NCBI RefSeq assembly: GCF_013410665.1
Contig: NZ_JACCFM010000001.1
Span: 2,294,001-2,358,000 of the forward strand
DNA from: Leifsonia psychrotolerans
GTDB lineage: Bacteria > Actinomycetota > Actinomycetes > Actinomycetales > Microbacteriaceae
Direction: 5' to 3'
DNA: 64,000 nucleotides
Shown here: positions 1-64,000 of the stretch, in pieces
Position numbering within the stretch: position 1 is the stretch's first letter
Layout of the letters: each line of letters begins with the position of its first letter
Position numbers and translations under genes: made by a program
Notes under the pieces: generated by a model
The model's database searches: none
Seen by the model: only the letters and a program-made list of their open reading frames with translations
What the model was told of the DNA's origin: nothing

Positions 1-233
1 ACGAGCACGCTCACCAGCACTGTGCCGAGCAGCACCGCAGCCCAGCCGAGCGCGGGCAGCAGGGATACCCCCGGCAGAACCATATCGACCGTCGACACCA
101 CCATGACCGCCGCGCCGACAACCGCGAGCGGCCGCGGAGTCGGTCCACGCAGCGCGGCGAGCGCGCAGATCATCGACAGGCCGGTGCCGCCGAGAGCCAA
201 CGCGAGGCAGAGGAGCGGCCAGAACGATTCCAT
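1..233 (-). CDS. hydrophobic membrane protein, truncated by the window edge
   Basis: Reading the minus strand from an ATG at 233 gives an open frame of 77 codons that runs off the left edge, so the C-terminus is missing. An in-frame TGA lies two codons upstream of the ATG, which fixes the start at or after 233. The product is strongly hydrophobic. It begins MESFWPLLCLALALGG, continues with a second apolar stretch (VVGAAVMVVSTVDMVL) and ends in a third (LPALGWAAVLLGTVLV), so two or three membrane helices are likely. No family can be named from this fragment. It is divergent from the IclR-type regulator. No strong ribosome binding site is visible. Confidence 0.55.
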   Translation of the reverse strand, partial: MESFWPLLCLALALGGTGLSMICALAALRGPTPRPLAVVGAAVMVVSTVDMVLPGVSLLPALGWAAVLLGTVLVSVL

Positions 234-404
234 GTTTCACACCGTATTCAGTGAAGCGGCGAGCTCCTTGACTCACAGCGCGCTCCCTCGGTGCAGGCGC
301 GAACACTCTGCCGAGGCAGGACCCACGACGCAGACGGCTCACAGCGAGAGGGCTCCGCTCGCGCTCACTCCGAACATCGCCACACGCAGTGACAGAATGA
401 GACG

Positions 405-1163
405 ATGACCACCACGACGGATGCCCCCGGCCACTCACCGCAGGCAGCGGCCGGCTCGCAGACGCTGTCGCGTGGCATCCGTGCGCTGGAAGTTCTCGCG
501 GAGGCGCCGGCACCACTCACCATCGCCGAACTGGCCGATGCCCTCGGCGTGCACCGTTCGATCGCCTATCGAATTCTGCGCACGCTCGAGGATCACGGAC
601 TCGTCGTGCGCGGCGAATCCGGTCGTATCGCGCTCGGCCCGCGCATGGCCGCACTGGCCCGCGGCGTCTCGCGTGATCTGCAGTCTGCGGCCCTGCCCGA
701 GCTGACCTCCGTTGCCAACGACCTGGCGATGACGGTGTTTATTGCCGTGCTCGATCGCGGCGAAGTGATCACCCTGGTCAGCGTCGAACCGCGGCACGCC
801 CACGTGAGCGTCGCGCAACGCCCCGGCACTCGGCACGCGCTTGAGCGCGGCGCACCCGGCCATGCAATCCAGGCATCACTCTCCCCGGCCGAGCGTGCCG
901 CCCTAGCCCCCGGAACCGCATCGAATGACTCAGCGGACGGGCCCACACTCGCAGACACGCTCGCCGTAGTGCGGGAGAGCGGTTTCGCTACGAGTCACGA
1001 CGAGGTCATTCCCGGGCTCTCCTCGGTCGCCGTCCCGTTGCGTCCGGCTGGCCAGGCACCGGCGGCGCTGGCCGTGGTGTACGTCGGTGCCGCGGCGAGC
1101 GCCGAGCAGATTGCCGCACGCCTGCACACAGCGGCCGCCGCGATCGTTTCCGAACTGGGCTAG
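405..1163 (+). CDS. IclR-family transcriptional regulator
   Basis: A 252-residue protein with the IclR layout. A winged helix-turn-helix lies at about residues 18-70 (SRGIRALEVLAEA, IAELADALGVHRSIAYRILR), followed by a GAF-like effector domain (about 85-250). IclR proteins commonly control aromatic-acid or acetate catabolism, and a small aromatic effector would suit this region, but that is inference. The stop codon is 2 nt before the GTG of the LysR gene, so the two regulators are probably co-transcribed. The ATG at 405 lacks a strong Shine-Dalgarno sequence. The target genes cannot be read from the sequence. Confidence 0.9.
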   Translation: MTTTTDAPGHSPQAAAGSQTLSRGIRALEVLAEAPAPLTIAELADALGVHRSIAYRILRTLEDHGLVVRGESGRIALGPRMAALARGVSRDLQSAALPELTSVANDLAMTVFIAVLDRGEVITLVSVEPRHAHVSVAQRPGTRHALERGAPGHAIQASLSPAERAALAPGTASNDSADGPTLADTLAVVRESGFATSHDEVIPGLSSVAVPLRPAGQAPAALAVVYVGAAASAEQIAARLHTAAAAIVSELG

Positions 1164-1165
1164 CC

Positions 1166-2161
1166 GTGGCCGACTTCACCCTGCGCCAACTCGCCTACTT
1201 CGTCGGCATCGCCGAGGCCGGCAGCATTTCGGATGCCGCGGCCCGGCTGCACGTGTCGGCGTCCGCTCTCTCGGCGGCCCTGACCGATCTCGAGGCCAGC
1301 GTCGGCATGCAACTCTGCATCCGCCGCAAAGCCCACGGTGTGACTCTCACTCCGAACGGCGTGGACGTTCTCGACAAGGCTCGCCGGGTGTTGCGTGCCG
1401 CCGATGAGATTCGGCACACGCACGGCTCCCCCGCGGGTGAGCTGCGGGGCCCAATCACGCTCGGCTGCTACGTCACACTCGCCCCCACCGTGGTGCCCGC
1501 ACTTCTCGAGGCCACAAGTGCGGTGCACCCGGGCCTCACCTTCACGCTCGTCGAGTCTGCCCAAGACGGCCTGCTGCGCGGGCTGTTCGACGGCGACATC
1601 GACCTGGCCGTCGTCTACGACATGCACCTGCCGGGTGGGCTGAACCGCGTGCTGCTCTATGAGGTGCGCCTGCATGTGCTGCTCCCCGCCGGGCATCGTC
1701 TCTGTCCGCCGACAGGTGTGGATGCCCCGGCCGACGCGCCAGGCACGGATGCCCCGGCCGAAGCCGGCGTCGACCTGGCCGACCTCATCGACGAGCCATT
1801 CGTGCTCTTCGACGCCGCACCGAGCCGGGAGTACACGCTCGGGCTGCTCGAGGCCCGCGGCCTGCACCCCGAGGTGGCGCACCGCACCTCAAGTTACGAG
1901 ATGGTGCGGGCGCTCGTCGCGCGGGGGCAGGGCTGGAGCGTGCTCGTTCAGCGTCCGGCGCAACCGTTTAGCTACGAGGGCCGGCCCGTTGTTTCTCTGC
2001 CGATCTCGCCCGCCGCACCGCTCGTCGGGGTCTATCTGGTCTGGCCCGAGGACGTGACGCTGACTCCGCGAGCGCAGGCCGTCGTCGACTGCGCGCGTGA
2101 CGTGCCCTGGCCGGCGCGCGCAGAAGAACGCCGCTCTGAAATGACCGGTCGAGAATCCTGA
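1166..2161 (+). CDS. LysR-family transcriptional regulator
   Basis: A 331-residue LysR-type regulator. The N-terminal winged helix (residues 3-62) carries the usual pattern LRQLAYFVGIAEAGSISDAA followed by LHVSASALSAALTDLE. Residues 90 to about 300 form a periplasmic-binding-like effector domain (GPITLGCYVTLAPTVVPALL). Translation starts at a GTG 2 nt after the IclR stop, which suggests coupling. A low-complexity insert rich in Asp, Ala and Pro (about residues 180-205, two DAP-type repeats) separates the two halves of the effector domain. The effector is unknown. The adjacent MHS transporter, 3.3 kb away, is a possible but unsupported target. Confidence 0.9.
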   Translation: MADFTLRQLAYFVGIAEAGSISDAAARLHVSASALSAALTDLEASVGMQLCIRRKAHGVTLTPNGVDVLDKARRVLRAADEIRHTHGSPAGELRGPITLGCYVTLAPTVVPALLEATSAVHPGLTFTLVESAQDGLLRGLFDGDIDLAVVYDMHLPGGLNRVLLYEVRLHVLLPAGHRLCPPTGVDAPADAPGTDAPAEAGVDLADLIDEPFVLFDAAPSREYTLGLLEARGLHPEVAHRTSSYEMVRALVARGQGWSVLVQRPAQPFSYEGRPVVSLPISPAAPLVGVYLVWPEDVTLTPRAQAVVDCARDVPWPARAEERRSEMTGRES

Positions 2162-2238
2162 AATTCGCCCCCTCGTTGAGTCACAGAATTTCCTGAACGT
2201 CACGTAGCATTGAAGCTTCGCCTCTGCTCTGGAGTTCC

Positions 2239-5200
2239 ATGCTTCCTTCTGCCCCCACTCGACCCCATCGAGCAGACGTGGCTCCCGGCTCCAGCTTGCG
2301 GCCTTCTCTCGTCTCGGCACTTCTGACCACGCTCATCATCACCGCTGGCACCATCGTGCTTCCCTCGGCCCCCGCCTCGGCGGCGACCACGACGGTCGGC
2401 GACTGGGCCGAGATCCAGGCCGCGTTCAACGCGGCATCCGGCCCCGACAACGTGATTCACCTGGGCGCAGACATCGCCGGTGCCGGGCTTCTCGTTCCGG
2501 CGGGAGCAACGGTCAGTCTCGAATTGAACGGCCATGAGCTGACTGTCACGGGTGACTACCAAAAGGCCGGCATCGAGGTCGGGGCGACCTCAGAGTTCAT
2601 CGTCGACGGCCCAGGAAAGCTCACGACCCGCGGCAGCCACGGATCAGCCGGAATCGGTGGATCAATGTTCACCCCGAGCCCGGGGACGATCCGCATTCTC
2701 GGTGGAACCATCGATGCCTTTGCCCCCGGCCAGGCCGGGGTCCCCGGTGCCGCTGGAATCGGTGCGGGCGGGCATGGGGAAGGGGGACCATACGGGACCG
2801 GCGGCACAGTTGAGATCCGCGGCGGGCAGGTCACTGCACAGGGCGGCCAGGGCGGCGCGGGCATCGGGGCCGGGGAATACGGAAATGACCCGACGATCAT
2901 CATCGCCGGCGGCACCATCACCGCAACCGGTGGATATGGCGGCGCCGGCCTCGGCGGCTCGCAGCAAACGTCCGGCGGTACGGTGTCGATCCTCGGCGGA
3001 GTGGTCGACGCCATTGCCGGCGCGTTTGCCGCAGGAATCGGGAGCGGAAACACTCCTGTCCCCTTGGCGATCACCATCGCAGCCGGAACCGTCCGTGCGA
3101 CGGGCTCCAATTATGGTGCAGCAATCGGCGGCATCACGATGACGCCCGGCGCCGACCTCACGATCGGCGCGGATGCCACAGTGACAGCGATCACGGTGGC
3201 GCCGTCCTACATCGCGTTCGGTCGAGGATGGGATGAAGTCGGTGGCGCGCATCCTTTTGGTTCCATGAATTCGGCAGGCCGAATCATTATGAGCAACCGA
3301 TGGTCCACGCAACCGGGCCAGGTGATCACCAACACGGGCACCATCGAGAACAGGGCCGCGCTGACGCATTCCGGACTCATCGAGAATCAGGGCGTGTTCG
3401 ATAACACGGGCGTTGTCGCGGGTGCGGGCGTAATCGACAATGCGGGCACGATTCGGAACACGAATAGCCTCACAGCATCGGTCACAGGGGCGGTATCCCC
3501 GTTCTCCTTCTTCGCCAACGATGGGGTGGCGGCCGGCAAGATCGTCGAAGTGTACGCAGCGAGCATGGATGCTGCGGCGCTACCGGAATCCGTCACCACT
3601 CTGACGCGCCAGGGATTCTCCCCCGTCGGTTGGTCGACGACCCCGATAAGTGGAGCTCCCTGGGATACCTCCACGGTGATCAGCCAACCCACCGATCTCT
3701 TTGCCCAATGGGAGATCACGACCCATGTCGTGACCTTTGATTCTCGAAACAGCGGCGTTCCAGCCACTCAGACCCTGGACTACGGCGCATCCGCCGTCGA
3801 GCCGAGCACTCCGATCCGCGCCAACCACGCGTTCCTCGGTTGGTTTGATGCGGAATCCGGGGGAACCGAATGGAACTTCGCAACTCCGATCACGCAACCG
3901 GTCACCCTCTACGCGCAGTGGCAGATTGCGACCCACGTGGTGACGTTCGAGCCGTGGTGGGGCAGCGAAACGTCGTTCTCGCAGACGGCCGATCATGGCT
4001 CTCCCGCCACTGAACCCCCCGCCCCGCTCCGGCCGGGAAATACCTTGCTCGGCTGGTCAGAGTGGCCGATGAGCGGCCCCCTCTGGGATTTTAGCGCCGG
4101 CGTCATCCGGCAGACCACGTTGTATGCCCGCTGGTCCCCGCTGACCTATCCGGTCACGTTCGATAGTCATAATGGCGACGCCAGCACGGCCACTACCGTG
4201 CAGCATGGCTCGCCCTCCATCGCGCCCGCCGACCCGGTTCGAGCCGGCTACACGTTCCTCGGCTGGTTCGATGCTGCATCCGGTGGGACCGCGTGGAATT
4301 TCACGACCGGCATCACCGGCCCCGTTTCCCTCTCTGCAATGTGGTCATTGAACAGCTACGCGGTCACGTTCGACGCCCGAAACGGGCAGACCCCTGCCAC
4401 ACAGACCCTCGACTATGCCTCGCCCGCGCTCCAGCCGCTGGCACCGACCCGCCCCAATCACACGTTCCTGGGCTGGTTTGATCAGGCATCCGGCGGATCC
4501 GCTTGGGACTTCGCCGACGGCGTCACCGGCGCGATGACGCTGTACGCGCAGTGGGCGCCCGTGAGCTTCCCGGTCACCTTCGACGCGCAACACGACGATG
4601 AATCCACCGTGGCGAATGTGGCATACGGCTCGCCTGTGCCGATCCCTCCCGTGCCTAGCCGGGCCGACTTCAGCTTCGTCGGGTGGGCCGATAGCTCGAA
4701 CTGCGGTCTCTGGTGGGACTTCGACACGGCGATCACCGGTCCGACCACGCTCTACGCCCAATGGGCACGAGTCGCCCACGCGGTCACGTTCGACAGCCAA
4801 AATGGCACCATCGCGTCCGACCAGAGCTTCGACGTCGACTCCCCCGCCGCCGAACCGACCGCGCCGACCCGCGCGGGCTATAGCTTCATCGGGTGGTTTG
4901 ACCAGCCCTTCGGCGGAATGGCCTGGAGCTTTGGAACCGGTATCACCGCCCCCGTCACGCTCTACGCCCACTGGTCGTTCGACAGTCTTGCGGTGCCGTT
5001 TGCGGTGTACTCGGTCACGGATGCCGCGCCGACTGCCGCAGCTGCCGCGCCCGTCGCGTACGCGGTGACGTTCCGCAACCAAAACGGTGACACTCCGACG
5101 ACCCTCACCGTGAATCTCGAGGACCTCGCCGAGGCACCAGCCGCGCCGACGCGCGCCGGCTTCAGCTTCGTCGGCTGGTTCGACGAGCCGACCGGTGGCA

Positions 5201-5442
5201 CGGTCTGGCAGCCCGAAGCGACGACCGTCGTGCCCGCGGCACTCTACGCCCAGTGGGAAGAGACTGTCGCGAGCCACGAGGCATCCGTCGCACCCGCCGC
5301 ACAGCCCCACAGCCTGTGGGCTGCGCTGGCGGGTTTCACCCACAGCATCTGGGGCACTATCGCCGCGGTGCTGTGGCTGGGATTCGCCGGGTTCTCGGCC
5401 GTGCTGTGGCTGCGCCGTCGCACACGACGCAACGCACAGTAA
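2239..5442 (+). CDS. large secreted protein with a Gly-rich repeat domain and InlB-type (Flg_new) repeats
   Basis: A 1067-residue exported protein. Residues 1 to about 48 form a signal peptide (twin-Arg-free, hydrophobic core LLTTLIITAGTIVLP, cleavage after ASA). Residues 60-300 hold Gly-rich repeats of the type GGTITATGGYGGAGLGG, resembling a parallel beta-helix. From about residue 425 to 1015 there are eight tandem units of about 70 residues in the InlB/Listeria-Bacteroides style: VTFD...NG, then GWFD..SGG..W.F, then LYAQW. The first unit is degenerate and the seventh carries an Ala-rich insert. The C-terminus is one hydrophobic helix followed by RRRTRRNAQ. No LPXTG or LAXTG motif precedes it, so the protein is probably membrane-anchored rather than sortase-linked. 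An adhesive or cell-envelope role is inferred from the repeats only. The gene is monocistronic and convergent with the MFS gene, 24 bp away. Confidence 0.8.
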   Translation: MLPSAPTRPHRADVAPGSSLRPSLVSALLTTLIITAGTIVLPSAPASAATTTVGDWAEIQAAFNAASGPDNVIHLGADIAGAGLLVPAGATVSLELNGHELTVTGDYQKAGIEVGATSEFIVDGPGKLTTRGSHGSAGIGGSMFTPSPGTIRILGGTIDAFAPGQAGVPGAAGIGAGGHGEGGPYGTGGTVEIRGGQVTAQGGQGGAGIGAGEYGNDPTIIIAGGTITATGGYGGAGLGGSQQTSGGTVSILGGVVDAIAGAFAAGIGSGNTPVPLAITIAAGTVRATGSNYGAAIGGITMTPGADLTIGADATVTAITVAPSYIAFGRGWDEVGGAHPFGSMNSAGRIIMSNRWSTQPGQVITNTGTIENRAALTHSGLIENQGVFDNTGVVAGAGVIDNAGTIRNTNSLTASVTGAVSPFSFFANDGVAAGKIVEVYAASMDAAALPESVTTLTRQGFSPVGWSTTPISGAPWDTSTVISQPTDLFAQWEITTHVVTFDSRNSGVPATQTLDYGASAVEPSTPIRANHAFLGWFDAESGGTEWNFATPITQPVTLYAQWQIATHVVTFEPWWGSETSFSQTADHGSPATEPPAPLRPGNTLLGWSEWPMSGPLWDFSAGVIRQTTLYARWSPLTYPVTFDSHNGDASTATTVQHGSPSIAPADPVRAGYTFLGWFDAASGGTAWNFTTGITGPVSLSAMWSLNSYAVTFDARNGQTPATQTLDYASPALQPLAPTRPNHTFLGWFDQASGGSAWDFADGVTGAMTLYAQWAPVSFPVTFDAQHDDESTVANVAYGSPVPIPPVPSRADFSFVGWADSSNCGLWWDFDTAITGPTTLYAQWARVAHAVTFDSQNGTIASDQSFDVDSPAAEPTAPTRAGYSFIGWFDQPFGGMAWSFGTGITAPVTLYAHWSFDSLAVPFAVYSVTDAAPTAAAAAPVAYAVTFRNQNGDTPTTLTVNLEDLAEAPAAPTRAGFSFVGWFDEPTGGTVWQPEATTVVPAALYAQWEETVASHEASVAPAAQPHSLWAALAGFTHSIWGTIAAVLWLGFAGFSAVLWLRRRTRRNAQ

Positions 5443-5466
5443 CGGCTCTGAGTTGAAGCGAGAGAG

Positions 5467-6837
5467 CTAGCGCTTCATGCCGTAGATCTGCCCGCGAGCC
5501 TGCTCAGCCTCGTGGTCAGGGCCGAGCGGGATGCCCGTGCGGTCCCGCAGCAGCAGCGTCGCACCGAACGCGATCACCGAGAGGATGGCGATGTAGACGG
5601 CGACCGATACGGCGGTGCCCGTCTGGGCCACCAGCCAGGTGGCGATCAGCGGAGCGAAAGCCCCACCGAGGATCGCACCGAGCGCGTAGGTGATCGAAAC
5701 TCCCGAGAACCGGATCGAGGCCGGGAACAACTCGGCGAAGAACGCCGCCTGCTGGCCGTAGGTGAAGCCGTTTCCGATGGTGAACAGCGACAGCCCGAGA
5801 AAAAGCAACCAGACGTTTCCGGTGTTCACGAGCGGGAAGAGCATGAAGACCGTCACGAGCTGCACGCACCAGCCGATGATGTACGTGTTGCGGCGGCCGA
5901 TCCTGTCGGAGACGCCGCCGGCGGTCCAGGTCATGATCAGCCAGACCACCGCCGAGCCGGCGACGGCCAGCAGCACGGGCGTACGCTCCATGCCGACCAG
6001 GCCATCAGGGTTCGTGGCGTAGTTCTGAATGTAGCCACCGGTGGTCATGTAACCGGCTGCGTTGTTGCCGGCGAACGTGAGCGCGGCGAGAAGCACCAGC
6101 AGCCAGTGCTTGCGGAACAGCACGACGATCGGCATCTTGGTCTGCTGCTTGCGGGCGGCGATCTCTTCGAAGACCGGGCTCTCTTCGACGCTGCGGCGCA
6201 CCACGAAGCCGACGATCACGAGCACGAAACTGAGCAAGAACGGCACACGCCAGCCCCACTCGAGGAACGCCTCACCGGGAGCAATCACGCCGGTCATCAG
6301 GGCGAGGATTCCGGAGGCCAACAGCAGGCCGATGGGCACACCGATCTGTGGGAACGCGCCGTAACGGCCCCGCTTGCCCTCGGGCGCATGCTCAACGGCC
6401 ATGAGCACGGCACCGCCCCACTCACCGCCGGTCGAGATTCCCTGCAGGATGCGCAGAAGCAGAAGCAGCACGGGAGCCGCGACACCGATCTGGGCGTAGC
6501 CGGGAAGCAGACCGATGAGCATCGTCGACGCGCCCATCAAGATGAGGGTTGTGGCCAGCACGGCCCGGCGACCGAAGCGGTCTCCGAAGTGACCGGCCAG
6601 GAATGCGCCGAACGGGCGGAACAGAAAGCTCACGCCGACTGACGCGAACGCGAGCATGAGGCCGATTTGGGCGCCCGCCGGCTCGAAGAAGAGATTCGCG
6701 AAAACCAAGCCCGCGGCACTGGCATACAGGAAGAAGTCGTACCACTCGATTGTCGTGCCGATCACAGTGGCCAGAGCCACCCGTCGAAGATCCGTGGCGG
6801 ACTTGACCGGCGGGCGGTCGACCAGAACTGCAGACAT
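5467..6837 (-). CDS. MFS transporter, metabolite:H+ symporter (MHS/ShiA-like) family
   Basis: A 456-residue permease with about twelve hydrophobic segments. The MHS signature IGTTIEWYDFFLYASAAGLVF lies near the N-terminus, followed by the MFS loop motif GHFGDRFGRR between helices 2 and 3 and by RILQGISTGGEWGGA. The family imports organic acids such as shikimate, proline, alpha-ketoglutarate or aromatic acids by proton symport. Here an aromatic acid is plausible from the neighbourhood. I chose the ATG at 6837 because AAAGGAG lies 7 nt upstream; an in-frame ATG at 6918 has no such site. The gene is divergent from the FeaR-like regulator, and the shared gap contains an ATCGTATAC motif. Confidence 0.88.
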   Translation of the reverse strand: MSAVLVDRPPVKSATDLRRVALATVIGTTIEWYDFFLYASAAGLVFANLFFEPAGAQIGLMLAFASVGVSFLFRPFGAFLAGHFGDRFGRRAVLATTLILMGASTMLIGLLPGYAQIGVAAPVLLLLLRILQGISTGGEWGGAVLMAVEHAPEGKRGRYGAFPQIGVPIGLLLASGILALMTGVIAPGEAFLEWGWRVPFLLSFVLVIVGFVVRRSVEESPVFEEIAARKQQTKMPIVVLFRKHWLLVLLAALTFAGNNAAGYMTTGGYIQNYATNPDGLVGMERTPVLLAVAGSAVVWLIMTWTAGGVSDRIGRRNTYIIGWCVQLVTVFMLFPLVNTGNVWLLFLGLSLFTIGNGFTYGQQAAFFAELFPASIRFSGVSITYALGAILGGAFAPLIATWLVAQTGTAVSVAVYIAILSVIAFGATLLLRDRTGIPLGPDHEAEQARGQIYGMKR

Positions 6838-7034
6838 CCAAGACTCCTTTGTCATCATCGACTCCGAGGCGAAACGATGATTGATCCACGTTACGTGTGG
6901 CCCCCGGGGGGTCGTCAAAGACTTTTTACCGGGGACTATCCACGGTTATGGTGCGGAGGCGTGCCCCGCCCAGCCGCCCATCTGCGCACCTGACTCCCGG
7001 GGCGCGCGCCACCTGATAGCATCCAAGATTACGG

Positions 7035-7046
7035 ATCGTATACAGT
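7035..7046. promoter_or_regulatory. ATCGTATAC motif, candidate GntR-type operator 1
   Basis: The sequence ATCGTATACAGT lies between the divergent MFS and AraC-type genes. It shares ATCGTATA with sites at 33178 and 40382. GTATAC cores are typical of operators bound by FCD-type GntR proteins (UxuR, for example). TATACA here could also serve as a -10 box for the regulator gene. Confidence 0.45.
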
Positions 7047-7080
7047 GTCGTCGCGTTCGCAGAGAGTCGAGGTGGTCCCC

Positions 7081-8097
7081 GTGAGCATCGCTCCCGATGT
7101 CCCGCAAGCCGTGTCCCGTCGCGCCGCGTCCCCGCGAATGGCCGCCGCTGCAGTGCCGGCCAACCATGTCACGACGGCCATCGCGCGCAATTTCAGCGAA
7201 TTTCGCACCGCGGTCTCGGAGTCGTTTGTTCCCCTGCACGTGACGAGTGAGCATCCGGAACCATTCTTCGGCAAGATTCGTTCGGCCTTCGTCGACGAGA
7301 TTCACGTGAGCGAAGTCAGCGCCAGCGATCACATGGTCGAGCGCACTCCCGAACTCATCGCACGCAGCACACGCCACTACTTCAAGCTCAGCCTGTTGCT
7401 CTCGGGTTCTGGCCTGCTCATTCAAGACAACCGCGAGGCGGTGTTGCAGCCGGGCGACCTGGCTGTCTACGACACCGACCGGCCGTACACTCTCGTCTTT
7501 GACGAACGGTTCAAGACCATGGTCGTCATGTTCCCGAAGCACCTGATCAACCTGCCGTCTGATGTCGTCGGCCAGCTCACCGCCGTGCGGATGTCGGGCC
7601 GCGAGGGTGTCGGCAGCATGATCGTGCCGTTCCTCGCCCAGCTTGTCGGCAACCTCGATCAGCTCACCGGCAGCACCGGAGTGCGTTTGGCACACAGCGC
7701 CCTCGACCTCGTCACAACTCTCTTTGCGAACGAGCTCGATTTGGAAAAGGGCGGTGGCTCGCCGCACCAGGCCCTCATGCAACGCGTGCGCAGCTACATC
7801 GATGCCAACCTCGCGTCGACCGACCTCGGTCCCAGTCAGATCGCGGCGGCGCATTTCATCTCGACGCGTCACCTGCACGGAATCTTTCAGGAGCAGGGCA
7901 CGACGGTGTCGACCTGGATTCGCACCCGTCGTCTCGAACGCTGCCGCCGCGACCTGATCAACCCGGTCTTCGCCGACCACCAGGTCGCCGCGATCGCAGC
8001 CCGCTGGGGCTTCGTCGATGCCGCGCACTTCAGCCGCGTGTTCAAGGCGGCCTACGGAATGGCGCCGCGCGAGTTGCGCAGCCAGAGCCTCGGCTGA
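7081..8097 (+). CDS. FeaR-like AraC-family transcriptional regulator
   Basis: From GTG at 7081 this is a 338-residue protein. About residues 100-190 form a cupin-like AraC-binding domain of the type found in FeaR and NphR (LLLSGSGLLIQDNREAVLQPGDLAVYDTDRPY). Residues 235-335 hold the double helix-turn-helix DNA-binding domain (IAAAHFISTRHLHGIFQEQG and AIAARWGFVDAAHFSRVFK). FeaR activates tyramine/phenylethylamine oxidase and phenylacetaldehyde dehydrogenase genes in Escherichia coli. The same role fits the amine oxidase 11 kb downstream, by inference. GTG 7081 follows GAGGTGG at a good distance; another GTG at 7045 would add 12 residues and overlap the ATCGTATAC site. Confidence 0.85.
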   Translation: MSIAPDVPQAVSRRAASPRMAAAAVPANHVTTAIARNFSEFRTAVSESFVPLHVTSEHPEPFFGKIRSAFVDEIHVSEVSASDHMVERTPELIARSTRHYFKLSLLLSGSGLLIQDNREAVLQPGDLAVYDTDRPYTLVFDERFKTMVVMFPKHLINLPSDVVGQLTAVRMSGREGVGSMIVPFLAQLVGNLDQLTGSTGVRLAHSALDLVTTLFANELDLEKGGGSPHQALMQRVRSYIDANLASTDLGPSQIAAAHFISTRHLHGIFQEQGTTVSTWIRTRRLERCRRDLINPVFADHQVAAIAARWGFVDAAHFSRVFKAAYGMAPRELRSQSLG

Positions 8098-8149
8098 CGC
8101 CCTTCGCCTGATTGGTGTCGCGTGTTGAGTCTCGCCTGTCCTTTCCCTC

Positions 8150-8204
8150 GAGACCGGAGTTGTTGTCGTCATAACGCACTCACAACGACAACGACTCCCG
8201 TCTC
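8150..8204. repeat. intergenic inverted repeat (hairpin) after the AraC-type gene
   Basis: Two 20-nt arms (8150-8169 and 8185-8204) are complementary apart from a few positions, with a 15-nt loop. It lies about 50 bp after the regulator stop and has no T-run. It could act as a terminator or an mRNA-stabilising hairpin. Confidence 0.55.
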
Positions 8205-8388
8205 GCGGGGTTGCGACGGTAGAGGTTCTCGAACGACGGTGAGACGGATGCCCTCTTGTCGCACTGAGCAGGTGGATTGACGGGCCGGGAACAAACGGTC
8301 GCGCGCGCTTGATCAGGCCAGAGCGCTTCAGCACGATGGCTCTACCCCCTGCACCGTCGCCGGGGCCAGAGCCGAGAGCCACCCATGA

Positions 8389-8628
8389 CATCCGTTCCCA
8401 CTCGTGCCCGGCCATGAGTTCGTCGGCGAAGTCGCCCGCATCGGCGATCGCGCTGCCACGCGCGGCGACTTCCCGTTCGCCGACCCCGTCACGCATCGGT
8501 TCGCCCTCGACGACGTTTCCGAGGCATTCGACACGATCAGCCGCCGCGAGGGCGAGGTGCTGAAGGTCGTACTCGACCCCACACTCCCCCGCCCCTCGCC
8601 CGCAGCCCCGACAGGAGCATCAGCATGA
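8389..8628 (+). pseudogene. zinc-type alcohol dehydrogenase (MDR) remnant, internally deleted
   Basis: The frame reads HPFPLVPGHEFVGEVARIGD, which is the zinc-binding GHE segment from near the N-terminus of a medium-chain dehydrogenase. After about 10 residues it passes directly into HRFALDDVSEAFDTIS...VLKVVLDP, which matches the extreme C-terminus of the same family. The middle (some 250 residues, including the Rossmann fold) is missing. An in-frame TGA at 8386 precedes the fragment, so the N-terminal part is lost too. A GTG at 8404 would still allow a 74-residue product, but it could not be an active dehydrogenase. The remnant overlaps the start of the SDR gene by 4 nt, as an intact operon partner would have done. 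Confidence 0.7.
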
Positions 8629-9266
8629 GCACGTCCCAACGATTCCGCGGCCGCGTGGCCGTGGTGACCGGCACCACGAGCAGGATTGGCCGCGGCATCG
8701 CCGAAACCCTGCAGTGCGAGGGCGCCCGGGTCTTCGGGCTCGATGTCGCCCCGGGCCGTATCGGCGAGTACGTACACTGCGATGTGCGCACCGTCGACTC
8801 GGTGCGGGCTGCCGCCGCTAACGTGCTCGCCGCCACCGACGGCCGGATCGATCATGTGGTCGCGAACGCCGGCATCCGCGGCTCGGACACTCCAGCCGAA
8901 GACCTCGACCCCGTCGAATTCGACGACGTGCTTGCGGTGATTCTGCGCGGCGTATTCCTCAGCATCCAGGCCTTCGCGAAGCCCATGCTCACCGCGGGCA
9001 GTGGAAGCATCGTCGCGATCGCCTCGATGTCAGGCACTCGGGTGGTCAATGTGCCGCAGCGCACCGTGCACTACAACACAGCGAAAGCCGGAGTCACCGC
9101 ACTGGTGCGTTTGTTGGCCGCCGAATGGGGCGGCCGCGGTGTGCGCGTGAACACGCTCTCGCCCGGCTTCGTCGCGACCCCATTTCTCGACGGCGATGTC
9201 AGCTTGCACGAGCAATGGCTGGCCGGCACCGACCTGCTCATCGATGGCGGCTATTCGCTGCGCTGA
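8625..9266 (+). CDS. short-chain dehydrogenase/reductase with an internal C-terminal deletion
   Basis: A 213-residue SDR; the family is normally about 250. The catalytic pattern is present: NAG motif (VVANAGIRG), a Ser in IASMSG, and YNTAK. Two features are abnormal. The cofactor motif reads TGTTSRIGRG, with Arg where most SDRs have the second Gly. After SPGFVATPFLDGDVSLHEQW the chain jumps to LAGTDLLIDGGYSLR, so about 35 residues that normally carry the substrate lid and the GxPEE segment are missing. The frame is otherwise intact. It may be a decaying gene, since the preceding dehydrogenase is also deleted. An original partner role in amine or alcohol oxidation is inference. Confidence 0.7.
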   Translation: MSTSQRFRGRVAVVTGTTSRIGRGIAETLQCEGARVFGLDVAPGRIGEYVHCDVRTVDSVRAAAANVLAATDGRIDHVVANAGIRGSDTPAEDLDPVEFDDVLAVILRGVFLSIQAFAKPMLTAGSGSIVAIASMSGTRVVNVPQRTVHYNTAKAGVTALVRLLAAEWGGRGVRVNTLSPGFVATPFLDGDVSLHEQWLAGTDLLIDGGYSLR

Positions 9267-9362
9267 GGCACGAATCCGCCCTCCGCCTGACAGGGATTCA
9301 GCCCCTCCCGCTTTTCCTCTCCTTTCCCCCTCTCATCACTTTTTTTCAAAGGACCGATTGCT

Positions 9363-10175
9363 ATGACCGACGCCCCCCTGACCCCCGCAACCACCGACGA
9401 CGAGGAATGGCGCACCTACGACGAGTTCGCCGCCGGCATCGACACGTTCCGACTGCCGAATCTTGCCCTGGCCGGTACGCGCCTCGGCGTCACGCTCAGT
9501 GACGGCACGACGCTCGACTTCGCCTTCGGCACGGATGCCGTGACCTGGAGCGCCGCCGGCGCGATCACCACCGCGACTGGAACACGCGACCCCTACGACG
9601 CTGTTGCCGTGCGCGATTCGGTGGTCTTCGTCAATCTGCCGCTCACCAGCATCGAAGGTGAAGCCCTCACTCTCGTCTACTCGACAGCCACCCAGCGCGT
9701 GAGCGTCGTGCACTCGGTGATCGGCGAGCAGGACTCCTCTGGCACACCGCGCGTGAAGCAGACGTTCTGGGCGGGCACGATCGATGGCCAGAGCGTTTCA
9801 GGGTCGGAGCCCGGCCCGTCACGCGACCTGATCGGCAAACGCAACCTCTACCGGTACAGCCCCGAGCACCTGTACGAGCACATCTACGTCTCAAGCCAGC
9901 GTTACGCCTGGCAATGCCTCGAGGGGGTGCAACGCGGGCACGGCGACATGGACCTTTCGACCGTCTGGAAGTTCGACGACGGACTGTACCTGTTCTGTTT
10001 CCGCGAGTTCCGCATCGCCGTGGCCAGCGTCTGGCTGCACGACCTCGGCTACGACCTGCGCACCACGGGGATCTTCCTCGGCCTGAACGGGTCCGGCGAA
10101 TCAGAGCACTCGCGGGCGGGCGGTCACATCTACCCGATCGGCTCGGTCGCCTACCCCGACGCGCAGCCCGTCTAA
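9363..10175 (+). CDS. MoaF-family protein (first copy)
   Basis: A 270-residue protein related to MoaF of the Klebsiella monoamine regulon, with a lipocalin-like N-terminal half and a MoaF C-terminal half. The diagnostic segment is YSPEHLYEHIYVSSQRYAWQ followed by CLEGVQRG. The same pattern recurs in the second copy at 21000. Database names often call this family molybdenum cofactor biosynthesis protein F, but nothing here points to Mo cofactor: there are no moaA, moaC or moaE genes. In Klebsiella the name came from the monoamine regulon. The biochemical function is unknown; binding of an aromatic amine or aldehyde is only a guess. AAAGGA lies about 9 nt before the ATG. Confidence 0.75.
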   Translation: MTDAPLTPATTDDEEWRTYDEFAAGIDTFRLPNLALAGTRLGVTLSDGTTLDFAFGTDAVTWSAAGAITTATGTRDPYDAVAVRDSVVFVNLPLTSIEGEALTLVYSTATQRVSVVHSVIGEQDSSGTPRVKQTFWAGTIDGQSVSGSEPGPSRDLIGKRNLYRYSPEHLYEHIYVSSQRYAWQCLEGVQRGHGDMDLSTVWKFDDGLYLFCFREFRIAVASVWLHDLGYDLRTTGIFLGLNGSGESEHSRAGGHIYPIGSVAYPDAQPV

Positions 10176-10190
10176 CCCGCGCTGGGTGCC

Positions 10191-10252
10191 GCGCGGGTCG
10201 AACGCAGTTGCTCGGGTTGATTTCACCGCGCGCAACTGCGCTCAACCCGCGC
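10191..10252. repeat. intergenic inverted repeat with 21-nt arms
   Basis: Arms at 10191-10211 and 10232-10252 pair at 19 of 21 positions, with a 20-nt loop. The element begins 15 bp after the MoaF stop and has no T-run. It probably ends or protects the moaF transcript before the liv operon. Confidence 0.6.
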
Positions 10253-10416
10253 AGCCGCATCCGCTGCCCCCAGACACAAGAGCTGTGCCGAAGTAAACAA
10301 TTCGGGCCATGACGCCGCTCATAGGCTCTGTAAATCCAGACACCGATTTTCGCCCGATCGAGGGCACGGTGCCACGACGAAGAGGTCGTCGTGCAACCCA
10401 TCAGACAGGGAAGCGC

Positions 10417-11598
10417 ATGAAGAAACTTATCTACACAGCAACGGCACTCGCAGCTGCGAGCGTCTTGATTCTGAGCGGATGCTCCGGGGACAGCGCCGGC
10501 GGAACCGCCGACGCGATCGTCGTCGGCTCCGTCAATGCGTTGAGCGGCCCGGCCACGTTCCCCGAAGCATCCGCTGCGGCGAAGTCCGTGTTCGACCGCG
10601 TCAACAAAGAGGGCGGCATCAACGGCCGCATGATCGAGTACAAGGTGCTCGATGACAAGGCCGACCCGGCCACCGCGAGCGCCGCAGCCCGTGAGGTCGT
10701 CGAAAGCGACAACGCCGTCGCACTCGTCGGCTCGGCCAGCCTGCTCGACTGCGAGGTCAACGCGGCCTACTACGAGCAGCAGGGCATCCTGTCGATTCAG
10801 GGCACGGGCGTCGACCAGGTGTGCTTCGACAGCCCCGCCGTCTCACCGGTCAACGTCGGCCCGTTCCTCGACACCCAGATGACTTTGACCTACGGTTCAG
10901 AGGTGCTCGGCCTCAAGAAGATCTGTGCCCTGCTCGAGATCGTCGGATCGACCGGCCCCGCCTACGCGGAGGCCATCGAAAACTGGACTGCCGCCACCGG
11001 CCAGAAGATGCACTACACCGATGACAGCGTTCCCTACGGCGGAAGCGACTACACGCCGTACATCGTCAAGGCCAAGCAAGCCGGCTGCGACGCTGTCTAC
11101 AGCAACGCCGTCGAGCCTGATGCGATCGGCCAGCTGAAAGCTGCCGAAGCTCAGGGGTGGGATGACGTCACGTTCCTCTACCTCACCAGCACCTACAGCG
11201 AGAGCTTCGCCAAGGCCGCCGGTGCAACCGGTGCCGGCGTCTACGTTCCGGCCGAGTTCGCTCCGTACACGAACGCCGACACCGAGGCCAACACGGACTG
11301 GCGTGCTCTGATGGAAGCGAACAAGATTCCGCTGACCTCGTTCGGTCAGGGCGGCTACCTTGCAGCCACCTACTTCGTCGAGGTGCTCAAGGGCATCACG
11401 GGTGACATCACCCGCGAATCCGTCAACGAGGCCCTGCACACCATGGCCCCGATCGAGAACCCGATGGTCGGAACGCCGTACGTCTTCGGCACGGCCGATC
11501 GTCACAACTCGAGCCGTGGCGGCTGGCCGATCACGCTCACGAGCGGCACCGGCGCCTGGGAGCTGGCCGCCAAGGAATGGATCATCATTCCCGAGTAG
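10417..11598 (+). CDS. liv-type ABC transporter substrate-binding lipoprotein
   Basis: A 393-residue exported binding protein of the leucine/amide/urea type (periplasmic-binding fold type I). The N-terminus MKKLIYTATALAAASVLILSGC is a lipoprotein signal with its lipobox Cys at residue 22. The mature part starts IVVGSVNALSGPATFPEASA, typical of LivK-like proteins. An upstream in-frame ATG at 10309 would prevent export, so 10417 was chosen. Ligands in this family include branched amino acids, amides and aromatic acids. With an amine oxidase and permeases nearby an amine or aromatic compound is plausible, but this cannot be read from the sequence. It is the first gene of a four-gene transporter operon. 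Confidence 0.88.
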   Translation: MKKLIYTATALAAASVLILSGCSGDSAGGTADAIVVGSVNALSGPATFPEASAAAKSVFDRVNKEGGINGRMIEYKVLDDKADPATASAAAREVVESDNAVALVGSASLLDCEVNAAYYEQQGILSIQGTGVDQVCFDSPAVSPVNVGPFLDTQMTLTYGSEVLGLKKICALLEIVGSTGPAYAEAIENWTAATGQKMHYTDDSVPYGGSDYTPYIVKAKQAGCDAVYSNAVEPDAIGQLKAAEAQGWDDVTFLYLTSTYSESFAKAAGATGAGVYVPAEFAPYTNADTEANTDWRALMEANKIPLTSFGQGGYLAATYFVEVLKGITGDITRESVNEALHTMAPIENPMVGTPYVFGTADRHNSSRGGWPITLTSGTGAWELAAKEWIIIPE

Positions 11599-11732
11599 CC
11601 CGATACCGAGCGGGCCCGCACCGGAACAGCTCTGACGTCCCGGCGGCGGCTGTCCTACTGGCAGTCGCCGCCGCGGCGGTTCACCTCGCATCACCGCTAC
11701 CGCGGAACCCGAAACCCAGAAAGGAGCGGACC

Positions 11733-12590
11733 ATGCTCCAAGGCGCACTCGCCGGCCTCGCAGCCGGTGGCCTCTACGCAATCATCGCCGTCTGCCTCAC
11801 CCTGATGGCACGCCTCGTGCGTGTCGTCAATTTCTCCCAGGTCGCCATCGGCATGTTCGGCGCGTTCAGCGCCGTCGCCTTCGCCGGACTGGGGGTGCCG
11901 ATCTGGCTGGCCACTCTGGGCGGTGTGCTTGTTGGAGCCGCCCTCTCGGCCGCTCTCGGCTGGATCATCGCGACCTGGCTCTCTGAGTCGAGCATCAACA
12001 ACCGGTCCGCCGTCACGGTCGGTTCGCTGCTCATGCTCATCGCGCTGTCCTTCCTTCTCTTCGGTACCAAGCCGCAGTCGTTCAAACCGCTGCTGGCCGG
12101 TCCGGCGTTCACCCTCGGCAACGTCGTGATCAGCCAGGTGACCGTCACCCTCGTGGTCCTGTCGATCGTCGTGGCCATCGCCGCCAAACTGATGCTGACC
12201 AAGACAACCATCGGCATCCGTCTGCGCGCCCTCTCGGAGCGCCCCACCACGGCCGAACTCATCGGCATTCCGTCGAAGCCGCTCAGCATCGCCGTCTGGG
12301 TGACGACCGGCGTGATCTGCACGATTGTCGTCAGCATCGTGGCGCCGACTCAGTCGAATGACGCCATGTCGCTGTCAATGATCATCGTGCCCGCCGCCGC
12401 TGCGGCCCTCGTGGGCGGGTTCCGCCGCCTCGACCTGGCCGTCATCGGTGGTCTCACCCTCGGCATGCTCGACGGGGCGCTCGCCCAGTTCGACCAGCTC
12501 ACGGTGCTGCGCTACTTCTTGCCGTTCCTAATTATTGTCGGACTTTTGCTGTGGACTCAGCGCAAGGAGGTGTGGGATGCTGCACGCTAA
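11733..12590 (+). CDS. livH: branched-chain-type ABC transporter permease (LivH-like)
   Basis: A 285-residue integral membrane protein with about eight hydrophobic segments. The LivH hallmark is near the N-terminus: LQGALAGLAAGGLYAIIAVC followed by LMARLVRVVNFSQVAIGMFGA. AAGGAG lies 6 nt before the ATG at 11733. The gene ends inside the next one (14-bp overlap), so translation is coupled. It should pair with the LivM domain of the following fusion protein to form the membrane channel. Confidence 0.9.
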   Translation: MLQGALAGLAAGGLYAIIAVCLTLMARLVRVVNFSQVAIGMFGAFSAVAFAGLGVPIWLATLGGVLVGAALSAALGWIIATWLSESSINNRSAVTVGSLLMLIALSFLLFGTKPQSFKPLLAGPAFTLGNVVISQVTVTLVVLSIVVAIAAKLMLTKTTIGIRLRALSERPTTAELIGIPSKPLSIAVWVTTGVICTIVVSIVAPTQSNDAMSLSMIIVPAAAAALVGGFRRLDLAVIGGLTLGMLDGALAQFDQLTVLRYFLPFLIIVGLLLWTQRKEVWDAAR

Positions 12591-14325
12591 AACCTTCGCC
12601 ACGTCTCGAATCGGAATGCCGATCGTGGCCGGCACCCTGGCCATTGTGGCCGGGCTGATTCTCAGCCTCGCCCTGCCCGGCTACTACGTGTTTCTCGGCA
12701 CGAGCGCCATCGTCGCCGCGATCTCGCTGCTCGGCCTCGGCGTCGTCACCGGCAGCGCCGGAATGATCGCGCTCTGCCAGCTGTCGTTTGCCGTGATCGG
12801 CGCCTGGGTGGTCTCTGGCCTGAACTTCATCAAGGCCCCCGGCGACGGCGTGCTCTGGATCGTCGTCGGAGGCCTCGCGGCCGGGGTGGTCGGCATTCTC
12901 GTCGGCCTACCGGCCCTGCGCCTGCGCGGCGTGAACCTGGCTGTCGTCACGCTCGGCTTCGCCGCAGCGATGCACTTGACGCTGACCAAGTTCCAGTTTC
13001 CCGGTTCGACAACGAACGTGCGGGTGCTGAAACCAGAACTCTTCAGCACCGACCGCTCGTTCTTCTTCCTCGCCGTGCTGTTCTTGGTGGCCTGCGGCAT
13101 TGTCGTCTACGCGCTGCAACACAGCCGGGTGGGCAGCGGATGGCGCTCGGTTGCGTTCTCGGAACGCGGCACGGCCAGCGCCGGCGGGAGCGTGCGCACC
13201 ACCAAGCTCACTGCATTCGCGGTCAGCGCCGCCCTCGCCGGCGTCAGCGGCGGTCTGGTCACCCTGCAGGTCGGTATCGCCTCACCCTCGACCTTCGCGC
13301 CGCTGCAGTCGCTCGCACTCTACGTGCTCGCCATCGTCGCGGGGTCGTATCTGATCGAGATGGCCGTGTTCGGCGGCATCCTCTGGGTGCTCATCCCCGA
13401 GCTACTCAAGAAGTTCGGCGTGCCGCAGGACTGGGGTTTCGTCGTCTTCGGTCTGCTCGGAATTCAGGCGCTGACCACGAACTCGAACCTGGGCCAGGAT
13501 CTGCGCAACCTCTGGGCCAAGCGCGTGCAGAAGCGCACCGGCACCCTGGCTCACGGTTCGCTCGCGCATGCCCTCGGCCACCCGTCGGCCGCGATTGCAC
13601 CTGACGCGTCGACCGGAGCCCCACTGCTCGAGGTGAGTAATCTCTCGGTGAGTTTCGGCCAGGTCAAGGCGTTGACCGACGTGAGCTTCACCGTCGCCGA
13701 GAACTCGATCATGGGCCTGATCGGTCCGAACGGCGCCGGCAAGTCGACAATGATCGACGCGCTGACCGGGTTCCTCCCCCAGCACACCGGCACCGTGACT
13801 CTCGCCGGCGAGAGCGTGACGGGGCAGACCCCGGTGCGGATCGCGCGCCTCGGCATCCGTCGCACGTTCCAGCAGGACCGCGTGCCGCCCAGCCTCACGA
13901 TCGAGGCCTACGTGCGCTTCGTGGCCCGTCGCAGTGTGAGCCTGGCCGAGATCGAGCAGACGCTCGCCTTCTTCGGCTGCCCGCCCGCCAGAACGCACCT
14001 GCGTCAGGTGGATGTCGGCACGCGCCGCCTCGTCGAGGTCGCGGCACAGATCGTGGCGAAGCCGCGCATCCTGCTGCTCGACGAGCCGGCCGCCGGCCTG
14101 TCGCACGACGAACACCTGGCATTCGCGCAGCGGCTCCTACAGGTACCGGCCCGGTTCGGCATGTCGATTCTGCTGATCGAGCACGACCTCGACCTCGTGC
14201 GCACGGTGTGTTCGACAATGACCGTGCTGAACTTCGGTGAGGTGCTGGCCAGTGGCGACCAGAACGATGTTCTTGCCGACCCCGCTGTCTTGAAGGCCTA
14301 CATGGGCGAAACGGAGATGATATGA
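12577..14325 (+). CDS. fused LivM permease / LivG ATP-binding protein
   Basis: A 582-residue protein that joins two liv subunits normally encoded by separate genes. Residues 1 to about 320 are the LivM permease, with about nine hydrophobic segments and the conserved LRGVNLAVVTLGFAAAM. Residues 350-582 are a LivG-type ATPase, with Walker A GPNGAGKS near residue 385, a degenerate signature VGTRRLVEVAAQ, and Walker B ILLLDEPAAGLSHDEH. AAGGAGG lies 8 nt before the ATG at 12577, inside the end of livH. A linker (about 320-350, LAHGSLAHALGHPSAAIAPD) connects the halves. LivM-LivG fusions occur in other Actinobacteria. It overlaps livF by 4 nt. Confidence 0.88.
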   Translation: MLHAKTFATSRIGMPIVAGTLAIVAGLILSLALPGYYVFLGTSAIVAAISLLGLGVVTGSAGMIALCQLSFAVIGAWVVSGLNFIKAPGDGVLWIVVGGLAAGVVGILVGLPALRLRGVNLAVVTLGFAAAMHLTLTKFQFPGSTTNVRVLKPELFSTDRSFFFLAVLFLVACGIVVYALQHSRVGSGWRSVAFSERGTASAGGSVRTTKLTAFAVSAALAGVSGGLVTLQVGIASPSTFAPLQSLALYVLAIVAGSYLIEMAVFGGILWVLIPELLKKFGVPQDWGFVVFGLLGIQALTTNSNLGQDLRNLWAKRVQKRTGTLAHGSLAHALGHPSAAIAPDASTGAPLLEVSNLSVSFGQVKALTDVSFTVAENSIMGLIGPNGAGKSTMIDALTGFLPQHTGTVTLAGESVTGQTPVRIARLGIRRTFQQDRVPPSLTIEAYVRFVARRSVSLAEIEQTLAFFGCPPARTHLRQVDVGTRRLVEVAAQIVAKPRILLLDEPAAGLSHDEHLAFAQRLLQVPARFGMSILLIEHDLDLVRTVCSTMTVLNFGEVLASGDQNDVLADPAVLKAYMGETEMI

Positions 14326-15023
14326 GCACGCTCGAACTGACCGATGTGACAGTCAGCCGCGGTGCGGGCCCGGTGATCAGCAACGTGAGCCTCACGGTCA
14401 CCGCCGGCACCATCACGGCACTCGTCGGCCCGAACGGCGCCGGCAAGACAAGTCTGCTCGAGGCGGTCTCGGGCGTCATCGCGCCGAGCTCAGGCAGCAT
14501 CACGCTCGCCGGCACCCCGCTGGCGAAGGTGTCACGGGTGGGCAGGGCCCGCGCTGGAGTCATCCACATCGAGCAGGGCCGCGCCGTGTTCCCCTCGCTC
14601 ACGGTGGCCGAGAATCTGCGTCTGACCGCGCGCAACACGACAGAGGTCGACGAGGCGTTGGCGATGTTCCCCGAGCTCGAGAAGCGTCGCAACAGCCCGA
14701 CCGCGTTGCTCTCGGGTGGCGAGCAGCAGATGGTGGTGTTGGCGCGCTCGTTCGCGGCACGGCCGAAGTTCCTGCTGATCGACGAGATGTCGCTCGGCCT
14801 CGCTCCCGTCGTGTTCATGCGCCTGCTGCCCCTGGTGCAGCGTTTTGCCGAGCAGGGGGTCGGTGTGCTGCTCGTCGAACAGTTCACGCACCTGGCGCTG
14901 GGGGTGGCGGATGACGCCCTCGTCGTCGCCAGCGGACGCGTCAGCTATCAGGGTGGTGCGCAGGCGCTCCTCGACTCGCCCGAGCTGCTGCACAGGGCGT
15001 ATCTCGGGGGCGAGGCGGCGTAG
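14322..15023 (+). CDS. livF: branched-chain-type ABC transporter ATP-binding protein (LivF-like)
   Basis: A 233-residue ATPase of the LivF class. It has Walker A GPNGAGKT (about residue 37), the Q-loop region IEQGRAVFPSLTVAENL, signature LSGGEQQMVVLARSF, Walker B FLLIDEMSLGLAP, and a switch His in VEQFTH. The ATG overlaps the stop of the permease fusion (ATGA), so it is translationally coupled. It would form the heterodimeric motor with the LivG half of the preceding protein. A strong terminator follows within 30 bp. Confidence 0.92.
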   Translation: MSTLELTDVTVSRGAGPVISNVSLTVTAGTITALVGPNGAGKTSLLEAVSGVIAPSSGSITLAGTPLAKVSRVGRARAGVIHIEQGRAVFPSLTVAENLRLTARNTTEVDEALAMFPELEKRRNSPTALLSGGEQQMVVLARSFAARPKFLLIDEMSLGLAPVVFMRLLPLVQRFAEQGVGVLLVEQFTHLALGVADDALVVASGRVSYQGGAQALLDSPELLHRAYLGGEAA

Positions 15024-15049
15024 TCTCTCGTCTTCGCTTCTGCTCGACT

Positions 15050-15083
15050 GGCCGGCCCTCGCGTTTCGCGGGGCCGGCCTTTC
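15050..15083 (+). terminator. intrinsic terminator of the liv operon
   Basis: A GC-rich hairpin (GGCCGGCCC plus CGCG stems with a TTT loop, right arm ending at 15079) is followed by a short T-run. It lies 27 bp after livF. Confidence 0.75.
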
Positions 15084-15229
15084 GGTAGTTGCGCAGCAGT
15101 TGACGGCGCTACGCGGATCGGAACAGTATTGGCCCCATCTCGATGGCCGAGTGTTGAGCACGTGCGAATCAAGAGCGCAACGATTTGAGCAGGGAAGCGA
15201 GCCCAAGGTTTCGCCGAGTTAAGCCGTTA

Positions 15230-15267
15230 CGGTCGAGTTACGCAGGCGTGCCAGGCGAACTCGACCG
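15230..15267. terminator. convergent-region hairpin
   Basis: CGGTCGAGTT (15230-15239) and AACTCGACCG (15258-15267) form a perfect 10-bp stem with an 18-nt loop. It lies between the liv operon and the convergent SDR operon and has no T-run. It may be a weak terminator for the minus-strand operon. Confidence 0.45.
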
Positions 15268-15300
15268 CAACGGGGAAAGTCGGCGCCCGGCGCCGGGCAG

Positions 15301-16113
15301 CTACATCCCGGCGTGATCCAGCGCCAGCGTCGGCACGTCGACGATGTGCGCGCCGCCGTCGGCGACGATGACCGCACCGGTCACGTATGACGATTCCGCC
15401 GAGCCGAGGAACCGGGCGACAGCAGCGATCTCTTCAGGCTGTCCCTGGCGGCCAAGCGGAACATCCGCCGTGACAAGTGTGTAGCCGGCTTCGTGCCCCT
15501 CGAACCCGGCGTGACGAGCGAACTCGTCCATCTCGGCATCCGCCATGGGGGTCTGCACCCAGCCGGGGCAGATCGCATTCACGCGCACACCCTGTGTGCC
15601 GTAGTCGCGGGCCAGCGTGCGAGTCAGGCCGATCAGGGCGTGTTTGCCGACCGTGTAACCGGCGACGCTGGGTCCGGCGAACAGTCCGGCCAGCGACGAG
15701 ACGATCACGATCTGCCCGCGAGTTTTGATGAGCTCCGGCAGGGTCTCCCTGGCAATCACGAACGCACTCGTCACGTTGGCCTGCAGGCTGAGCGCCCAGG
15801 CGGCATCGTCGGTGTCGAGCACCGTACCCATGCCGTACCCACCCGCGTTGGCTACGAGCACGTCGACGGCGCCGAAGCGTTCGACGACCGCCGAGATTGC
15901 GGCCTGAGCGGATGCCGACTCGCTCGCGTCGGCGACCACGGCGAAGCCACCGATCTCGGCGGCGACGGCCTCGATCGGCTCGGCACGTCGGCCGAGCACT
16001 GCCACGTGCGCGCCCTCGGCGGCGTAGCGGCGCGCGATCGCGGCACCGATTCCGGTGCCGCCGCCCGTGATGACAACAACTTTGCCGGCGACCGACGAGG
16101 GGTATGAATTCAT
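15301..16113 (-). CDS. SDR-family NAD(P)-dependent oxidoreductase
   Basis: A 270-residue classical short-chain dehydrogenase. The cofactor motif TGGGTGIG is at residues 16-23, followed by NAGG near 90, active-site Ser in VIVSSLAG, YTVGK, and the C-terminal lid PLGRQGQPEEIAAVARFL. The residue after the second beta-strand is Gly-Arg-Arg (VLGRR), which usually favours NADP(H). The substrate cannot be named. It is the third gene of a minus-strand operon after the APC permease and a second SDR, so it may act on an imported amine- or amino-acid-derived alcohol or aldehyde. AGGA lies about 9 nt before the ATG. Confidence 0.88.
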   Translation of the reverse strand: MNSYPSSVAGKVVVITGGGTGIGAAIARRYAAEGAHVAVLGRRAEPIEAVAAEIGGFAVVADASESASAQAAISAVVERFGAVDVLVANAGGYGMGTVLDTDDAAWALSLQANVTSAFVIARETLPELIKTRGQIVIVSSLAGLFAGPSVAGYTVGKHALIGLTRTLARDYGTQGVRVNAICPGWVQTPMADAEMDEFARHAGFEGHEAGYTLVTADVPLGRQGQPEEIAAVARFLGSAESSYVTGAVIVADGGAHIVDVPTLALDHAGM

Positions 16114-16128
16114 GAGACGGGTCCTGAC

Positions 16129-16185
16129 TGTACGGGGAAACCTGTACGGGGAAACCGGTGCGGGAAACCGGTGCGGGGAAAAACC
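16129..16185. repeat. four tandem 13- to 16-bp repeats between two SDR genes
   Basis: Two exact copies of TGTACGGGGAAACC (16129-16156) are followed by two diverged units beginning GGTGCGGG (16157-16185). They fill the gap between the two SDR genes on the minus strand. No protein is encoded across them. Confidence 0.7.
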
Positions 16186-16195
16186 GCGCGGGAAT

Positions 16196-17005
16196 CTAGG
16201 CGGGAAATGACGACTTGGCCAGGTAGCCGAAGTCCGAAACGAGTGCGGTGCCGTTGACAGGGCGCGAGCGCACCGAACTCAGGTAGAGCGCGTGCTGGGC
16301 CACCTCGTCGGCGCTTTGCACCGGGTAGTCGGCCCCGCCGAAGCCCTGCTCGACGAGGCCCAGATCTGTGCGTGACATGGGGGTGTCGACGATCGACGGG
16401 CAGACGCTGTTCACCCGGATGCCGTCGGCGGCGAGGTCCACGGCCAGCGCTTTGCCGAACTGCACAAGCGCGCCCTTCGACGCGCAATACGGCACCATGC
16501 CGGGCGCCGAGACGAACGCCGAGTCGCTCGCGATGAACACGATCGTCGGCGACTCCGCGCGACGCAGGTGGGCGAGCGCGGCGCGCGCCATCAGAAACTG
16601 GCCGGTCAGGTTCACGCCAAGCACGGCGTTCCAGTCGGCCAGCGAGATTTCGCTGAGGTCCTGCCCGAACGGCCCGGAGATTCCCGCGCAGCCGACCACC
16701 GAATCGATGCCGCCGAAGTGGGCGGCGATCTGGCCGACCGCCGCGGTCATCGCGGCCTCGTCGGCGACGTCGGCAGTGACCGTGAACACGGTCGAGGCAA
16801 CGGATGCGCCAGTCGGGCCCGCGGCATCCGTTTCGGCCTGCAGCTCGGCGCGCAGGCCGCCGCTCAGCTCAGCGAGTGCGTCGGCGTCACGATCGATCAG
16901 CCCGAGCCGGGCGCCCTCCGCGGCGAACGCGCGGGCGCAAGCCCGGCCGATGCCGGAGGCCGCGCCGGTGATGACAACGGCGCGACCTCGCAGCTGCAGA
17001 TCCAT
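16196..17005 (-). CDS. SDR-family NAD(P)-dependent oxidoreductase
   Basis: A 269-residue short-chain dehydrogenase with TGAASGIG at residues 13-20, Asp at the end of the second strand (LIDRD, suggesting NAD(H)), CAGISG instead of the usual NAG, active-site Ser in IASDS and YCASK. The C-terminal lid is unusual: the common GxPEE segment is replaced by VQSADEVAQHALYL. The ATG is 3 nt after the stop of the APC permease gene, which implies translational coupling. The substrate is unknown. An insert rich in Ala, Gly and Thr (about residues 52-68) lengthens the second helix region. Confidence 0.87.
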   Translation of the reverse strand: MDLQLRGRAVVITGAASGIGRACARAFAAEGARLGLIDRDADALAELSGGLRAELQAETDAAGPTGASVASTVFTVTADVADEAAMTAAVGQIAAHFGGIDSVVGCAGISGPFGQDLSEISLADWNAVLGVNLTGQFLMARAALAHLRRAESPTIVFIASDSAFVSAPGMVPYCASKGALVQFGKALAVDLAADGIRVNSVCPSIVDTPMSRTDLGLVEQGFGGADYPVQSADEVAQHALYLSSVRSRPVNGTALVSDFGYLAKSSFPA

Positions 17006-17008
17006 TCG

Positions 17009-18562
17009 TTAGCCGACGCGACCCGCTGTGGCGTCGTCGGCTGCCGTCGCGCTTCCGAGCGACGCGCCAGAATCGGTGCCGTGCCCGATCTGGCGGTAGA
17101 CGTTCGGCTTGGTGGCACGCAGTCGGAAGCCCCAGATCACGCCGATGATGCCCGGCAGAATCACGAGGGCCGGCAGCAGGAACGTGGTGAAGTCAGGCTC
17201 CGCCTGACCGAGCAGCACGTCGAAGTTCATCAGAATGAGCACAAACACCACCGCGAGGGCCAGAGCCGAAATGATCGGCGCGACAAGGCGGCTACCGACT
17301 CCAACGCCGCGGCCGTCACGCCGGAAGTAGCCGATCACGGCGACCGAGACGACGGCCATGAGCAACACCAGGCCGAGGGCACCCGAGTTGGTCAGCCAGG
17401 TGAAGAGGGTGAGCACCGGGTAGGGGCCGTTGTCGGGGTTCCATCCGGTCTCGCCAATGGCGAAGGCGACGATCACGAGGGCGGCGACGCTGGTCTGCGC
17501 GAGCGACCCCGCCCATGGAGCACCACTCGTCGTGCGCACCGCAGCGAGCTTCGCGGGCAGCACACCTTCACGACCCAGCGAGAAGAGGTAGCGGGCGACG
17601 GCGTTGTGAAAGCTGACCAGGGCCGCGAAAATGCTCGTGATGAACAGCACCGACATCAGGTCGACCCACATCGTGCCCATGTGCTCGGCGACGAATCCGA
17701 AGAACAGGGGCGGGCCCGCCTCGTCGGCCGTGATGCCGGCCGGGTCGACGATCTTGTCGATGCCGACGGCGAGCGAGAGCGCCCAGGCCGAGACCGAATA
17801 GAAAACACCGATGACGGCGACGGCAAGGAAGGTCGCACGCGGGATGGTGCGGCGCGGATCCTTCGACTCTTCGCCGTAGATCGCTGCGGATTCGAACCCC
17901 ATGAACGCGGCGATGCCGAAGGCGAAGACAGCGCCCACACCCGGCACGAACAGCATGGCCGGGTCGAGCGGAGCGGTCGAGAAGCCGGCAGTGGGAACGG
18001 TGAACGCCACCACGTCGAACACGATCACCACGAGGAACTCGAGCGCGACGAGCACCCCGAGCACCTTGGCCGAGAGGTCGACGCGGTTGACGCCCATCAC
18101 ACCGACGATGGCGATGCAGACGAGCACCGGGATCCACCACGGCACGTCGAGCCCGGTTTTCTCCGAGATCAGCATCGACATTTGGAAGCCGAACATGCCG
18201 TAGATACCCATTTGCATCATGTTGTAGGCGACGAGCGCGAGCATCGACGCACCCACACCGGCCGGGCGGCCGATGCCCTGCGCCACATACGAGTAGAACG
18301 CGCCGGCGTTGGTGATGAACCGACTCATTGCGGCGTAGCCGATCGCGAAGATCGCCAGGGCTGCGGCGAGCAGCAGGAACGACAGCGGCACGCCAGCGAT
18401 GTGCGTGACGGCGAACGTCGAGGTGACGCCACCGGCGATCACGGTAAGCGGGGCGGATGCCGCCACGATCAGGAACGCGACGGCGATGACGCCCAGTTTG
18501 CGGCGAGGGGCCACGGTCGTGGCGGCTCCCGTCGAGGGCGTCGTTCGGGTGGACGTACTCAT
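17009..18562 (-). CDS. APC-superfamily amino acid/amine permease
   Basis: A 517-residue transporter with about twelve hydrophobic segments. The APC opening SAPLTVIAGGVTSTFAVTHI is near residue 35, and MGFESAAIYGEESKDPRRTI is the conserved segment of transmembrane helix 6. AAGGAG lies 6 nt before the ATG. The gene heads a three-gene operon with two SDRs and is divergent from the copper amine oxidase, so an aromatic amine or ethanolamine-like substrate is a reasonable inference. The shared promoter gap of 245 bp would allow joint control. The charged C-terminal tail (about residues 490-517) is probably cytoplasmic. Confidence 0.9.
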   Translation of the reverse strand: MSTSTRTTPSTGAATTVAPRRKLGVIAVAFLIVAASAPLTVIAGGVTSTFAVTHIAGVPLSFLLLAAALAIFAIGYAAMSRFITNAGAFYSYVAQGIGRPAGVGASMLALVAYNMMQMGIYGMFGFQMSMLISEKTGLDVPWWIPVLVCIAIVGVMGVNRVDLSAKVLGVLVALEFLVVIVFDVVAFTVPTAGFSTAPLDPAMLFVPGVGAVFAFGIAAFMGFESAAIYGEESKDPRRTIPRATFLAVAVIGVFYSVSAWALSLAVGIDKIVDPAGITADEAGPPLFFGFVAEHMGTMWVDLMSVLFITSIFAALVSFHNAVARYLFSLGREGVLPAKLAAVRTTSGAPWAGSLAQTSVAALVIVAFAIGETGWNPDNGPYPVLTLFTWLTNSGALGLVLLMAVVSVAVIGYFRRDGRGVGVGSRLVAPIISALALAVVFVLILMNFDVLLGQAEPDFTTFLLPALVILPGIIGVIWGFRLRATKPNVYRQIGHGTDSGASLGSATAADDATAGRVG

Positions 18563-18807
18563 GGAATCTCCTTCGATTCACGCATCAGACAACGGGCGCA
18601 GCCCCGCCGGGCAGCAGGGTGGTGATCTTCGATGGTGGCGCAGATGCGCGGCCGACTCTGTTCCTTCGCTGCACAGCACTTGACCGATCCGGCACAGCGC
18701 TACGGCGCCGTTCTACGCTTTGCGACAACTGACTCACACTGGCAGACAAGCTGACCGGGGTCGCCGCACCCGATACTGGAGGCATCCCTGCCACGAAGGA
18801 ACCTGCC

Positions 18808-20823
18808 ATGTCATCTGCCGCGTACTCGCACCCGCACACCAGTACCGTCACCGAGCCGCAGGCTCCGGTGCATCCGCTCGACCCGCTGACCGGCGATGAG
18901 ATCGCCGCGGCCCGCGCAGTGCTCGTCGCGGCCGGCCTTGTCGGCGAGACCACGCGGTTCGCCTCGGTGCTGCCCGTCGACGCAAGCAAGGAATCCGTCG
19001 CGGCGTTCAAGTCCGGAGACGCGCTGGAGCGTCGCCTGCTGCTCGTGCTGCTGGATGTCGCCACCGGCCTGAGCGCGGAGGCCGTCGTCTCGGTCACCTC
19101 GGCCGAGGTCATCTCGCACACCCCGCTCAACACGACGGAGGCGCCATACGGCCAGCCGCAGTATCTGTTTGAGGAGTACGAGCGCGCCGAGGCGATCTCG
19201 AAGGCCTCCGCCTTGTGGCAGGCAGCGATGACCCGCCGCGGGCTCGCCGCGAAGATGGAACTCGCGTTCTGCGCCCCGCTCGCGCCCGGCTATTTCGGCC
19301 GTGCCGACGAGGTCGGGCGCCGCGTCATCCGTTCTCTGACGTTTCTGCGCGATTCCCCCAACGACAGCCCGTGGGCGCACCCTGTCGAGGGTCTGATCGT
19401 GCACATCGACCTCACCTCGAACCGCATCATTCGGGTCGAAGATGAGGGCGATATTCCCACGCCGACCCTGCATGGCAACTATGACGTCGCCGTCGTCGGC
19501 CCGGCCCGCACGAGCACGAAACCCATTGAGATCAGCCAGCCGCAGGGCACGAGCTTCACCGTTGACGGCTCGCACGTCGAGTGGGAGAACTGGAAATTCC
19601 GCGTGGGCTTCAACGCCCGTGAGGGTCTCGTGCTCAACCAGGTCAGCTTCCGCGACGGCGCCGAAGACCGCTCGGTGCTTTACCGGGCCAGCGTGCCCGA
19701 GATGGTCGTGCCCTACGGTGACACGACGTCGACCCGGTTCTGGATCAGCTACTTCGACGCCGGCGAGTACCTGCTCGGCAAGAACGCCAACCCGCTCGCG
19801 CTCGGCTGCGATTGCCTGGGCGTCATCCACTACTTCGACGGCTTCGTGGCCGACGACCACGGCAACCCGGTCAAGATTCCCCAGGTCGTCTGCATGCACG
19901 AAGAGGACTACGGCGTGCTCTGGAAGCACACCGATTTGAACGGGAAGGCCGAGGTGCGTCGCTCGCGCCGCCTCGTGGTGTCGTACTTCAGCACAATCGG
20001 CAACTACGACTACGGCTTCTTCTGGTACTTCTACCCGGATGGCACCATCCAGGTCGAGGCCAAGGCGACGGGCATCGTCTTCGTCGGCGCCGGGATCCCA
20101 GGCACCGACAACCCGCACGCCAACGAGATCTCCCCCGGCCTCTTCGCCCCCGTGCACCAGCACCTGTTCTGCGCGCGTCTCGACGTGGCCATCGACGGCG
20201 AAGACAACACGCTGCATGAGATCGACGTGGTCGGCATGCCGATCGGCGAGGCGAACCCTCACGGCAACGCGTTCACCTGGACCAGCACCCAGCTCTCGAC
20301 CGAGTCCGAGGCGAAGCGTCTGGCCGCCCCGGCATCCGCTCGGGTCTGGGAAGTGGCGAGCGCCTCACGTACCAACCACGTTGGCAAGCCCACCTCGTTC
20401 CACCTGCTGCCGCAGGGCGGGCCGACCCTGATGGCTCAGCCCGAGTCGACCGTGTACGGCCGGGCAACCTTCGCCACCAAGCACCTGTGGGGCACCGCCT
20501 ACGAGCCGACCGAGCTCTACCCGGCCGGCGACTACCCGAACGCGCACGCCGGTGGCGCGGGCCTGCCCGCCTGGACAGCGGCGGACCGCGACCTGGACGG
20601 CACCGACATTGTGCTCTGGCACGTGTTCGGCCCCACCCACATTCCGCGCACGGAAGACTGGCCGATCATGCCCGTCGACTACTCGGGCTTCCTGTTCAAA
20701 CCGTACGGCTTCTTCGACCGCAACCCGGCACTGGATCTGCCCGACGGACGGATGACCGAGGGCGGCTGCTGCAGCACGGATGCCACGGCCGGCTGCGGCG
20801 ACGCCTGCACCTGCGGGCACTGA
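18808..20823 (+). CDS. tynA: copper-containing primary-amine oxidase
   Basis: A 671-residue copper amine oxidase, similar in layout to the Arthrobacter phenylethylamine oxidase. It deaminates primary aryl-alkylamines to aldehydes, releasing ammonia and hydrogen peroxide. Tyr400 in TIGNYDYG is the precursor of the topaquinone cofactor. Asp317 in YFDAGEY is the expected catalytic base. Copper ligands are His450 and His452 (HQHLF) and His611 (THIPRTEDW). All residues needed for activity are present. No signal peptide is visible, so it is probably cytoplasmic. The C-terminus (about 653-671) is a Cys-rich tail with five Cys and a final His. GAAGGAA lies 7 nt before the ATG. Neighbours are MoaF and an amidohydrolase downstream and the APC/SDR operon divergently. 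Confidence 0.95.
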   Translation: MSSAAYSHPHTSTVTEPQAPVHPLDPLTGDEIAAARAVLVAAGLVGETTRFASVLPVDASKESVAAFKSGDALERRLLLVLLDVATGLSAEAVVSVTSAEVISHTPLNTTEAPYGQPQYLFEEYERAEAISKASALWQAAMTRRGLAAKMELAFCAPLAPGYFGRADEVGRRVIRSLTFLRDSPNDSPWAHPVEGLIVHIDLTSNRIIRVEDEGDIPTPTLHGNYDVAVVGPARTSTKPIEISQPQGTSFTVDGSHVEWENWKFRVGFNAREGLVLNQVSFRDGAEDRSVLYRASVPEMVVPYGDTTSTRFWISYFDAGEYLLGKNANPLALGCDCLGVIHYFDGFVADDHGNPVKIPQVVCMHEEDYGVLWKHTDLNGKAEVRRSRRLVVSYFSTIGNYDYGFFWYFYPDGTIQVEAKATGIVFVGAGIPGTDNPHANEISPGLFAPVHQHLFCARLDVAIDGEDNTLHEIDVVGMPIGEANPHGNAFTWTSTQLSTESEAKRLAAPASARVWEVASASRTNHVGKPTSFHLLPQGGPTLMAQPESTVYGRATFATKHLWGTAYEPTELYPAGDYPNAHAGGAGLPAWTAADRDLDGTDIVLWHVFGPTHIPRTEDWPIMPVDYSGFLFKPYGFFDRNPALDLPDGRMTEGGCCSTDATAGCGDACTCGH

Positions 20824-20849
20824 CCCGGCATTCGCTTTTCCCTCCCGCT

Positions 20850-20987
20850 GGTTGAGGAACGAGCGCCAGCGAGTGTCTCGAAACCCGGTGAGCCGATCTC
20901 GAGACCCTCCCGCCCGCAGAACGGCTCGCGAGGTTTCGAGGAGGCCCTGGCGGGCCTCCTCAACCATCGGACACACCCCGATCAATT
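20850..20987. repeat. imperfect inverted repeat of the GGTTGAGG/TCTCGAAACC family
   Basis: The left arm contains CTGGTTGAGGA and TGTCTCGAAACC. The right arm contains GAGGTTTCGAGGAGG and CCTCCTCAACCA. This GGTCGAG/TCTCGA-rich type of intergenic palindrome recurs here at 39021, 42740 and 61797. Confidence 0.6.
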
Positions 20988-20999
20988 CAAGGAGAACCA

Positions 21000-21830
21000 A
21001 TGACTGACACCGCCGTCAATCTGTCCGACACATCGCAGTGGCTACCGCTCGACGGACTCGCCCCCGGCTTCGACGCCAATAAGGCGCCGCACTCGCTCGA
21101 CCTCGTCGGCCGGGAGTTCACCGTCGTCGATGGGCGCGGAACCCGCATCCGTCACGTCTTCGCCGAGACGACCGTGGCGTGGGAGTACACACCCGGGGTC
21201 GGGGACCCGACCGCTCCGGCAGCCGAGACCGACGATTACGAAGCATTCCTCGTCGACGATGGACTTTACTTCGTGCAGTTCCACCACAACTACCTGCCGA
21301 ACGAAGCCGTCTCGCTCGTGCTTGACCTGCACTCCGGCCGGGCCCTGGCCGTGATCAGCCTCATCGGCGCGGCCGACCCCGGAACCACGGCCGTGCAGCA
21401 GTTCTTTGCGCCTGGCCTCATCGAGGAGGTGGCGACCAGTGGCCGCGAGGCGGCACCGACCACGACGCTCATCGGGCGACGGGTGCAGTGGGTCTACAGT
21501 CCCGAGCACGCCTACGAGCACGTCTACCTCAGCCCGCAGTGGTACACCTGGCAGTGCCTGGCCGGCCCCGAGCGCGGCCTGGCCGATACCGACGAGAATT
21601 CGGCGTACGAGATTCGGCCGGGCATCTACGTTTTCGCCTGGCGCGAAAAGGTGATCCCGTGCGCGTCGGTCACCATTGCCGACCACCGTGACGCCCGCAA
21701 CATCCGTTCGCACGGTGTGCTGTTCGGGCTCGATGAGACCGGTGAGATTCCCACGCACTTCACGTTCGGCGCGTACGGCCGTCTCATCTCAACCACCGTG
21801 CACCCGGCCGAGTACGACCCGGCGCTCTGA
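21000..21830 (+). CDS. MoaF-family protein (second copy)
   Basis: A 276-residue paralogue of the gene at 9363. The shared core is VYSPEHAYEHVYLSPQWYTW followed by QCLAGPERG, at about residues 163-195. The N-terminal half (GREFTVVDGRGTRIRHVFAE) should form a beta-barrel-like fold. It sits between the amine oxidase and the amidohydrolase, with AAGGAG 7 nt before its ATG and its stop just before the amidohydrolase ATG. The moaF of Klebsiella belongs to a monoamine regulon, so the association with amine oxidase looks real. The function is unknown. No molybdenum cofactor genes are near. Confidence 0.77.
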   Translation: MTDTAVNLSDTSQWLPLDGLAPGFDANKAPHSLDLVGREFTVVDGRGTRIRHVFAETTVAWEYTPGVGDPTAPAAETDDYEAFLVDDGLYFVQFHHNYLPNEAVSLVLDLHSGRALAVISLIGAADPGTTAVQQFFAPGLIEEVATSGREAAPTTTLIGRRVQWVYSPEHAYEHVYLSPQWYTWQCLAGPERGLADTDENSAYEIRPGIYVFAWREKVIPCASVTIADHRDARNIRSHGVLFGLDETGEIPTHFTFGAYGRLISTTVHPAEYDPAL

Positions 21831-21831
21831 C

Positions 21832-23532
21832 ATGTCTGAGAATGCGGCCCTGACGCGCGCTGACCTCCTCATCACAAACGCGAGAATCTACACCGGCGAC
21901 CCCGCGAACCCGTGGGCACGTGACATGGCGGTTCAGGATGGCCGCGTTCTCGCCGTCGGCGATGCCGCGGACGTCGCGGCATCCGTTGCGGCTGCTGTGA
22001 GCCCAAGCGGAGTGAGCGAACCTGTCGCGGTGCGCGACCTGGCTGGCGCTTTCGTGATGCCGGGCTTCGTCGACGTGCATAACCACCACGCGCTCGCCGG
22101 CAAATCCGACCTCTATGAGCTCAGCTTTAGCCTGGAGGCCTCACTCGACGAGGTGCTCGAGATCGTCCGCACATACGCGGCGGGGCGGGATGCCGACGAC
22201 TGGATCATCGGCAGTAGTTGGGGAACCGGCCTGCTCGGGCAGCTCTCGCACGAGTCGGCCCGGCACCGACTCGATGAGGCCGCGGGCGGGCGCCCGGTCA
22301 TTCTCACCGACGACAGCCACCACAACCGGTGGGTCAGCACTCGGGCACTCGAACTGGCCGGCATCACGACCGCGTCGACGAACCCGCCGGGCGGCGTGAT
22401 CGTGCGCGATCCCGCCACGGGCGCGCCGAGCGGCGTGCTGCTCGAGGCGGCGTGCCTGCCCGTGGAGGAGGCCGTCACACGCACCCTGACGTTCACGGCC
22501 GAGCAGCACGAGCGCAGTTCCGAGCGCGGCATCGCGATCGCACACAGCTATGGCATCACCGCGTTTCAGGATGCCGCGATCTCGCTCCCCGGCATGCGCG
22601 CCCTCAAGTCGCTCGACGACCAGGGCCGACTGGCCGCCTGGGTCGTCTCGTCGATGACGATCAACGACCAGATCTTCGGCTATGCCGAGGTCGGCGACGA
22701 ACTCATTGCGCACGGTGAAGAGAACCGCAGCGAGCACCACCGCCCCGACTTCGTGAAGATCTTTCTCGACGGAGTGCCGCCCGCGCACACCGGCGCGTTC
22801 CTCGAGCCGTATATCGAGACGGCCGAGCACGGCGCACACTTCTGTGGCGGCACCACGATGTCGGCCGACGAACTCATGGACTGGCTACGCCGGTGCGCCG
22901 AGAAGGGCCTGTCGGCGAAGATCCACTGCACCGGTGACGCCGCGGTACGCCTGGTTCTCGACGCCGTCGAGACGCTGCGTGGCGACGGCTTCACCGACGT
23001 GCGGTTTCAAATCGCACACGGCCAGTTCATCAGCAACGTCGACCTGCCCCGGCTGGCCGAGCTCGACGTCTCGGCCGACATTTCACCGTTCCTCTGGTTT
23101 CCCGGTGTGATTGCGGATGCACTGGGCGCCGTGCGCCCGGCCGACCAGGTCGAGGCGATGCAGCCGAACCGCAGCCTGATCGACTCTGGTGCGCTCGTCG
23201 CCGGCGGGTCGGACTGGCCCGTCAGCGAGACGCCCAACGCATGGGAAGGCATCCAGGGCCTGGTCACGCGGGCCGACCCGAGCGGAAACCGCCCAGGGAC
23301 GCTCGGGGCGGCCGAGGCCATCACCCTCGCGGAGGCCATCGCGGTCTTCACGATCAACGCGGCAACGGCGATGGGCCTCGACGATACGATCGGCACACTC
23401 GAACCGGGCAAATCTGCCGACTTCCTTGTGCTCGACCGGAATCCGTTCGAGTCAGCCGAATCGGCGCTCGTGCAGACCAGAATTGACGAAACCTGGTTTG
23501 CGGGCCGCGCGGTCTTCGCGCGACACCCCTAA
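21832..23532 (+). CDS. YtcJ-type amidohydrolase
   Basis: A 566-residue metal-dependent hydrolase of the amidohydrolase-3 (YtcJ) group. The metal-binding HNHH segment is near residue 83 (GFVDVHNHHALAGKSD), a later His is in KIHCTGDAAV, and the C-terminal metal Asp is in GSDWPVSETPN. A short beta-sandwich domain wraps both ends (ITNARIYTGD and LEPGKSADFLVLDRN). The ATG at 21832 follows the MoaF stop directly, so the two are coupled. Family members hydrolyse diverse amides, and some act on N-acyl or formamide groups of arylalkylamines. An N-acylated amine substrate would suit this operon but is inferred. Confidence 0.85.
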   Translation: MSENAALTRADLLITNARIYTGDPANPWARDMAVQDGRVLAVGDAADVAASVAAAVSPSGVSEPVAVRDLAGAFVMPGFVDVHNHHALAGKSDLYELSFSLEASLDEVLEIVRTYAAGRDADDWIIGSSWGTGLLGQLSHESARHRLDEAAGGRPVILTDDSHHNRWVSTRALELAGITTASTNPPGGVIVRDPATGAPSGVLLEAACLPVEEAVTRTLTFTAEQHERSSERGIAIAHSYGITAFQDAAISLPGMRALKSLDDQGRLAAWVVSSMTINDQIFGYAEVGDELIAHGEENRSEHHRPDFVKIFLDGVPPAHTGAFLEPYIETAEHGAHFCGGTTMSADELMDWLRRCAEKGLSAKIHCTGDAAVRLVLDAVETLRGDGFTDVRFQIAHGQFISNVDLPRLAELDVSADISPFLWFPGVIADALGAVRPADQVEAMQPNRSLIDSGALVAGGSDWPVSETPNAWEGIQGLVTRADPSGNRPGTLGAAEAITLAEAIAVFTINAATAMGLDDTIGTLEPGKSADFLVLDRNPFESAESALVQTRIDETWFAGRAVFARHP

Positions 23533-23534
23533 CC

Positions 23535-23642
23535 ACTCCCCTTGACCACTCCCCTTGACCAGTCCCTGCCCCCTACCCACTCCCCTTAACCAGTCCCTGC
23601 CCCCTACCCACTCCCCCTACCCACTCCCCCTACCCACTCCCT
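23535..23642. repeat. C-rich tandem repeats between convergent genes
   Basis: Short units such as CCACTCCCCTTGACC and TACCCACTCCCCC are repeated about eight times with small changes, including two copies of a longer AGTCCCTGCCCCC-containing unit. The tract leads straight into the 88-bp palindrome at 23643. Confidence 0.75.
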
Positions 23643-23730
23643 TGTCCCCGGATTCGGAGTTTCGACGGATGTGCGGCGTGTCGCCTCAGCGACACGCCGC
23701 ACACGTCTTGGATCTCCGAATCCGGGGACA
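23643..23730. repeat. 88-bp palindromic element, copy 1
   Basis: The outer arms TGTCCCCGGATTCGGAG (23643-23659) and its perfect complement (23714-23730) enclose an inner 13-bp perfect stem (GTGCGGCGTGTCG, 23671-23683, with 23690-23702). It lies between the convergent amidohydrolase and GH2 genes. Copies 2 and 3 are at 45727 and 47031. Confidence 0.85.
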
Positions 23731-23754
23731 GAACGCGACGGGTGGGTGGGACGG

Positions 23755-26532
23755 TTAGGTCCGAGCGGCGTGCGCGACCAGCGCGCGGCCGAGCGCACGG
23801 GCGAGGGGCGTCGCATCCGCTTGAGTACGCACCTTGAATGTCGTGATCGTGACCTCGCCGTCGCTCCAGGCAACAGTCGCTGTCGTCGTCGCGGCATGAC
23901 GCAGCCAGCCAGAGAAGATCGCCGAGTGCACCTGCGCCGGGCGCATCGCCGCCGGGATGCCGTTGATCACGAGGTCTCCGAGTAGGTCTTCGTAGGCGAT
24001 TCCAAGCAGGGGGCCGCCCGGCAGCGCCGCGAAGGCACCGTCGCGACGCAACCATTCCTGGCGCGGCACCCAGTCGCCGTCGCCGTCACGGCGGCCGAGC
24101 TTCGCGACCGGCAGGTAGTCGAACGCATCCGAGAGCGCGTCGGAGTCCTCGGCCAGAACGAGCACGCGCCCGCCGCGGCGCGCATGCGCCTGCGCCGCCG
24201 CGTCGAACGCCCGCGTCACGATGAGATCGTCGGCGTCGGCCAGGTTCGAGCCCGAACCGGGTTGCGTCGCGATGCCGAGCGTGCGCAGCCAGACCTCGAG
24301 CTCCGCGTCTGCCGCACGCACGGTGCGCGGCGGTGCGCCCGGTGCGCTCGATTCGGCCGGTCCGCTCGATTCGCTCGATTCGGCCGCCGCCCCGGGTGCG
24401 GCGACTCTGGCCGATTCCGCAGCGATCACCACGATCGTCGCCGCATCCCGGGCACGCAGCTCGCCATCGACCCACAGCTCGGCGGCGAGCTCAATCTCAC
24501 CGGCGACGCCCGGCAGAGTGAGCGACGCGTCGATCGCCGCCCGCTCGTCAAGCCGCACCGGGACACTCTGCACCGGCTGACCGGCAACGCTCAGACGCAG
24601 TTCGGCGATGACGCCGGCCAGGTTTCCGAGCGGCCGCGGCGGCACGATCGAACTGGTCGCACCGATCACCTCACCGGACTCAGCCGAATAGACGTCGGGC
24701 CGGAAGACGACGGCGAACTCGCCGTTGACGAGGCGGAAGTCCTCGTTGTACTTCTTGGGGCTGCGCATCATGTCGAACAGGCCGTTGGCTTCCCACTGCA
24801 CGTCACTGAGTTGGGTGAGCACGTAGCCCGAGATGCTCGCGTGGCTGCGAATCGAACCGGTCTGGTAGCGGTTGGCCACCATCTGCGCGTGGTGCAGGGC
24901 GTCGACCAGGTTGTCCCACGTGCCGAACACCTCGTCCAGGCCGAGATCGATGAAACGCTGCGCGAGACCTGTTCCCTCTGCCGCACCGAACGCCCAGTGC
25001 GCGCCGTTGGCGAACCACCAGGGTTCGGCGCCATCCGGGCCGTACTGGTCGAGGGCGTGCGGCAACGCCCAGTTGCCGTACTCCGAGAGCAGCAGCGGCT
25101 CATCGCCGACGCGTTCGGCGTCGCCGTAGGGGCTGTAGGTCCAGTCGGGCCGGGTCGCGAAGTCGGCGATTTTCTCGTCCCACGACACCCGGCTTTCTGG
25201 GATACCGCGGTAGACATGGAAGTCGTCGAGATCACTTTTGAGGTGAAAGTTGGGTTCGCAGGCCGAGTTGTCGACGATGAGCGATTCGGGAGCGAGCGCC
25301 TTGACGGCGTCGAACGTCTCTCGCAGCCAGGCGCGCTGAGCGGCATCGCGCAGGTCAATTCCCCACGACTCGTTGATGACCGTCCAGATCACGATCGACG
25401 GGTGGTGCCCGTCGAGGGCGATGAGGTCGGCCAACAGCTGGGCGCCCTCTGCCGCACCGCGCGTGGTCATCGTCAACCAGCTCGGAAGCTCGGCCCAGAC
25501 CAGCAGGCCTAAGCGGTCGGCCAGGTCGTAGTAGCGCTGGTCCGGCCGCTTGATGTGGCAGCGCAGCATGTTGAAGCCGAGCCGTTTGGTCTCGGCGAAC
25601 AGCGCCTCAAGGGCTTCGTCCGATTCTGGAATCGTCGAGCTGCCGAGATGGTAGTCCTGGTCGAGCACGGCACGGATCTCGATCGGTTTGCCATTGAAGA
25701 GCACCTCGCCGCCCTGCGTCGAGATGGTGCGAAAACCTGTCGTGCGGGTTTGGGAATCGGTGCCGTCCGCACTGTGCACGCTCACCGTCACGGCGTAGCG
25801 CTGAGGGTCGTCGGGTGACCACAGCTGGGGTGCGTCGACGCCGACGCTCAGCTCGGCTGTGGTGGCAGCACCGTCGAGCGGCAGCCGAACGGCTGTTGCT
25901 ACGGCATCCGTCTCGCCGACACGGGTCGCGGTGATCGTGAGGCTCTCGCCCGCCTGCGCCGGCCGGGCCAGCGTCACCGCTGCGCGCACCGTGCCGGTCG
26001 CGGCGTCGGCGCGCACGATCAGCTCGCCGAGGTGCTGCGGCACCCGCGCTTCGATGCTCACCGACTGCCAGATGCCGGCGCTCGTGCCGTACCAGGTCTG
26101 CTTACCGTGCGGCACTTCGGTGAAACCGGCCTCATCGGCCGTGCCCATGCGCGGCGGGTACGACACCTCGACGCGCAGATCGTTGCTTCCCGCGCGCAGT
26201 GCCTCGCCGAGTTCGAACTCGAACGGGGTCCAGGCGCCGACGTGCGTTCCGAGGTGGTGGCCGTTGAGTGTCACGGATGCCGTGCGGTTCACTCCCCCAA
26301 ACATGAGGTGCGTGGTGCGGTCCCGCGCCCACCCCTCAGCCACGTCGAACGTGCGGTTGTAGACGACACTCGCGTGGGAGTCACCCTGCCCGTCGACCTG
26401 CGTCGTCCACGGACCGGGCACGATCACCGTTGCCATCTCGGTGCCGGTGTCGTTCCCTCCGTCGTAGGACAGAGACCACTCGCCGTCAAGGTCGAGCGTC
26501 GGGCGGCTGGAATCGATGCGGGCGTCGATCAT
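23755..26532 (-). CDS. glycoside hydrolase family 2 protein (beta-galactosidase/beta-glucuronidase type)
   Basis: A 925-residue GH2 enzyme. The N-terminal sugar-binding jelly roll (about 10-185, LDLDGEWSLSYDGGN) is followed by the immunoglobulin-like domain (about 190-290) and the TIM barrel (about 295-600). The acid/base Glu388 is in WTVINESWG and the nucleophile Glu484 in LLLSEYGNW. A C-terminal extension (about 620-925) contains a low-complexity stretch of Ser, Glu and Ala (SAESSESSGPAESS-like). No signal peptide is seen, so the enzyme is probably cytoplasmic and acts on an imported oligosaccharide. The start ATG at 26532 has AGGAG 10 nt upstream. It is the last gene of the sugar transporter operon. 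Sequence alone does not tell galactosidase from glucuronidase. Confidence 0.87.
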   Translation of the reverse strand: MIDARIDSSRPTLDLDGEWSLSYDGGNDTGTEMATVIVPGPWTTQVDGQGDSHASVVYNRTFDVAEGWARDRTTHLMFGGVNRTASVTLNGHHLGTHVGAWTPFEFELGEALRAGSNDLRVEVSYPPRMGTADEAGFTEVPHGKQTWYGTSAGIWQSVSIEARVPQHLGELIVRADAATGTVRAAVTLARPAQAGESLTITATRVGETDAVATAVRLPLDGAATTAELSVGVDAPQLWSPDDPQRYAVTVSVHSADGTDSQTRTTGFRTISTQGGEVLFNGKPIEIRAVLDQDYHLGSSTIPESDEALEALFAETKRLGFNMLRCHIKRPDQRYYDLADRLGLLVWAELPSWLTMTTRGAAEGAQLLADLIALDGHHPSIVIWTVINESWGIDLRDAAQRAWLRETFDAVKALAPESLIVDNSACEPNFHLKSDLDDFHVYRGIPESRVSWDEKIADFATRPDWTYSPYGDAERVGDEPLLLSEYGNWALPHALDQYGPDGAEPWWFANGAHWAFGAAEGTGLAQRFIDLGLDEVFGTWDNLVDALHHAQMVANRYQTGSIRSHASISGYVLTQLSDVQWEANGLFDMMRSPKKYNEDFRLVNGEFAVVFRPDVYSAESGEVIGATSSIVPPRPLGNLAGVIAELRLSVAGQPVQSVPVRLDERAAIDASLTLPGVAGEIELAAELWVDGELRARDAATIVVIAAESARVAAPGAAAESSESSGPAESSAPGAPPRTVRAADAELEVWLRTLGIATQPGSGSNLADADDLIVTRAFDAAAQAHARRGGRVLVLAEDSDALSDAFDYLPVAKLGRRDGDGDWVPRQEWLRRDGAFAALPGGPLLGIAYEDLLGDLVINGIPAAMRPAQVHSAIFSGWLRHAATTTATVAWSDGEVTITTFKVRTQADATPLARALGRALVAHAART

Positions 26533-26610
26533 GGTGACTGTGCTCCTGTGAAAATGGGGCCTGCGGCGCGGGAACGCACCGCAGGCCCCGGTCATGCGGG
26601 GAAGGGACTA

Positions 26611-27981
26611 CTACTTGGACAGAGCCTGTTCGACGCGCGCCTGTGCTTCGGTCAACGCTGCAGCGATGTCCTTGTCATTCAGCCAGGTCGACGAAATCTG
26701 CTCGAGGATGGCGTCTTCTGCGGGCTGCCAGTTCTTGATGTGCGGAACCAGGTGAGCGTTGTTCTTTGCGGTTTCGACGTAGTTCGAGCGCTGTACGGCG
26801 TTGAGGTAGGCATCCGATTCGAGCACCGACACGCGCGGTGACATGTGGCCGGTTGCGATGGCCCAGGTGTCGGTGTTGTTGTAAAGGAACTTCGCAAACT
26901 CCTCTGCCGCGCGATACTTCACGACGTCGCCGCTCTTCTGACGCGGGATCACCCAGGTGTGCGAGGCGGCCCAGGTGGCCGGCTGCTCGTACAGCGTCGG
27001 GAAGTCAGCAACCTGATAGGTGAACGGTGCCGTGTTGGCGTATTCGTTGACAGCCCAGGTGCCGTTCATCAGCACTGCGGAGTCGCCGGCCAGGAACTGC
27101 GCCGTTGAACCGGCGTAGTCGACGGTGCGGTCGGCGTAGCCTTCGTCGACGAGTGTGTTGATGAACTCGAGTGCGTTCTGTGCCTCGGGGGTATCGATGT
27201 TCACGGTCTTACCGTCGTCCGAGATCAGTTCGCCGCCCTGCTGGTTGACCAGCATCGAGAACAGGCGGAAGCCCATCGGGTCGTTGGCATAGGCGATCGA
27301 GATGAAGAACTTTCCAGTCTTCTCCTTGACGATTTTTGCATCGGCGAGGAACTCCTCGGCGCTCGTCGGCAGCTTCGGGGTGCCGTCCGCGTTGACGAGG
27401 CCGGCCTGCGTGAAGAGGTCGACGTTGACGTGAGCGAGGATGGCGTGCAGGTCGAACGGAACAGCGTAGGTCGCGCCGTCCCACTCGACGCCACCGCGGG
27501 CAGCATCGCTCGCGTCGGCCAGATCAATGCCCATGGCATCCGTGTCGATCGGGATCACACTGTTGCGAGCGGCGTAGTCCGGCAACGCGTGGGCGTGCAG
27601 GTTGGCGATGTCGGCGGGGGCGCCACCGGCGAGGCTGGCGTTGAACGCGTCATAGTACGACGCCCATTCGCTGCCGCCGAGGCGCTCAACGGTGATGCCG
27701 AACTCGTTCTCGGCGTTGAACTTGTTGGTGAGGATCTGAATCGCCTCACACTCGCTCGTCGCCTTGCTGGTATCGGTGACACCGGCCGTGGTCTCTTCGC
27801 AGTCCCCGAACATGCGGGACATCTGAATTGTCGTTCCGTCGAGCTGCTCGGCGGTCACTGCGGCAATGTCTTTCGACAGGTCGCCCGAGCTGGCGGCAGT
27901 GTTTCCTGCGGAACAGCCGGCCAACAGTAGTGACGCCACCGCAAACGACGACGTCGTCATTGCGATCCTCTTGGTGCGCAT
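26611..27981 (-). CDS. sugar ABC transporter substrate-binding lipoprotein
   Basis: A 456-residue family-1 solute-binding protein. The N-terminus MRTKRIAMTTSSFAVASLLLAGC is a lipoprotein signal with lipobox LLAGC (Cys23). The body shows the usual pattern of these proteins (ALPDYAARNSVIPIDTDAMG, WDGATYAVPFDLHAILAHVN, AVLMNGTWAVNEY). AGAGGAG lies 9 nt before the ATG. It sits between the permease genes and the GH2 gene. The ligand is presumably the oligosaccharide cleaved by the GH2 enzyme. Confidence 0.92.
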   Translation of the reverse strand: MRTKRIAMTTSSFAVASLLLAGCSAGNTAASSGDLSKDIAAVTAEQLDGTTIQMSRMFGDCEETTAGVTDTSKATSECEAIQILTNKFNAENEFGITVERLGGSEWASYYDAFNASLAGGAPADIANLHAHALPDYAARNSVIPIDTDAMGIDLADASDAARGGVEWDGATYAVPFDLHAILAHVNVDLFTQAGLVNADGTPKLPTSAEEFLADAKIVKEKTGKFFISIAYANDPMGFRLFSMLVNQQGGELISDDGKTVNIDTPEAQNALEFINTLVDEGYADRTVDYAGSTAQFLAGDSAVLMNGTWAVNEYANTAPFTYQVADFPTLYEQPATWAASHTWVIPRQKSGDVVKYRAAEEFAKFLYNNTDTWAIATGHMSPRVSVLESDAYLNAVQRSNYVETAKNNAHLVPHIKNWQPAEDAILEQISSTWLNDKDIAAALTEAQARVEQALSK

Positions 27982-28047
27982 AGGTGTTACTCCTCTTATT
28001 TAGGGGGAAGGATGGCCGGATGGCCGAGTGGTGCAGCTGTGGGGCGG

Positions 28048-28983
28048 CTATTTGTCGCCGCTGGTCAAGGCGATGCCTCGAATCAGGTGTTTCTGGAAGA
28101 GCACGAAGATGATCAGCAGCGGCAGGCTGCCCATCACGCCACGGGCCATCAATGAACCGAGCTCAGTGGCCTGCGCGAAGTTCCCTTGCAATGAGGCAAG
28201 CCCCGTGGTGATGGTGAACATTTCACGCTGGGTTGCCGACACGAGCGGCCAGAGGTAGTCATTCCAGGTCTGCACGAAAGTAAAAATGCCGAGCGCGATC
28301 ATCGACGGCCGGGCGAGCGGCAGCATGATCGAGAAGAAGTTGCGCCACGGGCCGGCACCGTCGATGCGGGCGGCCTCCTCGACCTCGTGCGGCACCTTCG
28401 AGAAGAACTGCGTCATCAAGAAGACGCCGAGTGGCGCGGCGATGCGGGGCAGGATCAGCGCCTCATAGCTGTTGTGCAGGTCAAGATCGGCGAACATAGT
28501 GAAGAGGGGAATGAACATTGCCTCTTTCGGAATCATCAGTCCGGCAAGCACGCTCGCGTAGATGATGAGCTTGCCCGGAAAGTCGATCTTCGCGAATGCA
28601 TAGCCGGCCATCGCGCAGAGAAATACCGTGAGCACGGTGGTCACGACCGACACGATGATGCTGTTCAGAAACCAGCGCGGGGTCAGGCCCACGGTGAAGA
28701 CGCCCACGAAATTGTCGAACGTGATTGCCGGCGGCACGAGGCCGCTGGTCTGCGAGGCCAGCATGCCGTTGGGGGTGAGCGCCAGCGAGACCATCCAGAG
28801 TGCGGGAATCAGCCAGACCAGGCTCGCGATGATCATCAGAACGTGATAAATCACGGATGCCGATGCTCGCCGGGGACTCAGGCGCGCGACGGTGAACCGC
28901 GGGTTGCGTCGGCGTGGGCCCGCCGGGGTTGCGCTGGGTGCGGCCGCTGTGGCGGCATCCGTTGTTGAGGTGAGAAGAGCCAT
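28048..28983 (-). CDS. sugar ABC transporter permease (MalG-like)
   Basis: A 311-residue inner-membrane permease with about six hydrophobic segments after a charged, Ala-rich N-terminal tail (residues 1-40). The conserved EAA loop is EAARIDGAGPWRNFFSIMLPLARP (about 210-233), where an ATPase would dock. The segment NSIIVSVVTTVLTVFLCAMAGYAFA is typical. It is 6 nt downstream of the MalF-like gene. No ATPase gene is in this operon, so a shared MsiK-type ATPase encoded elsewhere is likely, as is usual in Actinobacteria. Confidence 0.92.
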   Translation of the reverse strand: MALLTSTTDAATAAAPSATPAGPRRRNPRFTVARLSPRRASASVIYHVLMIIASLVWLIPALWMVSLALTPNGMLASQTSGLVPPAITFDNFVGVFTVGLTPRWFLNSIIVSVVTTVLTVFLCAMAGYAFAKIDFPGKLIIYASVLAGLMIPKEAMFIPLFTMFADLDLHNSYEALILPRIAAPLGVFLMTQFFSKVPHEVEEAARIDGAGPWRNFFSIMLPLARPSMIALGIFTFVQTWNDYLWPLVSATQREMFTITTGLASLQGNFAQATELGSLMARGVMGSLPLLIIFVLFQKHLIRGIALTSGDK

Positions 28984-28989
28984 GATCGG

Positions 28990-30063
28990 TTACCTTTCCC
29001 GCCCGAAGACCTTGAATTGCACGATGGACACGATGAGCATCAGTGCGAAGAGGAAGAGCGACACCGCCGAGGCGTAGCCCAACTCGAGATTGCGGAAGCC
29101 GGCCTCGTAAATGTGCTGGATCAACACCCGGGTGGAGCCGCCTGGACCGCCGCCGGTCATGATGTTAACCTGCCCGAAGACCTGGAACGACGCGATCACC
29201 TGGGTGATGATGACGAGGATCATCACGTGGCGCAGCCCCGGCAGCGTGATGTGCCAGAACGTGTGCAGCCGACCGGCGCCGTCGAGGGATGCCGCTTCGT
29301 AGAGCGTGCCGTCGACGTCTTGCAGACCGGCCGAGAAGAGCACGAGGTTGAAGCCGACGGTCCACCAGACTGTGGTGATGATGATCGCGGCCATGGCGAA
29401 GCTCGGATCCGAGAGCCAGGCGATCTTGCCGATGCCAAAGGTGGCGAGGAACGGGGCGAGCAGGCCTCGGTCGGGTGAGAAGAAGTAGCTCCAGACGAGC
29501 GTGACGACCGACACGGGAAGAACATAGGGCAGAAAGAACGCCATCTGGTAGAGGGCGCGTCCACGGCGTTTTCCCTGAAGCGCAAGCGCCATGGCGAGCC
29601 CCAGCCCGGCGATGATCGGGGTGGACACCGCGGTGAAAAGCAGGGTGTTCTGCAGTGAGACCCAGAAGTTCGGGTCGTTCCACATGCCGCCGCCACCCGG
29701 ATGGAATCCCATCACGAAGGCGACCCCGACGAGGCCGAACACGCTGACTCCGCGTCCCCAGGTCAGGGTGCGGCGTCGAATTGGCTGGACCATGAGAGCG
29801 GCAGCTGCGGCCAGAAGCAGCACGCGCCAGAAAAACAGGTGATCCATGGTCCAGGTCATCTGCGTGCCCCAGAACATGCGCACGTAGTTCTCGACGCCGA
29901 TCCATTCGCGGGTGAAGCCGAGGAGGTCCCAGTCGTGCAGGCTCATCACGACCGCCTGAATCAGCGGGTAGATGATGAAAGCAAGATAGACCAGCAGGAA
30001 GGGTGCCGTGAACATCACACCGTGCTTCAAGCCGATGCGGGCTTGACGTGAGCTTCGCGCCAC
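28990..30063 (-). CDS. sugar ABC transporter permease (MalF-like) with an extra two-helix insert
   Basis: A 357-residue permease. The EAA loop is EAASLDGAGRLHTFWHITLPG. Between the first helix (VMFTAPFLLVYLAFIIYPLI) and the conserved NTLLFTAVSTPI segment there are about 75 additional residues with two hydrophobic stretches (FFWRVLLLAAAAALMV and GVSVFGLVGVAFVMGF). Most MalF-like proteins of this size class have only a short loop there. GTG 30063 was chosen because AGGAGG lies 6 nt upstream; an ATG at 30117 has no such site. It is the first gene of the operon, divergent from the LacI regulator. Confidence 0.9.
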   Translation of the reverse strand: MARSSRQARIGLKHGVMFTAPFLLVYLAFIIYPLIQAVVMSLHDWDLLGFTREWIGVENYVRMFWGTQMTWTMDHLFFWRVLLLAAAAALMVQPIRRRTLTWGRGVSVFGLVGVAFVMGFHPGGGGMWNDPNFWVSLQNTLLFTAVSTPIIAGLGLAMALALQGKRRGRALYQMAFFLPYVLPVSVVTLVWSYFFSPDRGLLAPFLATFGIGKIAWLSDPSFAMAAIIITTVWWTVGFNLVLFSAGLQDVDGTLYEAASLDGAGRLHTFWHITLPGLRHVMILVIITQVIASFQVFGQVNIMTGGGPGGSTRVLIQHIYEAGFRNLELGYASAVSLFLFALMLIVSIVQFKVFGRER

Positions 30064-30098
30064 CTGATTCCTCCTGAATTGCCACGTTGCAAACTGCG

Positions 30099-30124
30099 AA
30101 CAGATCGATTTACCCACATCTGTT
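30099..30124. promoter_or_regulatory. inverted repeat AACAGAT-N12-ATCTGTT in the divergent sugar promoter
   Basis: Perfect 7-bp arms (30099-30105 and 30118-30124) lie between the transporter operon and the LacI-type gene. The spacing is wider than in most LacI operators, so it is a candidate operator only. Confidence 0.35.
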
Positions 30125-30199
30125 GCCGTGCTGTCAAATCTGGCTCCGTGTCGCGGCGCGCTTTTCGCATCCGAGGCCTCAATACGCCACGATTAGGCC

Positions 30200-31210
30200 A
30201 TGGCTGCCAACATCCACGACGTCGCTGCACTGGCCGGCGTCTCACCTCGCACGGTCTCGAATGTCGTCAACGACTTCGTGCATGTCCGTCCCGAGACCCG
30301 CGTTCGGGTTCAGGCCGCCATCGAAAAGCTCGGCTATCGCCCGAACATCAGCGCCCGCCGCCTGCGCCAGGGCAAGACCCGAATTCTCGCGTTCGCGGTG
30401 CCTGAGCTGTCGCAACCCTACTTTTCCGAGCTCAGCGAGCTCATCGAGCGCGCGGCGCAGAGGCGGGGGTACACCGTCATGGCCGCTCAGACCGGCGGTC
30501 TGCGCGAGCGCGAGCTCGGCATCCTTCGGGAGTTCGGCTCCCATGTGGTCGATGGGCTCATTCTCAGCCCCATGGTTCTGCAGGCTGACGATCTGATGGC
30601 GAACCGGCCAAGCGTGCCAGTGGTGCTGATCGGTGAGCAGATCTCAAGCGAGGCCTTCGTCGACATCGCCATCGACAATGTGCGTGCGGTGCATGACCTC
30701 ACCGGCCATCTGATCGACACGGGGCGCACCCGCATCGCGGCGCTCGGGGCATACTCGTCGCCCGGTTACCGCAGCGCAGACCTGCGCCTTGAGGGGTACC
30801 GCAGCGCACTCGCGGCCGCCGGCATCCCGTTCGACGCGTCGCGCATTCTCTACACCGACCAGTACAGTCGCCAGGCCGGCCACCGCGCGGTGCACGAGGC
30901 CGTCGAGCGCGGCCTCGACTTCGACGCCCTGGTCTGCTTCAACGACGTACTCGCCCTCGGCGCACTGCGGGCGCTCGCCGACCGGGGCATCTCTGTGCCC
31001 GAACAGGTCGCCGTGACGGGCATGGACGACATCGACGATTCGGCCTACTGCGTGCCCTCACTCACCACGATTTCGCCCGACAAAGAGGCGATCGCCGAGA
31101 GCGCGGTTGCGCGCCTGCTCGAGCTCATCGACGACCCCGAGGCCGATGCGTCGGACATCGAACCCAGCTTTCGCCTGATCACGCGCGAAAGCTCCGCTTC
31201 CTTACGCTGA
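30200..31210 (+). CDS. LacI-family transcriptional regulator
   Basis: A 336-residue LacI/GalR regulator. The N-terminal helix-turn-helix and hinge are clear: IHDVAALAGVSPRTVSNVVN (residues 5-24) and YRPNISARRLRQGKT (about 47-61). The rest is a sugar-binding effector domain (LVCFNDVLALGALRALADRG near 245). It is divergently transcribed from the sugar transporter/GH2 operon, 136 bp away, and is almost certainly its local repressor. The effector would be the transported sugar or its breakdown product. Confidence 0.93.
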   Translation: MAANIHDVAALAGVSPRTVSNVVNDFVHVRPETRVRVQAAIEKLGYRPNISARRLRQGKTRILAFAVPELSQPYFSELSELIERAAQRRGYTVMAAQTGGLRERELGILREFGSHVVDGLILSPMVLQADDLMANRPSVPVVLIGEQISSEAFVDIAIDNVRAVHDLTGHLIDTGRTRIAALGAYSSPGYRSADLRLEGYRSALAAAGIPFDASRILYTDQYSRQAGHRAVHEAVERGLDFDALVCFNDVLALGALRALADRGISVPEQVAVTGMDDIDDSAYCVPSLTTISPDKEAIAESAVARLLELIDDPEADASDIEPSFRLITRESSASLR

Positions 31211-31256
31211 ACGGATGCCGCCGCGCCCCCGACCGGCCCCCGGCCGCCGCGGCGGC

Positions 31257-31301
31257 GGCTGGGTCGGCGGCGGCTGGGTCGGCGGTGGCTGGGTCGGCGG
31301 C
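31257..31301. repeat. three tandem 15-bp repeats
   Basis: Three copies of GGCTGGGTCGGCGGC (one T substitution) lie just after the LacI stop, in the gap before the convergent GMC oxidoreductase gene. Confidence 0.75.
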
Positions 31302-31441
31302 GGCGCAGGCCACGGTCGCGAAAACAGGACGATGTGGCATCCGCCAGCCAGAACAGGCTGGATTGCCGAGTGTCGCCTCAACCTGCCGGTTTTCGTGACA
31401 CGCGCGTCGGAGCGTGCCTCGAACGCGCGTGCCGCCGGCGA

Positions 31442-32974
31442 CTACTCGGCGTCGGCCAGCAGGAAGCGAGCGGCCTGCTCGCCGATCAGAGCGGCCGGAG
31501 CGTTTGTGTTTCCGGTCGTCACGGTCGGCATGATCGACGCGTCGGCAACGCGCACTCCGGCCAAGCCGTGCACCCGCAGGCGCGGGTCGACGACGGCTCG
31601 GTCGTCGACTCCCATGCGACAGGTTCCGACCTGGTGGTGGTAGGTAACGGCGCGGTCCCGCACGTACTCGTCGAGCTCTGAATCGTCGACTTCGGGACCC
31701 GGGTAGATCTCGATTGCGCCCCACCCGACGGCGAGTGCGGCGGCGCGGCCGATCTGACGGCATTGCGCGACCGACGCGACGAGCGAACGCACATCGTCGG
31801 CATCTTCGAGCGCAGCGAGGTCGATCAGCAGAGGATCGTGCGGGTTGGGGCCCGAGAGCGTGACGCTGCCCCGGCTCTTCGGGGTGACGATTCCGGCCAT
31901 CAGCGAGAAGCCGTCGGAAGGGCCGTCCATGTCGGGCTGATACATCGGCACGCTGAAGTGGATCGGTTGGGTGTCAGGCACGTCCAGCTCGGGCAGGCTC
32001 TTCCAGAACAGGTGCGACTGCGTGATCGACACCCCCTTCTTCGGTGCGCCCACCTCGCGCTCGGTGCCGAAGATCACAGGCGCGAGCAGGTGGTCGTGCA
32101 GGTTCTTGCCCACTCCGGGCAGGTCGAGCACGACCTCGATCCCAAGAACCGCGAGTTCGTCGGCCGGGCCCACACCCGACTGCAGCAGGATGCGCGGAGA
32201 GTCGAGGGCTCCGGCGGCGAGGATCACCTCATCGGCGAAGGCCTGATGAAGGTCACCGTTCTGCTCGAATTCGACGCCGATGACGCGAGCGCCTGCCCCG
32301 GTGCCCTCGATCAGAAGACGGTGCACCCAGCATCCGGTCTCAACCGTGAAAAGATCGGAGCCCTCCACCGGCTTGGCATAGGCGACCCACGCACTCTGAC
32401 GCACACCGTCACGAATGTTGACCTGCTGCTGGGAGACACCGTCGAGCTGGTCACCGTTGTAGTCGAGGTTGTGCGGGAGGCCGATCTCGACCGCCGCATC
32501 GATGATCGACTGTTGGATCGGTTCGAGCGGGTAGGAGCCGTCGACGTCAAGCGGTCCGCTTCCGCCGCGCAGTTCGCTCGCGCCACCGGAATAGGTCTCC
32601 ATCTCTTTGTACAGCGGCAGCACATCAGCCCACGACCAGCCGACGTTGCCCGCGGCCGCCCAGCCATCGAAATCCTGAGGCGCACAGCGCACCCAGATCA
32701 TGGCGTTGAGTGAATGGGAACCGCCGAGCACCTTGCCCCGCGGCAGGTGCAACTGGCGGGATCCCGCGTGCTTCTGCGGCACGGTGTAGTAGTCCCAATC
32801 GTCGGCGCTGTGCCACAGCTCGCCCATCCTGCTTGGGTCGTGAATCGCCGGGTTGGTGTCGACGCCGCCCGCCTCGAGCAGGCGCACACGAACCCCCGCA
32901 TCCACGAGCCTCCGCGCGACCACCGAACCGGCGGTACCCGCCCCAACGACAATGACAGATTTCAATGCGGGCAT
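31442..32974 (-). CDS. GMC-family FAD-dependent oxidoreductase
   Basis: A 510-residue flavoprotein of the glucose-methanol-choline family. The FAD-binding motif VIVVGAGTAGSVVARRLVDA is at residues 7-26, the second FAD motif GKVLGGSHSLNAMIWVR near 80, and the catalytic His region TYHHQVGTCRMG near 450. The final segment VADASIMPTVTTGNTNAPA is typical. The family oxidises alcohols, choline or sugars, and the substrate here is unknown. ATG 32974 has AGGAG 10 nt upstream. The gene is divergent from hpaH and shares with it a gap holding two palindrome types, so it may belong to the same regulon. Confidence 0.9.
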   Translation of the reverse strand: MPALKSVIVVGAGTAGSVVARRLVDAGVRVRLLEAGGVDTNPAIHDPSRMGELWHSADDWDYYTVPQKHAGSRQLHLPRGKVLGGSHSLNAMIWVRCAPQDFDGWAAAGNVGWSWADVLPLYKEMETYSGGASELRGGSGPLDVDGSYPLEPIQQSIIDAAVEIGLPHNLDYNGDQLDGVSQQQVNIRDGVRQSAWVAYAKPVEGSDLFTVETGCWVHRLLIEGTGAGARVIGVEFEQNGDLHQAFADEVILAAGALDSPRILLQSGVGPADELAVLGIEVVLDLPGVGKNLHDHLLAPVIFGTEREVGAPKKGVSITQSHLFWKSLPELDVPDTQPIHFSVPMYQPDMDGPSDGFSLMAGIVTPKSRGSVTLSGPNPHDPLLIDLAALEDADDVRSLVASVAQCRQIGRAAALAVGWGAIEIYPGPEVDDSELDEYVRDRAVTYHHQVGTCRMGVDDRAVVDPRLRVHGLAGVRVADASIMPTVTTGNTNAPAALIGEQAARFLLADAE

Positions 32975-33097
32975 GAGTGTTCTCTCCTCTGAGTCCTCAA
33001 CGTGTGATGCGAGAGTCTCACGAAGTCCCCCGCCGCCAGCGCTTCCCCCACGGATGCTTCCCTCTGCGACAACGAGCGTGCCCACCCAGACAAGACC

Positions 33098-33135
33098 GCG
33101 GGCAGACGTTTGCCCGCGGGCAGACGTCTGCCCGC
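33098..33135. promoter_or_regulatory. two abutting 20-bp palindromes upstream of hpaH
   Basis: GCGGGCAGACGTCTGCCCGC (33116-33135) is a perfect palindrome. The copy at 33098-33117 differs by one base (GTTT for GTCT) and overlaps it by 2 bp. The tandem arrangement, with an 18-bp step, suggests a protein-binding pair or a nested hairpin in the divergent GMC/hpaH promoter region. Confidence 0.6.
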
Positions 33136-33177
33136 CGGCACGCCCGAGCACCAGCCCACGCCCCGTCAGGCACTGGC

Positions 33178-33189
33178 ATCGTATACGAT
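33178..33189. promoter_or_regulatory. ATCGTATACGAT palindrome, candidate GntR-type operator 2
   Basis: A perfect 12-bp palindrome, 37 bp before the hpaH ATG. It is the most symmetric of the three related sites (7035, 33178, 40382). Confidence 0.6.
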
Positions 33190-33225
33190 CGTTGCAGTGT
33201 CATCGACAAGGAAGTGGTGCTGATC

Positions 33226-34011
33226 ATGCTCGAGCCCAGTCAGATCGAAGAGATCGCCGACGAACTCTTCGCCGCGGATCGCTCCCGATCCACCGTCCCC
33301 CGGCTCACCGCACGCTATCCCGGGATGACGGTGGAAGACGCGTACGCCGTGCAGAGCCTGTGGAAGCAGCGCGGCATCGACGCCGGTCGCCGCCTGGTCG
33401 GCCGAAAAATCGGTCTCACCTCAAAGGTCATGCAGGTCGCAACCGGCATCACCGAACCCGACTACGGCGTGATCTTCGATGACATGGTCTACGAAAACGG
33501 CTCCACGATTCCGTTCGACTCGTTCTCGAATGTGCGCATCGAAGTCGAACTCGCCTTCGTGCTCGGCAAACCCCTTGAGGGCCCGAACTGCACGATTTTC
33601 GACGTGCTGGATGCCACGGACTACGTCGTTCCCGCACTCGAGATTCTAAGCTCCCGCATCGAGATGGCCGGTCGCACGATCGTCGACACCATCTCCGACA
33701 ACGCCGCGATGGGCGGCATGGTCTACGGCGGCAACCCGGTCAAGATCGGCGATGTGGATCTGCGCTGGGTCTCGGCTTTGCTCTATCGCAACCAGACCAT
33801 CGAGGAGTCGGGCGTCGCGGCCGCCGTGCTCAATCACCCGGCCGCCGGCGTCTACTGGCTCGCCAATAAGCTGTCCCAGCACGGCTCGCGCCTGGAGGCC
33901 GGCGAGATCATCCTGGCCGGCTCATTCACCCGCCCGATGTGGGTCGAACAGGGCGACACCATCCACGCAGACTACGGACAGTTGGGAACCATCACATGTC
34001 GCTTCGAGTAA
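33226..34011 (+). CDS. hpaH: 2-oxo-hepta-3-ene-1,7-dioate hydratase
   Basis: A 261-residue hydratase of the FAH-like 2-keto-4-pentenoate hydratase group (HpaH is usually about 267). It adds water to 2-oxohept-3-enedioate in homoprotocatechuate degradation. Conserved segments include GRKIGLTSKVMQ, a metal-binding IEVELAFVLGKPLEGP, and SDNAAMGGMVYGG. It overlaps hpaI by 16 bp, and HpaH and HpaI catalyse successive steps. The ATG at 33226 was used; a GTG at 33217, nearer to AAGGA, would add three residues. Confidence 0.92.
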   Translation: MLEPSQIEEIADELFAADRSRSTVPRLTARYPGMTVEDAYAVQSLWKQRGIDAGRRLVGRKIGLTSKVMQVATGITEPDYGVIFDDMVYENGSTIPFDSFSNVRIEVELAFVLGKPLEGPNCTIFDVLDATDYVVPALEILSSRIEMAGRTIVDTISDNAAMGGMVYGGNPVKIGDVDLRWVSALLYRNQTIEESGVAAAVLNHPAAGVYWLANKLSQHGSRLEAGEIILAGSFTRPMWVEQGDTIHADYGQLGTITCRFE

Positions 34012-34817
34012 CAGCAGAGCCGACGTTCCGCGATGCTCTCGCCACGGCATCCCGCGCCCAGATCGGCATGTGGGTCTGTTCCGGCAGCCCCCTCGTGGCG
34101 GAGATCTGCGCGGGCAGCGGCCTGGACTGGCTACTCATCGACACCGAACACAGTCCGAACGGACTCGAGTCGACGCTCAGCCAGCTGCAGGCCGTGCACG
34201 GCTACCCGATCGTGCCGCTCGTGCGGGCCCCGATCGGCGACCGCGTCATCGTCAAGCAACTGCTCGACCTCGGCGCACAGAACCTCCTCATTCCCATGAT
34301 CGACGACGCGGATGCGGCGCACGCGATGGTTGCCGCCGTGCGCTATCCGCCACTCGGGGTGCGCGGTGTCGGCAGCGCCCTGGCTCGCGCCGCACGGTGG
34401 AACCGCATCGACGACTACCTGCACAACGCCAACGCCACCATCTCGCTCTTCGTCCAGATCGAGACCGCGCTGGCCGTCGAGAATGTGGCGTCGATCGCTG
34501 CTGTCGAGGGAATCGACGGGCTGTTTATCGGACCGTCTGATCTCGCCGCATCCCTGGGCCTGCTCGGTCAGCAGGAGCATCCGGACGTCGTCGCTGCTGT
34601 CGAACACTGTATCCGGACTGTTGCAGCACTCGGCAAACCTGTCGGCGTGAATGCCTTCGCCTCGGCCACAGCCGAACGCTATCTGGCGGCTGGTGCGAAC
34701 TTCGTTCTGGTCGGCGCCGATGTCTCGCTGCTGGCCCGCGGCTCGGAGGCCTTGGCCGCGAGGTACATTCCGGCACCCGCTGTGGTCGACGAGCCGGCCG
34801 AGCGCGCCAGCTACTGA
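33996..34817 (+). CDS. hpaI: 4-hydroxy-2-oxoheptanedioate aldolase
   Basis: A 273-residue class II aldolase of the HpcH/HpaI family. It splits 4-hydroxy-2-oxoheptanedioate into pyruvate and succinic semialdehyde. The metal and active-site segments are visible: WLLIDTEHSPNG (about 39-50), YPPLGVRGVGS (about 125) and FVQIETALAVENV (about 155, with the metal Glu). The ATG lies inside the end of hpaH, so translation is coupled. A long hairpin follows the stop. The HpaI step ends the pathway before central metabolism. Confidence 0.92.
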   Translation: MSLRVTAEPTFRDALATASRAQIGMWVCSGSPLVAEICAGSGLDWLLIDTEHSPNGLESTLSQLQAVHGYPIVPLVRAPIGDRVIVKQLLDLGAQNLLIPMIDDADAAHAMVAAVRYPPLGVRGVGSALARAARWNRIDDYLHNANATISLFVQIETALAVENVASIAAVEGIDGLFIGPSDLAASLGLLGQQEHPDVVAAVEHCIRTVAALGKPVGVNAFASATAERYLAAGANFVLVGADVSLLARGSEALAARYIPAPAVVDEPAERASY

Positions 34818-34837
34818 ACCGTTGCATCGCCCCGAAA

Positions 34838-34908
34838 TGGGGGCGGCGCAGACTCACTCGCACTGTCAAACTCAGAGTTGCGTGAGTGAACTCTCGCCGT
34901 TGCCCCCA
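34838..34908. terminator. long imperfect hairpin after hpaI
   Basis: TGGGGGCGGCG and CGCCGTTGCCCCCA form the base, and ACTCACTCGCA with TGCGTGAGT forms the upper stem. There is no T-run. It probably ends the hpaHI transcript. Confidence 0.55.
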
Positions 34909-34925
34909 AACTGAAGAGAGCCTTG

Positions 34926-37067
34926 ATGCCGCGTGCCCACCGCCGTCCACAGACAACCACGGCGGGGCGGCTCACAGCCTTCACTGCGGCCGCCACTCTC
35001 TCGCTCGGTCTGCTGGGCATGGGCACCGCCGTGGCCGCACCCGCACCCGGCCCGACGCTCCTGACAAGCTCGACGGCCACCGCTGTCGCGTCGACTCTGG
35101 ACATCAGAGCGCAGACCGGGCAGTGGTCGCTCGCCTTGGGATCGATCGATGCCTCACGCAACCGGCTGTATATCGCGGTTGCGTACTCGCCGTCACAGGT
35201 TGTTCAAGTCGACCTCTCCTCGGGAGTGGCGACGTTGATCCCGCTCGGTGGCTCCTTCGCCCCGGTCGACACGGCAGTCTCCCCTCGTGACGGCACCGTC
35301 TATGTGTCCCACAACAGCGGCCACGAGCAGGGAATCTCAGTTCTTGATCCAGCGCAGACCTACACGGATGCCTCATTACCCCCGGTGATCAGCAGCGGCC
35401 TTACAGGCAATCCCTATTTGCTTGACGTCGGAAATGACGGTCGCGTGTACGCCCTGCACGTCAACCAGCACACAATTTCAGTGATTGGAGCTTCAACGAG
35501 CCCGGATCGCCTGAATGTCGTGCAGACCCTGACCGACCTCAACAGCCACGACGGCTACATGGCCATCGACAACGACCGCGACCGTCTCTATGTTGTGAGC
35601 CCCGTATCGAACACGCTCACCGTCATCGATACGAATGCGGTTCCCGCTGCCGTGCTCGGCGTCATCCCGCTCGCCACCTCGCCTGTCGGCGTCGGCGTCA
35701 ATGCTCAAACCGGGCAGGTTCTCATCACCAGCAGCGCGACGAACTCCGTGTCGTGGCTCACCGTCGCCAACGATCAGCAGTCAGCCGTCGTCACGCGCAC
35801 TGAATCACTCGTTGCACTGCCGACCGGAGCATCTTCGACATCGCAGCTGCAATCGATCAGCGTGCGCGCCGACGGAACAACCTTCGTCGTCGCGAATGTG
35901 TACCCGTCAAATCAAGTCCGCTCACAAGTCACAGTCATCCCTCCCGTAGTTTCGGCGGCGACCCCCGTCACTGGTATTACCGTCGGCTACGGCGCGAACG
36001 GCGGAATCCTCGACCCACGCGCGGGCGGCACCCTCTATGTTCCCAACGGTAGCCAGGGCACGGTCTCTGAGATCAGCGACGTCACACTCTCGGCCTACGC
36101 CACGACGTCTGAGCTTGGTTCACCGAGCAGCATGCAGGCCTCGCTGACGCGATCGGATGCCAGGAAAATCACCGGTTTCGTCGAATTCGCTGATTCCTCG
36201 ACCGCCGTGCTCGGTTCTGCTCCAGTGGACGCAGCGGGCTCAGCCAGCGTCACTCTGACCGCGCAGCCCGTCGGGTCGCGCAGCTTCACTGCATCGTTCA
36301 CTCCATTGCGCGGAACCCGTATTTCAGCCACCGGCTCAGAGACGACGACCACAGCTGCATCCACCACGGCATTCGCATTGAGTGCAGCCTCGGTCATCGA
36401 GGGCGGCTCGGCAACTGCGACGCTCACGGTGACAGGAAACGCAGGAGTCGGCGCGACAGGACCGTACACTTTCACCACCGCGGCCGGCGACGTACTCGCC
36501 TCCGGCACGCTCACCGACGGGAAGGCAACGGCAACGTTCCAGGCTCCCCCGGCAGGGACTACCTCCCTCGTCGCGCATTTCGCCGGCGATGCCAGCTACA
36601 GCGCGTCAGATTCTGAGGCCCAGAATCTCGTCGTGACAGCGCGAGTGCCCGATGCAACGACACCGACCGAATCGGGCGCTGTCGGTGGGCCCGCACGCGT
36701 TTCTGTCTCGGGGTTCCTTCCCTGGGAGGATGTCGCAGTGACGCTTCACTCCGATCCCATCTCTCTCGGAACCATCAAGACCGATGGCATCGGATCCGGC
36801 ACACTCACCTTCGTCGTTCCGACTGTGACACCGGGAAGCCACAGAATCGTCGCGGTTGGCGTGACCTCAGGGCGTGTCACCGAGGTGCCGTTCACCGTCA
36901 CCCCCGCCGTGGGCACGGGAAGCGGCTCGCCGGCAGGTGGCAGTGAATCCGCGCTGGCCAGCACAGGCTTCGAGCTCGCCGCAAACCTGTGGCTCTGCGC
37001 ATTGCTCGTGCTCGCCGGCTTCGGAACCGTCGCAGTCGCCGCGCGGCGCACCCGCAGTATTCGCTAA
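34926..37067 (+). CDS. secreted beta-propeller/Ig-like surface protein with an LAXTG sorting signal
   Basis: A 713-residue exported protein. Residues 1 to about 38 are a signal peptide (LTAFTAAATLSLGLLGMGTA ending AVAA). Residues 45-385 show YncE/lactonase-like propeller repeats (LYVVSPVSNTLTVIDTNAVP, VGVNAQTGQVLITSSATNSV). Residues 390-640 hold Ig-like repeats of the Big_3 type (ATFQAPPAGTTSLVAHFAGD). The C-terminus is a sortase signal: LASTG at about 678-682, a hydrophobic helix, then RRTRSIR. LAXTG is the motif used by class E sortases of Actinobacteria, so it should be cell-wall linked. No sortase gene is in the window. It lies between the two hpa blocks, but a catabolic role is not evident. 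An upstream TTG at 34923 is possible. Confidence 0.82.
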   Translation: MPRAHRRPQTTTAGRLTAFTAAATLSLGLLGMGTAVAAPAPGPTLLTSSTATAVASTLDIRAQTGQWSLALGSIDASRNRLYIAVAYSPSQVVQVDLSSGVATLIPLGGSFAPVDTAVSPRDGTVYVSHNSGHEQGISVLDPAQTYTDASLPPVISSGLTGNPYLLDVGNDGRVYALHVNQHTISVIGASTSPDRLNVVQTLTDLNSHDGYMAIDNDRDRLYVVSPVSNTLTVIDTNAVPAAVLGVIPLATSPVGVGVNAQTGQVLITSSATNSVSWLTVANDQQSAVVTRTESLVALPTGASSTSQLQSISVRADGTTFVVANVYPSNQVRSQVTVIPPVVSAATPVTGITVGYGANGGILDPRAGGTLYVPNGSQGTVSEISDVTLSAYATTSELGSPSSMQASLTRSDARKITGFVEFADSSTAVLGSAPVDAAGSASVTLTAQPVGSRSFTASFTPLRGTRISATGSETTTTAASTTAFALSAASVIEGGSATATLTVTGNAGVGATGPYTFTTAAGDVLASGTLTDGKATATFQAPPAGTTSLVAHFAGDASYSASDSEAQNLVVTARVPDATTPTESGAVGGPARVSVSGFLPWEDVAVTLHSDPISLGTIKTDGIGSGTLTFVVPTVTPGSHRIVAVGVTSGRVTEVPFTVTPAVGTGSGSPAGGSESALASTGFELAANLWLCALLVLAGFGTVAVAARRTRSIR

Positions 37068-37080
37068 CCCACGATCGGGA

Positions 37081-37127
37081 CGACGGGTATGCGGCCACTG
37101 ACACGAGCAGTGGTCGCACACCCGTCG
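37081..37127 (+). terminator. hairpin after the surface-protein gene
   Basis: CGACGGGT...GCGGCCACTG pairs with CAGTGGTCGC...ACCCGTCG (20-nt arms, 7-nt loop). It begins 14 bp after the stop. There is no strong T-run. Confidence 0.6.
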
Positions 37128-37283
37128 CCCCTCGGCAATGCGCCGCCGGACCCGCCCAGGGGTGCTGAAGTGACGACGACGGCACCAATCCCCTAGAGTG
37201 GTCAGGTCTGACGGCTTGGCCGTCGCGTCCGGAAAAGGGGCGCTGAGCGACATTCGCACCGATCAAGTGCATGCTTCGCGAGA

Positions 37284-37309
37284 CATATACGGAAACTCAC
37301 CGCTATATG
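37284..37309. promoter_or_regulatory. near-inverted repeat CATATACGG/CCGCTATATG upstream of the ThDP gene
   Basis: CATATACGG (37284-37292) faces CCGCTATATG (37300-37309), the latter with one extra C. It is 20-45 bp before the GTG start. It could be an operator or contain -10 elements. Confidence 0.35.
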
Positions 37310-37328
37310 ACTTGTTAAGGAACATCTC

Positions 37329-38984
37329 GTGACCTCTGTCTCGACGCGCGTCGCCGACGCCATTTCTGCCCATGTGACCGACGTCTTCGGCGTCATGGGC
37401 AACGGAAATGCCCACTTCATCAACGCGCTCTACGGCGATTCTGTTGGCCCGATCAGCTACACCGCGGTGCGCCACGAAACCGCCGCGGTCGCCGCGGCCG
37501 ACGCGTACTATCGGGCGTCGGGCCGGGTCGCCGCCGCCACCGTCACCTACGGCGCGGGCTTCACCAACATGGTCACCTCGCTCGCCGAAGCGGTGCGGGC
37601 GCAGATCCCTCTGCTCGTCGTCGCCGGTGAAGCCCCCACCAGCGGCCTGCGCGCCTGGGACATTGATCAGGTCGCACTCGCCGCCTCGGTCGGTGCGCCC
37701 ACATTCACCGTCGCCGCCGATGACGCCGGGCGCACCGTCCTCGATGCGCTCGAGCACGCCCTCAACAACCGCACCGCAGTAATCCTCGCAATTCCCTACG
37801 ACCTCGCAGCGGCCGATGCCGCCGACGAGACGCTGCCGACCGAACTGAGCCTGACCGCCCCGGTCGCCGCGGATTCCACCGCAACGGATGCCGCGGCATC
37901 CGTTCTCGCGGGAGCCGAGCGCCCGTTCATCTTGGCCGGCCGCGGCGCCTGGGATGCCGGCGCCGCCGACGCCCTCGGCGCCCTCGCCGATGCGCTCGGT
38001 GCCGTCACGGCCACGTCGGCACTCGGCCGGGGCATCTTCCCGAAGCAGCAGTTCGACCTCGGAGTCACCGGCGGATTCGGCCAGGACAACGCCATGGCAC
38101 TCGTCAAGACCGCCGACGTCGTGCTCGTGGTCGGCGCCAGCATGAACCAGTTCACGATGAGCTTTGGCGGCCTCATCGCACCGGGCACGACGCTCATCCG
38201 CATCGATGACGTCGCCTCGGCCGCGCACCCTGCCGTGATCAGCCTGCTCGTGGGCGACGCCCGCCTCACGGTGGAAGCGCTGACTTCGAGCCTGGCGGCC
38301 TCGGGCGCAACGGCATCCGGCTGGCGTGAATCGTTGCCGGGCCTCACCGAGGGCGCATTCCGCACCCGAGATGCCGGCGAGGCGAACCTGCCCGACGGCC
38401 TGCTCGACCCGCGCCGGGTTGCCGCCCGCTTGGCCGAGCTGCTGCCCGACGACCGCCTGGTCGTCTCCGACGGCGGTCACTTCATCGGTTGGGCCAACAC
38501 CTATTGGCCGGTTGCCGCTCCCAACCGCATGATGATGGTCGGCACGGCATTCCAGAGCATCGGCCTCGGTTTCCCGAGCGCTGTGGGCGCGACGGTCGCC
38601 CTGCCGGAGCCCCTGCTCGTGGTCACGACGGGCGACGGCGGCGGGCTGATGGCCCTCGCCGATTTGGACAGTGTCATCCGCACCACCCGTCGCGGCGTGA
38701 TCGTGGTCTGGAACGACGCGGCCTACGGCGCCGAGGTACACATGTACGGCCTGATGGGCCTCGACACGCGCCCGATGCTCATCGAGCAGGCCGACTTCGC
38801 CGCACTCTCGCGGGCCCTCGGCGGACGCGGCGATGTGATCGACACGCTCGACGACCTTGCGTCGTTCGAACAGTGGTTGGCGGATGGCGCCGACGGCGTG
38901 TACCTGCTGGATTGCCGCATCTCGAGCAGCATCATGGCGCCGTACCAGAAAGAGATCTACGCCTTCGCGACGGGCCAGCACTAG
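37329..38984 (+). CDS. thiamine diphosphate-dependent decarboxylase/synthase-like enzyme
   Basis: A 551-residue member of the acetolactate synthase/benzoylformate decarboxylase superfamily. The N-terminal Pyr domain carries the catalytic Glu in YTAVRHETAA (about residue 50). A central domain follows (about 185-330). The C-terminal ThDP/Mg motif begins GDGGGLMALADLDS and ends VVWNDAAYG. Which 2-oxo acid it uses cannot be told from sequence. Its position between the hpa blocks makes an aryl-pyruvate decarboxylase or a related carboligase possible. Translation starts at GTG 37329, after AAGGA. It is followed by a repeat-rich gap. Confidence 0.82.
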   Translation: MTSVSTRVADAISAHVTDVFGVMGNGNAHFINALYGDSVGPISYTAVRHETAAVAAADAYYRASGRVAAATVTYGAGFTNMVTSLAEAVRAQIPLLVVAGEAPTSGLRAWDIDQVALAASVGAPTFTVAADDAGRTVLDALEHALNNRTAVILAIPYDLAAADAADETLPTELSLTAPVAADSTATDAAASVLAGAERPFILAGRGAWDAGAADALGALADALGAVTATSALGRGIFPKQQFDLGVTGGFGQDNAMALVKTADVVLVVGASMNQFTMSFGGLIAPGTTLIRIDDVASAAHPAVISLLVGDARLTVEALTSSLAASGATASGWRESLPGLTEGAFRTRDAGEANLPDGLLDPRRVAARLAELLPDDRLVVSDGGHFIGWANTYWPVAAPNRMMMVGTAFQSIGLGFPSAVGATVALPEPLLVVTTGDGGGLMALADLDSVIRTTRRGVIVVWNDAAYGAEVHMYGLMGLDTRPMLIEQADFAALSRALGGRGDVIDTLDDLASFEQWLADGADGVYLLDCRISSSIMAPYQKEIYAFATGQH

Positions 38985-39031
38985 CTCGTCGGTCGAGCCC
39001 CACCGCTGGTCGCCCCACCGCTGGTCGAGCC

Positions 39032-39247
39032 CGTCGAGACCCTCCAACGACGTCCCGACGCTGGCTCACGAGATCTCGACACGCTCGATCAACGGGTTCC
39101 GCTCGATCAACGGGTTCCGCTCGATCAGCGGGTTCCGCTCGATCAGCCGGATGCGCAAGAGCCCCCCACCGTCGGTCGAGCTCGTCGAGACCCTCCAACG
39201 ACGTCCCGACGCTGGCTCACGAGATCTCGACACGCTCGATCAACGGG
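39032..39247. repeat. two 65-bp direct repeats flanking four tandem 18-bp repeats
   Basis: A 65-bp sequence (39032-39096) starting CGTCGAGACCCTCCAACGA is repeated almost exactly at 39183-39247. Between them, GCTCGATCAACGGGTTCC occurs twice (39083-39118), followed by two diverged 18-bp copies to 39154. The units contain the GGTCGAG/TCTCGACACGCTCGA palindrome seen elsewhere. Together they fill the 319-bp gap between the ThDP enzyme and the aldo/keto reductase. No gene is present. Confidence 0.85.
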
Positions 39248-39303
39248 GTTCGCACGACCTGCGGGGTTCGCACGATCAACGGTGGGGCTTGAACCGCCGC
39301 CCG

Positions 39304-40308
39304 CTACGCGACCCGAGTCGCCGGGCTCTCCGTCAACGCCGGGTCGCGCACAACAACCGCGCCGAGCGCCGCGTCGATCTCTGCCATCTGCTCGGCCGGA
39401 ATCCGTACTCCACCGGCGGCGACGTTTTCGGTGATCTGCTCCGGCCGTGATGCTCCGACGAGCGCGGCCGAAATGTTGTCGTTTTGCAGCACCCACGCAA
39501 TCGCGAGTTGCGACATCTTCAACCCGAGCTCGTCGGCGATCGGTCGCAGCCTCTGCACCGCGGTCAGAACAGGCTCTTCCATCAGCCGCGAGATGAAGTT
39601 CTTGCCGCCCTTTTCGTCGGTGGCGCGACTTCCTTCCGGGGCCGGCTGGCCGGGCTGATACTTGCCCGACAGCACGCCCTGAGCCATCGGCGACCAGACG
39701 ATCTGCGAGATGCCGAGTTCCTTCGACGCCGGAATCACCTCGACTTCGATCACCCGCCACAGCGCCGAATATTGGGGCTGATTCGACACGATTGAGAACC
39801 CCGCCTGTTTGGCCAGCGCCTGGCCGGCCCGCAACTGCTCGGCGTTCCACTCCGACACTCCGATGTAGAGGGCCTTGCCCGAGCGCACGACATCCGCAAA
39901 GGCCTGAATTGTCTCTTCAAGCGGAGTGTGGTGGTCATAGCGGTGCGCCTGATACAGGTCGACGTAATCCATCTGAAGTCGGCGCAACGAGCCGTTGATG
40001 CCCTCCATGATGTGCTTGCGTGAGAGCCCGGTGTCGTTGGGGCCCGCGGGGCCAATCGGCCAATACACCTTGGTGAAAATCTCAAGAGATTCCCGGCGCT
40101 CGCCGGTCAACGCCGCACCGAGCACCTCCTCTGCAGCGCCATTGGCATAGGCATCGGCGGTATCAAATGTGCTGATTCCGCTCTCCAGGGCGGCTCTGAC
40201 GCACGCGGTTGCCGTGTCGCTCTCCACCTGAGAGCCGTGAGTGAGCCAGTTGCCGTAGGTGATTTCAGATATTTTGAGGCCCGAAGCGCCCAAGAAGCGA
40301 TAGTCCAT
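39304..40308 (-). CDS. aldo/keto reductase
   Basis: A 334-residue NADPH-dependent aldo/keto reductase of the Kv-beta/YghZ-like class. It has the N-terminal FLGASGLKISEITYGNW, active-site Asp and Tyr in FDTADAYANG, active-site Lys in FTKVYWPIG, catalytic His in LYQAHRYD, and the C-terminal NADP-binding segment ALVGASRPEQI. All four catalytic residues are present. It is divergent from the hpaG-gntR-hpaE-hpaD operon, and the gap holds an ATCGTATA motif, so it may be co-regulated. It might reduce an aldehyde intermediate such as succinic semialdehyde, but this is a guess. GGGGAG lies 1 nt before the ATG, unusually close. Confidence 0.9.
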   Translation of the reverse strand: MDYRFLGASGLKISEITYGNWLTHGSQVESDTATACVRAALESGISTFDTADAYANGAAEEVLGAALTGERRESLEIFTKVYWPIGPAGPNDTGLSRKHIMEGINGSLRRLQMDYVDLYQAHRYDHHTPLEETIQAFADVVRSGKALYIGVSEWNAEQLRAGQALAKQAGFSIVSNQPQYSALWRVIEVEVIPASKELGISQIVWSPMAQGVLSGKYQPGQPAPEGSRATDEKGGKNFISRLMEEPVLTAVQRLRPIADELGLKMSQLAIAWVLQNDNISAALVGASRPEQITENVAAGGVRIPAEQMAEIDAALGAVVVRDPALTESPATRVA

Positions 40309-40381
40309 ACTCCCCAGCCTACGAAGATGAGCGCGGCCTGTCCCGGGTGGGACGCATACTCACAGTTGCGCCGCCGAGTGG

Positions 40382-40393
40382 ATCGTATATTAT
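40382..40393. promoter_or_regulatory. ATCGTATATTAT motif, candidate GntR-type operator 3
   Basis: It shares ATCGTATA with the sites at 7035 and 33178. It lies 30 bp before the hpaG start, in the gap to the divergent aldo/keto reductase. TATATT may also be the -10 box. Confidence 0.5.
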
Positions 40394-40422
40394 TTGAGAT
40401 AACACCGACGACGAGGACCTCA

Positions 40423-41958
40423 ATGAGCAACGATGCCCTGAACACACCCGGCACGATCATCGCCGTGCACCTGAACTACCCGTCTCGCGCCGCGCAGCGT
40501 GGCCGCGTTCCGGCTCAGCCGTCCTACTTTTTGAAGCCCCCGACATCCGTCTCGGCGACCGGCAGCACACTCGAGCGCCCCGCCGGCACCGAACTTCTCG
40601 CCTTCGAAGGTGAGATCGCTCTCATCATCGGTCGCAGCACCCGCCGGGTCTCCCCCGCCGACGGATGGGCGGCCGTCTCGGGCGTGACCGCCGCGAACGA
40701 CTTCGGCATCTACGACATGCGCACCGCCGACAAGGGCTCGAACCTGCGCTCCAAAGGCGGCGACGGCTTCACACCCCTCGGCCCGATCGTCATTCCCGCC
40801 GCCGACCTCGACCCGGCCGCACTGCGCGTGCGCACCTGGGTCAACGGCGCGCTCGTGCAAGACGACACCACCGCGGACCTGCTCTTCCCGTTCGGCCAGC
40901 TCATCGCCGATCTCTCCCAACTGATGACCCTCGAGCCCGGCGACGTGATCCTCACCGGTACCCCGGCCGGCTCGTCGGTCGTGCTCCCCGGCGACGTCGT
41001 CGAGGTCGAAGTGGATGCCCCCACCCACCCGGATGCGCCGAGCACCGGCCGCCTCGTCACCACGATCGCCCAGGGAACCACGCCGTTCGGCGACTTCGGC
41101 AGCACACCGGCCGTCGACGACCTGCAGCGCATCGAGGCCTGGGGCAGTGAGGCCGAATACACAGCCGCTGTGGCCGCCGGCCGCGCCAGCACGTTGGACG
41201 GCGTCCCGGGTGGGAGCGACGGTACGGGCAGCGTGAACGCCGAGCGCGCGGCATCCGTCACCTCGGTCTTGACCGACGAGATCAGACAGCAGCTCAACGG
41301 CGTCGCCGTCGCAACCCTCTCGGTCGCACTGCGCAAGCGTGGCTACCACGACATCTTCATCGAGGGCGTCTCGTCCAACCACCCGGGCGACCGCATGATC
41401 GGCACCGCGAAGACCCTGCGCTTCATCCCGTTCCGTCCCGACCTCTTCGCCAGTCACGGCGGCGGCTTCAACGCCCAGAAGCTCGCCTTCGACACCGTTA
41501 ACCCGGGCGAGGTGCTCGTGGTCGAGGCCCGCGGCGAGCGCGGCACCGGAACCGTCGGGGATGTGCTGGCCCTGCGCGCTCAGGTTCGCGGCGCGGCCGG
41601 CATCGTGACCGATGGCGGCGTGCGCGACTTCGACGCTGTCGCCCAGTTCGACATTCCCGTCTTCTCGCAGGGCGCCCACCCCAGCGTTCTCGGCCGCAAG
41701 CACGTGCCCTGGGAGGTCGACGTGACCATCTCCTGCGGCGGCGCTGCCGTGCAGCCCGGTGACATTCTCGTGGGCGATGGCGACGGCGTGATCGTGATTC
41801 CGCCGCAGTTGCTCGCCGAGGTGGTGGCCGAGGCTGCCGAACAGGAACGGCAGGACGCCTACGTGGCCGAACAGGTCGCGAACGGCGAGGCTGTCGACGG
41901 ATTGTTCCCCATGAACGCCAGCTGGAAGAAGCGCTACCTCGAATCGACCGGCGCCTGA
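40423..41958 (+). CDS. hpaG: FAH-domain (HpaG-like) protein fused to an RraA-like aldolase/decarboxylase domain
   Basis: A 511-residue two-domain enzyme. Residues 1 to about 225 are a fumarylacetoacetate hydrolase fold like HpaG (LLAFEGEIALIIGR, ANDFGIYDM, LEPGDVILTGTPAGSS). Residues 280-500 are RraA-like (LTDEIRQQLNGVAVATLSVA, then GIVTDGGVRDFD), which includes the Arg-Asp pair used by HMG/CHA aldolases and their oxaloacetate decarboxylase activity. Classical HpaG is two FAH domains doing decarboxylation and isomerisation of 5-oxopent-3-ene-1,2,5-tricarboxylate. Here one FAH half seems to be replaced by RraA, which would supply the decarboxylase; that is inference. It overlaps gntR by 3 nt (TGATG). 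GAGGA lies 5 nt before the ATG. Confidence 0.88.
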   Translation: MSNDALNTPGTIIAVHLNYPSRAAQRGRVPAQPSYFLKPPTSVSATGSTLERPAGTELLAFEGEIALIIGRSTRRVSPADGWAAVSGVTAANDFGIYDMRTADKGSNLRSKGGDGFTPLGPIVIPAADLDPAALRVRTWVNGALVQDDTTADLLFPFGQLIADLSQLMTLEPGDVILTGTPAGSSVVLPGDVVEVEVDAPTHPDAPSTGRLVTTIAQGTTPFGDFGSTPAVDDLQRIEAWGSEAEYTAAVAAGRASTLDGVPGGSDGTGSVNAERAASVTSVLTDEIRQQLNGVAVATLSVALRKRGYHDIFIEGVSSNHPGDRMIGTAKTLRFIPFRPDLFASHGGGFNAQKLAFDTVNPGEVLVVEARGERGTGTVGDVLALRAQVRGAAGIVTDGGVRDFDAVAQFDIPVFSQGAHPSVLGRKHVPWEVDVTISCGGAAVQPGDILVGDGDGVIVIPPQLLAEVVAEAAEQERQDAYVAEQVANGEAVDGLFPMNASWKKRYLESTGA

Positions 41959-42695
41959 TGACCACTCTGAGTAAGGCCCAAATCGCGCACCGCTGGATCG
42001 GTGAGCGCATCAACGACGGTCGTTATGTGCCCGGATTCCGGCTCGTGCTCGGCCAGATCGCCAAGGAACTCGACATGAGCGTGGTGCCCGTCCGCGAGGC
42101 CATCCGCCTGCTCGAAGCCGAGGGCTTGGTCACCTTCGAGCGCAACATCGGCGCGCAGGTCGCGATGCTCGAAGAGATCGAGTACCTGCACACCATGCAG
42201 ACACTGAGCATCGTCGAAGGCGCCGCAACAGCGCTCTCCGCTCCGTTCCTCACGGCCGAGCACATTGCGCGGGCACGCGCCGTCAACGCCCAGATGATCG
42301 CCTGTCTCGACAATTTCAACCCGCATCGCTTCACCGAGCTCAACCTCGAATTCCACGCGATCCTGTTCGAGGAATGCCCGAACCCGCACATCCTCGATCT
42401 CGTGCACCGTGGCTGGAACCGCATGAATGTGCTGCGCGACTCCACCTTCAGCTTCGTGCCCGGCCGCTCGCACGCCTCGGTGCTGGAGCATGAAGAACTG
42501 CTGCGACTGATCGAGGCCCGCGCGTCGGCGCTGCAGATCGAGCTGGGGGCGCGGGCTCACCGCACTGCGACGCTCGACGCGATGCTGGCCTACCAGGCTG
42601 AGCACAAGCATCCGCTTGGCGAGCCGGGCGCGGTCAGCCTGCAGTCCGACCGAACCCCGGCGGTCACGGATGCCGACCCCGCGTTGGCCTACTAA
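41958..42695 (+). CDS. GntR-family (FCD domain) transcriptional regulator of the hpa operon
   Basis: A 245-residue GntR protein. The winged helix is at residues 8-70 (LGQIAKELDMSVVPVREAIR, LEAEGLVTFERNIGAQV). The FCD effector domain follows, with metal-site residues in LNLEFHAIL, SVLEHEELL and GARAHR. FCD proteins usually repress catabolic operons and respond to a substrate or intermediate. It is the second gene of the hpa operon and overlaps hpaG, so autoregulation is likely. The GTATAC-centred motifs at 7035, 33178 and 40382 are its best candidate operators. Confidence 0.92.
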   Translation: MTTLSKAQIAHRWIGERINDGRYVPGFRLVLGQIAKELDMSVVPVREAIRLLEAEGLVTFERNIGAQVAMLEEIEYLHTMQTLSIVEGAATALSAPFLTAEHIARARAVNAQMIACLDNFNPHRFTELNLEFHAILFEECPNPHILDLVHRGWNRMNVLRDSTFSFVPGRSHASVLEHEELLRLIEARASALQIELGARAHRTATLDAMLAYQAEHKHPLGEPGAVSLQSDRTPAVTDADPALAY

Positions 42696-42739
42696 CCCCA
42701 CCCACCCCAGCATTCCGATCAGACAGCCCGGCGACGATC

Positions 42740-42766
42740 ACCGGGTCTCGACACGCTCGACCAACG
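42740..42766. repeat. short copy of the TCTCGACACGCTCGACC repeat
   Basis: GGGTCTCGACACGCTCGACC precedes the hpaE ribosome binding site (CGGAGGA). It matches units at 39032, 39183 and 61797. The repeat lies within an operon, so it is probably transcribed. Confidence 0.55.
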
Positions 42767-42780
42767 GAGGACAGAGAACT

Positions 42781-44277
42781 ATGACGCATTACATTCCCGA
42801 GGACCTGCCGTCCTCGATCCAGCACTTCATCAACGGTAAATTCGTCGACTCGGTCGGCGGCGAGACCTTCGATGTGCTCGACCCGGTGTCGAACACGAGC
42901 TACGTCACAGCCGCAGCCGGGCAGAAGGCCGACATCGACCTGGCCGTCGCCGCGGCCAAGCACGCCTTCCAGCACGGTCCCTGGCCGCGCATGATGCCGC
43001 GTCAGCGCTCGCGCGTGCTGCACACAATCGCTGACCTCGTCGAGAGCCGCGGTCAGCGCCTCGCCGAACTCGAGACGTTCGACACCGGCCTGCCGATCAC
43101 GCAGTCGCTGGGCCAAGCCAATCGTGCGGCCGAGAACTTCCGCTTCTTCGCGGACCTCATCGTCGCCCAGAGTGACGACACGTACAAGGTGCCCGGCCGC
43201 CAGGTCAACTACGTCAACCGCAAGCCGATCGGCGTCGCCGGCCTGATCACGCCGTGGAACACCCCGTTCATGCTCGAGTCGTGGAAGCTCGCTCCCGCAC
43301 TCGCCACCGGCAACACCGTCGTGCTGAAGCCGGCCGAATTCACCCCGCTGTCCGCCTCGCTATGGGCCGAGATCTTCCGTGAGGCCGGCGTGCCCGACGG
43401 CGTGTTCAACCTTGTGAACGGCCTCGGCGAGGAAGCCGGGGACGCGCTCGTCAAGCACCCCGATGTTCCCCTCATCTCGTTCACCGGCGAGAGCCGCACC
43501 GGACAGATCATCTTCGGCAACGCGGCTCCCTTCCTCAAGGGCCTGTCGATGGAGCTCGGCGGCAAGTCGCCCGCCGTGGTCTTCGCCGACGCCGACATCG
43601 AGGCCGCTCTCGACGCGACGGTGTTCGGCGTGTTCTCGCTGAACGGCGAGCGCTGCACCGCGGGCAGCCGTATCTTGGTCGAGCGTTCGATCTACGACGA
43701 CTTCGTTGCCCGCTACGCCGAGCGTGCGAAGAACATCGTGGTCGGCGACCCGCACGATCCTGCCACCGAGGTCGGCGCCCTGGTACACCCCGAGCACTAC
43801 GACAAGGTCATGAGTTACGTCGAGATCGGCAAAACCGAAGCCCGTCTCGTCGCCGGCGGCGGCCGCCCCGAGGGCCTGGAGACCGGCAACTACGTCTCCC
43901 CCACGGTCTTCGCCGATGTGTCACCGGATGCCCGCATCTTCCAGGAAGAGATCTTCGGCCCGGTCGTGGCGATCACCCCGTTCGACACCGACGAGGAAGC
44001 GCTCGAGCTGGCTAACAACACCCGCTACGGACTGGCGGCCTACATCTGGACCAACAACCTGAAGCGCGCACACAACTTCTCGCAGTCCGTTGAGGCCGGC
44101 ATGGTCTGGCTCAACTCCAACAACGTGCGCGACCTGCGTACTCCGTTCGGCGGAGTCAAGGCATCCGGTCTGGGCCATGAGGGCGGCTACCGATCGATCG
44201 ACTTCTACACCGACCAGCAGGCTGTGCACATCACGCTGGGCGAGGCGCACTCCCCGCGCTTTGGCACATCGAAGTAG
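42781..44277 (+). CDS. hpaE: 5-carboxymethyl-2-hydroxymuconate semialdehyde dehydrogenase
   Basis: A 498-residue aldehyde dehydrogenase. The NAD-binding GNTVVLKPAEFTPL is near residue 177, the general base Glu258 is in ELGGKS, and the catalytic Cys292 is in NGERCTAGS. It oxidises the HpaD ring-cleavage product 5-carboxymethyl-2-hydroxymuconate semialdehyde, as shown by its place between gntR and hpaD. The same fold could also oxidise arylacetaldehydes from the amine oxidase, for which no dedicated dehydrogenase is visible. GGAGG lies 11 nt before the ATG. Confidence 0.92.
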   Translation: MTHYIPEDLPSSIQHFINGKFVDSVGGETFDVLDPVSNTSYVTAAAGQKADIDLAVAAAKHAFQHGPWPRMMPRQRSRVLHTIADLVESRGQRLAELETFDTGLPITQSLGQANRAAENFRFFADLIVAQSDDTYKVPGRQVNYVNRKPIGVAGLITPWNTPFMLESWKLAPALATGNTVVLKPAEFTPLSASLWAEIFREAGVPDGVFNLVNGLGEEAGDALVKHPDVPLISFTGESRTGQIIFGNAAPFLKGLSMELGGKSPAVVFADADIEAALDATVFGVFSLNGERCTAGSRILVERSIYDDFVARYAERAKNIVVGDPHDPATEVGALVHPEHYDKVMSYVEIGKTEARLVAGGGRPEGLETGNYVSPTVFADVSPDARIFQEEIFGPVVAITPFDTDEEALELANNTRYGLAAYIWTNNLKRAHNFSQSVEAGMVWLNSNNVRDLRTPFGGVKASGLGHEGGYRSIDFYTDQQAVHITLGEAHSPRFGTSK

Positions 44278-44346
44278 CCCGTTTCCCCCCGGCCTTGGCC
44301 GTTCCTGCAATTGAGCCCGATTTTTCAAGGAAGAGAAAGCATCACC

Positions 44347-45462
44347 ATGACTGAACCCGTCGTCACCTCCGGCAGCCCCATCGCCGTGCCCGTGAACCGT
44401 ATTGCAACCCCCACCGCGCCGGCCCCCGACATCCTGCGCTGCGCCTACATGGAGATCGTCGTCACCGACCTCGCCGCGTCGCGTGAGTTCTATGTCGACA
44501 TCCTCGGCCTCGTCGTCACCGAAGAGGACGAGAACGCGATCTATCTGCGTTCGTTCGAGGAGTTCATCCACCACAATCTCGTGCTGCGCAAGGGCCCCAT
44601 CGCCGCGGTCGCCGCGTTCTCCTACCGCGTGCGTAGCCCCGAAGACCTCGACAAGGCCGTGGCCTTTTACACCGAGCTCGGCTGCCGCGTCGAACGCAAC
44701 AGCCAGGGCTACACGAAGGGCATCGGCGACTCGGTGCGCGTCGAAGACCCGCTGGGATTCCCGTACGAGTTCTTCTACGACGTCGAGCACGTCGAGCGCC
44801 TCGCCTGGGCGTACCACCTGCAGACTCCGGGCTGCCTCGTGCGCCTCGACCACTTCAACCAGGTCACTCCCGACGTTCCCCGCGCCGTGGCGTACATGGA
44901 GGACCTCGGCTTCCGTGTGACCGAAGACATTCAGGATGAGGCGGGCACCACCTACGCCGCGTGGATGCGCCGTAAGCCCACCGTGCACGACACCGCCATG
45001 ACCGGTGGTGACGGCCCCCGCATGCACCACGTCGCATTCGCAACCCACGAGAAGCACAACATCATCGCGATCTGCGACAAGCTCGGCGCGCTGCGGAAGA
45101 GTGACACCATCGAACGTGGCCCCGGCCGCCACGGTGTCTCAAACGCGTTCTACCTGTACCTGCGCGACCCCGACGGTCACCGCGTCGAGGTCTACACGCA
45201 GGACTACTACACCGGCGACCCCGACAACCCCGTCGTCACCTGGGACGTGCACGACAATCAGCGCCGCGACTGGTGGGGCAATGCCGTCGTGCCGAGCTGG
45301 TACACGGATGCCTCGCTCGTGCTCGACCTGGACGGCAACCCGCAGCCGCTCATCGCGCGCACCGACGACTCCGAGATGGAGGTGACCGTCGGCGCGGACG
45401 GCTTCTCGTATACCCGTGAGGGCGACAACGAGAAGGGCTTCAAGCTCGGCCACACACTCTAG
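44347..45462 (+). CDS. hpaD: 3,4-dihydroxyphenylacetate (homoprotocatechuate) 2,3-dioxygenase
   Basis: A 371-residue extradiol dioxygenase of the VOC superfamily, the type found in Brevibacterium and Arthrobacter. Two pairs of VOC modules are visible. Metal ligands are His169 (RLDHFNQV), His227/His228 (MHHVAF, one of the pair) and Glu281 (HRVEVYTQDYY). It opens the ring of homoprotocatechuate next to the hydroxyls. The Brevibacterium enzyme uses iron and the Arthrobacter MndD uses manganese; sequence alone does not settle which applies here. AAGGAAG lies about 15 nt before the ATG. A 13-bp-stem hairpin follows the stop, ending the operon. Confidence 0.95.
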   Translation: MTEPVVTSGSPIAVPVNRIATPTAPAPDILRCAYMEIVVTDLAASREFYVDILGLVVTEEDENAIYLRSFEEFIHHNLVLRKGPIAAVAAFSYRVRSPEDLDKAVAFYTELGCRVERNSQGYTKGIGDSVRVEDPLGFPYEFFYDVEHVERLAWAYHLQTPGCLVRLDHFNQVTPDVPRAVAYMEDLGFRVTEDIQDEAGTTYAAWMRRKPTVHDTAMTGGDGPRMHHVAFATHEKHNIIAICDKLGALRKSDTIERGPGRHGVSNAFYLYLRDPDGHRVEVYTQDYYTGDPDNPVVTWDVHDNQRRDWWGNAVVPSWYTDASLVLDLDGNPQPLIARTDDSEMEVTVGADGFSYTREGDNEKGFKLGHTL

Positions 45463-45511
45463 GCCAGTTGTTCAGACGCGCGGTACCTGCCTGATCGGCT
45501 GGACTGCCAGA

Positions 45512-45541
45512 CGGGCCCGGATGCTCCGGCATCCGGGCCCG
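45512..45541 (+). terminator. hpa operon terminator hairpin
   Basis: CGGGCCCGGATGC, loop TCCG, and the exact complement give a perfect 13-bp stem. No T-run follows. It lies 50 bp after hpaD. Confidence 0.7.
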
Positions 45542-45543
45542 TC

Positions 45544-45700
45544 GCCGTCTGCTGCCGCCCGCGCCGCCCGCGCCGCCGTCAGTCGCCGTCTGCCGCCGTC
45601 AGTCGCCGTCTGCTGCCGTCTGCTGCCGCCCGCGCCGCCTCACCGCCACGCCGCCCACGCCGCCCACGCCGCCCACGCCGCCCACGCGCCACCTCTACCA
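45544..45700. repeat. GC-rich simple-sequence tract
   Basis: Variants of CGCCGTCTGCTGCCG and CCGTCAGTCGCCGTCTG are followed by about five units of CACGCCGCC. This tract and the 88-bp palindrome at 45727 fill the 412-bp gap between hpaD and the convergent AbiEi/DUF559-type gene. Confidence 0.8.
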
Positions 45701-45726
45701 CCACCCGCTGTTACCCCCACCGCTTC

Positions 45727-45814
45727 TGTCCCCGGATTCGGAGATCGGGCAGCTTGTCGGCGTGTCGCCGTCGCGACACGCGGCATCCGCTCACATTCTC
45801 CGAATCCGGGGGCT
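45727..45814. repeat. 88-bp palindromic element, copy 2
   Basis: Left arm TGTCCCCGGATTCGGAG (45727-45743). The right arm starts CTCCGAATCCGGGG at 45798, with the last three bases diverged. Inner stem CGTGTCGC (45761-45768) pairs with GCGACACG (45773-45780). It lies between convergent genes. Confidence 0.82.
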
Positions 45815-45874
45815 GCAGTCGCGTGCACAATGATGCCGCGAGTGCCCTCCAACTCTTCCCTGGCAGCCACCGAC

Positions 45875-46819
45875 TCAGAACGGATGCGTGTGCTGCCCCC
45901 GGCGCATCAGCAGCTGCATGGTGCCGAGCACCATCGGCCAGTCGCCCAGAATCTGGTGGTGGGAGAACTGCACCACGTGAAAACCCTGGGTCTGCAGCCA
46001 GGCAGTGCGTGCGTGGTCACGATCAAACGCACCCGGAGCGGTGTGCACTCCCTCGCCGAGACACTCGAACACGAGCCAGCGCCCAATCAGGAGGTCCGCG
46101 AAGAATCCGCCGGGCAGCGGAGCTTGAGGCTGCGAGGGGATGCCCGCATCCTCAAAATTGCATCGCGCAACTGATTCTCCCACTGCTTGCGAGAGCCCGC
46201 ACGAGCGGTCCACGACCATCGCGGCCTGCTCTCTCGACACCCTCGCCCGAATTCGAGTGAGTCCAGCGCCGTCAAGCAGCGGCAAGCCCGTCTCCCGACC
46301 GATGCGGGGAATCTCGAGGGCTGAATCGAGCGCGCAGATCGCATCGATCGGGGGAAGGCATCTGATGAGCTGCACCACGCAGTCTTCGATCGAGACGATG
46401 TGCCGCGAGGATTGGTCGAGGCGCGGGGAATCCCAGTGAAGGTGGATTCGGGTCCCCCGCTCGCGAGCGCCGGGGCGCAGCGCAGTCGCAGTCGGTTCAA
46501 ATTGCACCCGCGGATCCACTCGGCTACGGAACCGGGAATCGTGAGGATCGACCGAAACATGCAGACGTTCGGCGCCGTGCAACACACGCAGGCCGTGCAA
46601 CGGCGCCGCGCTCACACAACACACGCGCCCGCCGACACGTAACGCCTCGACAATCAACTCTGCGGTCCCCGGAAGGCAATAGTGCCCGATGCGCTGTCGC
46701 ACGATCTCGCCCCCGAACACGGCCTCGGCCAACATGCGTTTGGTGATTCCTCGGCGTCTCAACTCCGAGGTGCTTGCCACCCCACCGATCCGGCGCAATC
46801 CACTCGCGACATTCGTCAT
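45875..46819 (-). CDS. AbiEi-like winged-helix / DUF559 endonuclease-fold protein
   Basis: A 314-residue protein. The N-terminal region (about 5-50, GGVASTSELRRRGITKRMLA) resembles the winged helix of AbiEi-type antitoxins. The C-terminal 80 residues (ADLLIGRWLVFECLGEGVHT, then DHARTAWLQTQGFHVVQFS) match the DUF559/Vsr-like PD-(D/E)XK fold. The usual Glu and the Asp of ADLL are present, but the Lys position is unclear. Such proteins are common as orphans in Actinobacteria; their function is unknown. No toxin partner is adjacent. The ATG at 46819 follows GGGGAG by 9 nt; an ATG at 46867 is possible. Confidence 0.7.
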   Translation of the reverse strand: MTNVASGLRRIGGVASTSELRRRGITKRMLAEAVFGGEIVRQRIGHYCLPGTAELIVEALRVGGRVCCVSAAPLHGLRVLHGAERLHVSVDPHDSRFRSRVDPRVQFEPTATALRPGARERGTRIHLHWDSPRLDQSSRHIVSIEDCVVQLIRCLPPIDAICALDSALEIPRIGRETGLPLLDGAGLTRIRARVSREQAAMVVDRSCGLSQAVGESVARCNFEDAGIPSQPQAPLPGGFFADLLIGRWLVFECLGEGVHTAPGAFDRDHARTAWLQTQGFHVVQFSHHQILGDWPMVLGTMQLLMRRGQHTHPF

Positions 46820-47030
46820 GAGCTCAGACTCCCCGAGCCCCACTCCGAGTCGCGGCAGTGCGCTCATTCGGTGGGAAACTGGTTCATCCCGTGTCTGTGG
46901 CGGAGCCCTCGCCTCGCAAACGGATGCGTCGTCCGTCCCTGGCGCGCGCCTGAGCGCGTTCCCGATCCTCGTCCCAGTTCCTGCCTCGGTCCCAGGCCCC
47001 CTCCGTGTGCCTGTCCCGTGTCGTCCTCTC
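46820..47030. other. gap upstream of the AbiEi/DUF559-type gene
   Basis: No gene is evident between the DUF559 start and the palindrome at 47031. The plus strand is pyrimidine-rich with repeated CAGTTCC, GGTCCC and TGTCCC words. A minus-strand promoter for the downstream gene must lie here, but no clear -35/-10 pair was found. Confidence 0.4.
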
Positions 47031-47118
47031 TGTCCCCCGATTCGGAGAATCAAGCACATAGCCGCGTGTCGCCGCGCCGGAACATGGCGTGTCGCGCCAA
47101 TCTCCGAATCGGGGGACA
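47031..47118. repeat. 88-bp palindromic element, copy 3
   Basis: Arms TGTCCCCCGATTCGGAG (47031-47047) and CTCCGAATCGGGGGACA (47102-47118) are perfectly complementary. Relative to copy 1, the G-C pair next to GATT has become C-G on both arms, a compensatory change. It ends 39 bp past the 3' end of the VOC gene. Confidence 0.85.
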
Positions 47119-47156
47119 GCGCACAGAGTGCCAGCGCCCGAACCGAGGAGTACGTG

Positions 47157-47552
47157 TCAGGCCGGCAGCGGCGCGTACAGGTCGACCGCGTTGCCGTCGG
47201 GGTCGAGGAGCGTCGCGTAGCGCTGACCCCAGAAGGCATCCCACGGCTGCACGTGGACGGCGAACCCGGCTTCGGTCATCTCGGCGAAAACCCGGTCGAC
47301 CTCGGCCGGCGTCTCGCAGTCGAAGGCCAGCGCCACCCGGTGGCTGCCCGTCGGCGCCGTCCAGGTCGGGTCGAAGGTTCTGACGGTCTCGATCGTGTCC
47401 CAGCCGAGGCGCAGACCGCCGGGCAATGCGGCCTCAACGTGACCCTCGTCATCCGAAATCTCGGGAATCTCCAGCCCGAGCCGGCGATAGAAGTCGAGCG
47501 AGCGACCCAGGTCGGCCACGACGAGGCCGATGAAGTTGAACGTGATTGCCAT
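47157..47552 (-). CDS. VOC-family (glyoxalase-like) protein
   Basis: A 131-residue single-domain vicinal oxygen chelate protein with two beta-alpha-beta-beta-beta halves (FNFIGLVVADLGRSLDFYRR and FAVHVQPWDAFWGQRYATLL). The C-terminal metal-type segment LDPDGNAVDLYA carries Asp where active glyoxalases usually have Glu, and there is no obvious first His. It may be a binding protein or a resistance-type VOC protein rather than an enzyme. It is 9 nt after pncA in the same orientation and probably co-transcribed with it. Confidence 0.82.
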   Translation of the reverse strand: MAITFNFIGLVVADLGRSLDFYRRLGLEIPEISDDEGHVEAALPGGLRLGWDTIETVRTFDPTWTAPTGSHRVALAFDCETPAEVDRVFAEMTEAGFAVHVQPWDAFWGQRYATLLDPDGNAVDLYAPLPA

Positions 47553-47561
47553 GATTTCAGT

Positions 47562-48194
47562 CTACGAATCGGTGCCAGTGCCGGCATCGGCACGTTCGGC
47601 ATCCGTTGCGACGGCATGCGAGGTCGCCAGCACCGCGCCGGCGTGCGCCATCTCGGCCAGAGCCGCCTCGCTCGGCCCGGCAGCGACGCCAGCGATGAGA
47701 TCGGTCAACACACGCACATGCTGGCCGTGTTCGAGCGCGTCAAGCGTCGAGGCCCGCACGCAGTGATCCGTCGCCAGGCCCACAATGTCGATGTCGGTCA
47801 CACCCCGCGCGGCGAGCAGCGCACCCACCGTCTCGCCAGCCTCGGTCGTTCCCTCGAAGATCGAGTAGGCGGGCTTGCCCTGCCCTTTACGAATGTGGAA
47901 TGTCACGGCATCCGTCGCCAAGGCCGGGTGATATTCGGCACCGGACGTACCGGCCACGCAATGCACCGGCCAGGTCGACACGTAGTCGGGCGCGGCATCC
48001 CGAGCGAAATGACCGCCGTTGTCGTTGCCGATGTCGTGCCAGTCGCGCGAGGCGAAGACTGAGCTATAGAGCTCCGGATGCCGCGCCAGCAGGCCGGTCA
48101 CCCCGGCCGCGACGGCAGACCCGCCGTCGACCCCGAGAGCGCCGCCCTCGGTGAAGTCATTCTGAACGTCAATGATGAACAGTGCTCGAGTCAC
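47562..48194 (-). CDS. pncA: nicotinamidase
   Basis: A 210-residue cysteine hydrolase of the isochorismatase fold that converts nicotinamide to nicotinate in NAD salvage. The catalytic triad is Asp9 (IIDVQNDF), Lys103 (HIRKGQGKP) and Cys145 (ATDHCVRAS). Metal-binding residues appear in RDWHD (51-54) and GGHF, followed by the usual WPVHCV. GTG 48194 was chosen because GAAGGAG lies 6 nt upstream. The downstream VOC gene is 9 nt away. The PBP4 gene upstream ends 46 bp before, so a shared transcript is possible. Confidence 0.93.
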   Translation of the reverse strand: MTRALFIIDVQNDFTEGGALGVDGGSAVAAGVTGLLARHPELYSSVFASRDWHDIGNDNGGHFARDAAPDYVSTWPVHCVAGTSGAEYHPALATDAVTFHIRKGQGKPAYSIFEGTTEAGETVGALLAARGVTDIDIVGLATDHCVRASTLDALEHGQHVRVLTDLIAGVAAGPSEAALAEMAHAGAVLATSHAVATDAERADAGTGTDS

Positions 48195-48240
48195 GGTCCA
48201 CTCCTTCGGGTTCGGTACTGCCCTGTTCGTGCGTGCTGCG

Positions 48241-49749
48241 CTAGTTGTTCGAGAGATTGTCGCCGCAGGTGAAGAATGCGGCGGTGATGGTGTCGATGGC
48301 CTGCTTGGCATTGTCGCTCACATCGCCAAGCGCGTAAACGGCGAAGGTGAGCGGTGTGCCGTCGGCGGCGTGAATGATTCCTGACAGCGTGTATCCGGTG
48401 TCGATCCAGCCGGTTTTGGCGAACACAGCACCGTCGGCGACCGAACTGGCGCCGCTGAACCTGTCGCTGTACGACAGTGAACCTGATCGGCCAGCCACCG
48501 GCAGACCGTCGAAGATGACGCCCAGGTTGCCTTCCCGCGCGTTGATCTTGCGGAACAGCTGCGTGAGGTAGCTCGGCGGCACCGCGTTGTTGTCGCTCAG
48601 GCCAGAGCCGTCGGCTATGACGATGCCCGTGGTGTCAATGCCGTAGCCGGCCAAGCCGGCGATGGTCGATTGGTTCAGCGCCGCAAAGGTGTTGCCAGCG
48701 CCCGACTTCACAGCCACGAGGCGGGCCAGCATTTCGGCGAGTGCGTTGTCGGAGACGATCAAGGACTGCTGAATCAGGGTGGACACGGGCTGTGATTCCA
48801 CACTGGCCAGCACGGCCGCTCCGGCCGGTGCTGTGCCGCGCGAGACCTCGATTGACCCGGGGAGAAGCCGTTGGAAGGCCTCGCCGGCGCGGCCGATTGG
48901 GTCATCGCTCCGCTCCGAGGTGCTGCGGAAAGGGTTGTCGCGGTCGCCGTCGACCTGCAGGGCCGTGATCTCTGGCATGTAGCCGTCGGTGAGTTCCTTG
49001 CGGTTCCAACTCGGCTCCCAGCCGGGGTCACCGAACATCGACGAATCAAGCACGAGCGACGAGATACGCTGGTCGGCGTTGGCCGGGTCGGCCTGCCATG
49101 CTGCGAGAGCCTGCGCGGCCAGTGCGTCGAGGTGGGCCGCTCCGGCATACGTGGATTCCTCGCCAGTGCTCGTGCGCGACAGGGTGAGGTCTCCCCCGCC
49201 GACGAGAACGATCTGGCCTGGTTCCGTTCCCCTGACGACTGACGTCGTGGCTCGGTAGTCGGGTCCGAGTACGGCCAGCGCCGCAGCCGAGGTCAGTACC
49301 TTGAGCACGCTCGCGGTGCGCGACGGCGTGCTGCCCCCGCGATCGAAGAGAATCTCGCCGGTGTTGGCGTTGACGACTTGAGCCTGAAAACTGCCGAGCC
49401 GCGGGTCTGTCGCGAGCTCTGCGACGCTGCAGGTGCGTAGGCGGCTGGCCACACTCTCGGTTCCGGGCACAGTTCGCGGCGGAACCGTGGCGGTCGGAGT
49501 CGGGGTCGGCGTGGCCGAGGCCGTGGCCGTGGAGATCGCGACGGGTTCCGGTGTCGATCCAGTCGACGCACCTGCGAAGACGGCCCCGGTGCCGAGCAGC
49601 GCGAATGCCACGGCGCTAGCGCCGATCAGGCTTGCAACGCGGTGACGCTTTACAAATCCCACTGCGCCGGAGTGGTCCGTGGTGCCCGCATCGGGGCTCT
49701 CGGAGTCGGCACGACGGTTCAGCTCAGCATCAGATTCTTCCACCCGCAT
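48241..49749 (-). CDS. dacB: D-alanyl-D-alanine carboxypeptidase (PBP4/DacB family)
   Basis: A 502-residue class C penicillin-binding protein. A cytoplasmic tail (1-35) is followed by a membrane anchor (about 38-60, ASLIGASAVAFALLGTGAVFAG) and a Ser/Thr/Pro-rich linker. The catalytic SxxK is Ser147-Lys150 (SVLK), SDN is in LIVSDNALAE, and KTG in FAKTGWIDTG. Such enzymes trim or hydrolyse peptidoglycan peptides outside the membrane. The Thr-Pro repeats (about 75-92) are a typical wall-spanning linker. Confidence 0.92.
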   Translation of the reverse strand: MRVEESDAELNRRADSESPDAGTTDHSGAVGFVKRHRVASLIGASAVAFALLGTGAVFAGASTGSTPEPVAISTATASATPTPTPTATVPPRTVPGTESVASRLRTCSVAELATDPRLGSFQAQVVNANTGEILFDRGGSTPSRTASVLKVLTSAAALAVLGPDYRATTSVVRGTEPGQIVLVGGGDLTLSRTSTGEESTYAGAAHLDALAAQALAAWQADPANADQRISSLVLDSSMFGDPGWEPSWNRKELTDGYMPEITALQVDGDRDNPFRSTSERSDDPIGRAGEAFQRLLPGSIEVSRGTAPAGAAVLASVESQPVSTLIQQSLIVSDNALAEMLARLVAVKSGAGNTFAALNQSTIAGLAGYGIDTTGIVIADGSGLSDNNAVPPSYLTQLFRKINAREGNLGVIFDGLPVAGRSGSLSYSDRFSGASSVADGAVFAKTGWIDTGYTLSGIIHAADGTPLTFAVYALGDVSDNAKQAIDTITAAFFTCGDNLSNN

Positions 49750-49815
49750 ACTTTACCCAACCCATGTGAGAGAGCGCCCAGCGCACGGACTCACCGTGCC
49801 GCCGACTGCCCGCGC

Positions 49816-50799
49816 CTACTCACCCGGATAGCGCAGACCGATCTGCTCGCGAATGGTGTCAAGCGTTTCCATGATCGAGACGGATTCCTCCGGTGACATG
49901 ATCGTGCTCGCGAGGTCGCCGCGCGCAATCACCTGCTCGATCTCGTCAGCCTGGAATTGCATGCCTCGACCGTTCACGTCGGCCGAGAACGTCTCAAGCA
50001 CGGTGCCGTCGCTGTCGAGAACCCGCATGGTGGTGGGCGAGTACCACACCGTGTCGATTTCGATCCGACCGTCGGTGCCCAGAATCATTGCGGTGTTCGG
50101 ACCCGCGGTATCGCTGGCCGACAGGGTCGACGCGATCTGGCCATCCGGGTATCGGAAGATTGTTGCGACCTGCGCGTCGGCCCCGGTCTGCTTGAAGCTG
50201 GCGCTGGCCAGAATCGTTTCGGGGCGTCCGAAGAGCTCGTGAGCGAATGAGATCGGGTAGATTCCGAGGTCGAGTAGTGCCCCGCCGCCGAGCTCCAACG
50301 AGTTGATTCGGTGTTCCGGGTCGTCGGAGAGGTTCTGTGTGTGATCGACGATGAGGCTGTGCACGTCGCCGAGGGTTCCAGCAGCAATAATTTCGCGGAT
50401 GCGCACCATGTGCGGCAGAAAACGCGTCCACATCGCTTCCATGATGACGACGCCGTTGGCTGCGGCCAGGTCGACGAGCTCGCGGGCCTCGGCAGCGTTA
50501 AGAGTGATCGGCTTCTCGATTAGAACGTGCTTGCCCGCGTTGAGGGCGAGTCTGGCATTCGCCAGGTGAAACGGATGCGGCGTCGACACGTAGATGATGT
50601 CGACTTCAGGGTCGGCCACGAGTGCGTCATAGCTGCTGTGAGCCGTCGGAATATCAAACTCGGCCGCAAAGATATCGGCGGCCTCCTGCGTGCGGGACCC
50701 GACGGCCTGAACCGCGAAGCCACTCTCACGCAGGTCACTTGCGAACAGGTGGGCGATCCAACCGGTGGCCAGTATCCCCCAGCGAAGTGTGTGCGTCAT
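49816..50799 (-). CDS. Gfo/Idh/MocA-family oxidoreductase
   Basis: A 327-residue NAD(P)-dependent dehydrogenase. The N-terminal Rossmann domain has WGILATGWIAHLF rather than the usual GxGxxG (GILATGWIA keeps one Gly pair). The conserved EKP motif is in KHVLIEKPITLNA (about 90). The C-terminal domain (about 120-327) includes GALLDLGIYPISF, typical of the family. Substrates are mostly sugars or their derivatives, and the specificity cannot be read here. ATG 50799 has AGGA upstream. Confidence 0.9.
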   Translation of the reverse strand: MTHTLRWGILATGWIAHLFASDLRESGFAVQAVGSRTQEAADIFAAEFDIPTAHSSYDALVADPEVDIIYVSTPHPFHLANARLALNAGKHVLIEKPITLNAAEARELVDLAAANGVVIMEAMWTRFLPHMVRIREIIAAGTLGDVHSLIVDHTQNLSDDPEHRINSLELGGGALLDLGIYPISFAHELFGRPETILASASFKQTGADAQVATIFRYPDGQIASTLSASDTAGPNTAMILGTDGRIEIDTVWYSPTTMRVLDSDGTVLETFSADVNGRGMQFQADEIEQVIARGDLASTIMSPEESVSIMETLDTIREQIGLRYPGE

Positions 50800-50910
50800 G
50801 TCTGGATCCTCACGAAAGCCGGAGCCGACGCTCCGATGCGGCAGCCGAGAATCGGCTGAGACAACATTGGCCACCAACCCAATCGGGCTGGTGGCCAGTG
50901 TTTTGTCGGG

Positions 50911-50982
50911 GCCGCCTATCAGAATCGAACTGATGACCTATTCATTACGAGTGAATCGCTCTACCGACTGAGCTAAGGCGGC
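50911..50982 (-). tRNA. tRNA-Thr (anticodon CGT)
   Basis: A full cloverleaf is visible on the minus strand. The acceptor stem GCCGCCT pairs with AGGCGGC, the D arm is GCTCAGTCGGTAGAGC, the anticodon loop CTCGTAA (anticodon CGT, reading ACG) sits on a 5-bp stem, and the T arm contains TTCGATT. CCA is not encoded. The discriminator position would be C. Confidence 0.95.
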
Positions 50983-51112
50983 TTGATCCACGAGCTCCTC
51001 GCGAGGAAGAACTCGGTGACACAGCATCAAAGCTTACCGGCTCCGGCGACTGGTTTTGTACACTCCGCCCCGACAGGGACCGTGAAACCGAGAATCCCGG
51101 CTCAAAAACTGC

Positions 51113-52648
51113 TCAACAGAGGGGGTCCTTCGCGGGAACTATGCCCCGGATCAGGTAATCATCAACGGCGTCATTGACGCAGGAATTTGATTTGTTGTAG
51201 GCCGTGTGGCCCTCGCCCTGATAGGTGACCAGATGCCCGCTGTCGAGCTGCTTCGCGAGACTCTGAGCCCATTTGTACGGGGTTGCCGGGTCATTCGTCG
51301 TGCCGATCACGAGGATCGGCGCCGCCCCCGGCGCATGGATTTCACCGCGCTTTACTGTTGACGTGAACGGCCAATTGGCACAGCTGATATCGCCGAAACT
51401 CATATACGTACCGATCGTCGGCGCAGCGGCTTCGATTTCTGCGGCCTGTGCGCGCATCGACGCCGGATCGTCGTCGTAGCTGTAGTCGAGGCAGTTGATG
51501 GCGTTGAAGGCCTCGGTCGAGTTGTCGGCGTAGGTTCCGTCGGCGTTTCGGCCGTTATAAGCGTCGGCGAACTCGAACGCGATGCTCGCATCGCCGTGCA
51601 TCACGCTCTCAAACATCTGGCTGAGCGCGGGCCAGGCCGAGGCTTGGTAGAGCGGATAAATTATGGCGGTGAGCAGAGTGCTGGCACCGAGCTGCCGCCC
51701 ATCCTCATTGTTCAGAGGGCTCACATCGACGGATGCCAGCAGCGCCCTGATCGTCACCATCGCGTCGTCGACGGTGCCCGTGAACGGGCAGCTCGACCCC
51801 GACAAACACTCTTTCAAGTAGGCCCGAAGCGCGCTTTCGAAGCCCTGCGCTTGCACCCGCGTCACGTCAAAGTTGCTGGCCGCCGGATCAAGCGCGCCAT
51901 CGAGCGCGAGACGGCCAACTTTTTCGGGGTAGAGCTCGGCGTAGGTCGCGCCGAGGTAGGTGCCGTACGAGTAGCCGAGGTAGTAAAGCTTGGCGTCGCC
52001 GAGAACGGCGCGCAGTAGGTCCAGGTCGCGAGCGGCGCTCACGGTGTCGACCTCGCCGAGTAGGGGGCCTGTTTGCGCGTCACAGGCCGCACCGAACTTG
52101 GTGGCGTCCGCCTCCATCTCGGCGATCCAGGCATCCGACCCGCGCGCCGCGGTTGTCAGCGAATACAGGTACTGGTCCATCTGCGCCGGGTCGTAACAGG
52201 CCACCGCCGACGACCGACCGACACCGCGCGGGTCGAAACCGACGATGTCGAAACTCTTCTCGAGCCGCTTATCGACGGCGTAGCTGAGCGAGTCCTTGAC
52301 GAAGTCGTAGCCCGACCCGCCCGGACCGCCCGGGTTCACCAGCAGTGAGCCGACCCGGCTGCCATCGGTGGTCACGTGGCGCACGAGAGCGAGGTCGATG
52401 GTGCCCGCTGCCGGTTCTTTCCAGTTCAGGGGCGCTTTCGCGGTGGAGCACTGCATGCCGGAACCGCACGCCTTCCAGCGGAGTATCTGGCTGTAGAACG
52501 GCTGAAGCGCCGGGTCGACGTTCTCACTCGTCGGGTTCGAGGTGGCGGGGGGTGGTTTGGGCATGAACAGCGACACACAGCCGCTGAGTCCCGCGGTGAG
52601 AGCCACGGCTGCGGCCAGTGCGACGAGTGCACGACGGCGTCTGATCAT
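51113..52648 (-). CDS. secreted alpha/beta-hydrolase lipoprotein (tripeptidyl aminopeptidase-like, TAP family)
   Basis: A 511-residue exported serine hydrolase. The N-terminus has a lipoprotein signal, VALAAAVALTAGLSGC (lipobox LSGC). The oxyanion-hole region is VNPGGPGGSGYDF, the nucleophile Ser is in LGYSYGTYLG, the acid Asp in GTTNDPATP, and the His in GEGHTAYN. The C-terminal TAP-like domain holds the last two. This family removes N-terminal tripeptides or hydrolyses esters outside the cell. AAGGA lies 6 nt before the ATG. It precedes tRNA-Thr in its own orientation. Confidence 0.9.
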   Translation of the reverse strand: MIRRRRALVALAAAVALTAGLSGCVSLFMPKPPPATSNPTSENVDPALQPFYSQILRWKACGSGMQCSTAKAPLNWKEPAAGTIDLALVRHVTTDGSRVGSLLVNPGGPGGSGYDFVKDSLSYAVDKRLEKSFDIVGFDPRGVGRSSAVACYDPAQMDQYLYSLTTAARGSDAWIAEMEADATKFGAACDAQTGPLLGEVDTVSAARDLDLLRAVLGDAKLYYLGYSYGTYLGATYAELYPEKVGRLALDGALDPAASNFDVTRVQAQGFESALRAYLKECLSGSSCPFTGTVDDAMVTIRALLASVDVSPLNNEDGRQLGASTLLTAIIYPLYQASAWPALSQMFESVMHGDASIAFEFADAYNGRNADGTYADNSTEAFNAINCLDYSYDDDPASMRAQAAEIEAAAPTIGTYMSFGDISCANWPFTSTVKRGEIHAPGAAPILVIGTTNDPATPYKWAQSLAKQLDSGHLVTYQGEGHTAYNKSNSCVNDAVDDYLIRGIVPAKDPLC

Positions 52649-52716
52649 TGCGTTTCCTTCTTCTGCGCGCTTGTGAGCACGATCGATCGGCCAACCCTCT
52701 GTTCCAACACGCTTCT

Positions 52717-53889
52717 CTAGCGACGGATCGCCGTCACCAGCATGGCCTCCAACGCGAGTGCCGGGGCAACATTCGATTCGATTCGGTGGCGGGCGAGTGC
52801 GATCGCGTCAAGCGTGGCCAAAGTTCCGGCCGGCTCGGTCGCGCTACTTGCCACACGCAACTCCGCGGCAAGCTCCCGATTGATGATGGTGCTCTCACGC
52901 CCGAGCTGCACCATCATCACGTCGCGATAGAGCGAGGCGAGATCGACGAGGATGCGGTCGATTCCATCGCGTAGGCTGCGTGTCGCTCGCCGTTTCTGAT
53001 CGTCTTCCAGCGCCTTCAACTGCCCGCGGAGCCCGGGTGGAACGGCCTGACCCGGCTCGACGCCCAGCGAACGCAGCACGCCGGCACGCTCGGCGGCATC
53101 CTGCTCGGCGGTGAACGACTTGGCGTCGTCTCCGGCGATCGCCAGCAGACGCGCAGCGGTCACGACCGCGCTCGACACCCCCCGAATACCGAGAGCCGCC
53201 CGCAACGTCTCTTCACGCCGGGCTCGCGCCTCGGCATTGGTGGCGAGGCGCACGGCCATACCGATGTGGCTCTGCGCCTGCCGTGCACAGCGCTCGGCAG
53301 TGTCGGCGTCGACCCCGGTGCGCTTCGACAGCAGGGCGGCGACCTCCTCGATGCTCGGAACTCCAAGGCGAACCGACCGCACGCGTGAACGAATTGTGGG
53401 CAGCAAATCTGCTTCGCTCGGCGCACAGAGAATCCACACGGTACGCTCGGGCGGCTCTTCAAGCGCCTTCAAAAGCACGTTCGATGTGCGTTCCACCATG
53501 CGGTCGGCATCTTCGACCACAATCACCCGGTAGCGCGAGAGCGACGGCGAATACTGCGAGCGAGCGACGACCTCTTTGACGGTCTCCATCTTGATGATGA
53601 CGCCCTCGGTTGACAAGATCGTGAGGTCCGGATGCGTGCGGGCGTCGACTTGGCGGCGGGCGGCCTCATCGCCCTCGGGCGTGCCGGGGCTGAGCAGTGC
53701 CGTCGCGAATGCAAACGCGAGGTTCGAGCGGCCAGATCCGGGCGGCCCCGTAATCAGCCAGGCGTGCGTCATCGATGCGGACTCGGTCGTCGCACCGGAT
53801 GCGCCGTCGCCGGTCGTCGTGCGAGCCGCTGCGGCACGAAAAATGGCGATCGCCTCGGCCTGCCCTGTCAGGTCGTCCCAAACTGCCAT
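52717..53889 (-). CDS. holB: DNA polymerase III subunit delta'
   Basis: A 390-residue clamp-loader subunit of the AAA+ family. The degenerate Walker A is GPPGSGRSNLAFAFATAL, with Arg replacing the catalytic Lys, as usual for actinobacterial delta'. It has VVEDADRMVERTSNVLLKAL and the following PPERTVWILCAPSEADLLPT. The usual zinc-binding Cys cluster is not evident between the first strands. It acts with delta and tau/gamma to load the sliding clamp. It lies downstream of tmk, a conserved pairing. Confidence 0.93.
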   Translation of the reverse strand: MAVWDDLTGQAEAIAIFRAAAARTTTGDGASGATTESASMTHAWLITGPPGSGRSNLAFAFATALLSPGTPEGDEAARRQVDARTHPDLTILSTEGVIIKMETVKEVVARSQYSPSLSRYRVIVVEDADRMVERTSNVLLKALEEPPERTVWILCAPSEADLLPTIRSRVRSVRLGVPSIEEVAALLSKRTGVDADTAERCARQAQSHIGMAVRLATNAEARARREETLRAALGIRGVSSAVVTAARLLAIAGDDAKSFTAEQDAAERAGVLRSLGVEPGQAVPPGLRGQLKALEDDQKRRATRSLRDGIDRILVDLASLYRDVMMVQLGRESTIINRELAAELRVASSATEPAGTLATLDAIALARHRIESNVAPALALEAMLVTAIRR

Positions 53890-53993
53890 GAGTCAAGGCT
53901 ACCGTTCGCCGCCGACAGTCTGCTCCGGCCCGCGTTTGGGAAGAAGGCCCACGATTAACCATGGTCCTGCGTCTTCAACGCGGGCCGCGAGGT

Positions 53994-54614
53994 CTAGGAC
54001 AGTAGTTCGGCGACGCGAGCCCGCAGAATCGCGGCGATCGTGTCAACAGGGGCAGCGGCATCCGTGACCAGAAACCGGGTGGGCTCAGCCGCTGCGAGTT
54101 CGAGGAACGCGGCCCGCACCCGGGCGTGGAACTCATTCTTCTCGGCCTCAAGCCGGTCGAAACGCTTATTCGCAGCGTTCAGCCGGGCGCGCGCGACAGT
54201 TTCGTCCAGGTCGAGCAGGATCGTCAGATCGGGCAACAGCCCATCGGTCGCCCAGAGCGAGAGCTCGCGCACCTCGGTGGCGCCGAGCACGCGCCCGGCC
54301 CCCTGATAGGCAACCGACGAGTCGATGTAGCGATCTTGAATCACGATCTCCCCACGCGCCAGCGCCGGGCGGACCTTTGTCGCGATGTGGTGAGCGCGGT
54401 CGGCTGCATAAAGCAACGCCTCGGCGCGCGGCGCGATTTCGCCGGGGTGGTGCAGCACGATCTCACGGATCTCGACGCCCACCTCGGTGCCGCCCGGCTC
54501 ACGGGTGCGCATCACGGTATGCCCGTGCTGCTCCAACCAGTCGGTCAGCAGCTGAGCCTGGGTCGACTTGCCTGACCCGTCGCCGCCCTCAATAGTGATG
54601 AAAAAACCGGTCAC
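53994..54614 (-). CDS. tmk: thymidylate kinase
   Basis: A 206-residue dTMP kinase. The P-loop IEGGDGSGKST is at residues 8-18, the DR(Y/H) motif is in QDRYIDSSVAYQGAGR, and TREPGGTEVG carries the substrate-binding Arg. It phosphorylates dTMP to dTDP. Its start overlaps the topA stop by 4 bp, so the two genes are probably translationally coupled, and holB follows after 104 bp. The order topA-tmk-holB is common in Actinobacteria. Confidence 0.95.
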   Translation of the reverse strand: MTGFFITIEGGDGSGKSTQAQLLTDWLEQHGHTVMRTREPGGTEVGVEIREIVLHHPGEIAPRAEALLYAADRAHHIATKVRPALARGEIVIQDRYIDSSVAYQGAGRVLGATEVRELSLWATDGLLPDLTILLDLDETVARARLNAANKRFDRLEAEKNEFHARVRAAFLELAAAEPTRFLVTDAAAPVDTIAAILRARVAELLS

Positions 54615-57600
54615 GATGCGGCGCCGGCCTCCGCTGCCTTGGTCGCGGCGTTCCGCGCACGGGTCGCGGCCGCTTTCGCCGCGATCGCCGCCTTCTCTTC
54701 CGGAGTCTTGACGACGGCCGCGCGTGTCACCGCTGCCTTCCCTGCAGCAGCCTTCTTGGCCGGTGCCTTCTTGGCCGGTGCCTTCTTGGCCGGTGCCTTC
54801 TTGGCGGCCGGCTTCTTCGCAGCGGCCTTCTTCGCCGGCGCCTTCTTCGCCGGGCCCTTGGCTCGCTTATCGGCAAGAAGCTGCACGGCTCGGTCGAAGT
54901 CGACGTCTTCGACCGTCTCGGCCTTCGGGATCGTCGCGTTCGTCACGCCGTCAGTCACATAGGCGCCGAACCGGCCGTCCTTGATCTTGATGGCCTTGCC
55001 GCTCTCGGGGTCTGGCGCCTCGAACTCCTTCAGCGCACTCGAGGCCCGGCGGGCGCCGTACTTCGGCTGCGCGTAGAGTTCGATCGCACCGGCCAGGTCG
55101 ATGTCGAAGATCTGGTCTTCGCTCGTGAGCGAGCGGGTGTCGACGCCCTTTTTCAGATACGGGCCGAATTTACCGTTCTGCGCCAAAATCTCGGTGCCGG
55201 TTTCGGGATCACTGCCGACAACGCGCGGCAGATCGAGCAGGCGCAGCGCGGTGTCGAGGTCAATGGTCGCGAGGTCCATCGACTTGAAGATGGATGCCGT
55301 GCGCGCTTTAGCCGTAGCCGCCTTCTTCGCCGGGGCCTTCTTCTTGGGTTTCGCGGCAGCCTCTGACACTTCGCCGGTGGCGGGGTCGACGACACTGCCA
55401 TCGGCGAGCGTGGTCGCAGTCGTAGCGGCTGCAGCCGCGGCATCCGTTGCCGCCGTTGCATCGGCTGCCGGCTCGGGGTCGACCTCGGTGACGTACGGTC
55501 CGAAGCGGCCATCTTTGGCAACGACGTTCTTGCCGTTGACCGGATTGACACCGATCACACGATCGGTCACGACAGGAGCGTCGATGAGCTCGCGGGCCTT
55601 CGCCGCGGTGAGCTCGTCGGGGGCCAGATCCGGCGGAATGTTGACGCGGCGCGGCGTCACATCAGGGTCGGCATCCGGCTCGATCACTTCGAGGTAGGGG
55701 CCGTACTTGCCGATGCGCAACGTGATGTCATCGGAGATCCGCACCGAGTTAATGACGCGCGGGTCGATCTCGCCGAGGTTGTCGACGACCTGGCGGAGGC
55801 CGCGGTGCTTGTCCGAGCCGAAGTAGAAGCTGTTCAGCCAGTCAACCCGGTCGGCCTCGCCGTCGGCGATGCGGTCGAGGTCGTTTTCCATTTCAGCGGT
55901 GAAGTCGTATTCGACCAGATCCCCGAAGAAGTCTTCGAGCAGGCGCACCACCGAGAACGCGATCCAGTTCGGAATGAGCGACTGGCCGCGCGGCGTGACA
56001 TAACCGCGGTCGGTGATGGTCGAGATGATCGACGCGTAGGTCGAGGGGCGGCCAATGCCGAGCTCCTCGAGCTTCTTGACCAGGCTGGCCTCGGTGAAAC
56101 GCGCCGGCGGGGTGGTCTCGTGGCCCTTGGCCTCGACATCGGCCAGCGTGAGCGTCTGGCCTTCGGTCAGCGGCGGCAGCTTCGATTCGGTCGCATCGGT
56201 GGGCGCGTTGCGCTCCTCGTCCCGGCCTTCCTCGTAGGCGAGCAGGAAGCCCCGGAACGTGATGACCGTACCGCTGGCCGAGAATTCGGCCCGGGCACCG
56301 GATGCCGCGGGGTGCGCGGCCTGCCCGGTCGGGCCGGCCTCGATGGTGACAGACGCCGTCGAACCCGTCGCATCCGCCATTTGTGAAGCGACTGTGCGCT
56401 TCCAGATGAGGTCGTAGAGCTTGAAGTCGTTGCCGCGCAGGCTGCCGGAAAGCGACGCGGGGGTGCGGAACGTATCGCCCGAGGGGCGAATGGCTTCGTG
56501 GGCTTCCTGGGCGTTCTTGCTCTTGCCCTTGTAGACACGAGGTTTGTCCGGAATCGTTTCGGCGCCGTAGAGCGCCGTGGCCTGGGTGCGCGCAGCGGTG
56601 ATCGCCTGCTGTGAGAGCGACGGCGAGTCGGTACGCATATAGGTGATGTACCCGTTTTCGTACAGCGACTGCGCGACGCTCATGGTCTGGCGTGCGGTGA
56701 AGCGCAACTTGCGCGCCGCCTCCTGCTGCAGGGTCGAGGTCGTGAACGGGGCGGCCGGGCTGCGGCGGTACGGCTTCGAAGCGACTTTGCTGACCGTGAG
56801 CGGAACGCCCGGTTCGCGCAGCGCTGCGGCGAGCGCAACGGCGGATGCCTCGTCGAGGGTCGCCGCCTTCACGCCGGGCTTGAGAGTGCCGGTGTCGTCG
56901 AAATCGCTGCCGGAGGCGATGCGTTCGCCGTTCAGACGCACGAGTTTCGCAGCAAATTCTTTGTCGCGCTCCGCGCCCGACGGTGCCAGCTGTGCGATCA
57001 GGTCCCAGTAACCTGCTGCGACAAACGCGAGGCGTTCCCGCTCACGCTCGACCACGAGACGGGTGGCTGCGGACTGCACGCGCCCGGCGGACAGACCGGG
57101 GCCGACCTTGCGCCAGAGCACGGGAGAAATTTCGTATCCGTAAATCCGGTCGAGAATGCGACGGGTTTCCTGCGCGTCAACAAGGGCGGTGTCGAGGTCG
57201 CGGGTGTTGTCTTTTGCGGCAAGGATGGCGTCTTTGGTGATCTCGTGGAACACCATGCGCTTGACCGGCACCTTGGGCTGCAAGACCTGCAGGAGGTGCC
57301 ACGCGATGGCCTCGCCCTCGCGGTCCTCATCAGTTGCGAGGAGGAGTTCGTCGGCGTTCTTCAACGCCCGCTTGAGCTCGGCGACGGTCTTCTTCTTGGC
57401 GTCGGAGACGACGTAATACGGCTCAAACCCGTTGTCGACGTCGACAGAGAACTTACCCAGCGGCCCCTTCTTGAGCTCGGGGGGCAAGTTCTTGGGCTCG
57501 ATCAGGTCGCGAATGTGTCCGACAGAGGACAACACCTCATAGCCGTCGCCCAGATAGCCCGCAATCGACTTCATCTTGGTCGGCGACTCAACAATGACCA

Positions 57601-57619
57601 GCTTCTTAGTGCCTGGCAC
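54611..57619 (-). CDS. topA: DNA topoisomerase I
   Basis: A 1002-residue type IA topoisomerase that relaxes negative supercoils. The TOPRIM domain (KLVIVESPTK and the DEDREGEAIAWH acidic motif) is at the N-terminus. The catalytic Tyr327 is in GYITYMRTDS. Repeated C-terminal DNA-binding modules follow (NGKFGPYL and DGRFGAYV types) in place of zinc ribbons. The last 75 residues are a Lys/Ala/Pro tail (AKKAPAKKAPAKKAPA). GTG 57619 was chosen because homologues start there and AGAGGAG lies 4 nt upstream; an ATG at 57673 would add 18 atypical residues. Confidence 0.95.
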   Translation of the reverse strand: MPGTKKLVIVESPTKMKSIAGYLGDGYEVLSSVGHIRDLIEPKNLPPELKKGPLGKFSVDVDNGFEPYYVVSDAKKKTVAELKRALKNADELLLATDEDREGEAIAWHLLQVLQPKVPVKRMVFHEITKDAILAAKDNTRDLDTALVDAQETRRILDRIYGYEISPVLWRKVGPGLSAGRVQSAATRLVVERERERLAFVAAGYWDLIAQLAPSGAERDKEFAAKLVRLNGERIASGSDFDDTGTLKPGVKAATLDEASAVALAAALREPGVPLTVSKVASKPYRRSPAAPFTTSTLQQEAARKLRFTARQTMSVAQSLYENGYITYMRTDSPSLSQQAITAARTQATALYGAETIPDKPRVYKGKSKNAQEAHEAIRPSGDTFRTPASLSGSLRGNDFKLYDLIWKRTVASQMADATGSTASVTIEAGPTGQAAHPAASGARAEFSASGTVITFRGFLLAYEEGRDEERNAPTDATESKLPPLTEGQTLTLADVEAKGHETTPPARFTEASLVKKLEELGIGRPSTYASIISTITDRGYVTPRGQSLIPNWIAFSVVRLLEDFFGDLVEYDFTAEMENDLDRIADGEADRVDWLNSFYFGSDKHRGLRQVVDNLGEIDPRVINSVRISDDITLRIGKYGPYLEVIEPDADPDVTPRRVNIPPDLAPDELTAAKARELIDAPVVTDRVIGVNPVNGKNVVAKDGRFGPYVTEVDPEPAADATAATDAAAAAATTATTLADGSVVDPATGEVSEAAAKPKKKAPAKKAATAKARTASIFKSMDLATIDLDTALRLLDLPRVVGSDPETGTEILAQNGKFGPYLKKGVDTRSLTSEDQIFDIDLAGAIELYAQPKYGARRASSALKEFEAPDPESGKAIKIKDGRFGAYVTDGVTNATIPKAETVEDVDFDRAVQLLADKRAKGPAKKAPAKKAAAKKPAAKKAPAKKAPAKKAPAKKAAAGKAAVTRAAVVKTPEEKAAIAAKAAATRARNAATKAAEAGAAS

Positions 57620-57738
57620 CAGACTCCTCTTATAGGTAGGGACCCGTCGTGTGGGCCATGGCACACCATACACACAGGAAACGGGTGCTTGCCGAATTGA
57701 GGGCTTGTCAGTTCTGCTCGGATGGTGAGAATTGAGAC

Positions 57739-57978
57739 ATGTCTACTGAAGCGATGGGTACGTATACGGCCAAGCTGACGGACGGTCCTCTCGAAGGAAA
57801 GACCATTCGAACCGAGTTTCTCGAGTCGGGCGATCCCCGGGCGCGCCTCGAGATTCCGGCCGACTCCGGAAAGCACTACATCTATCAGCGCAGCAGCGGA
57901 ATCGAGTTCGACGCCGGCGGCCAGGCCAACCGGCCGACCGCTGTGGATTATCGCTACCTTGAGGCCGTCTTTAAGTAG
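57739..57978 (+). CDS. small conserved-type hypothetical protein
   Basis: A 79-residue protein with good codon usage, divergent from topA. The sequence (YTAKLTDGPLEGKTIRTEFL, then YIYQRSSGIEFDAGGQANRP) looks like a small beta-rich domain. No family was recognised and no signal peptide or membrane helix is present. It has a weak ribosome binding site. It is convergent with the tad cluster. Confidence 0.65.
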   Translation: MSTEAMGTYTAKLTDGPLEGKTIRTEFLESGDPRARLEIPADSGKHYIYQRSSGIEFDAGGQANRPTAVDYRYLEAVFK

Positions 57979-58006
57979 TCTTCATTTTGTGCCACCCCGC
58001 GTGTCG

Positions 58007-58384
58007 TCACTGTGGTGAGGGCGGCGGTCCGGCCCGCGCCCGTCCCTCGAGGGTGAAGCCAAGGTAGCCGCGGCTCACCACGACCGAGGCGATCAGGCCA
58101 TCCATCGCGCAGGAGTCGATCGATGCCCCATTGGCCGTCGCAACCCGCGCGGCCACCGAGCACGGAATCCCCGGAAGAAGTCCGGATGCCGTGTCGGCGG
58201 CAGCAAGCGCCGCCGCAGCCGCGGCGCCCTGCACCTGCTGCGTGACCGCGAGCACCGCATACAGAGGAATGACCGCCACGGTGAGCGCGAGGGTCGCGCC
58301 AAGCACCCCCACGGCCAGAAGCGAGCCGGATCCTCCCTCACCCTCAACCGACCTGTCCCGGCGCGACTTTCTCGCTCTGCGCAT
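58007..58384 (-). CDS. TadE/TadG-like (Rv3654c-like) secreted protein
   Basis: A 125-residue protein with a basic N-terminus, then one hydrophobic helix (about 22-45, LLAVGVLGATLALTVAVIPL) and an Ala-rich stretch (AAAAAALAAADTASG). Two Cys (CSVAARVATANGASIDSC) may form a disulphide. This matches the helicase/secretion-neighbourhood TadE-like family of Actinobacteria. Its ATG overlaps the stop of the preceding tadE-like gene (TGATG), so it is the last gene of the tad operon. It is probably a minor pilin or pilus assembly factor. Confidence 0.82.
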   Translation of the reverse strand: MRRARKSRRDRSVEGEGGSGSLLAVGVLGATLALTVAVIPLYAVLAVTQQVQGAAAAAALAAADTASGLLPGIPCSVAARVATANGASIDSCAMDGLIASVVVSRGYLGFTLEGRARAGPPPSPQ

Positions 58385-58779
58385 CAGAGTCCCCCGCTCG
58401 GCGCGCAGGAGCGCGCTGTCACGGTCACGCCGGCACGGGCGAAGGGACCAAAACCGCTCGGCTTCTGCAGGAGTGCGCAGACTAGATCCCCCTGGTGCTC
58501 GGTGCGGAGCTCCGCACCGGCGATCGACGCTTGCACCGCAGCGGCCGCGCTGTCGAGACTCTCACCACGACCGAGCATCCGTGCGGCAACCACCGCGGCA
58601 TCGGTGAGTCGCACCTGCTGACCGACCACCTGGATCGCAGCCAAACAGCAGGCGAGCACGAGCACGACGGCGGGAAGGACCACCGCGAATTCGGCGGTAA
58701 TGCTGCCTCGCTCGTGTGGCTGCGTCAGGCACCTCCCGCGGTCAGACTCCCCCGCTCGTTCACCCCACCGTGAGTGCAT
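58384..58779 (-). CDS. TadE-family pilus protein
   Basis: A 131-residue TadE-like protein. The segment ERGSITAEFAVVLPAVVLVLACCLAAIQ (shown by the core AEFAVVLPAVVLVLACC) is the pilin-like signal plus helix, followed by a soluble domain with two Cys. ATG 58779 overlaps the end of the DUF4244 gene by 20 bp, so translation is coupled. It probably serves in the Flp pilus or a related secretion apparatus. Confidence 0.84.
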   Translation of the reverse strand: MHSRWGERAGESDRGRCLTQPHERGSITAEFAVVLPAVVLVLACCLAAIQVVGQQVRLTDAAVVAARMLGRGESLDSAAAAVQASIAGAELRTEHQGDLVCALLQKPSGFGPFARAGVTVTARSCAPSGGL

Positions 58780-59152
58780 TGCGCACCAGCTCGGTGAGAA
58801 TGCCGCGCACCTCGTCGCCCCGCAGAATGATGATGAGCAGTCCGGCAAAACCCACCGCGGCCATCGTGGCGACGGCGTATTCAGCGGTCGCCGCGCCGGC
58901 GTCGTCGCCACGCCGCACCCGTCGGATGCCGGTGCGTTCCCACCACGCCCTCGCTATTCGGGACGCTGTGCGTGAATCGCCAGCAGTTCGGTCGGCCGCG
59001 AGCTGCGCAGCCCCGCGCAGCGCTGCCTCGCTGTCTTCCGTGGAAAGCCGTACCGCCGCGTGCTCAGGCGCTGCCTGCCCAGCCCCGGTGTGCGCGGACG
59101 CTCTCTGCACGGACGCTGTCTGCACGGATGCTGTGTGCCGTTGTCGATACAT
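58760..59152 (-). CDS. DUF4244 (Flp pilin-like) protein
   Basis: A 130-residue protein. The C-terminal third, GAATAEYAVATMAAVGFAGL followed by a short hydrophobic tail, is a Flp-type prepilin segment as in the DUF4244 family. AAGGAG lies 7 nt before the ATG at 59152. The N-terminal half is charged and rich in Ala and Arg. It is the likely major pilin of this reduced tad locus, by analogy with other Actinobacteria. Confidence 0.84.
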   Translation of the reverse strand: MYRQRHTASVQTASVQRASAHTGAGQAAPEHAAVRLSTEDSEAALRGAAQLAADRTAGDSRTASRIARAWWERTGIRRVRRGDDAGAATAEYAVATMAAVGFAGLLIIILRGDEVRGILTELVRNALTVG

Positions 59153-59261
59153 CGGTCTTCTCCTTCTGCGCCGTCTGGCGCGATTGGTGGTGGCACGAGT
59201 GACTCCAGCGTGTCGCGAGCAACCGCCGCAGAGCGAGAAGACCTGCAAGCCGTGCAGAATC

Positions 59262-60482
59262 TCAGAGTGTCGAGAGAGTGGAGGAGAGAACCCCCAGCAG
59301 CAATGGCATGACGCCCACCAGCATGAACGCCGGAAGCACGCAGACTCCAAGCGGAATCATGAGCGTCACGGCGAGAGCTTCGGCCCTCTGCTGCCCCTCG
59401 CTGCGCGCCTGCCGGCGCAGTTGCTCTGCCTCGCTGCGGAGGAGCTCTGCAGCCGGAACCCCCGCTCGTTCCGCCAGGTCAAGAACTGAGTCACGCAGGC
59501 CATCGGACTCCGAACCGGGCTCGGAATCGGACTCGATGCGGGATCCGGTGCCGGAGCGCGCCACCGCGACAGCGTCGGTAGTGGTGGTGGCTGTCGACGG
59601 CGGCTCATCGTTCCCTGAAAGGAAGCGGCGTTGGGCCACCGCGACGAGCGCGCGAGCGCCGTCGATCGAGCCTCCGCCCGCGAGGGCGATCGCGGTCAGA
59701 TCCAGTTCCAGGCCGGGAGCGACAGATTGTGCTCGGGCCGACCGCAGTAGCCTGCGGTTCCACCGAGCAGCGAGCACGAGGAGCAACGCCCCCACCCCCA
59801 GACAGAGCACACCGGGCACGGTGAGAAAGAGCGTGCGCAGGGTGTCAAAGCCCATCACCGTGCCGAAAAGAATGCCGATGATCGGCAGCACCATCACCAT
59901 GCGCGCCGTCGCGGCCGGCCCCGCCACTGCCACATCCAGATCGCGGTGCAACTGGCCGATGTGCCGAAAGGCCTGAGCCAGATCGCGCAGACATCCCGCC
60001 AAGGGAGCACCGGCCTCGGTTGCCACCGACCAGGCCGCGGCCAAGCACAGCCAGGCTTCCCTCTCGCGGTTGTCGCGTGAGCGAGCCTCGAAGGCGATGG
60101 CATCGGCAGCGCTCTCACCCCGCAGCCCGGCGAAGGCCGCCGCACGAATGATCCGTTCCGTGCGGGCTTCGGCCTGCGCACTCGGTCGCTGCCGATGCGG
60201 CCGGCCCGGAATGCGGGAACTCGGCATCCTCAGGTCTAGCTCGCCCACAGCGAATTCGCCCACGCCCGGTTCACCAATACCCGGATTACCCGCATCCCGC
60301 TCGCCCTCATTCGACTCACCCACAGCCTGGTGGCCCCCGACGTGATCGACAGGAAGCAGGTAACCCCACGCGCGCGCTGGCGATACCCCGGCCGAGAGCA
60401 AGACGGCCACCCGCTCGGCGACCTGCGCGACCTCTTCTAACGCAGACACTCCGCCAGGCTTCCTGCGACGACGCCCGATCAT
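59262..60482 (-). CDS. type II secretion F-domain protein (TadB/TadC-like)
   Basis: A 406-residue membrane protein. The F domain (about 125-190, FAGLRGESAADAIAFEARSR) precedes two hydrophobic helices (about 195-245), and a third pair is at the C-terminus (PLGVCVLPAFMLVGVMPLLL). Two low-complexity inserts are present: a Gly/Glu/Asn stretch (about 50-85) with GEPGVGEFAVGEL-like repeats, and a Ser/Asp stretch (about 300-335). It is the platform protein for pilus assembly. Its start overlaps tadA (ATGA). TadB and TadC appear to be one protein here. Confidence 0.87.
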   Translation of the reverse strand: MIGRRRRKPGGVSALEEVAQVAERVAVLLSAGVSPARAWGYLLPVDHVGGHQAVGESNEGERDAGNPGIGEPGVGEFAVGELDLRMPSSRIPGRPHRQRPSAQAEARTERIIRAAAFAGLRGESAADAIAFEARSRDNREREAWLCLAAAWSVATEAGAPLAGCLRDLAQAFRHIGQLHRDLDVAVAGPAATARMVMVLPIIGILFGTVMGFDTLRTLFLTVPGVLCLGVGALLLVLAARWNRRLLRSARAQSVAPGLELDLTAIALAGGGSIDGARALVAVAQRRFLSGNDEPPSTATTTTDAVAVARSGTGSRIESDSEPGSESDGLRDSVLDLAERAGVPAAELLRSEAEQLRRQARSEGQQRAEALAVTLMIPLGVCVLPAFMLVGVMPLLLGVLSSTLSTL

Positions 60483-61588
60483 GCGGCCACAACTCTCAGC
60501 CTGTCGTTGCCGTCGAGAGCGAACCTGCCGACCTCGGCAAGACGGCGCTGCCCCGCTCGACGCTCCAGGTGCAGGATCAAGCCAATGGCGCTGACCGCCT
60601 GCCTCGCGACCGCTTCGGGCGGCATCCCCGCCAGAGCACCGAGCGCCTCGAGGCGAGCCGGAACGTCGTGCAGCGAGTTGGCATGAAGAGTTCCGGCCCC
60701 ACCGCTATGACCCGTGTTCAGCGCCGCCAGCAGCTCTCGAATCTCGGCCCCGCGACATTCGCCCAGCACCAGACGGTCTGGCCGCATCCGCAGCGCTTCG
60801 CGCAACAGAATCTCCAACCCGATTCGACCGGCGCCCTCGAGATTGGCCTGGCGTGATTCGAGCCCGACCACGTGCGGATGCGCGATGCGCAACTCGGCGA
60901 CGTCTTCGATCGCGATGATGCGTTCATCGCCGGGCGCCTCCGCGAGCATCGCCGCGAGAAGAGTGGTCTTGCCGCTGCCCGCCGCGCCCGTGATCAGCAG
61001 ATTGATTCGGGTGAGAACCACGTCGCGCAGTCTCTCGGTCAGCGCGTGGCCCTCGACCCCGCTGCCGCAGAGCCCCGCGCGCGCCAGTTCATCGAGGGTG
61101 AAGCGGTGCGCGCGCGGCAGCCTGATCGAGATCAGCGTTCCGCAACTCGACGCGGGCGGAAGCACGACATGCACCCGAATGCCATCGGCCAGCCTCACGT
61201 CGACGCACGGGCTAGCCTCGTCGACATGTCGACCGCCGAGTGCAATCAATCTCACCGCGAGAGCGCGGAGCTCGGCTTCGGAGAATCGCCAGGTCGGCTC
61301 GTGGATGAGGCCGTGCCCGGCGTCGACCCAGAGTCCTGCTTCACCATTGACCAGCAGATCGGTCACGTCGGTGCCGGAGGCGAACAGAGCCAGCGGCCCA
61401 AGCGCGGAGTGGTCGCTGAGCGGTATCGGCGCTGACACGCCGACGTGCAGAGCCTCAGACTGCTGCTCACGCGACGACACAATCAGCCGCGACCCCGGTT
61501 CCGGTTGGTCGAGAACATCGGGAACGGCATGCCGCGGCACTGCGGCGGTATCGGCGTAGGACGGAAAAGCGACATACGGCGTAATCAT
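60479..61588 (-). CDS. tadA: TadA-type secretion ATPase
   Basis: A 369-residue type II/IV secretion NTPase. Walker A is GAAGSGKTTL (residues 201-210), the Asp-box region is ERIIAIEDVAELRI, Walker B is RPDRLVLGECRGAE, and the His-box is GHSGGAGTLHANS. The N-terminal domain is short. It powers pilus assembly together with the F-domain protein next to it. The ATG at 61588 has no strong ribosome binding site. The CpaE-like gene often found upstream in Actinobacteria is absent; a repeat and a 6C RNA lie there instead. Confidence 0.93.
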   Translation of the reverse strand: MITPYVAFPSYADTAAVPRHAVPDVLDQPEPGSRLIVSSREQQSEALHVGVSAPIPLSDHSALGPLALFASGTDVTDLLVNGEAGLWVDAGHGLIHEPTWRFSEAELRALAVRLIALGGRHVDEASPCVDVRLADGIRVHVVLPPASSCGTLISIRLPRAHRFTLDELARAGLCGSGVEGHALTERLRDVVLTRINLLITGAAGSGKTTLLAAMLAEAPGDERIIAIEDVAELRIAHPHVVGLESRQANLEGAGRIGLEILLREALRMRPDRLVLGECRGAEIRELLAALNTGHSGGAGTLHANSLHDVPARLEALGALAGMPPEAVARQAVSAIGLILHLERRAGQRRLAEVGRFALDGNDRLRVVAA

Positions 61589-61796
61589 GGGGCGACGCTA
61601 CGCGGCCGATGCGGAGCAGCATCCGCAGGAACCATGCCGGTGCATAACGTGGCCACCCGCGCTGGTGTGGAGGGAAGTCGACGGTGAAGCGCAAGGATTT
61701 CGGGACTGACTCACCGGGTCTACTCGGGATATGCAAAACGCCCGAAACTCGCAATTCGCCCTGATCTGGATATTCATATCCCGTGCTGGCGCGAAG
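61589..61796. other. upstream region of tadA
   Basis: No gene is evident here. It must contain the tad operon promoter on the minus strand, but no convincing -35/-10 pair was identified. It is followed by the repeat at 61797 and the 6C RNA. Confidence 0.4.
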
Positions 61797-61903
61797 CGCC
61801 CCCAAGGCTCGACACGCTCGACCGACGGGAGGGAGCGAAACGCCGCTCGCGGTGACCGGGTCTCGACTCGCTCGACCAACGGCACTCGCTCGACCACCGA
61901 GTC
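61797..61903. repeat. cluster of CTCGACACGCTCGACC-type repeats
   Basis: GGCTCGACACGCTCGACCGA, GGGTCTCGACTCGCTCGACC and CACTCGCTCGACCACC follow one another. They belong to the same family as the copies at 20850, 39032, 39183 and 42740. Confidence 0.65.
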
Positions 61904-61906
61904 GTT

Positions 61907-61949
61907 AAAAAAAGGGGGGCGGCACCTATTGGGGGGAACAGGTGCCGCC
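61907..61949 (-). terminator. intrinsic terminator of the 6C RNA
   Basis: A perfect 10-bp GC-rich stem (61918-61927 with 61940-61949), then C5-6 and seven T on the minus strand (61907-61913). It is the strongest intrinsic terminator in the window. Confidence 0.88.
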
Positions 61950-62011
61950 TCGGTGACGCGCAGATTGGGGGGAACCATACGCATCACTGGTCAAAACTTT
62001 ACGTTCGGACG
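61907..62011 (-). ncRNA. 6C RNA
   Basis: On the minus strand there are two hairpins, each with six C in its loop, which is the hallmark of the actinobacterial 6C RNA. The first has stem TGATGCG/CGCGTCA (61980-61986 with 61954-61960) and a loop with TTCCCCCCAAT. The second has stem GGCGGCACCT/AGGTGCCGCC (61918-61927 with 61940-61949), loop GTTCCCCCCAAT, and a following run of seven T. A candidate promoter is TTGCGA-N16-TACACT on the minus strand (62040-62045 and 62018-62023), which would start the RNA near 62011; the 5' end is approximate. As in mycobacteria, it lies beside the tad locus. Confidence 0.82.
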
Positions 62012-62209
62012 AATCCCAGTGTACGCGTACTGACGGAAATCGCAACTTCTGAGTCCTCATAAATGGGGACATTCTGTTTGTCTTCTCAGACTCGGTTCGA
62101 AACGATGCGCAACCACCGTGAAAAAATGCCCAATCCAAGCAGAGTAGGGTTCTTTTGTGGCTGGCCACACTCCCGGATTTACGCATCGCGAAGGAGCGAC
62201 CCAAGAACA

Positions 62210-64000
<1,791 letters not shown>

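Follow-up and report, generated by a model that had tools for sequence, protein, structure and literature searches.

A palindromic site shared by homoprotocatechuate and feaR-like genes is a probable operator of an FCD-type GntR regulator

Upstream of hpaG, hpaH and a feaR-like gene lies a 12-bp site that, judging from its sequence, is very probably (at a probability of about 0.82) the operator of an FCD-type GntR autorepressor of hpaG-gntR-hpaE-hpaD, hpaHI, transport and the FeaR-like activator. The window, by which we mean the whole 64-kb stretch of DNA analysed, contains the three sites that the original prediction had placed between divergent genes, none of them assigned to a strand: ATCGTATACGAT, a perfect palindrome (33178..33189), before the hpaH ATG (33226); ATCGTATATTAT (40382..40393), before the hpaG ATG (40423); and ATCGTATACAGT (7035..7046), before the feaR-like gene, whose likely start is a GTG (7081), with an MFS gene on the opposite side of the site. 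The sites are 36, 29 and 34 bases from these respective starts, distances that suit hpaH, hpaG and the feaR-like gene more than they do the GMC oxidoreductase and aldo-keto reductase genes on the divergent side.

The core word ATCGTATA matches four times in the window, the perfect palindrome being counted twice, against 0.04 expected, and none of 100 shuffles reaches four. The whole 3.82-Mb genome holds 13 matches at 12 places, four of which fall in one 41-kb stretch (P ∼0.002 for 12 random places). These four comprise the three predicted sites and a fourth, TTCGTATACGAT, found blind 577 bp to the left of the window (genome C1:2293423-2293434, window −577 to −566). The ORF scan flagged it as intragenic because the first possible start (TTG) was taken; we place the likely start at an ATG 11 bases past the site, that of a succinate-semialdehyde dehydrogenase (SSADH) gene downstream (L016:7948-9411, minus strand). 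With one mismatch to ATCGTATACGAT allowed, only two matches are found in the genome, at window position 33178 and at this fourth site. The other eight ATCGTATA places lie inside called ORFs in six cases and outside them in two (L022, L025). When a matrix built from the hpaG and hpaH sites of relatives was run over 86 kb, the four sites gave the top scores (24.9, 20.8, 19.0 and 11.2 bits; next 9.1), with 0, 0, 0 and 0.3 hits expected at those scores from 20 Markov sequences; the site of the feaR-like gene is the lowest-scoring of the four. Matches concentrate before hpa and amine genes, which was the check asked for with the original prediction.

The genes concerned encode a homoprotocatechuate meta-cleavage set, in which HpaD, HpaE and HpaH score above NCBIfam cut-offs and HpaI and the HpaG domains are matched below them. 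On the plus strand, an hpaG-like fumarylacetoacetate-hydrolase/RraA fusion (40423..41958; PRK12764 above cut-off, HpaG domain models below) is followed by the gntR gene (41958..42695), by hpaE for 5-carboxymethyl-2-hydroxymuconate semialdehyde dehydrogenase (42781..44277; TIGR02299 above cut-off, scanned from 42616) and by hpaD for 3,4-dihydroxyphenylacetate 2,3-dioxygenase (44347..45462; TIGR02295 above cut-off, scanned from 44311). On the same strand are hpaH for 2-oxo-hept-4-ene-1,7-dioate hydratase (33226..34011; TIGR02312 above cut-off) and hpaI for 4-hydroxy-2-oxoheptanedioate aldolase (33996..34817; TIGR02311 at 324.7 bits, below the cut-off of 368.8, with the scan begun at 33939); the starts of hpaE, hpaD and hpaI were set by eye. 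No match to the HpaB hydroxylase (PF03241, E 0.001) is found in the whole genome, which makes 3,4-dihydroxyphenylacetate the likely point of entry. The AraC-family regulator gene (7081..8097, plus strand) is called FeaR-like only, since its score against PRK09685 FeaR is under the cut-off (166.5 against 199 bits). The MFS transporter gene (5467..6918, minus strand) is 51–80% identical to MFS genes near the hpaG or hpaH of relatives. A primary-amine oxidase gene (18808..20823, plus strand; PRK11504 above cut-off) has no site of its own, its best upstream matrix score being −3.0, and may be the kind of gene that a FeaR-like activator serves.

That an FCD-type GntR gene lies within the hpa operon is borne out by both domains, the N-terminal helix-turn-helix (PF00392, 44.3 bits, cut-off 27, E 1.4e-11) and the C-terminal FCD domain (PF07729, 67.3 bits, cut-off 24.3, E 2.3e-18). 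An AlphaFold model (pLDDT 81.7) has six C-terminal helices, and Foldseek places VanR Atu1419 and other GntR regulators on top (best E ∼4e-9), with whole-chain TM-scores of about 0.5. Asn129, His133, His178 and His201, putative metal ligands of the FCD domain, are invariant across 20 orthologues.

Site and gene occur together across genomes. Among 249 genomes sampled from the family, 91 have a close GntR orthologue, and the regulator is also present in other families of the order. The pattern ATCGTATAYNAT occurs in 77 of these 91 genomes but in only 4 of the 158 without the orthologue, a class that includes nine genomes with GntR matches under 54%, two of them (G233, G062) among the four positives. 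Several of the 14 GntR genomes that lack the strict pattern have near variants, and two GntR loci among those inspected have no site within two mismatches. In other families the pattern is present in 43/65 genomes with GntR (65 of 86 sampled) and 1/14 without (14 of 280, with 16 outside the family named, plus G151); it lies 1491–1690 bp from gntR in 42 of the 43, and 22/65 lack it. Twelve distant sites fetched within the family divide equally between positions before MFS, feaR or SSADH genes and positions elsewhere (G193, G226, G024, G233, G044, G151). GntR and HpaD occur together in 91/92 genomes with HpaD, G011 and G093 having been removed from that set (37–38% identity), so that G151 alone separates regulator from pathway: it has hpa genes and no gntR, and no site precedes its hpaG or hpaH, although one pattern match remains elsewhere and a two-mismatch match lies inside hpaH. 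The single GntR regulon originally proposed accords with this tracking of site with gene and with its one natural loss.

The sites are also kept in relatives, which are not independent samples. Upstream of relatives' genes, ATCGTATA is the commonest 8-mer at hpaG (102/107) and at hpaH (61/67). Because some genomes stand twice among the 120 loci, to which gene-by-gene identity limits were applied, we used deduplicated counts, which give a site upstream of hpaG in 94/107, hpaH in 58/67 and MFS genes in 16/30. Control genes give 0/38 for hpaD (0/67 when internal), 1/85 for hpaE (0/20 internal) and 0/80 for internal hpaI, and the reversed motif does not occur in 2.34 Mb. The 8-mer count also scores high before hpaD (37/38), whose upstream region is largely coding sequence.

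Identification of the protein that binds is complicated by the fact that GntR and the hpa genes are nearly inseparable, so that co-occurrence alone cannot name it. Another regulator, such as the FeaR-like protein or the product of an unlinked gene, might bind the sites and accompany the hpa cluster by chance, and G156 has a feaR-linked site although it has no close GntR match. However, 35 of the 77 site-bearing genomes have no feaR match at 1e-60, which makes FeaR an unlikely binder, the promoter of the gntR-containing operon keeps its site in several families and in Amycolatopsis, and G151 has lost both gntR and the hpa sites. The GTATAC core, moreover, fits the palindrome NyGTM-N0-1-KACNy that PMC4494728 gives for the FadR subfamily, although the common TKGT/ACMA boxes described there are not matched, the sites reading TCGT/ACGA, and the spacing is also atypical. 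We consider a binder other than GntR improbable.

The position of the hpaG site bears on two further explanations. Its right half reads as a −10 box, TATTAT (40388-40393), 16 bp downstream of a −35 reading, TTGCGC (40366-40371), both chosen by eye; at relatives' hpaG a −35-like hexamer stands at a spacer of 16–18 in 75/103, against 14 and 9 in shifted controls, and positions 7–12 fit TANNNT, a fit that is built into the motif. It had been suggested that TATA in each site could belong to a −10 box but that the ATCG flank is no promoter element; the flank has held up, and at hpaG the right half does also fit a −10 box. That the sites are mere AT-rich −10 elements of ordinary promoters is nonetheless very hard to credit, given just 12 ATCGTATA places in 3.8 Mb, the retention of the full palindrome with both flanks at hpaH, and the way in which site presence tracks gntR. 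Somewhat less improbable than either a different binder or ordinary promoters, yet still unlikely, is that GntR binds as an activator, or as a repressor at some promoters and an activator at others. Some sites in relatives lie 60–178 bp from the start codon, and PMC6608401 describes GntR proteins that activate from upstream sites. Against this, the hpaG site covers the predicted −10 box, which is a repressor's position. Regulators within their own operon often autorepress, and gntR sits in its own operon.

In the autorepressor reading, GntR would bind the palindrome ATCGTATACGAT as a dimer and repress its own operon, hpaHI, the hpa-linked SSADH gene and the divergent MFS/feaR-like promoter by covering the −10 region, a placement observed at hpaG and presumed at the other promoters. 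GntR would be released by an acid of the pathway, 3,4-dihydroxyphenylacetate or a product of ring cleavage being the most likely. Derepression would then permit uptake and ring cleavage as well as expression of the FeaR-like activator, which in turn would switch on amine oxidation, and one repressor would thus stand above both halves of a tyramine- or catecholamine-type pathway.

Directly after the hpaG operator is a block TTSARATAY (here TTGAGATAA, 40394..40402, plus strand), which can be read as an additional, weak half-site one step of 12 bp further on. We rejected a second palindrome across the operator and this block in favour of the half-site, because complementary changes in its paired columns are near shuffled levels. 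Extra half-sites beside GntR operators, weaker boxes 7–12 nt from the operator centre, are described in PMC4494728; the hpaG box resembles these in lying one step past the operator, but differs from them as described there in being present at hpaG and not at hpaH. In the half-site matrix scan one reverse-strand offset (16) scores high as well.

In E. coli the 4-hydroxyphenylacetate/homoprotocatechuate meta pathway has HpaR, a MarR-family protein, as the single repressor of the hpa operon. Here too one repressor is proposed, but it is an FCD GntR protein from inside the operon, of an unrelated family. UxuR/ExuR, LldR and VanR share with it the GntR helix-turn-helix, the FCD domain and a GT..AC palindrome, whereas the pathway (homoprotocatechuate meta-cleavage), the operator word ATCGTATACGAT, the GT–AC distance (2 against a typical 3) and TCGT in place of TKGT set the present system apart. 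E. coli FeaR activates tynA and feaB; the protein here also belongs to the AraC family and resembles the FeaR model, and a primary-amine oxidase gene lies in the window, but the protein scores below the cut-off and has its own gene predicted under GntR control. Literature searches, judged mostly from listings, turned up no publication in which a GntR protein regulates homoprotocatechuate genes, and neither the operator word nor a two-tier GntR/FeaR-like switch was found in them. Chances seem about even that the predicted regulon forms a two-tier switch across several actinobacterial families. In such a switch an FCD GntR autorepressor, with an operator that doubles as its own −10 box and has a phased half-site beside it, would control the ring cleavage of homoprotocatechuate and, by way of the FeaR-like activator, the oxidation of amines that supplies the substrate, while SSADH, a TPP-dependent enzyme and MFS join or leave by lineage. 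The GntR of 91/249 family genomes gains a likely function, operator and target list, one switch would tie amine oxidation to ring cleavage, and binding and effector become testable with a few promoter fragments.

Ring cleavage, transport and the amine-oxidation activator had been named as targets, and hpaG, hpaH and the MFS genes agree with this, as do the feaR-like genes in part. For feaR and SSADH the best 30 matches each were examined. Seventeen of the 30 feaR homologues, the window's own included, carry a site, as do feaR-like genes in G584 and G500 of other families, and the variant ATCGTATACAGT recurs before the homologues of G156, G046, G094, G117 and G172; 13 of the 30 lack a site, three of them from the window's own genus (G078, G193, G239), and feaR copies inside hpa loci have none (0/3 and 0/5). 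The GMC oxidoreductase was rejected as a target, with a site at 2/13 homologues only, as was the aldo-keto reductase, no homologue of which entered the tally of relatives' loci. SSADH was rejected as a core member: the window's neighbouring copy is the sole site-bearer of its 30 homologues, and genes 89% identical in G230 and G129 have no site though both genomes have GntR. Within hpa loci 4/15 SSADH genes have a site, all 127–178 bp from the start, and these perhaps belong to a neighbour. SSADH is the enzyme that would act on the expected end product, and its site was found blind.

Comparative genomics lends good support to the predicted regulon, in which the GntR protein encoded within the hpa operon (41958..42695) would act at short GTATAC-centred palindromes. 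The three motifs of the original prediction are present, before the FeaR-like gene (7035), hpaH (33178) and hpaG (40382), and ATCGTATA is matched four times in the window (a palindrome being counted twice) against an expectation of 0.04. Across the 3.82-Mb genome, of which the window is bases 2294001-2358000, ATCGTATA is found at 12 places, four of them inside 41 kb (P ∼0.002 for such a cluster from 12 random places). The fourth site, TTCGTATACGAT, found blind at genome position 2293423, 577 bp to the left of the window, is 11 bases ahead of the ATG that probably starts a succinate-semialdehyde dehydrogenase (SSADH) gene, whose match to TIGR01780 (6.4e-169) falls below the strict cut-off of the model; the site would be intragenic if the gene started at an upstream TTG. 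Six of the remaining eight places are within called ORFs, and the place in locus L022 is between called ORFs. The eighth, an unlinked ATCGTATATTTT at positions 1501-1512 of locus L025 (genome 3520039), precedes an ORF of unknown function by 27 bases.

Retention of the sites in relatives, proposed as a check on the regulon, is clear for hpaG and hpaH. In 40 same-family loci the site is upstream of most hpaG and hpaH genes, across many gene orders, with no match at up to two mismatches in L074 and L084. When a further 80 named loci (Leifsonia, Agromyces, Cryobacterium, Leucobacter, Isoptericola and Amycolatopsis among them) are included, an upstream site is found, after deduplication, for 94 of 107 hpaG and 58 of 67 hpaH genes. 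The control genes have upstream sites in 1/85 (hpaE), 1/22 (gntR) and 0/38 (hpaD) cases, and internal sites in 0/20, 0/86 and 0/67 respectively (hpaI, 0/80); the reversed motif gives no matches in the same loci. Over 2.34 Mb of loci, 173 of 201 sites fall between -300 and +30 from the start of any of 15 query genes, and in a count of all 8-mers, with no motif preselected, ATCGTATA ranks first upstream of hpaG and hpaH.

The site also accompanies the regulator. In a family sample of 249 genomes, ATCGTATAYNAT is present in 77 of 91 with a close GntR orthologue (at least 54% identity) and in 4 of 158 without; such an orthologue is present in 91 of the 92 family genomes with HpaD (at least 65%). 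The lone exception, G151, has the gene order hpaH-hpaI-hpaG-hpaE-hpaD with no gntR, and no site ahead of hpaG or hpaH; its hpaH contains a two-mismatch match, and the exact pattern occurs once, on a different contig. In other families of the order, 43 of the 65 GntR-bearing genomes examined have the pattern, as does 1 of 14 that lack GntR. Owing to phylogenetic dependence, such co-occurrence counts do not amount to independent trials. By coded family, the genomes with GntR have the pattern in 20/29 (f6), 10/12 (f7), 4/6 (f9), 4/7 (f12), 4/4 (f14), 1/2 (f10), 0/3 (f15), 0/1 (f8) and 0/1 (f16) cases. The site-to-gntR distance is 1491-1690 bp, about one hpaG length, in 42 of these 43 genomes, and hpaG was found in all seven loci inspected for gene content among the 42 (L334-L339, L345). 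A site on contig C18 of G423 and a second site in G385, both from other families, lie inside ORFs, the former unrelated.

Further targets divide. A site precedes MFS in 16/30 deduplicated loci and lies within 400 bp upstream in 17 of the 30 top-ranking feaR homologues (own copy counted), in line with the original prediction. GMC has one in 2/13 cases and feaR within the hpa loci in 0/3 (internal 0/5). The exact variant of the window's feaR site precedes five other feaR homologues, one in a genome without close GntR (G156); the three own-genus homologues among the 30 have none in that interval. In four genomes of genus g64, MFS and feaR flank a site in the same arrangement as in the window, and feaR sites occur in G584 and G500, from other families. 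Of the 47 genomes in which feaR is matched at 1e-60, 46 have close GntR. For SSADH, 4 of 15 genes in deduplicated loci have the site, as do the own copy and those of G174 and G049, with none in the other 29 homologues examined. A second SSADH in the genome (C1:1073793-1075238), 80% identical to the hpa-linked copy, has no place within two mismatches nearby. The APC permease has none in 10 loci. The window's TPP-dependent enzyme gene (37329-38984, between hpaHI and hpaG) has no upstream site; homologues (54-55%) in G550 (two) and G491 do. Twelve distant family sites were fetched: six precede MFS, feaR or SSADH and six lie elsewhere, one in what we take, by eye, to be a ribosomal protein gene.

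At hpaG, positions 7-12 read TANNNT in 103/103 rows, as the motif itself dictates. In 75/103, a -35-like hexamer beginning with TT is found at a spacing of 16-18 bp on the upstream side; shifted positions give 14 and 9. At position 9 the base is T in 68/103 hpaG sites and C in 95% of hpaH sites; the hpaG sequence looks as if it were a compromise between operator and -10 box. Directly 3' of the operator, hpaG promoters have a well-conserved block TTSARATAY (40394-40402 in the window), at which forward half-site scores are maximal and which hpaH lacks. It resembles the extra boxes 7-12 nt from the centre of GntR operators described in PMC4494728. In some relatives perfect operators occur in tandem before hpaG, 13 and 22 bp apart (L334 1582-1606, L335 2231-2264); in L336 (6337-6371) a pair with a 23-bp offset separates the TPP enzyme gene from another gene. 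The -10/-35 placement, the half-site block and the tandem palindromes together favour repression by promoter coverage, in which GntR, possibly as more than one dimer, would cover the promoter.

The regulator, with GntR and FCD domains detected and a structure model resembling that kind of protein, belongs with the known FCD GntR regulators. HpaD, HpaE and HpaH score above NCBIfam cut-offs and HpaI below (324.7 vs 368.8 bits); the hpaG product is a two-domain fumarylacetoacetate-hydrolase/RraA fusion, and the gene at 7081 encodes an AraC-type, FeaR-like protein that scores under the FeaR cut-off. Despite the ring-cleavage genes, no HpaB-type 4-hydroxyphenylacetate hydroxylase (PF03241) was found in the whole genome, and the pathway therefore probably begins at 3,4-dihydroxyphenylacetate, for example from catecholamine oxidation. 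The interval from the GMC gene to hpaH also contains GGGCAGACGTTTGCCC and GGGCAGACGTCTGCCC, palindromes in tandem (33100-33133) that are matched nowhere else in the genome at up to one mismatch; they may represent a further operator or resemble a terminator.
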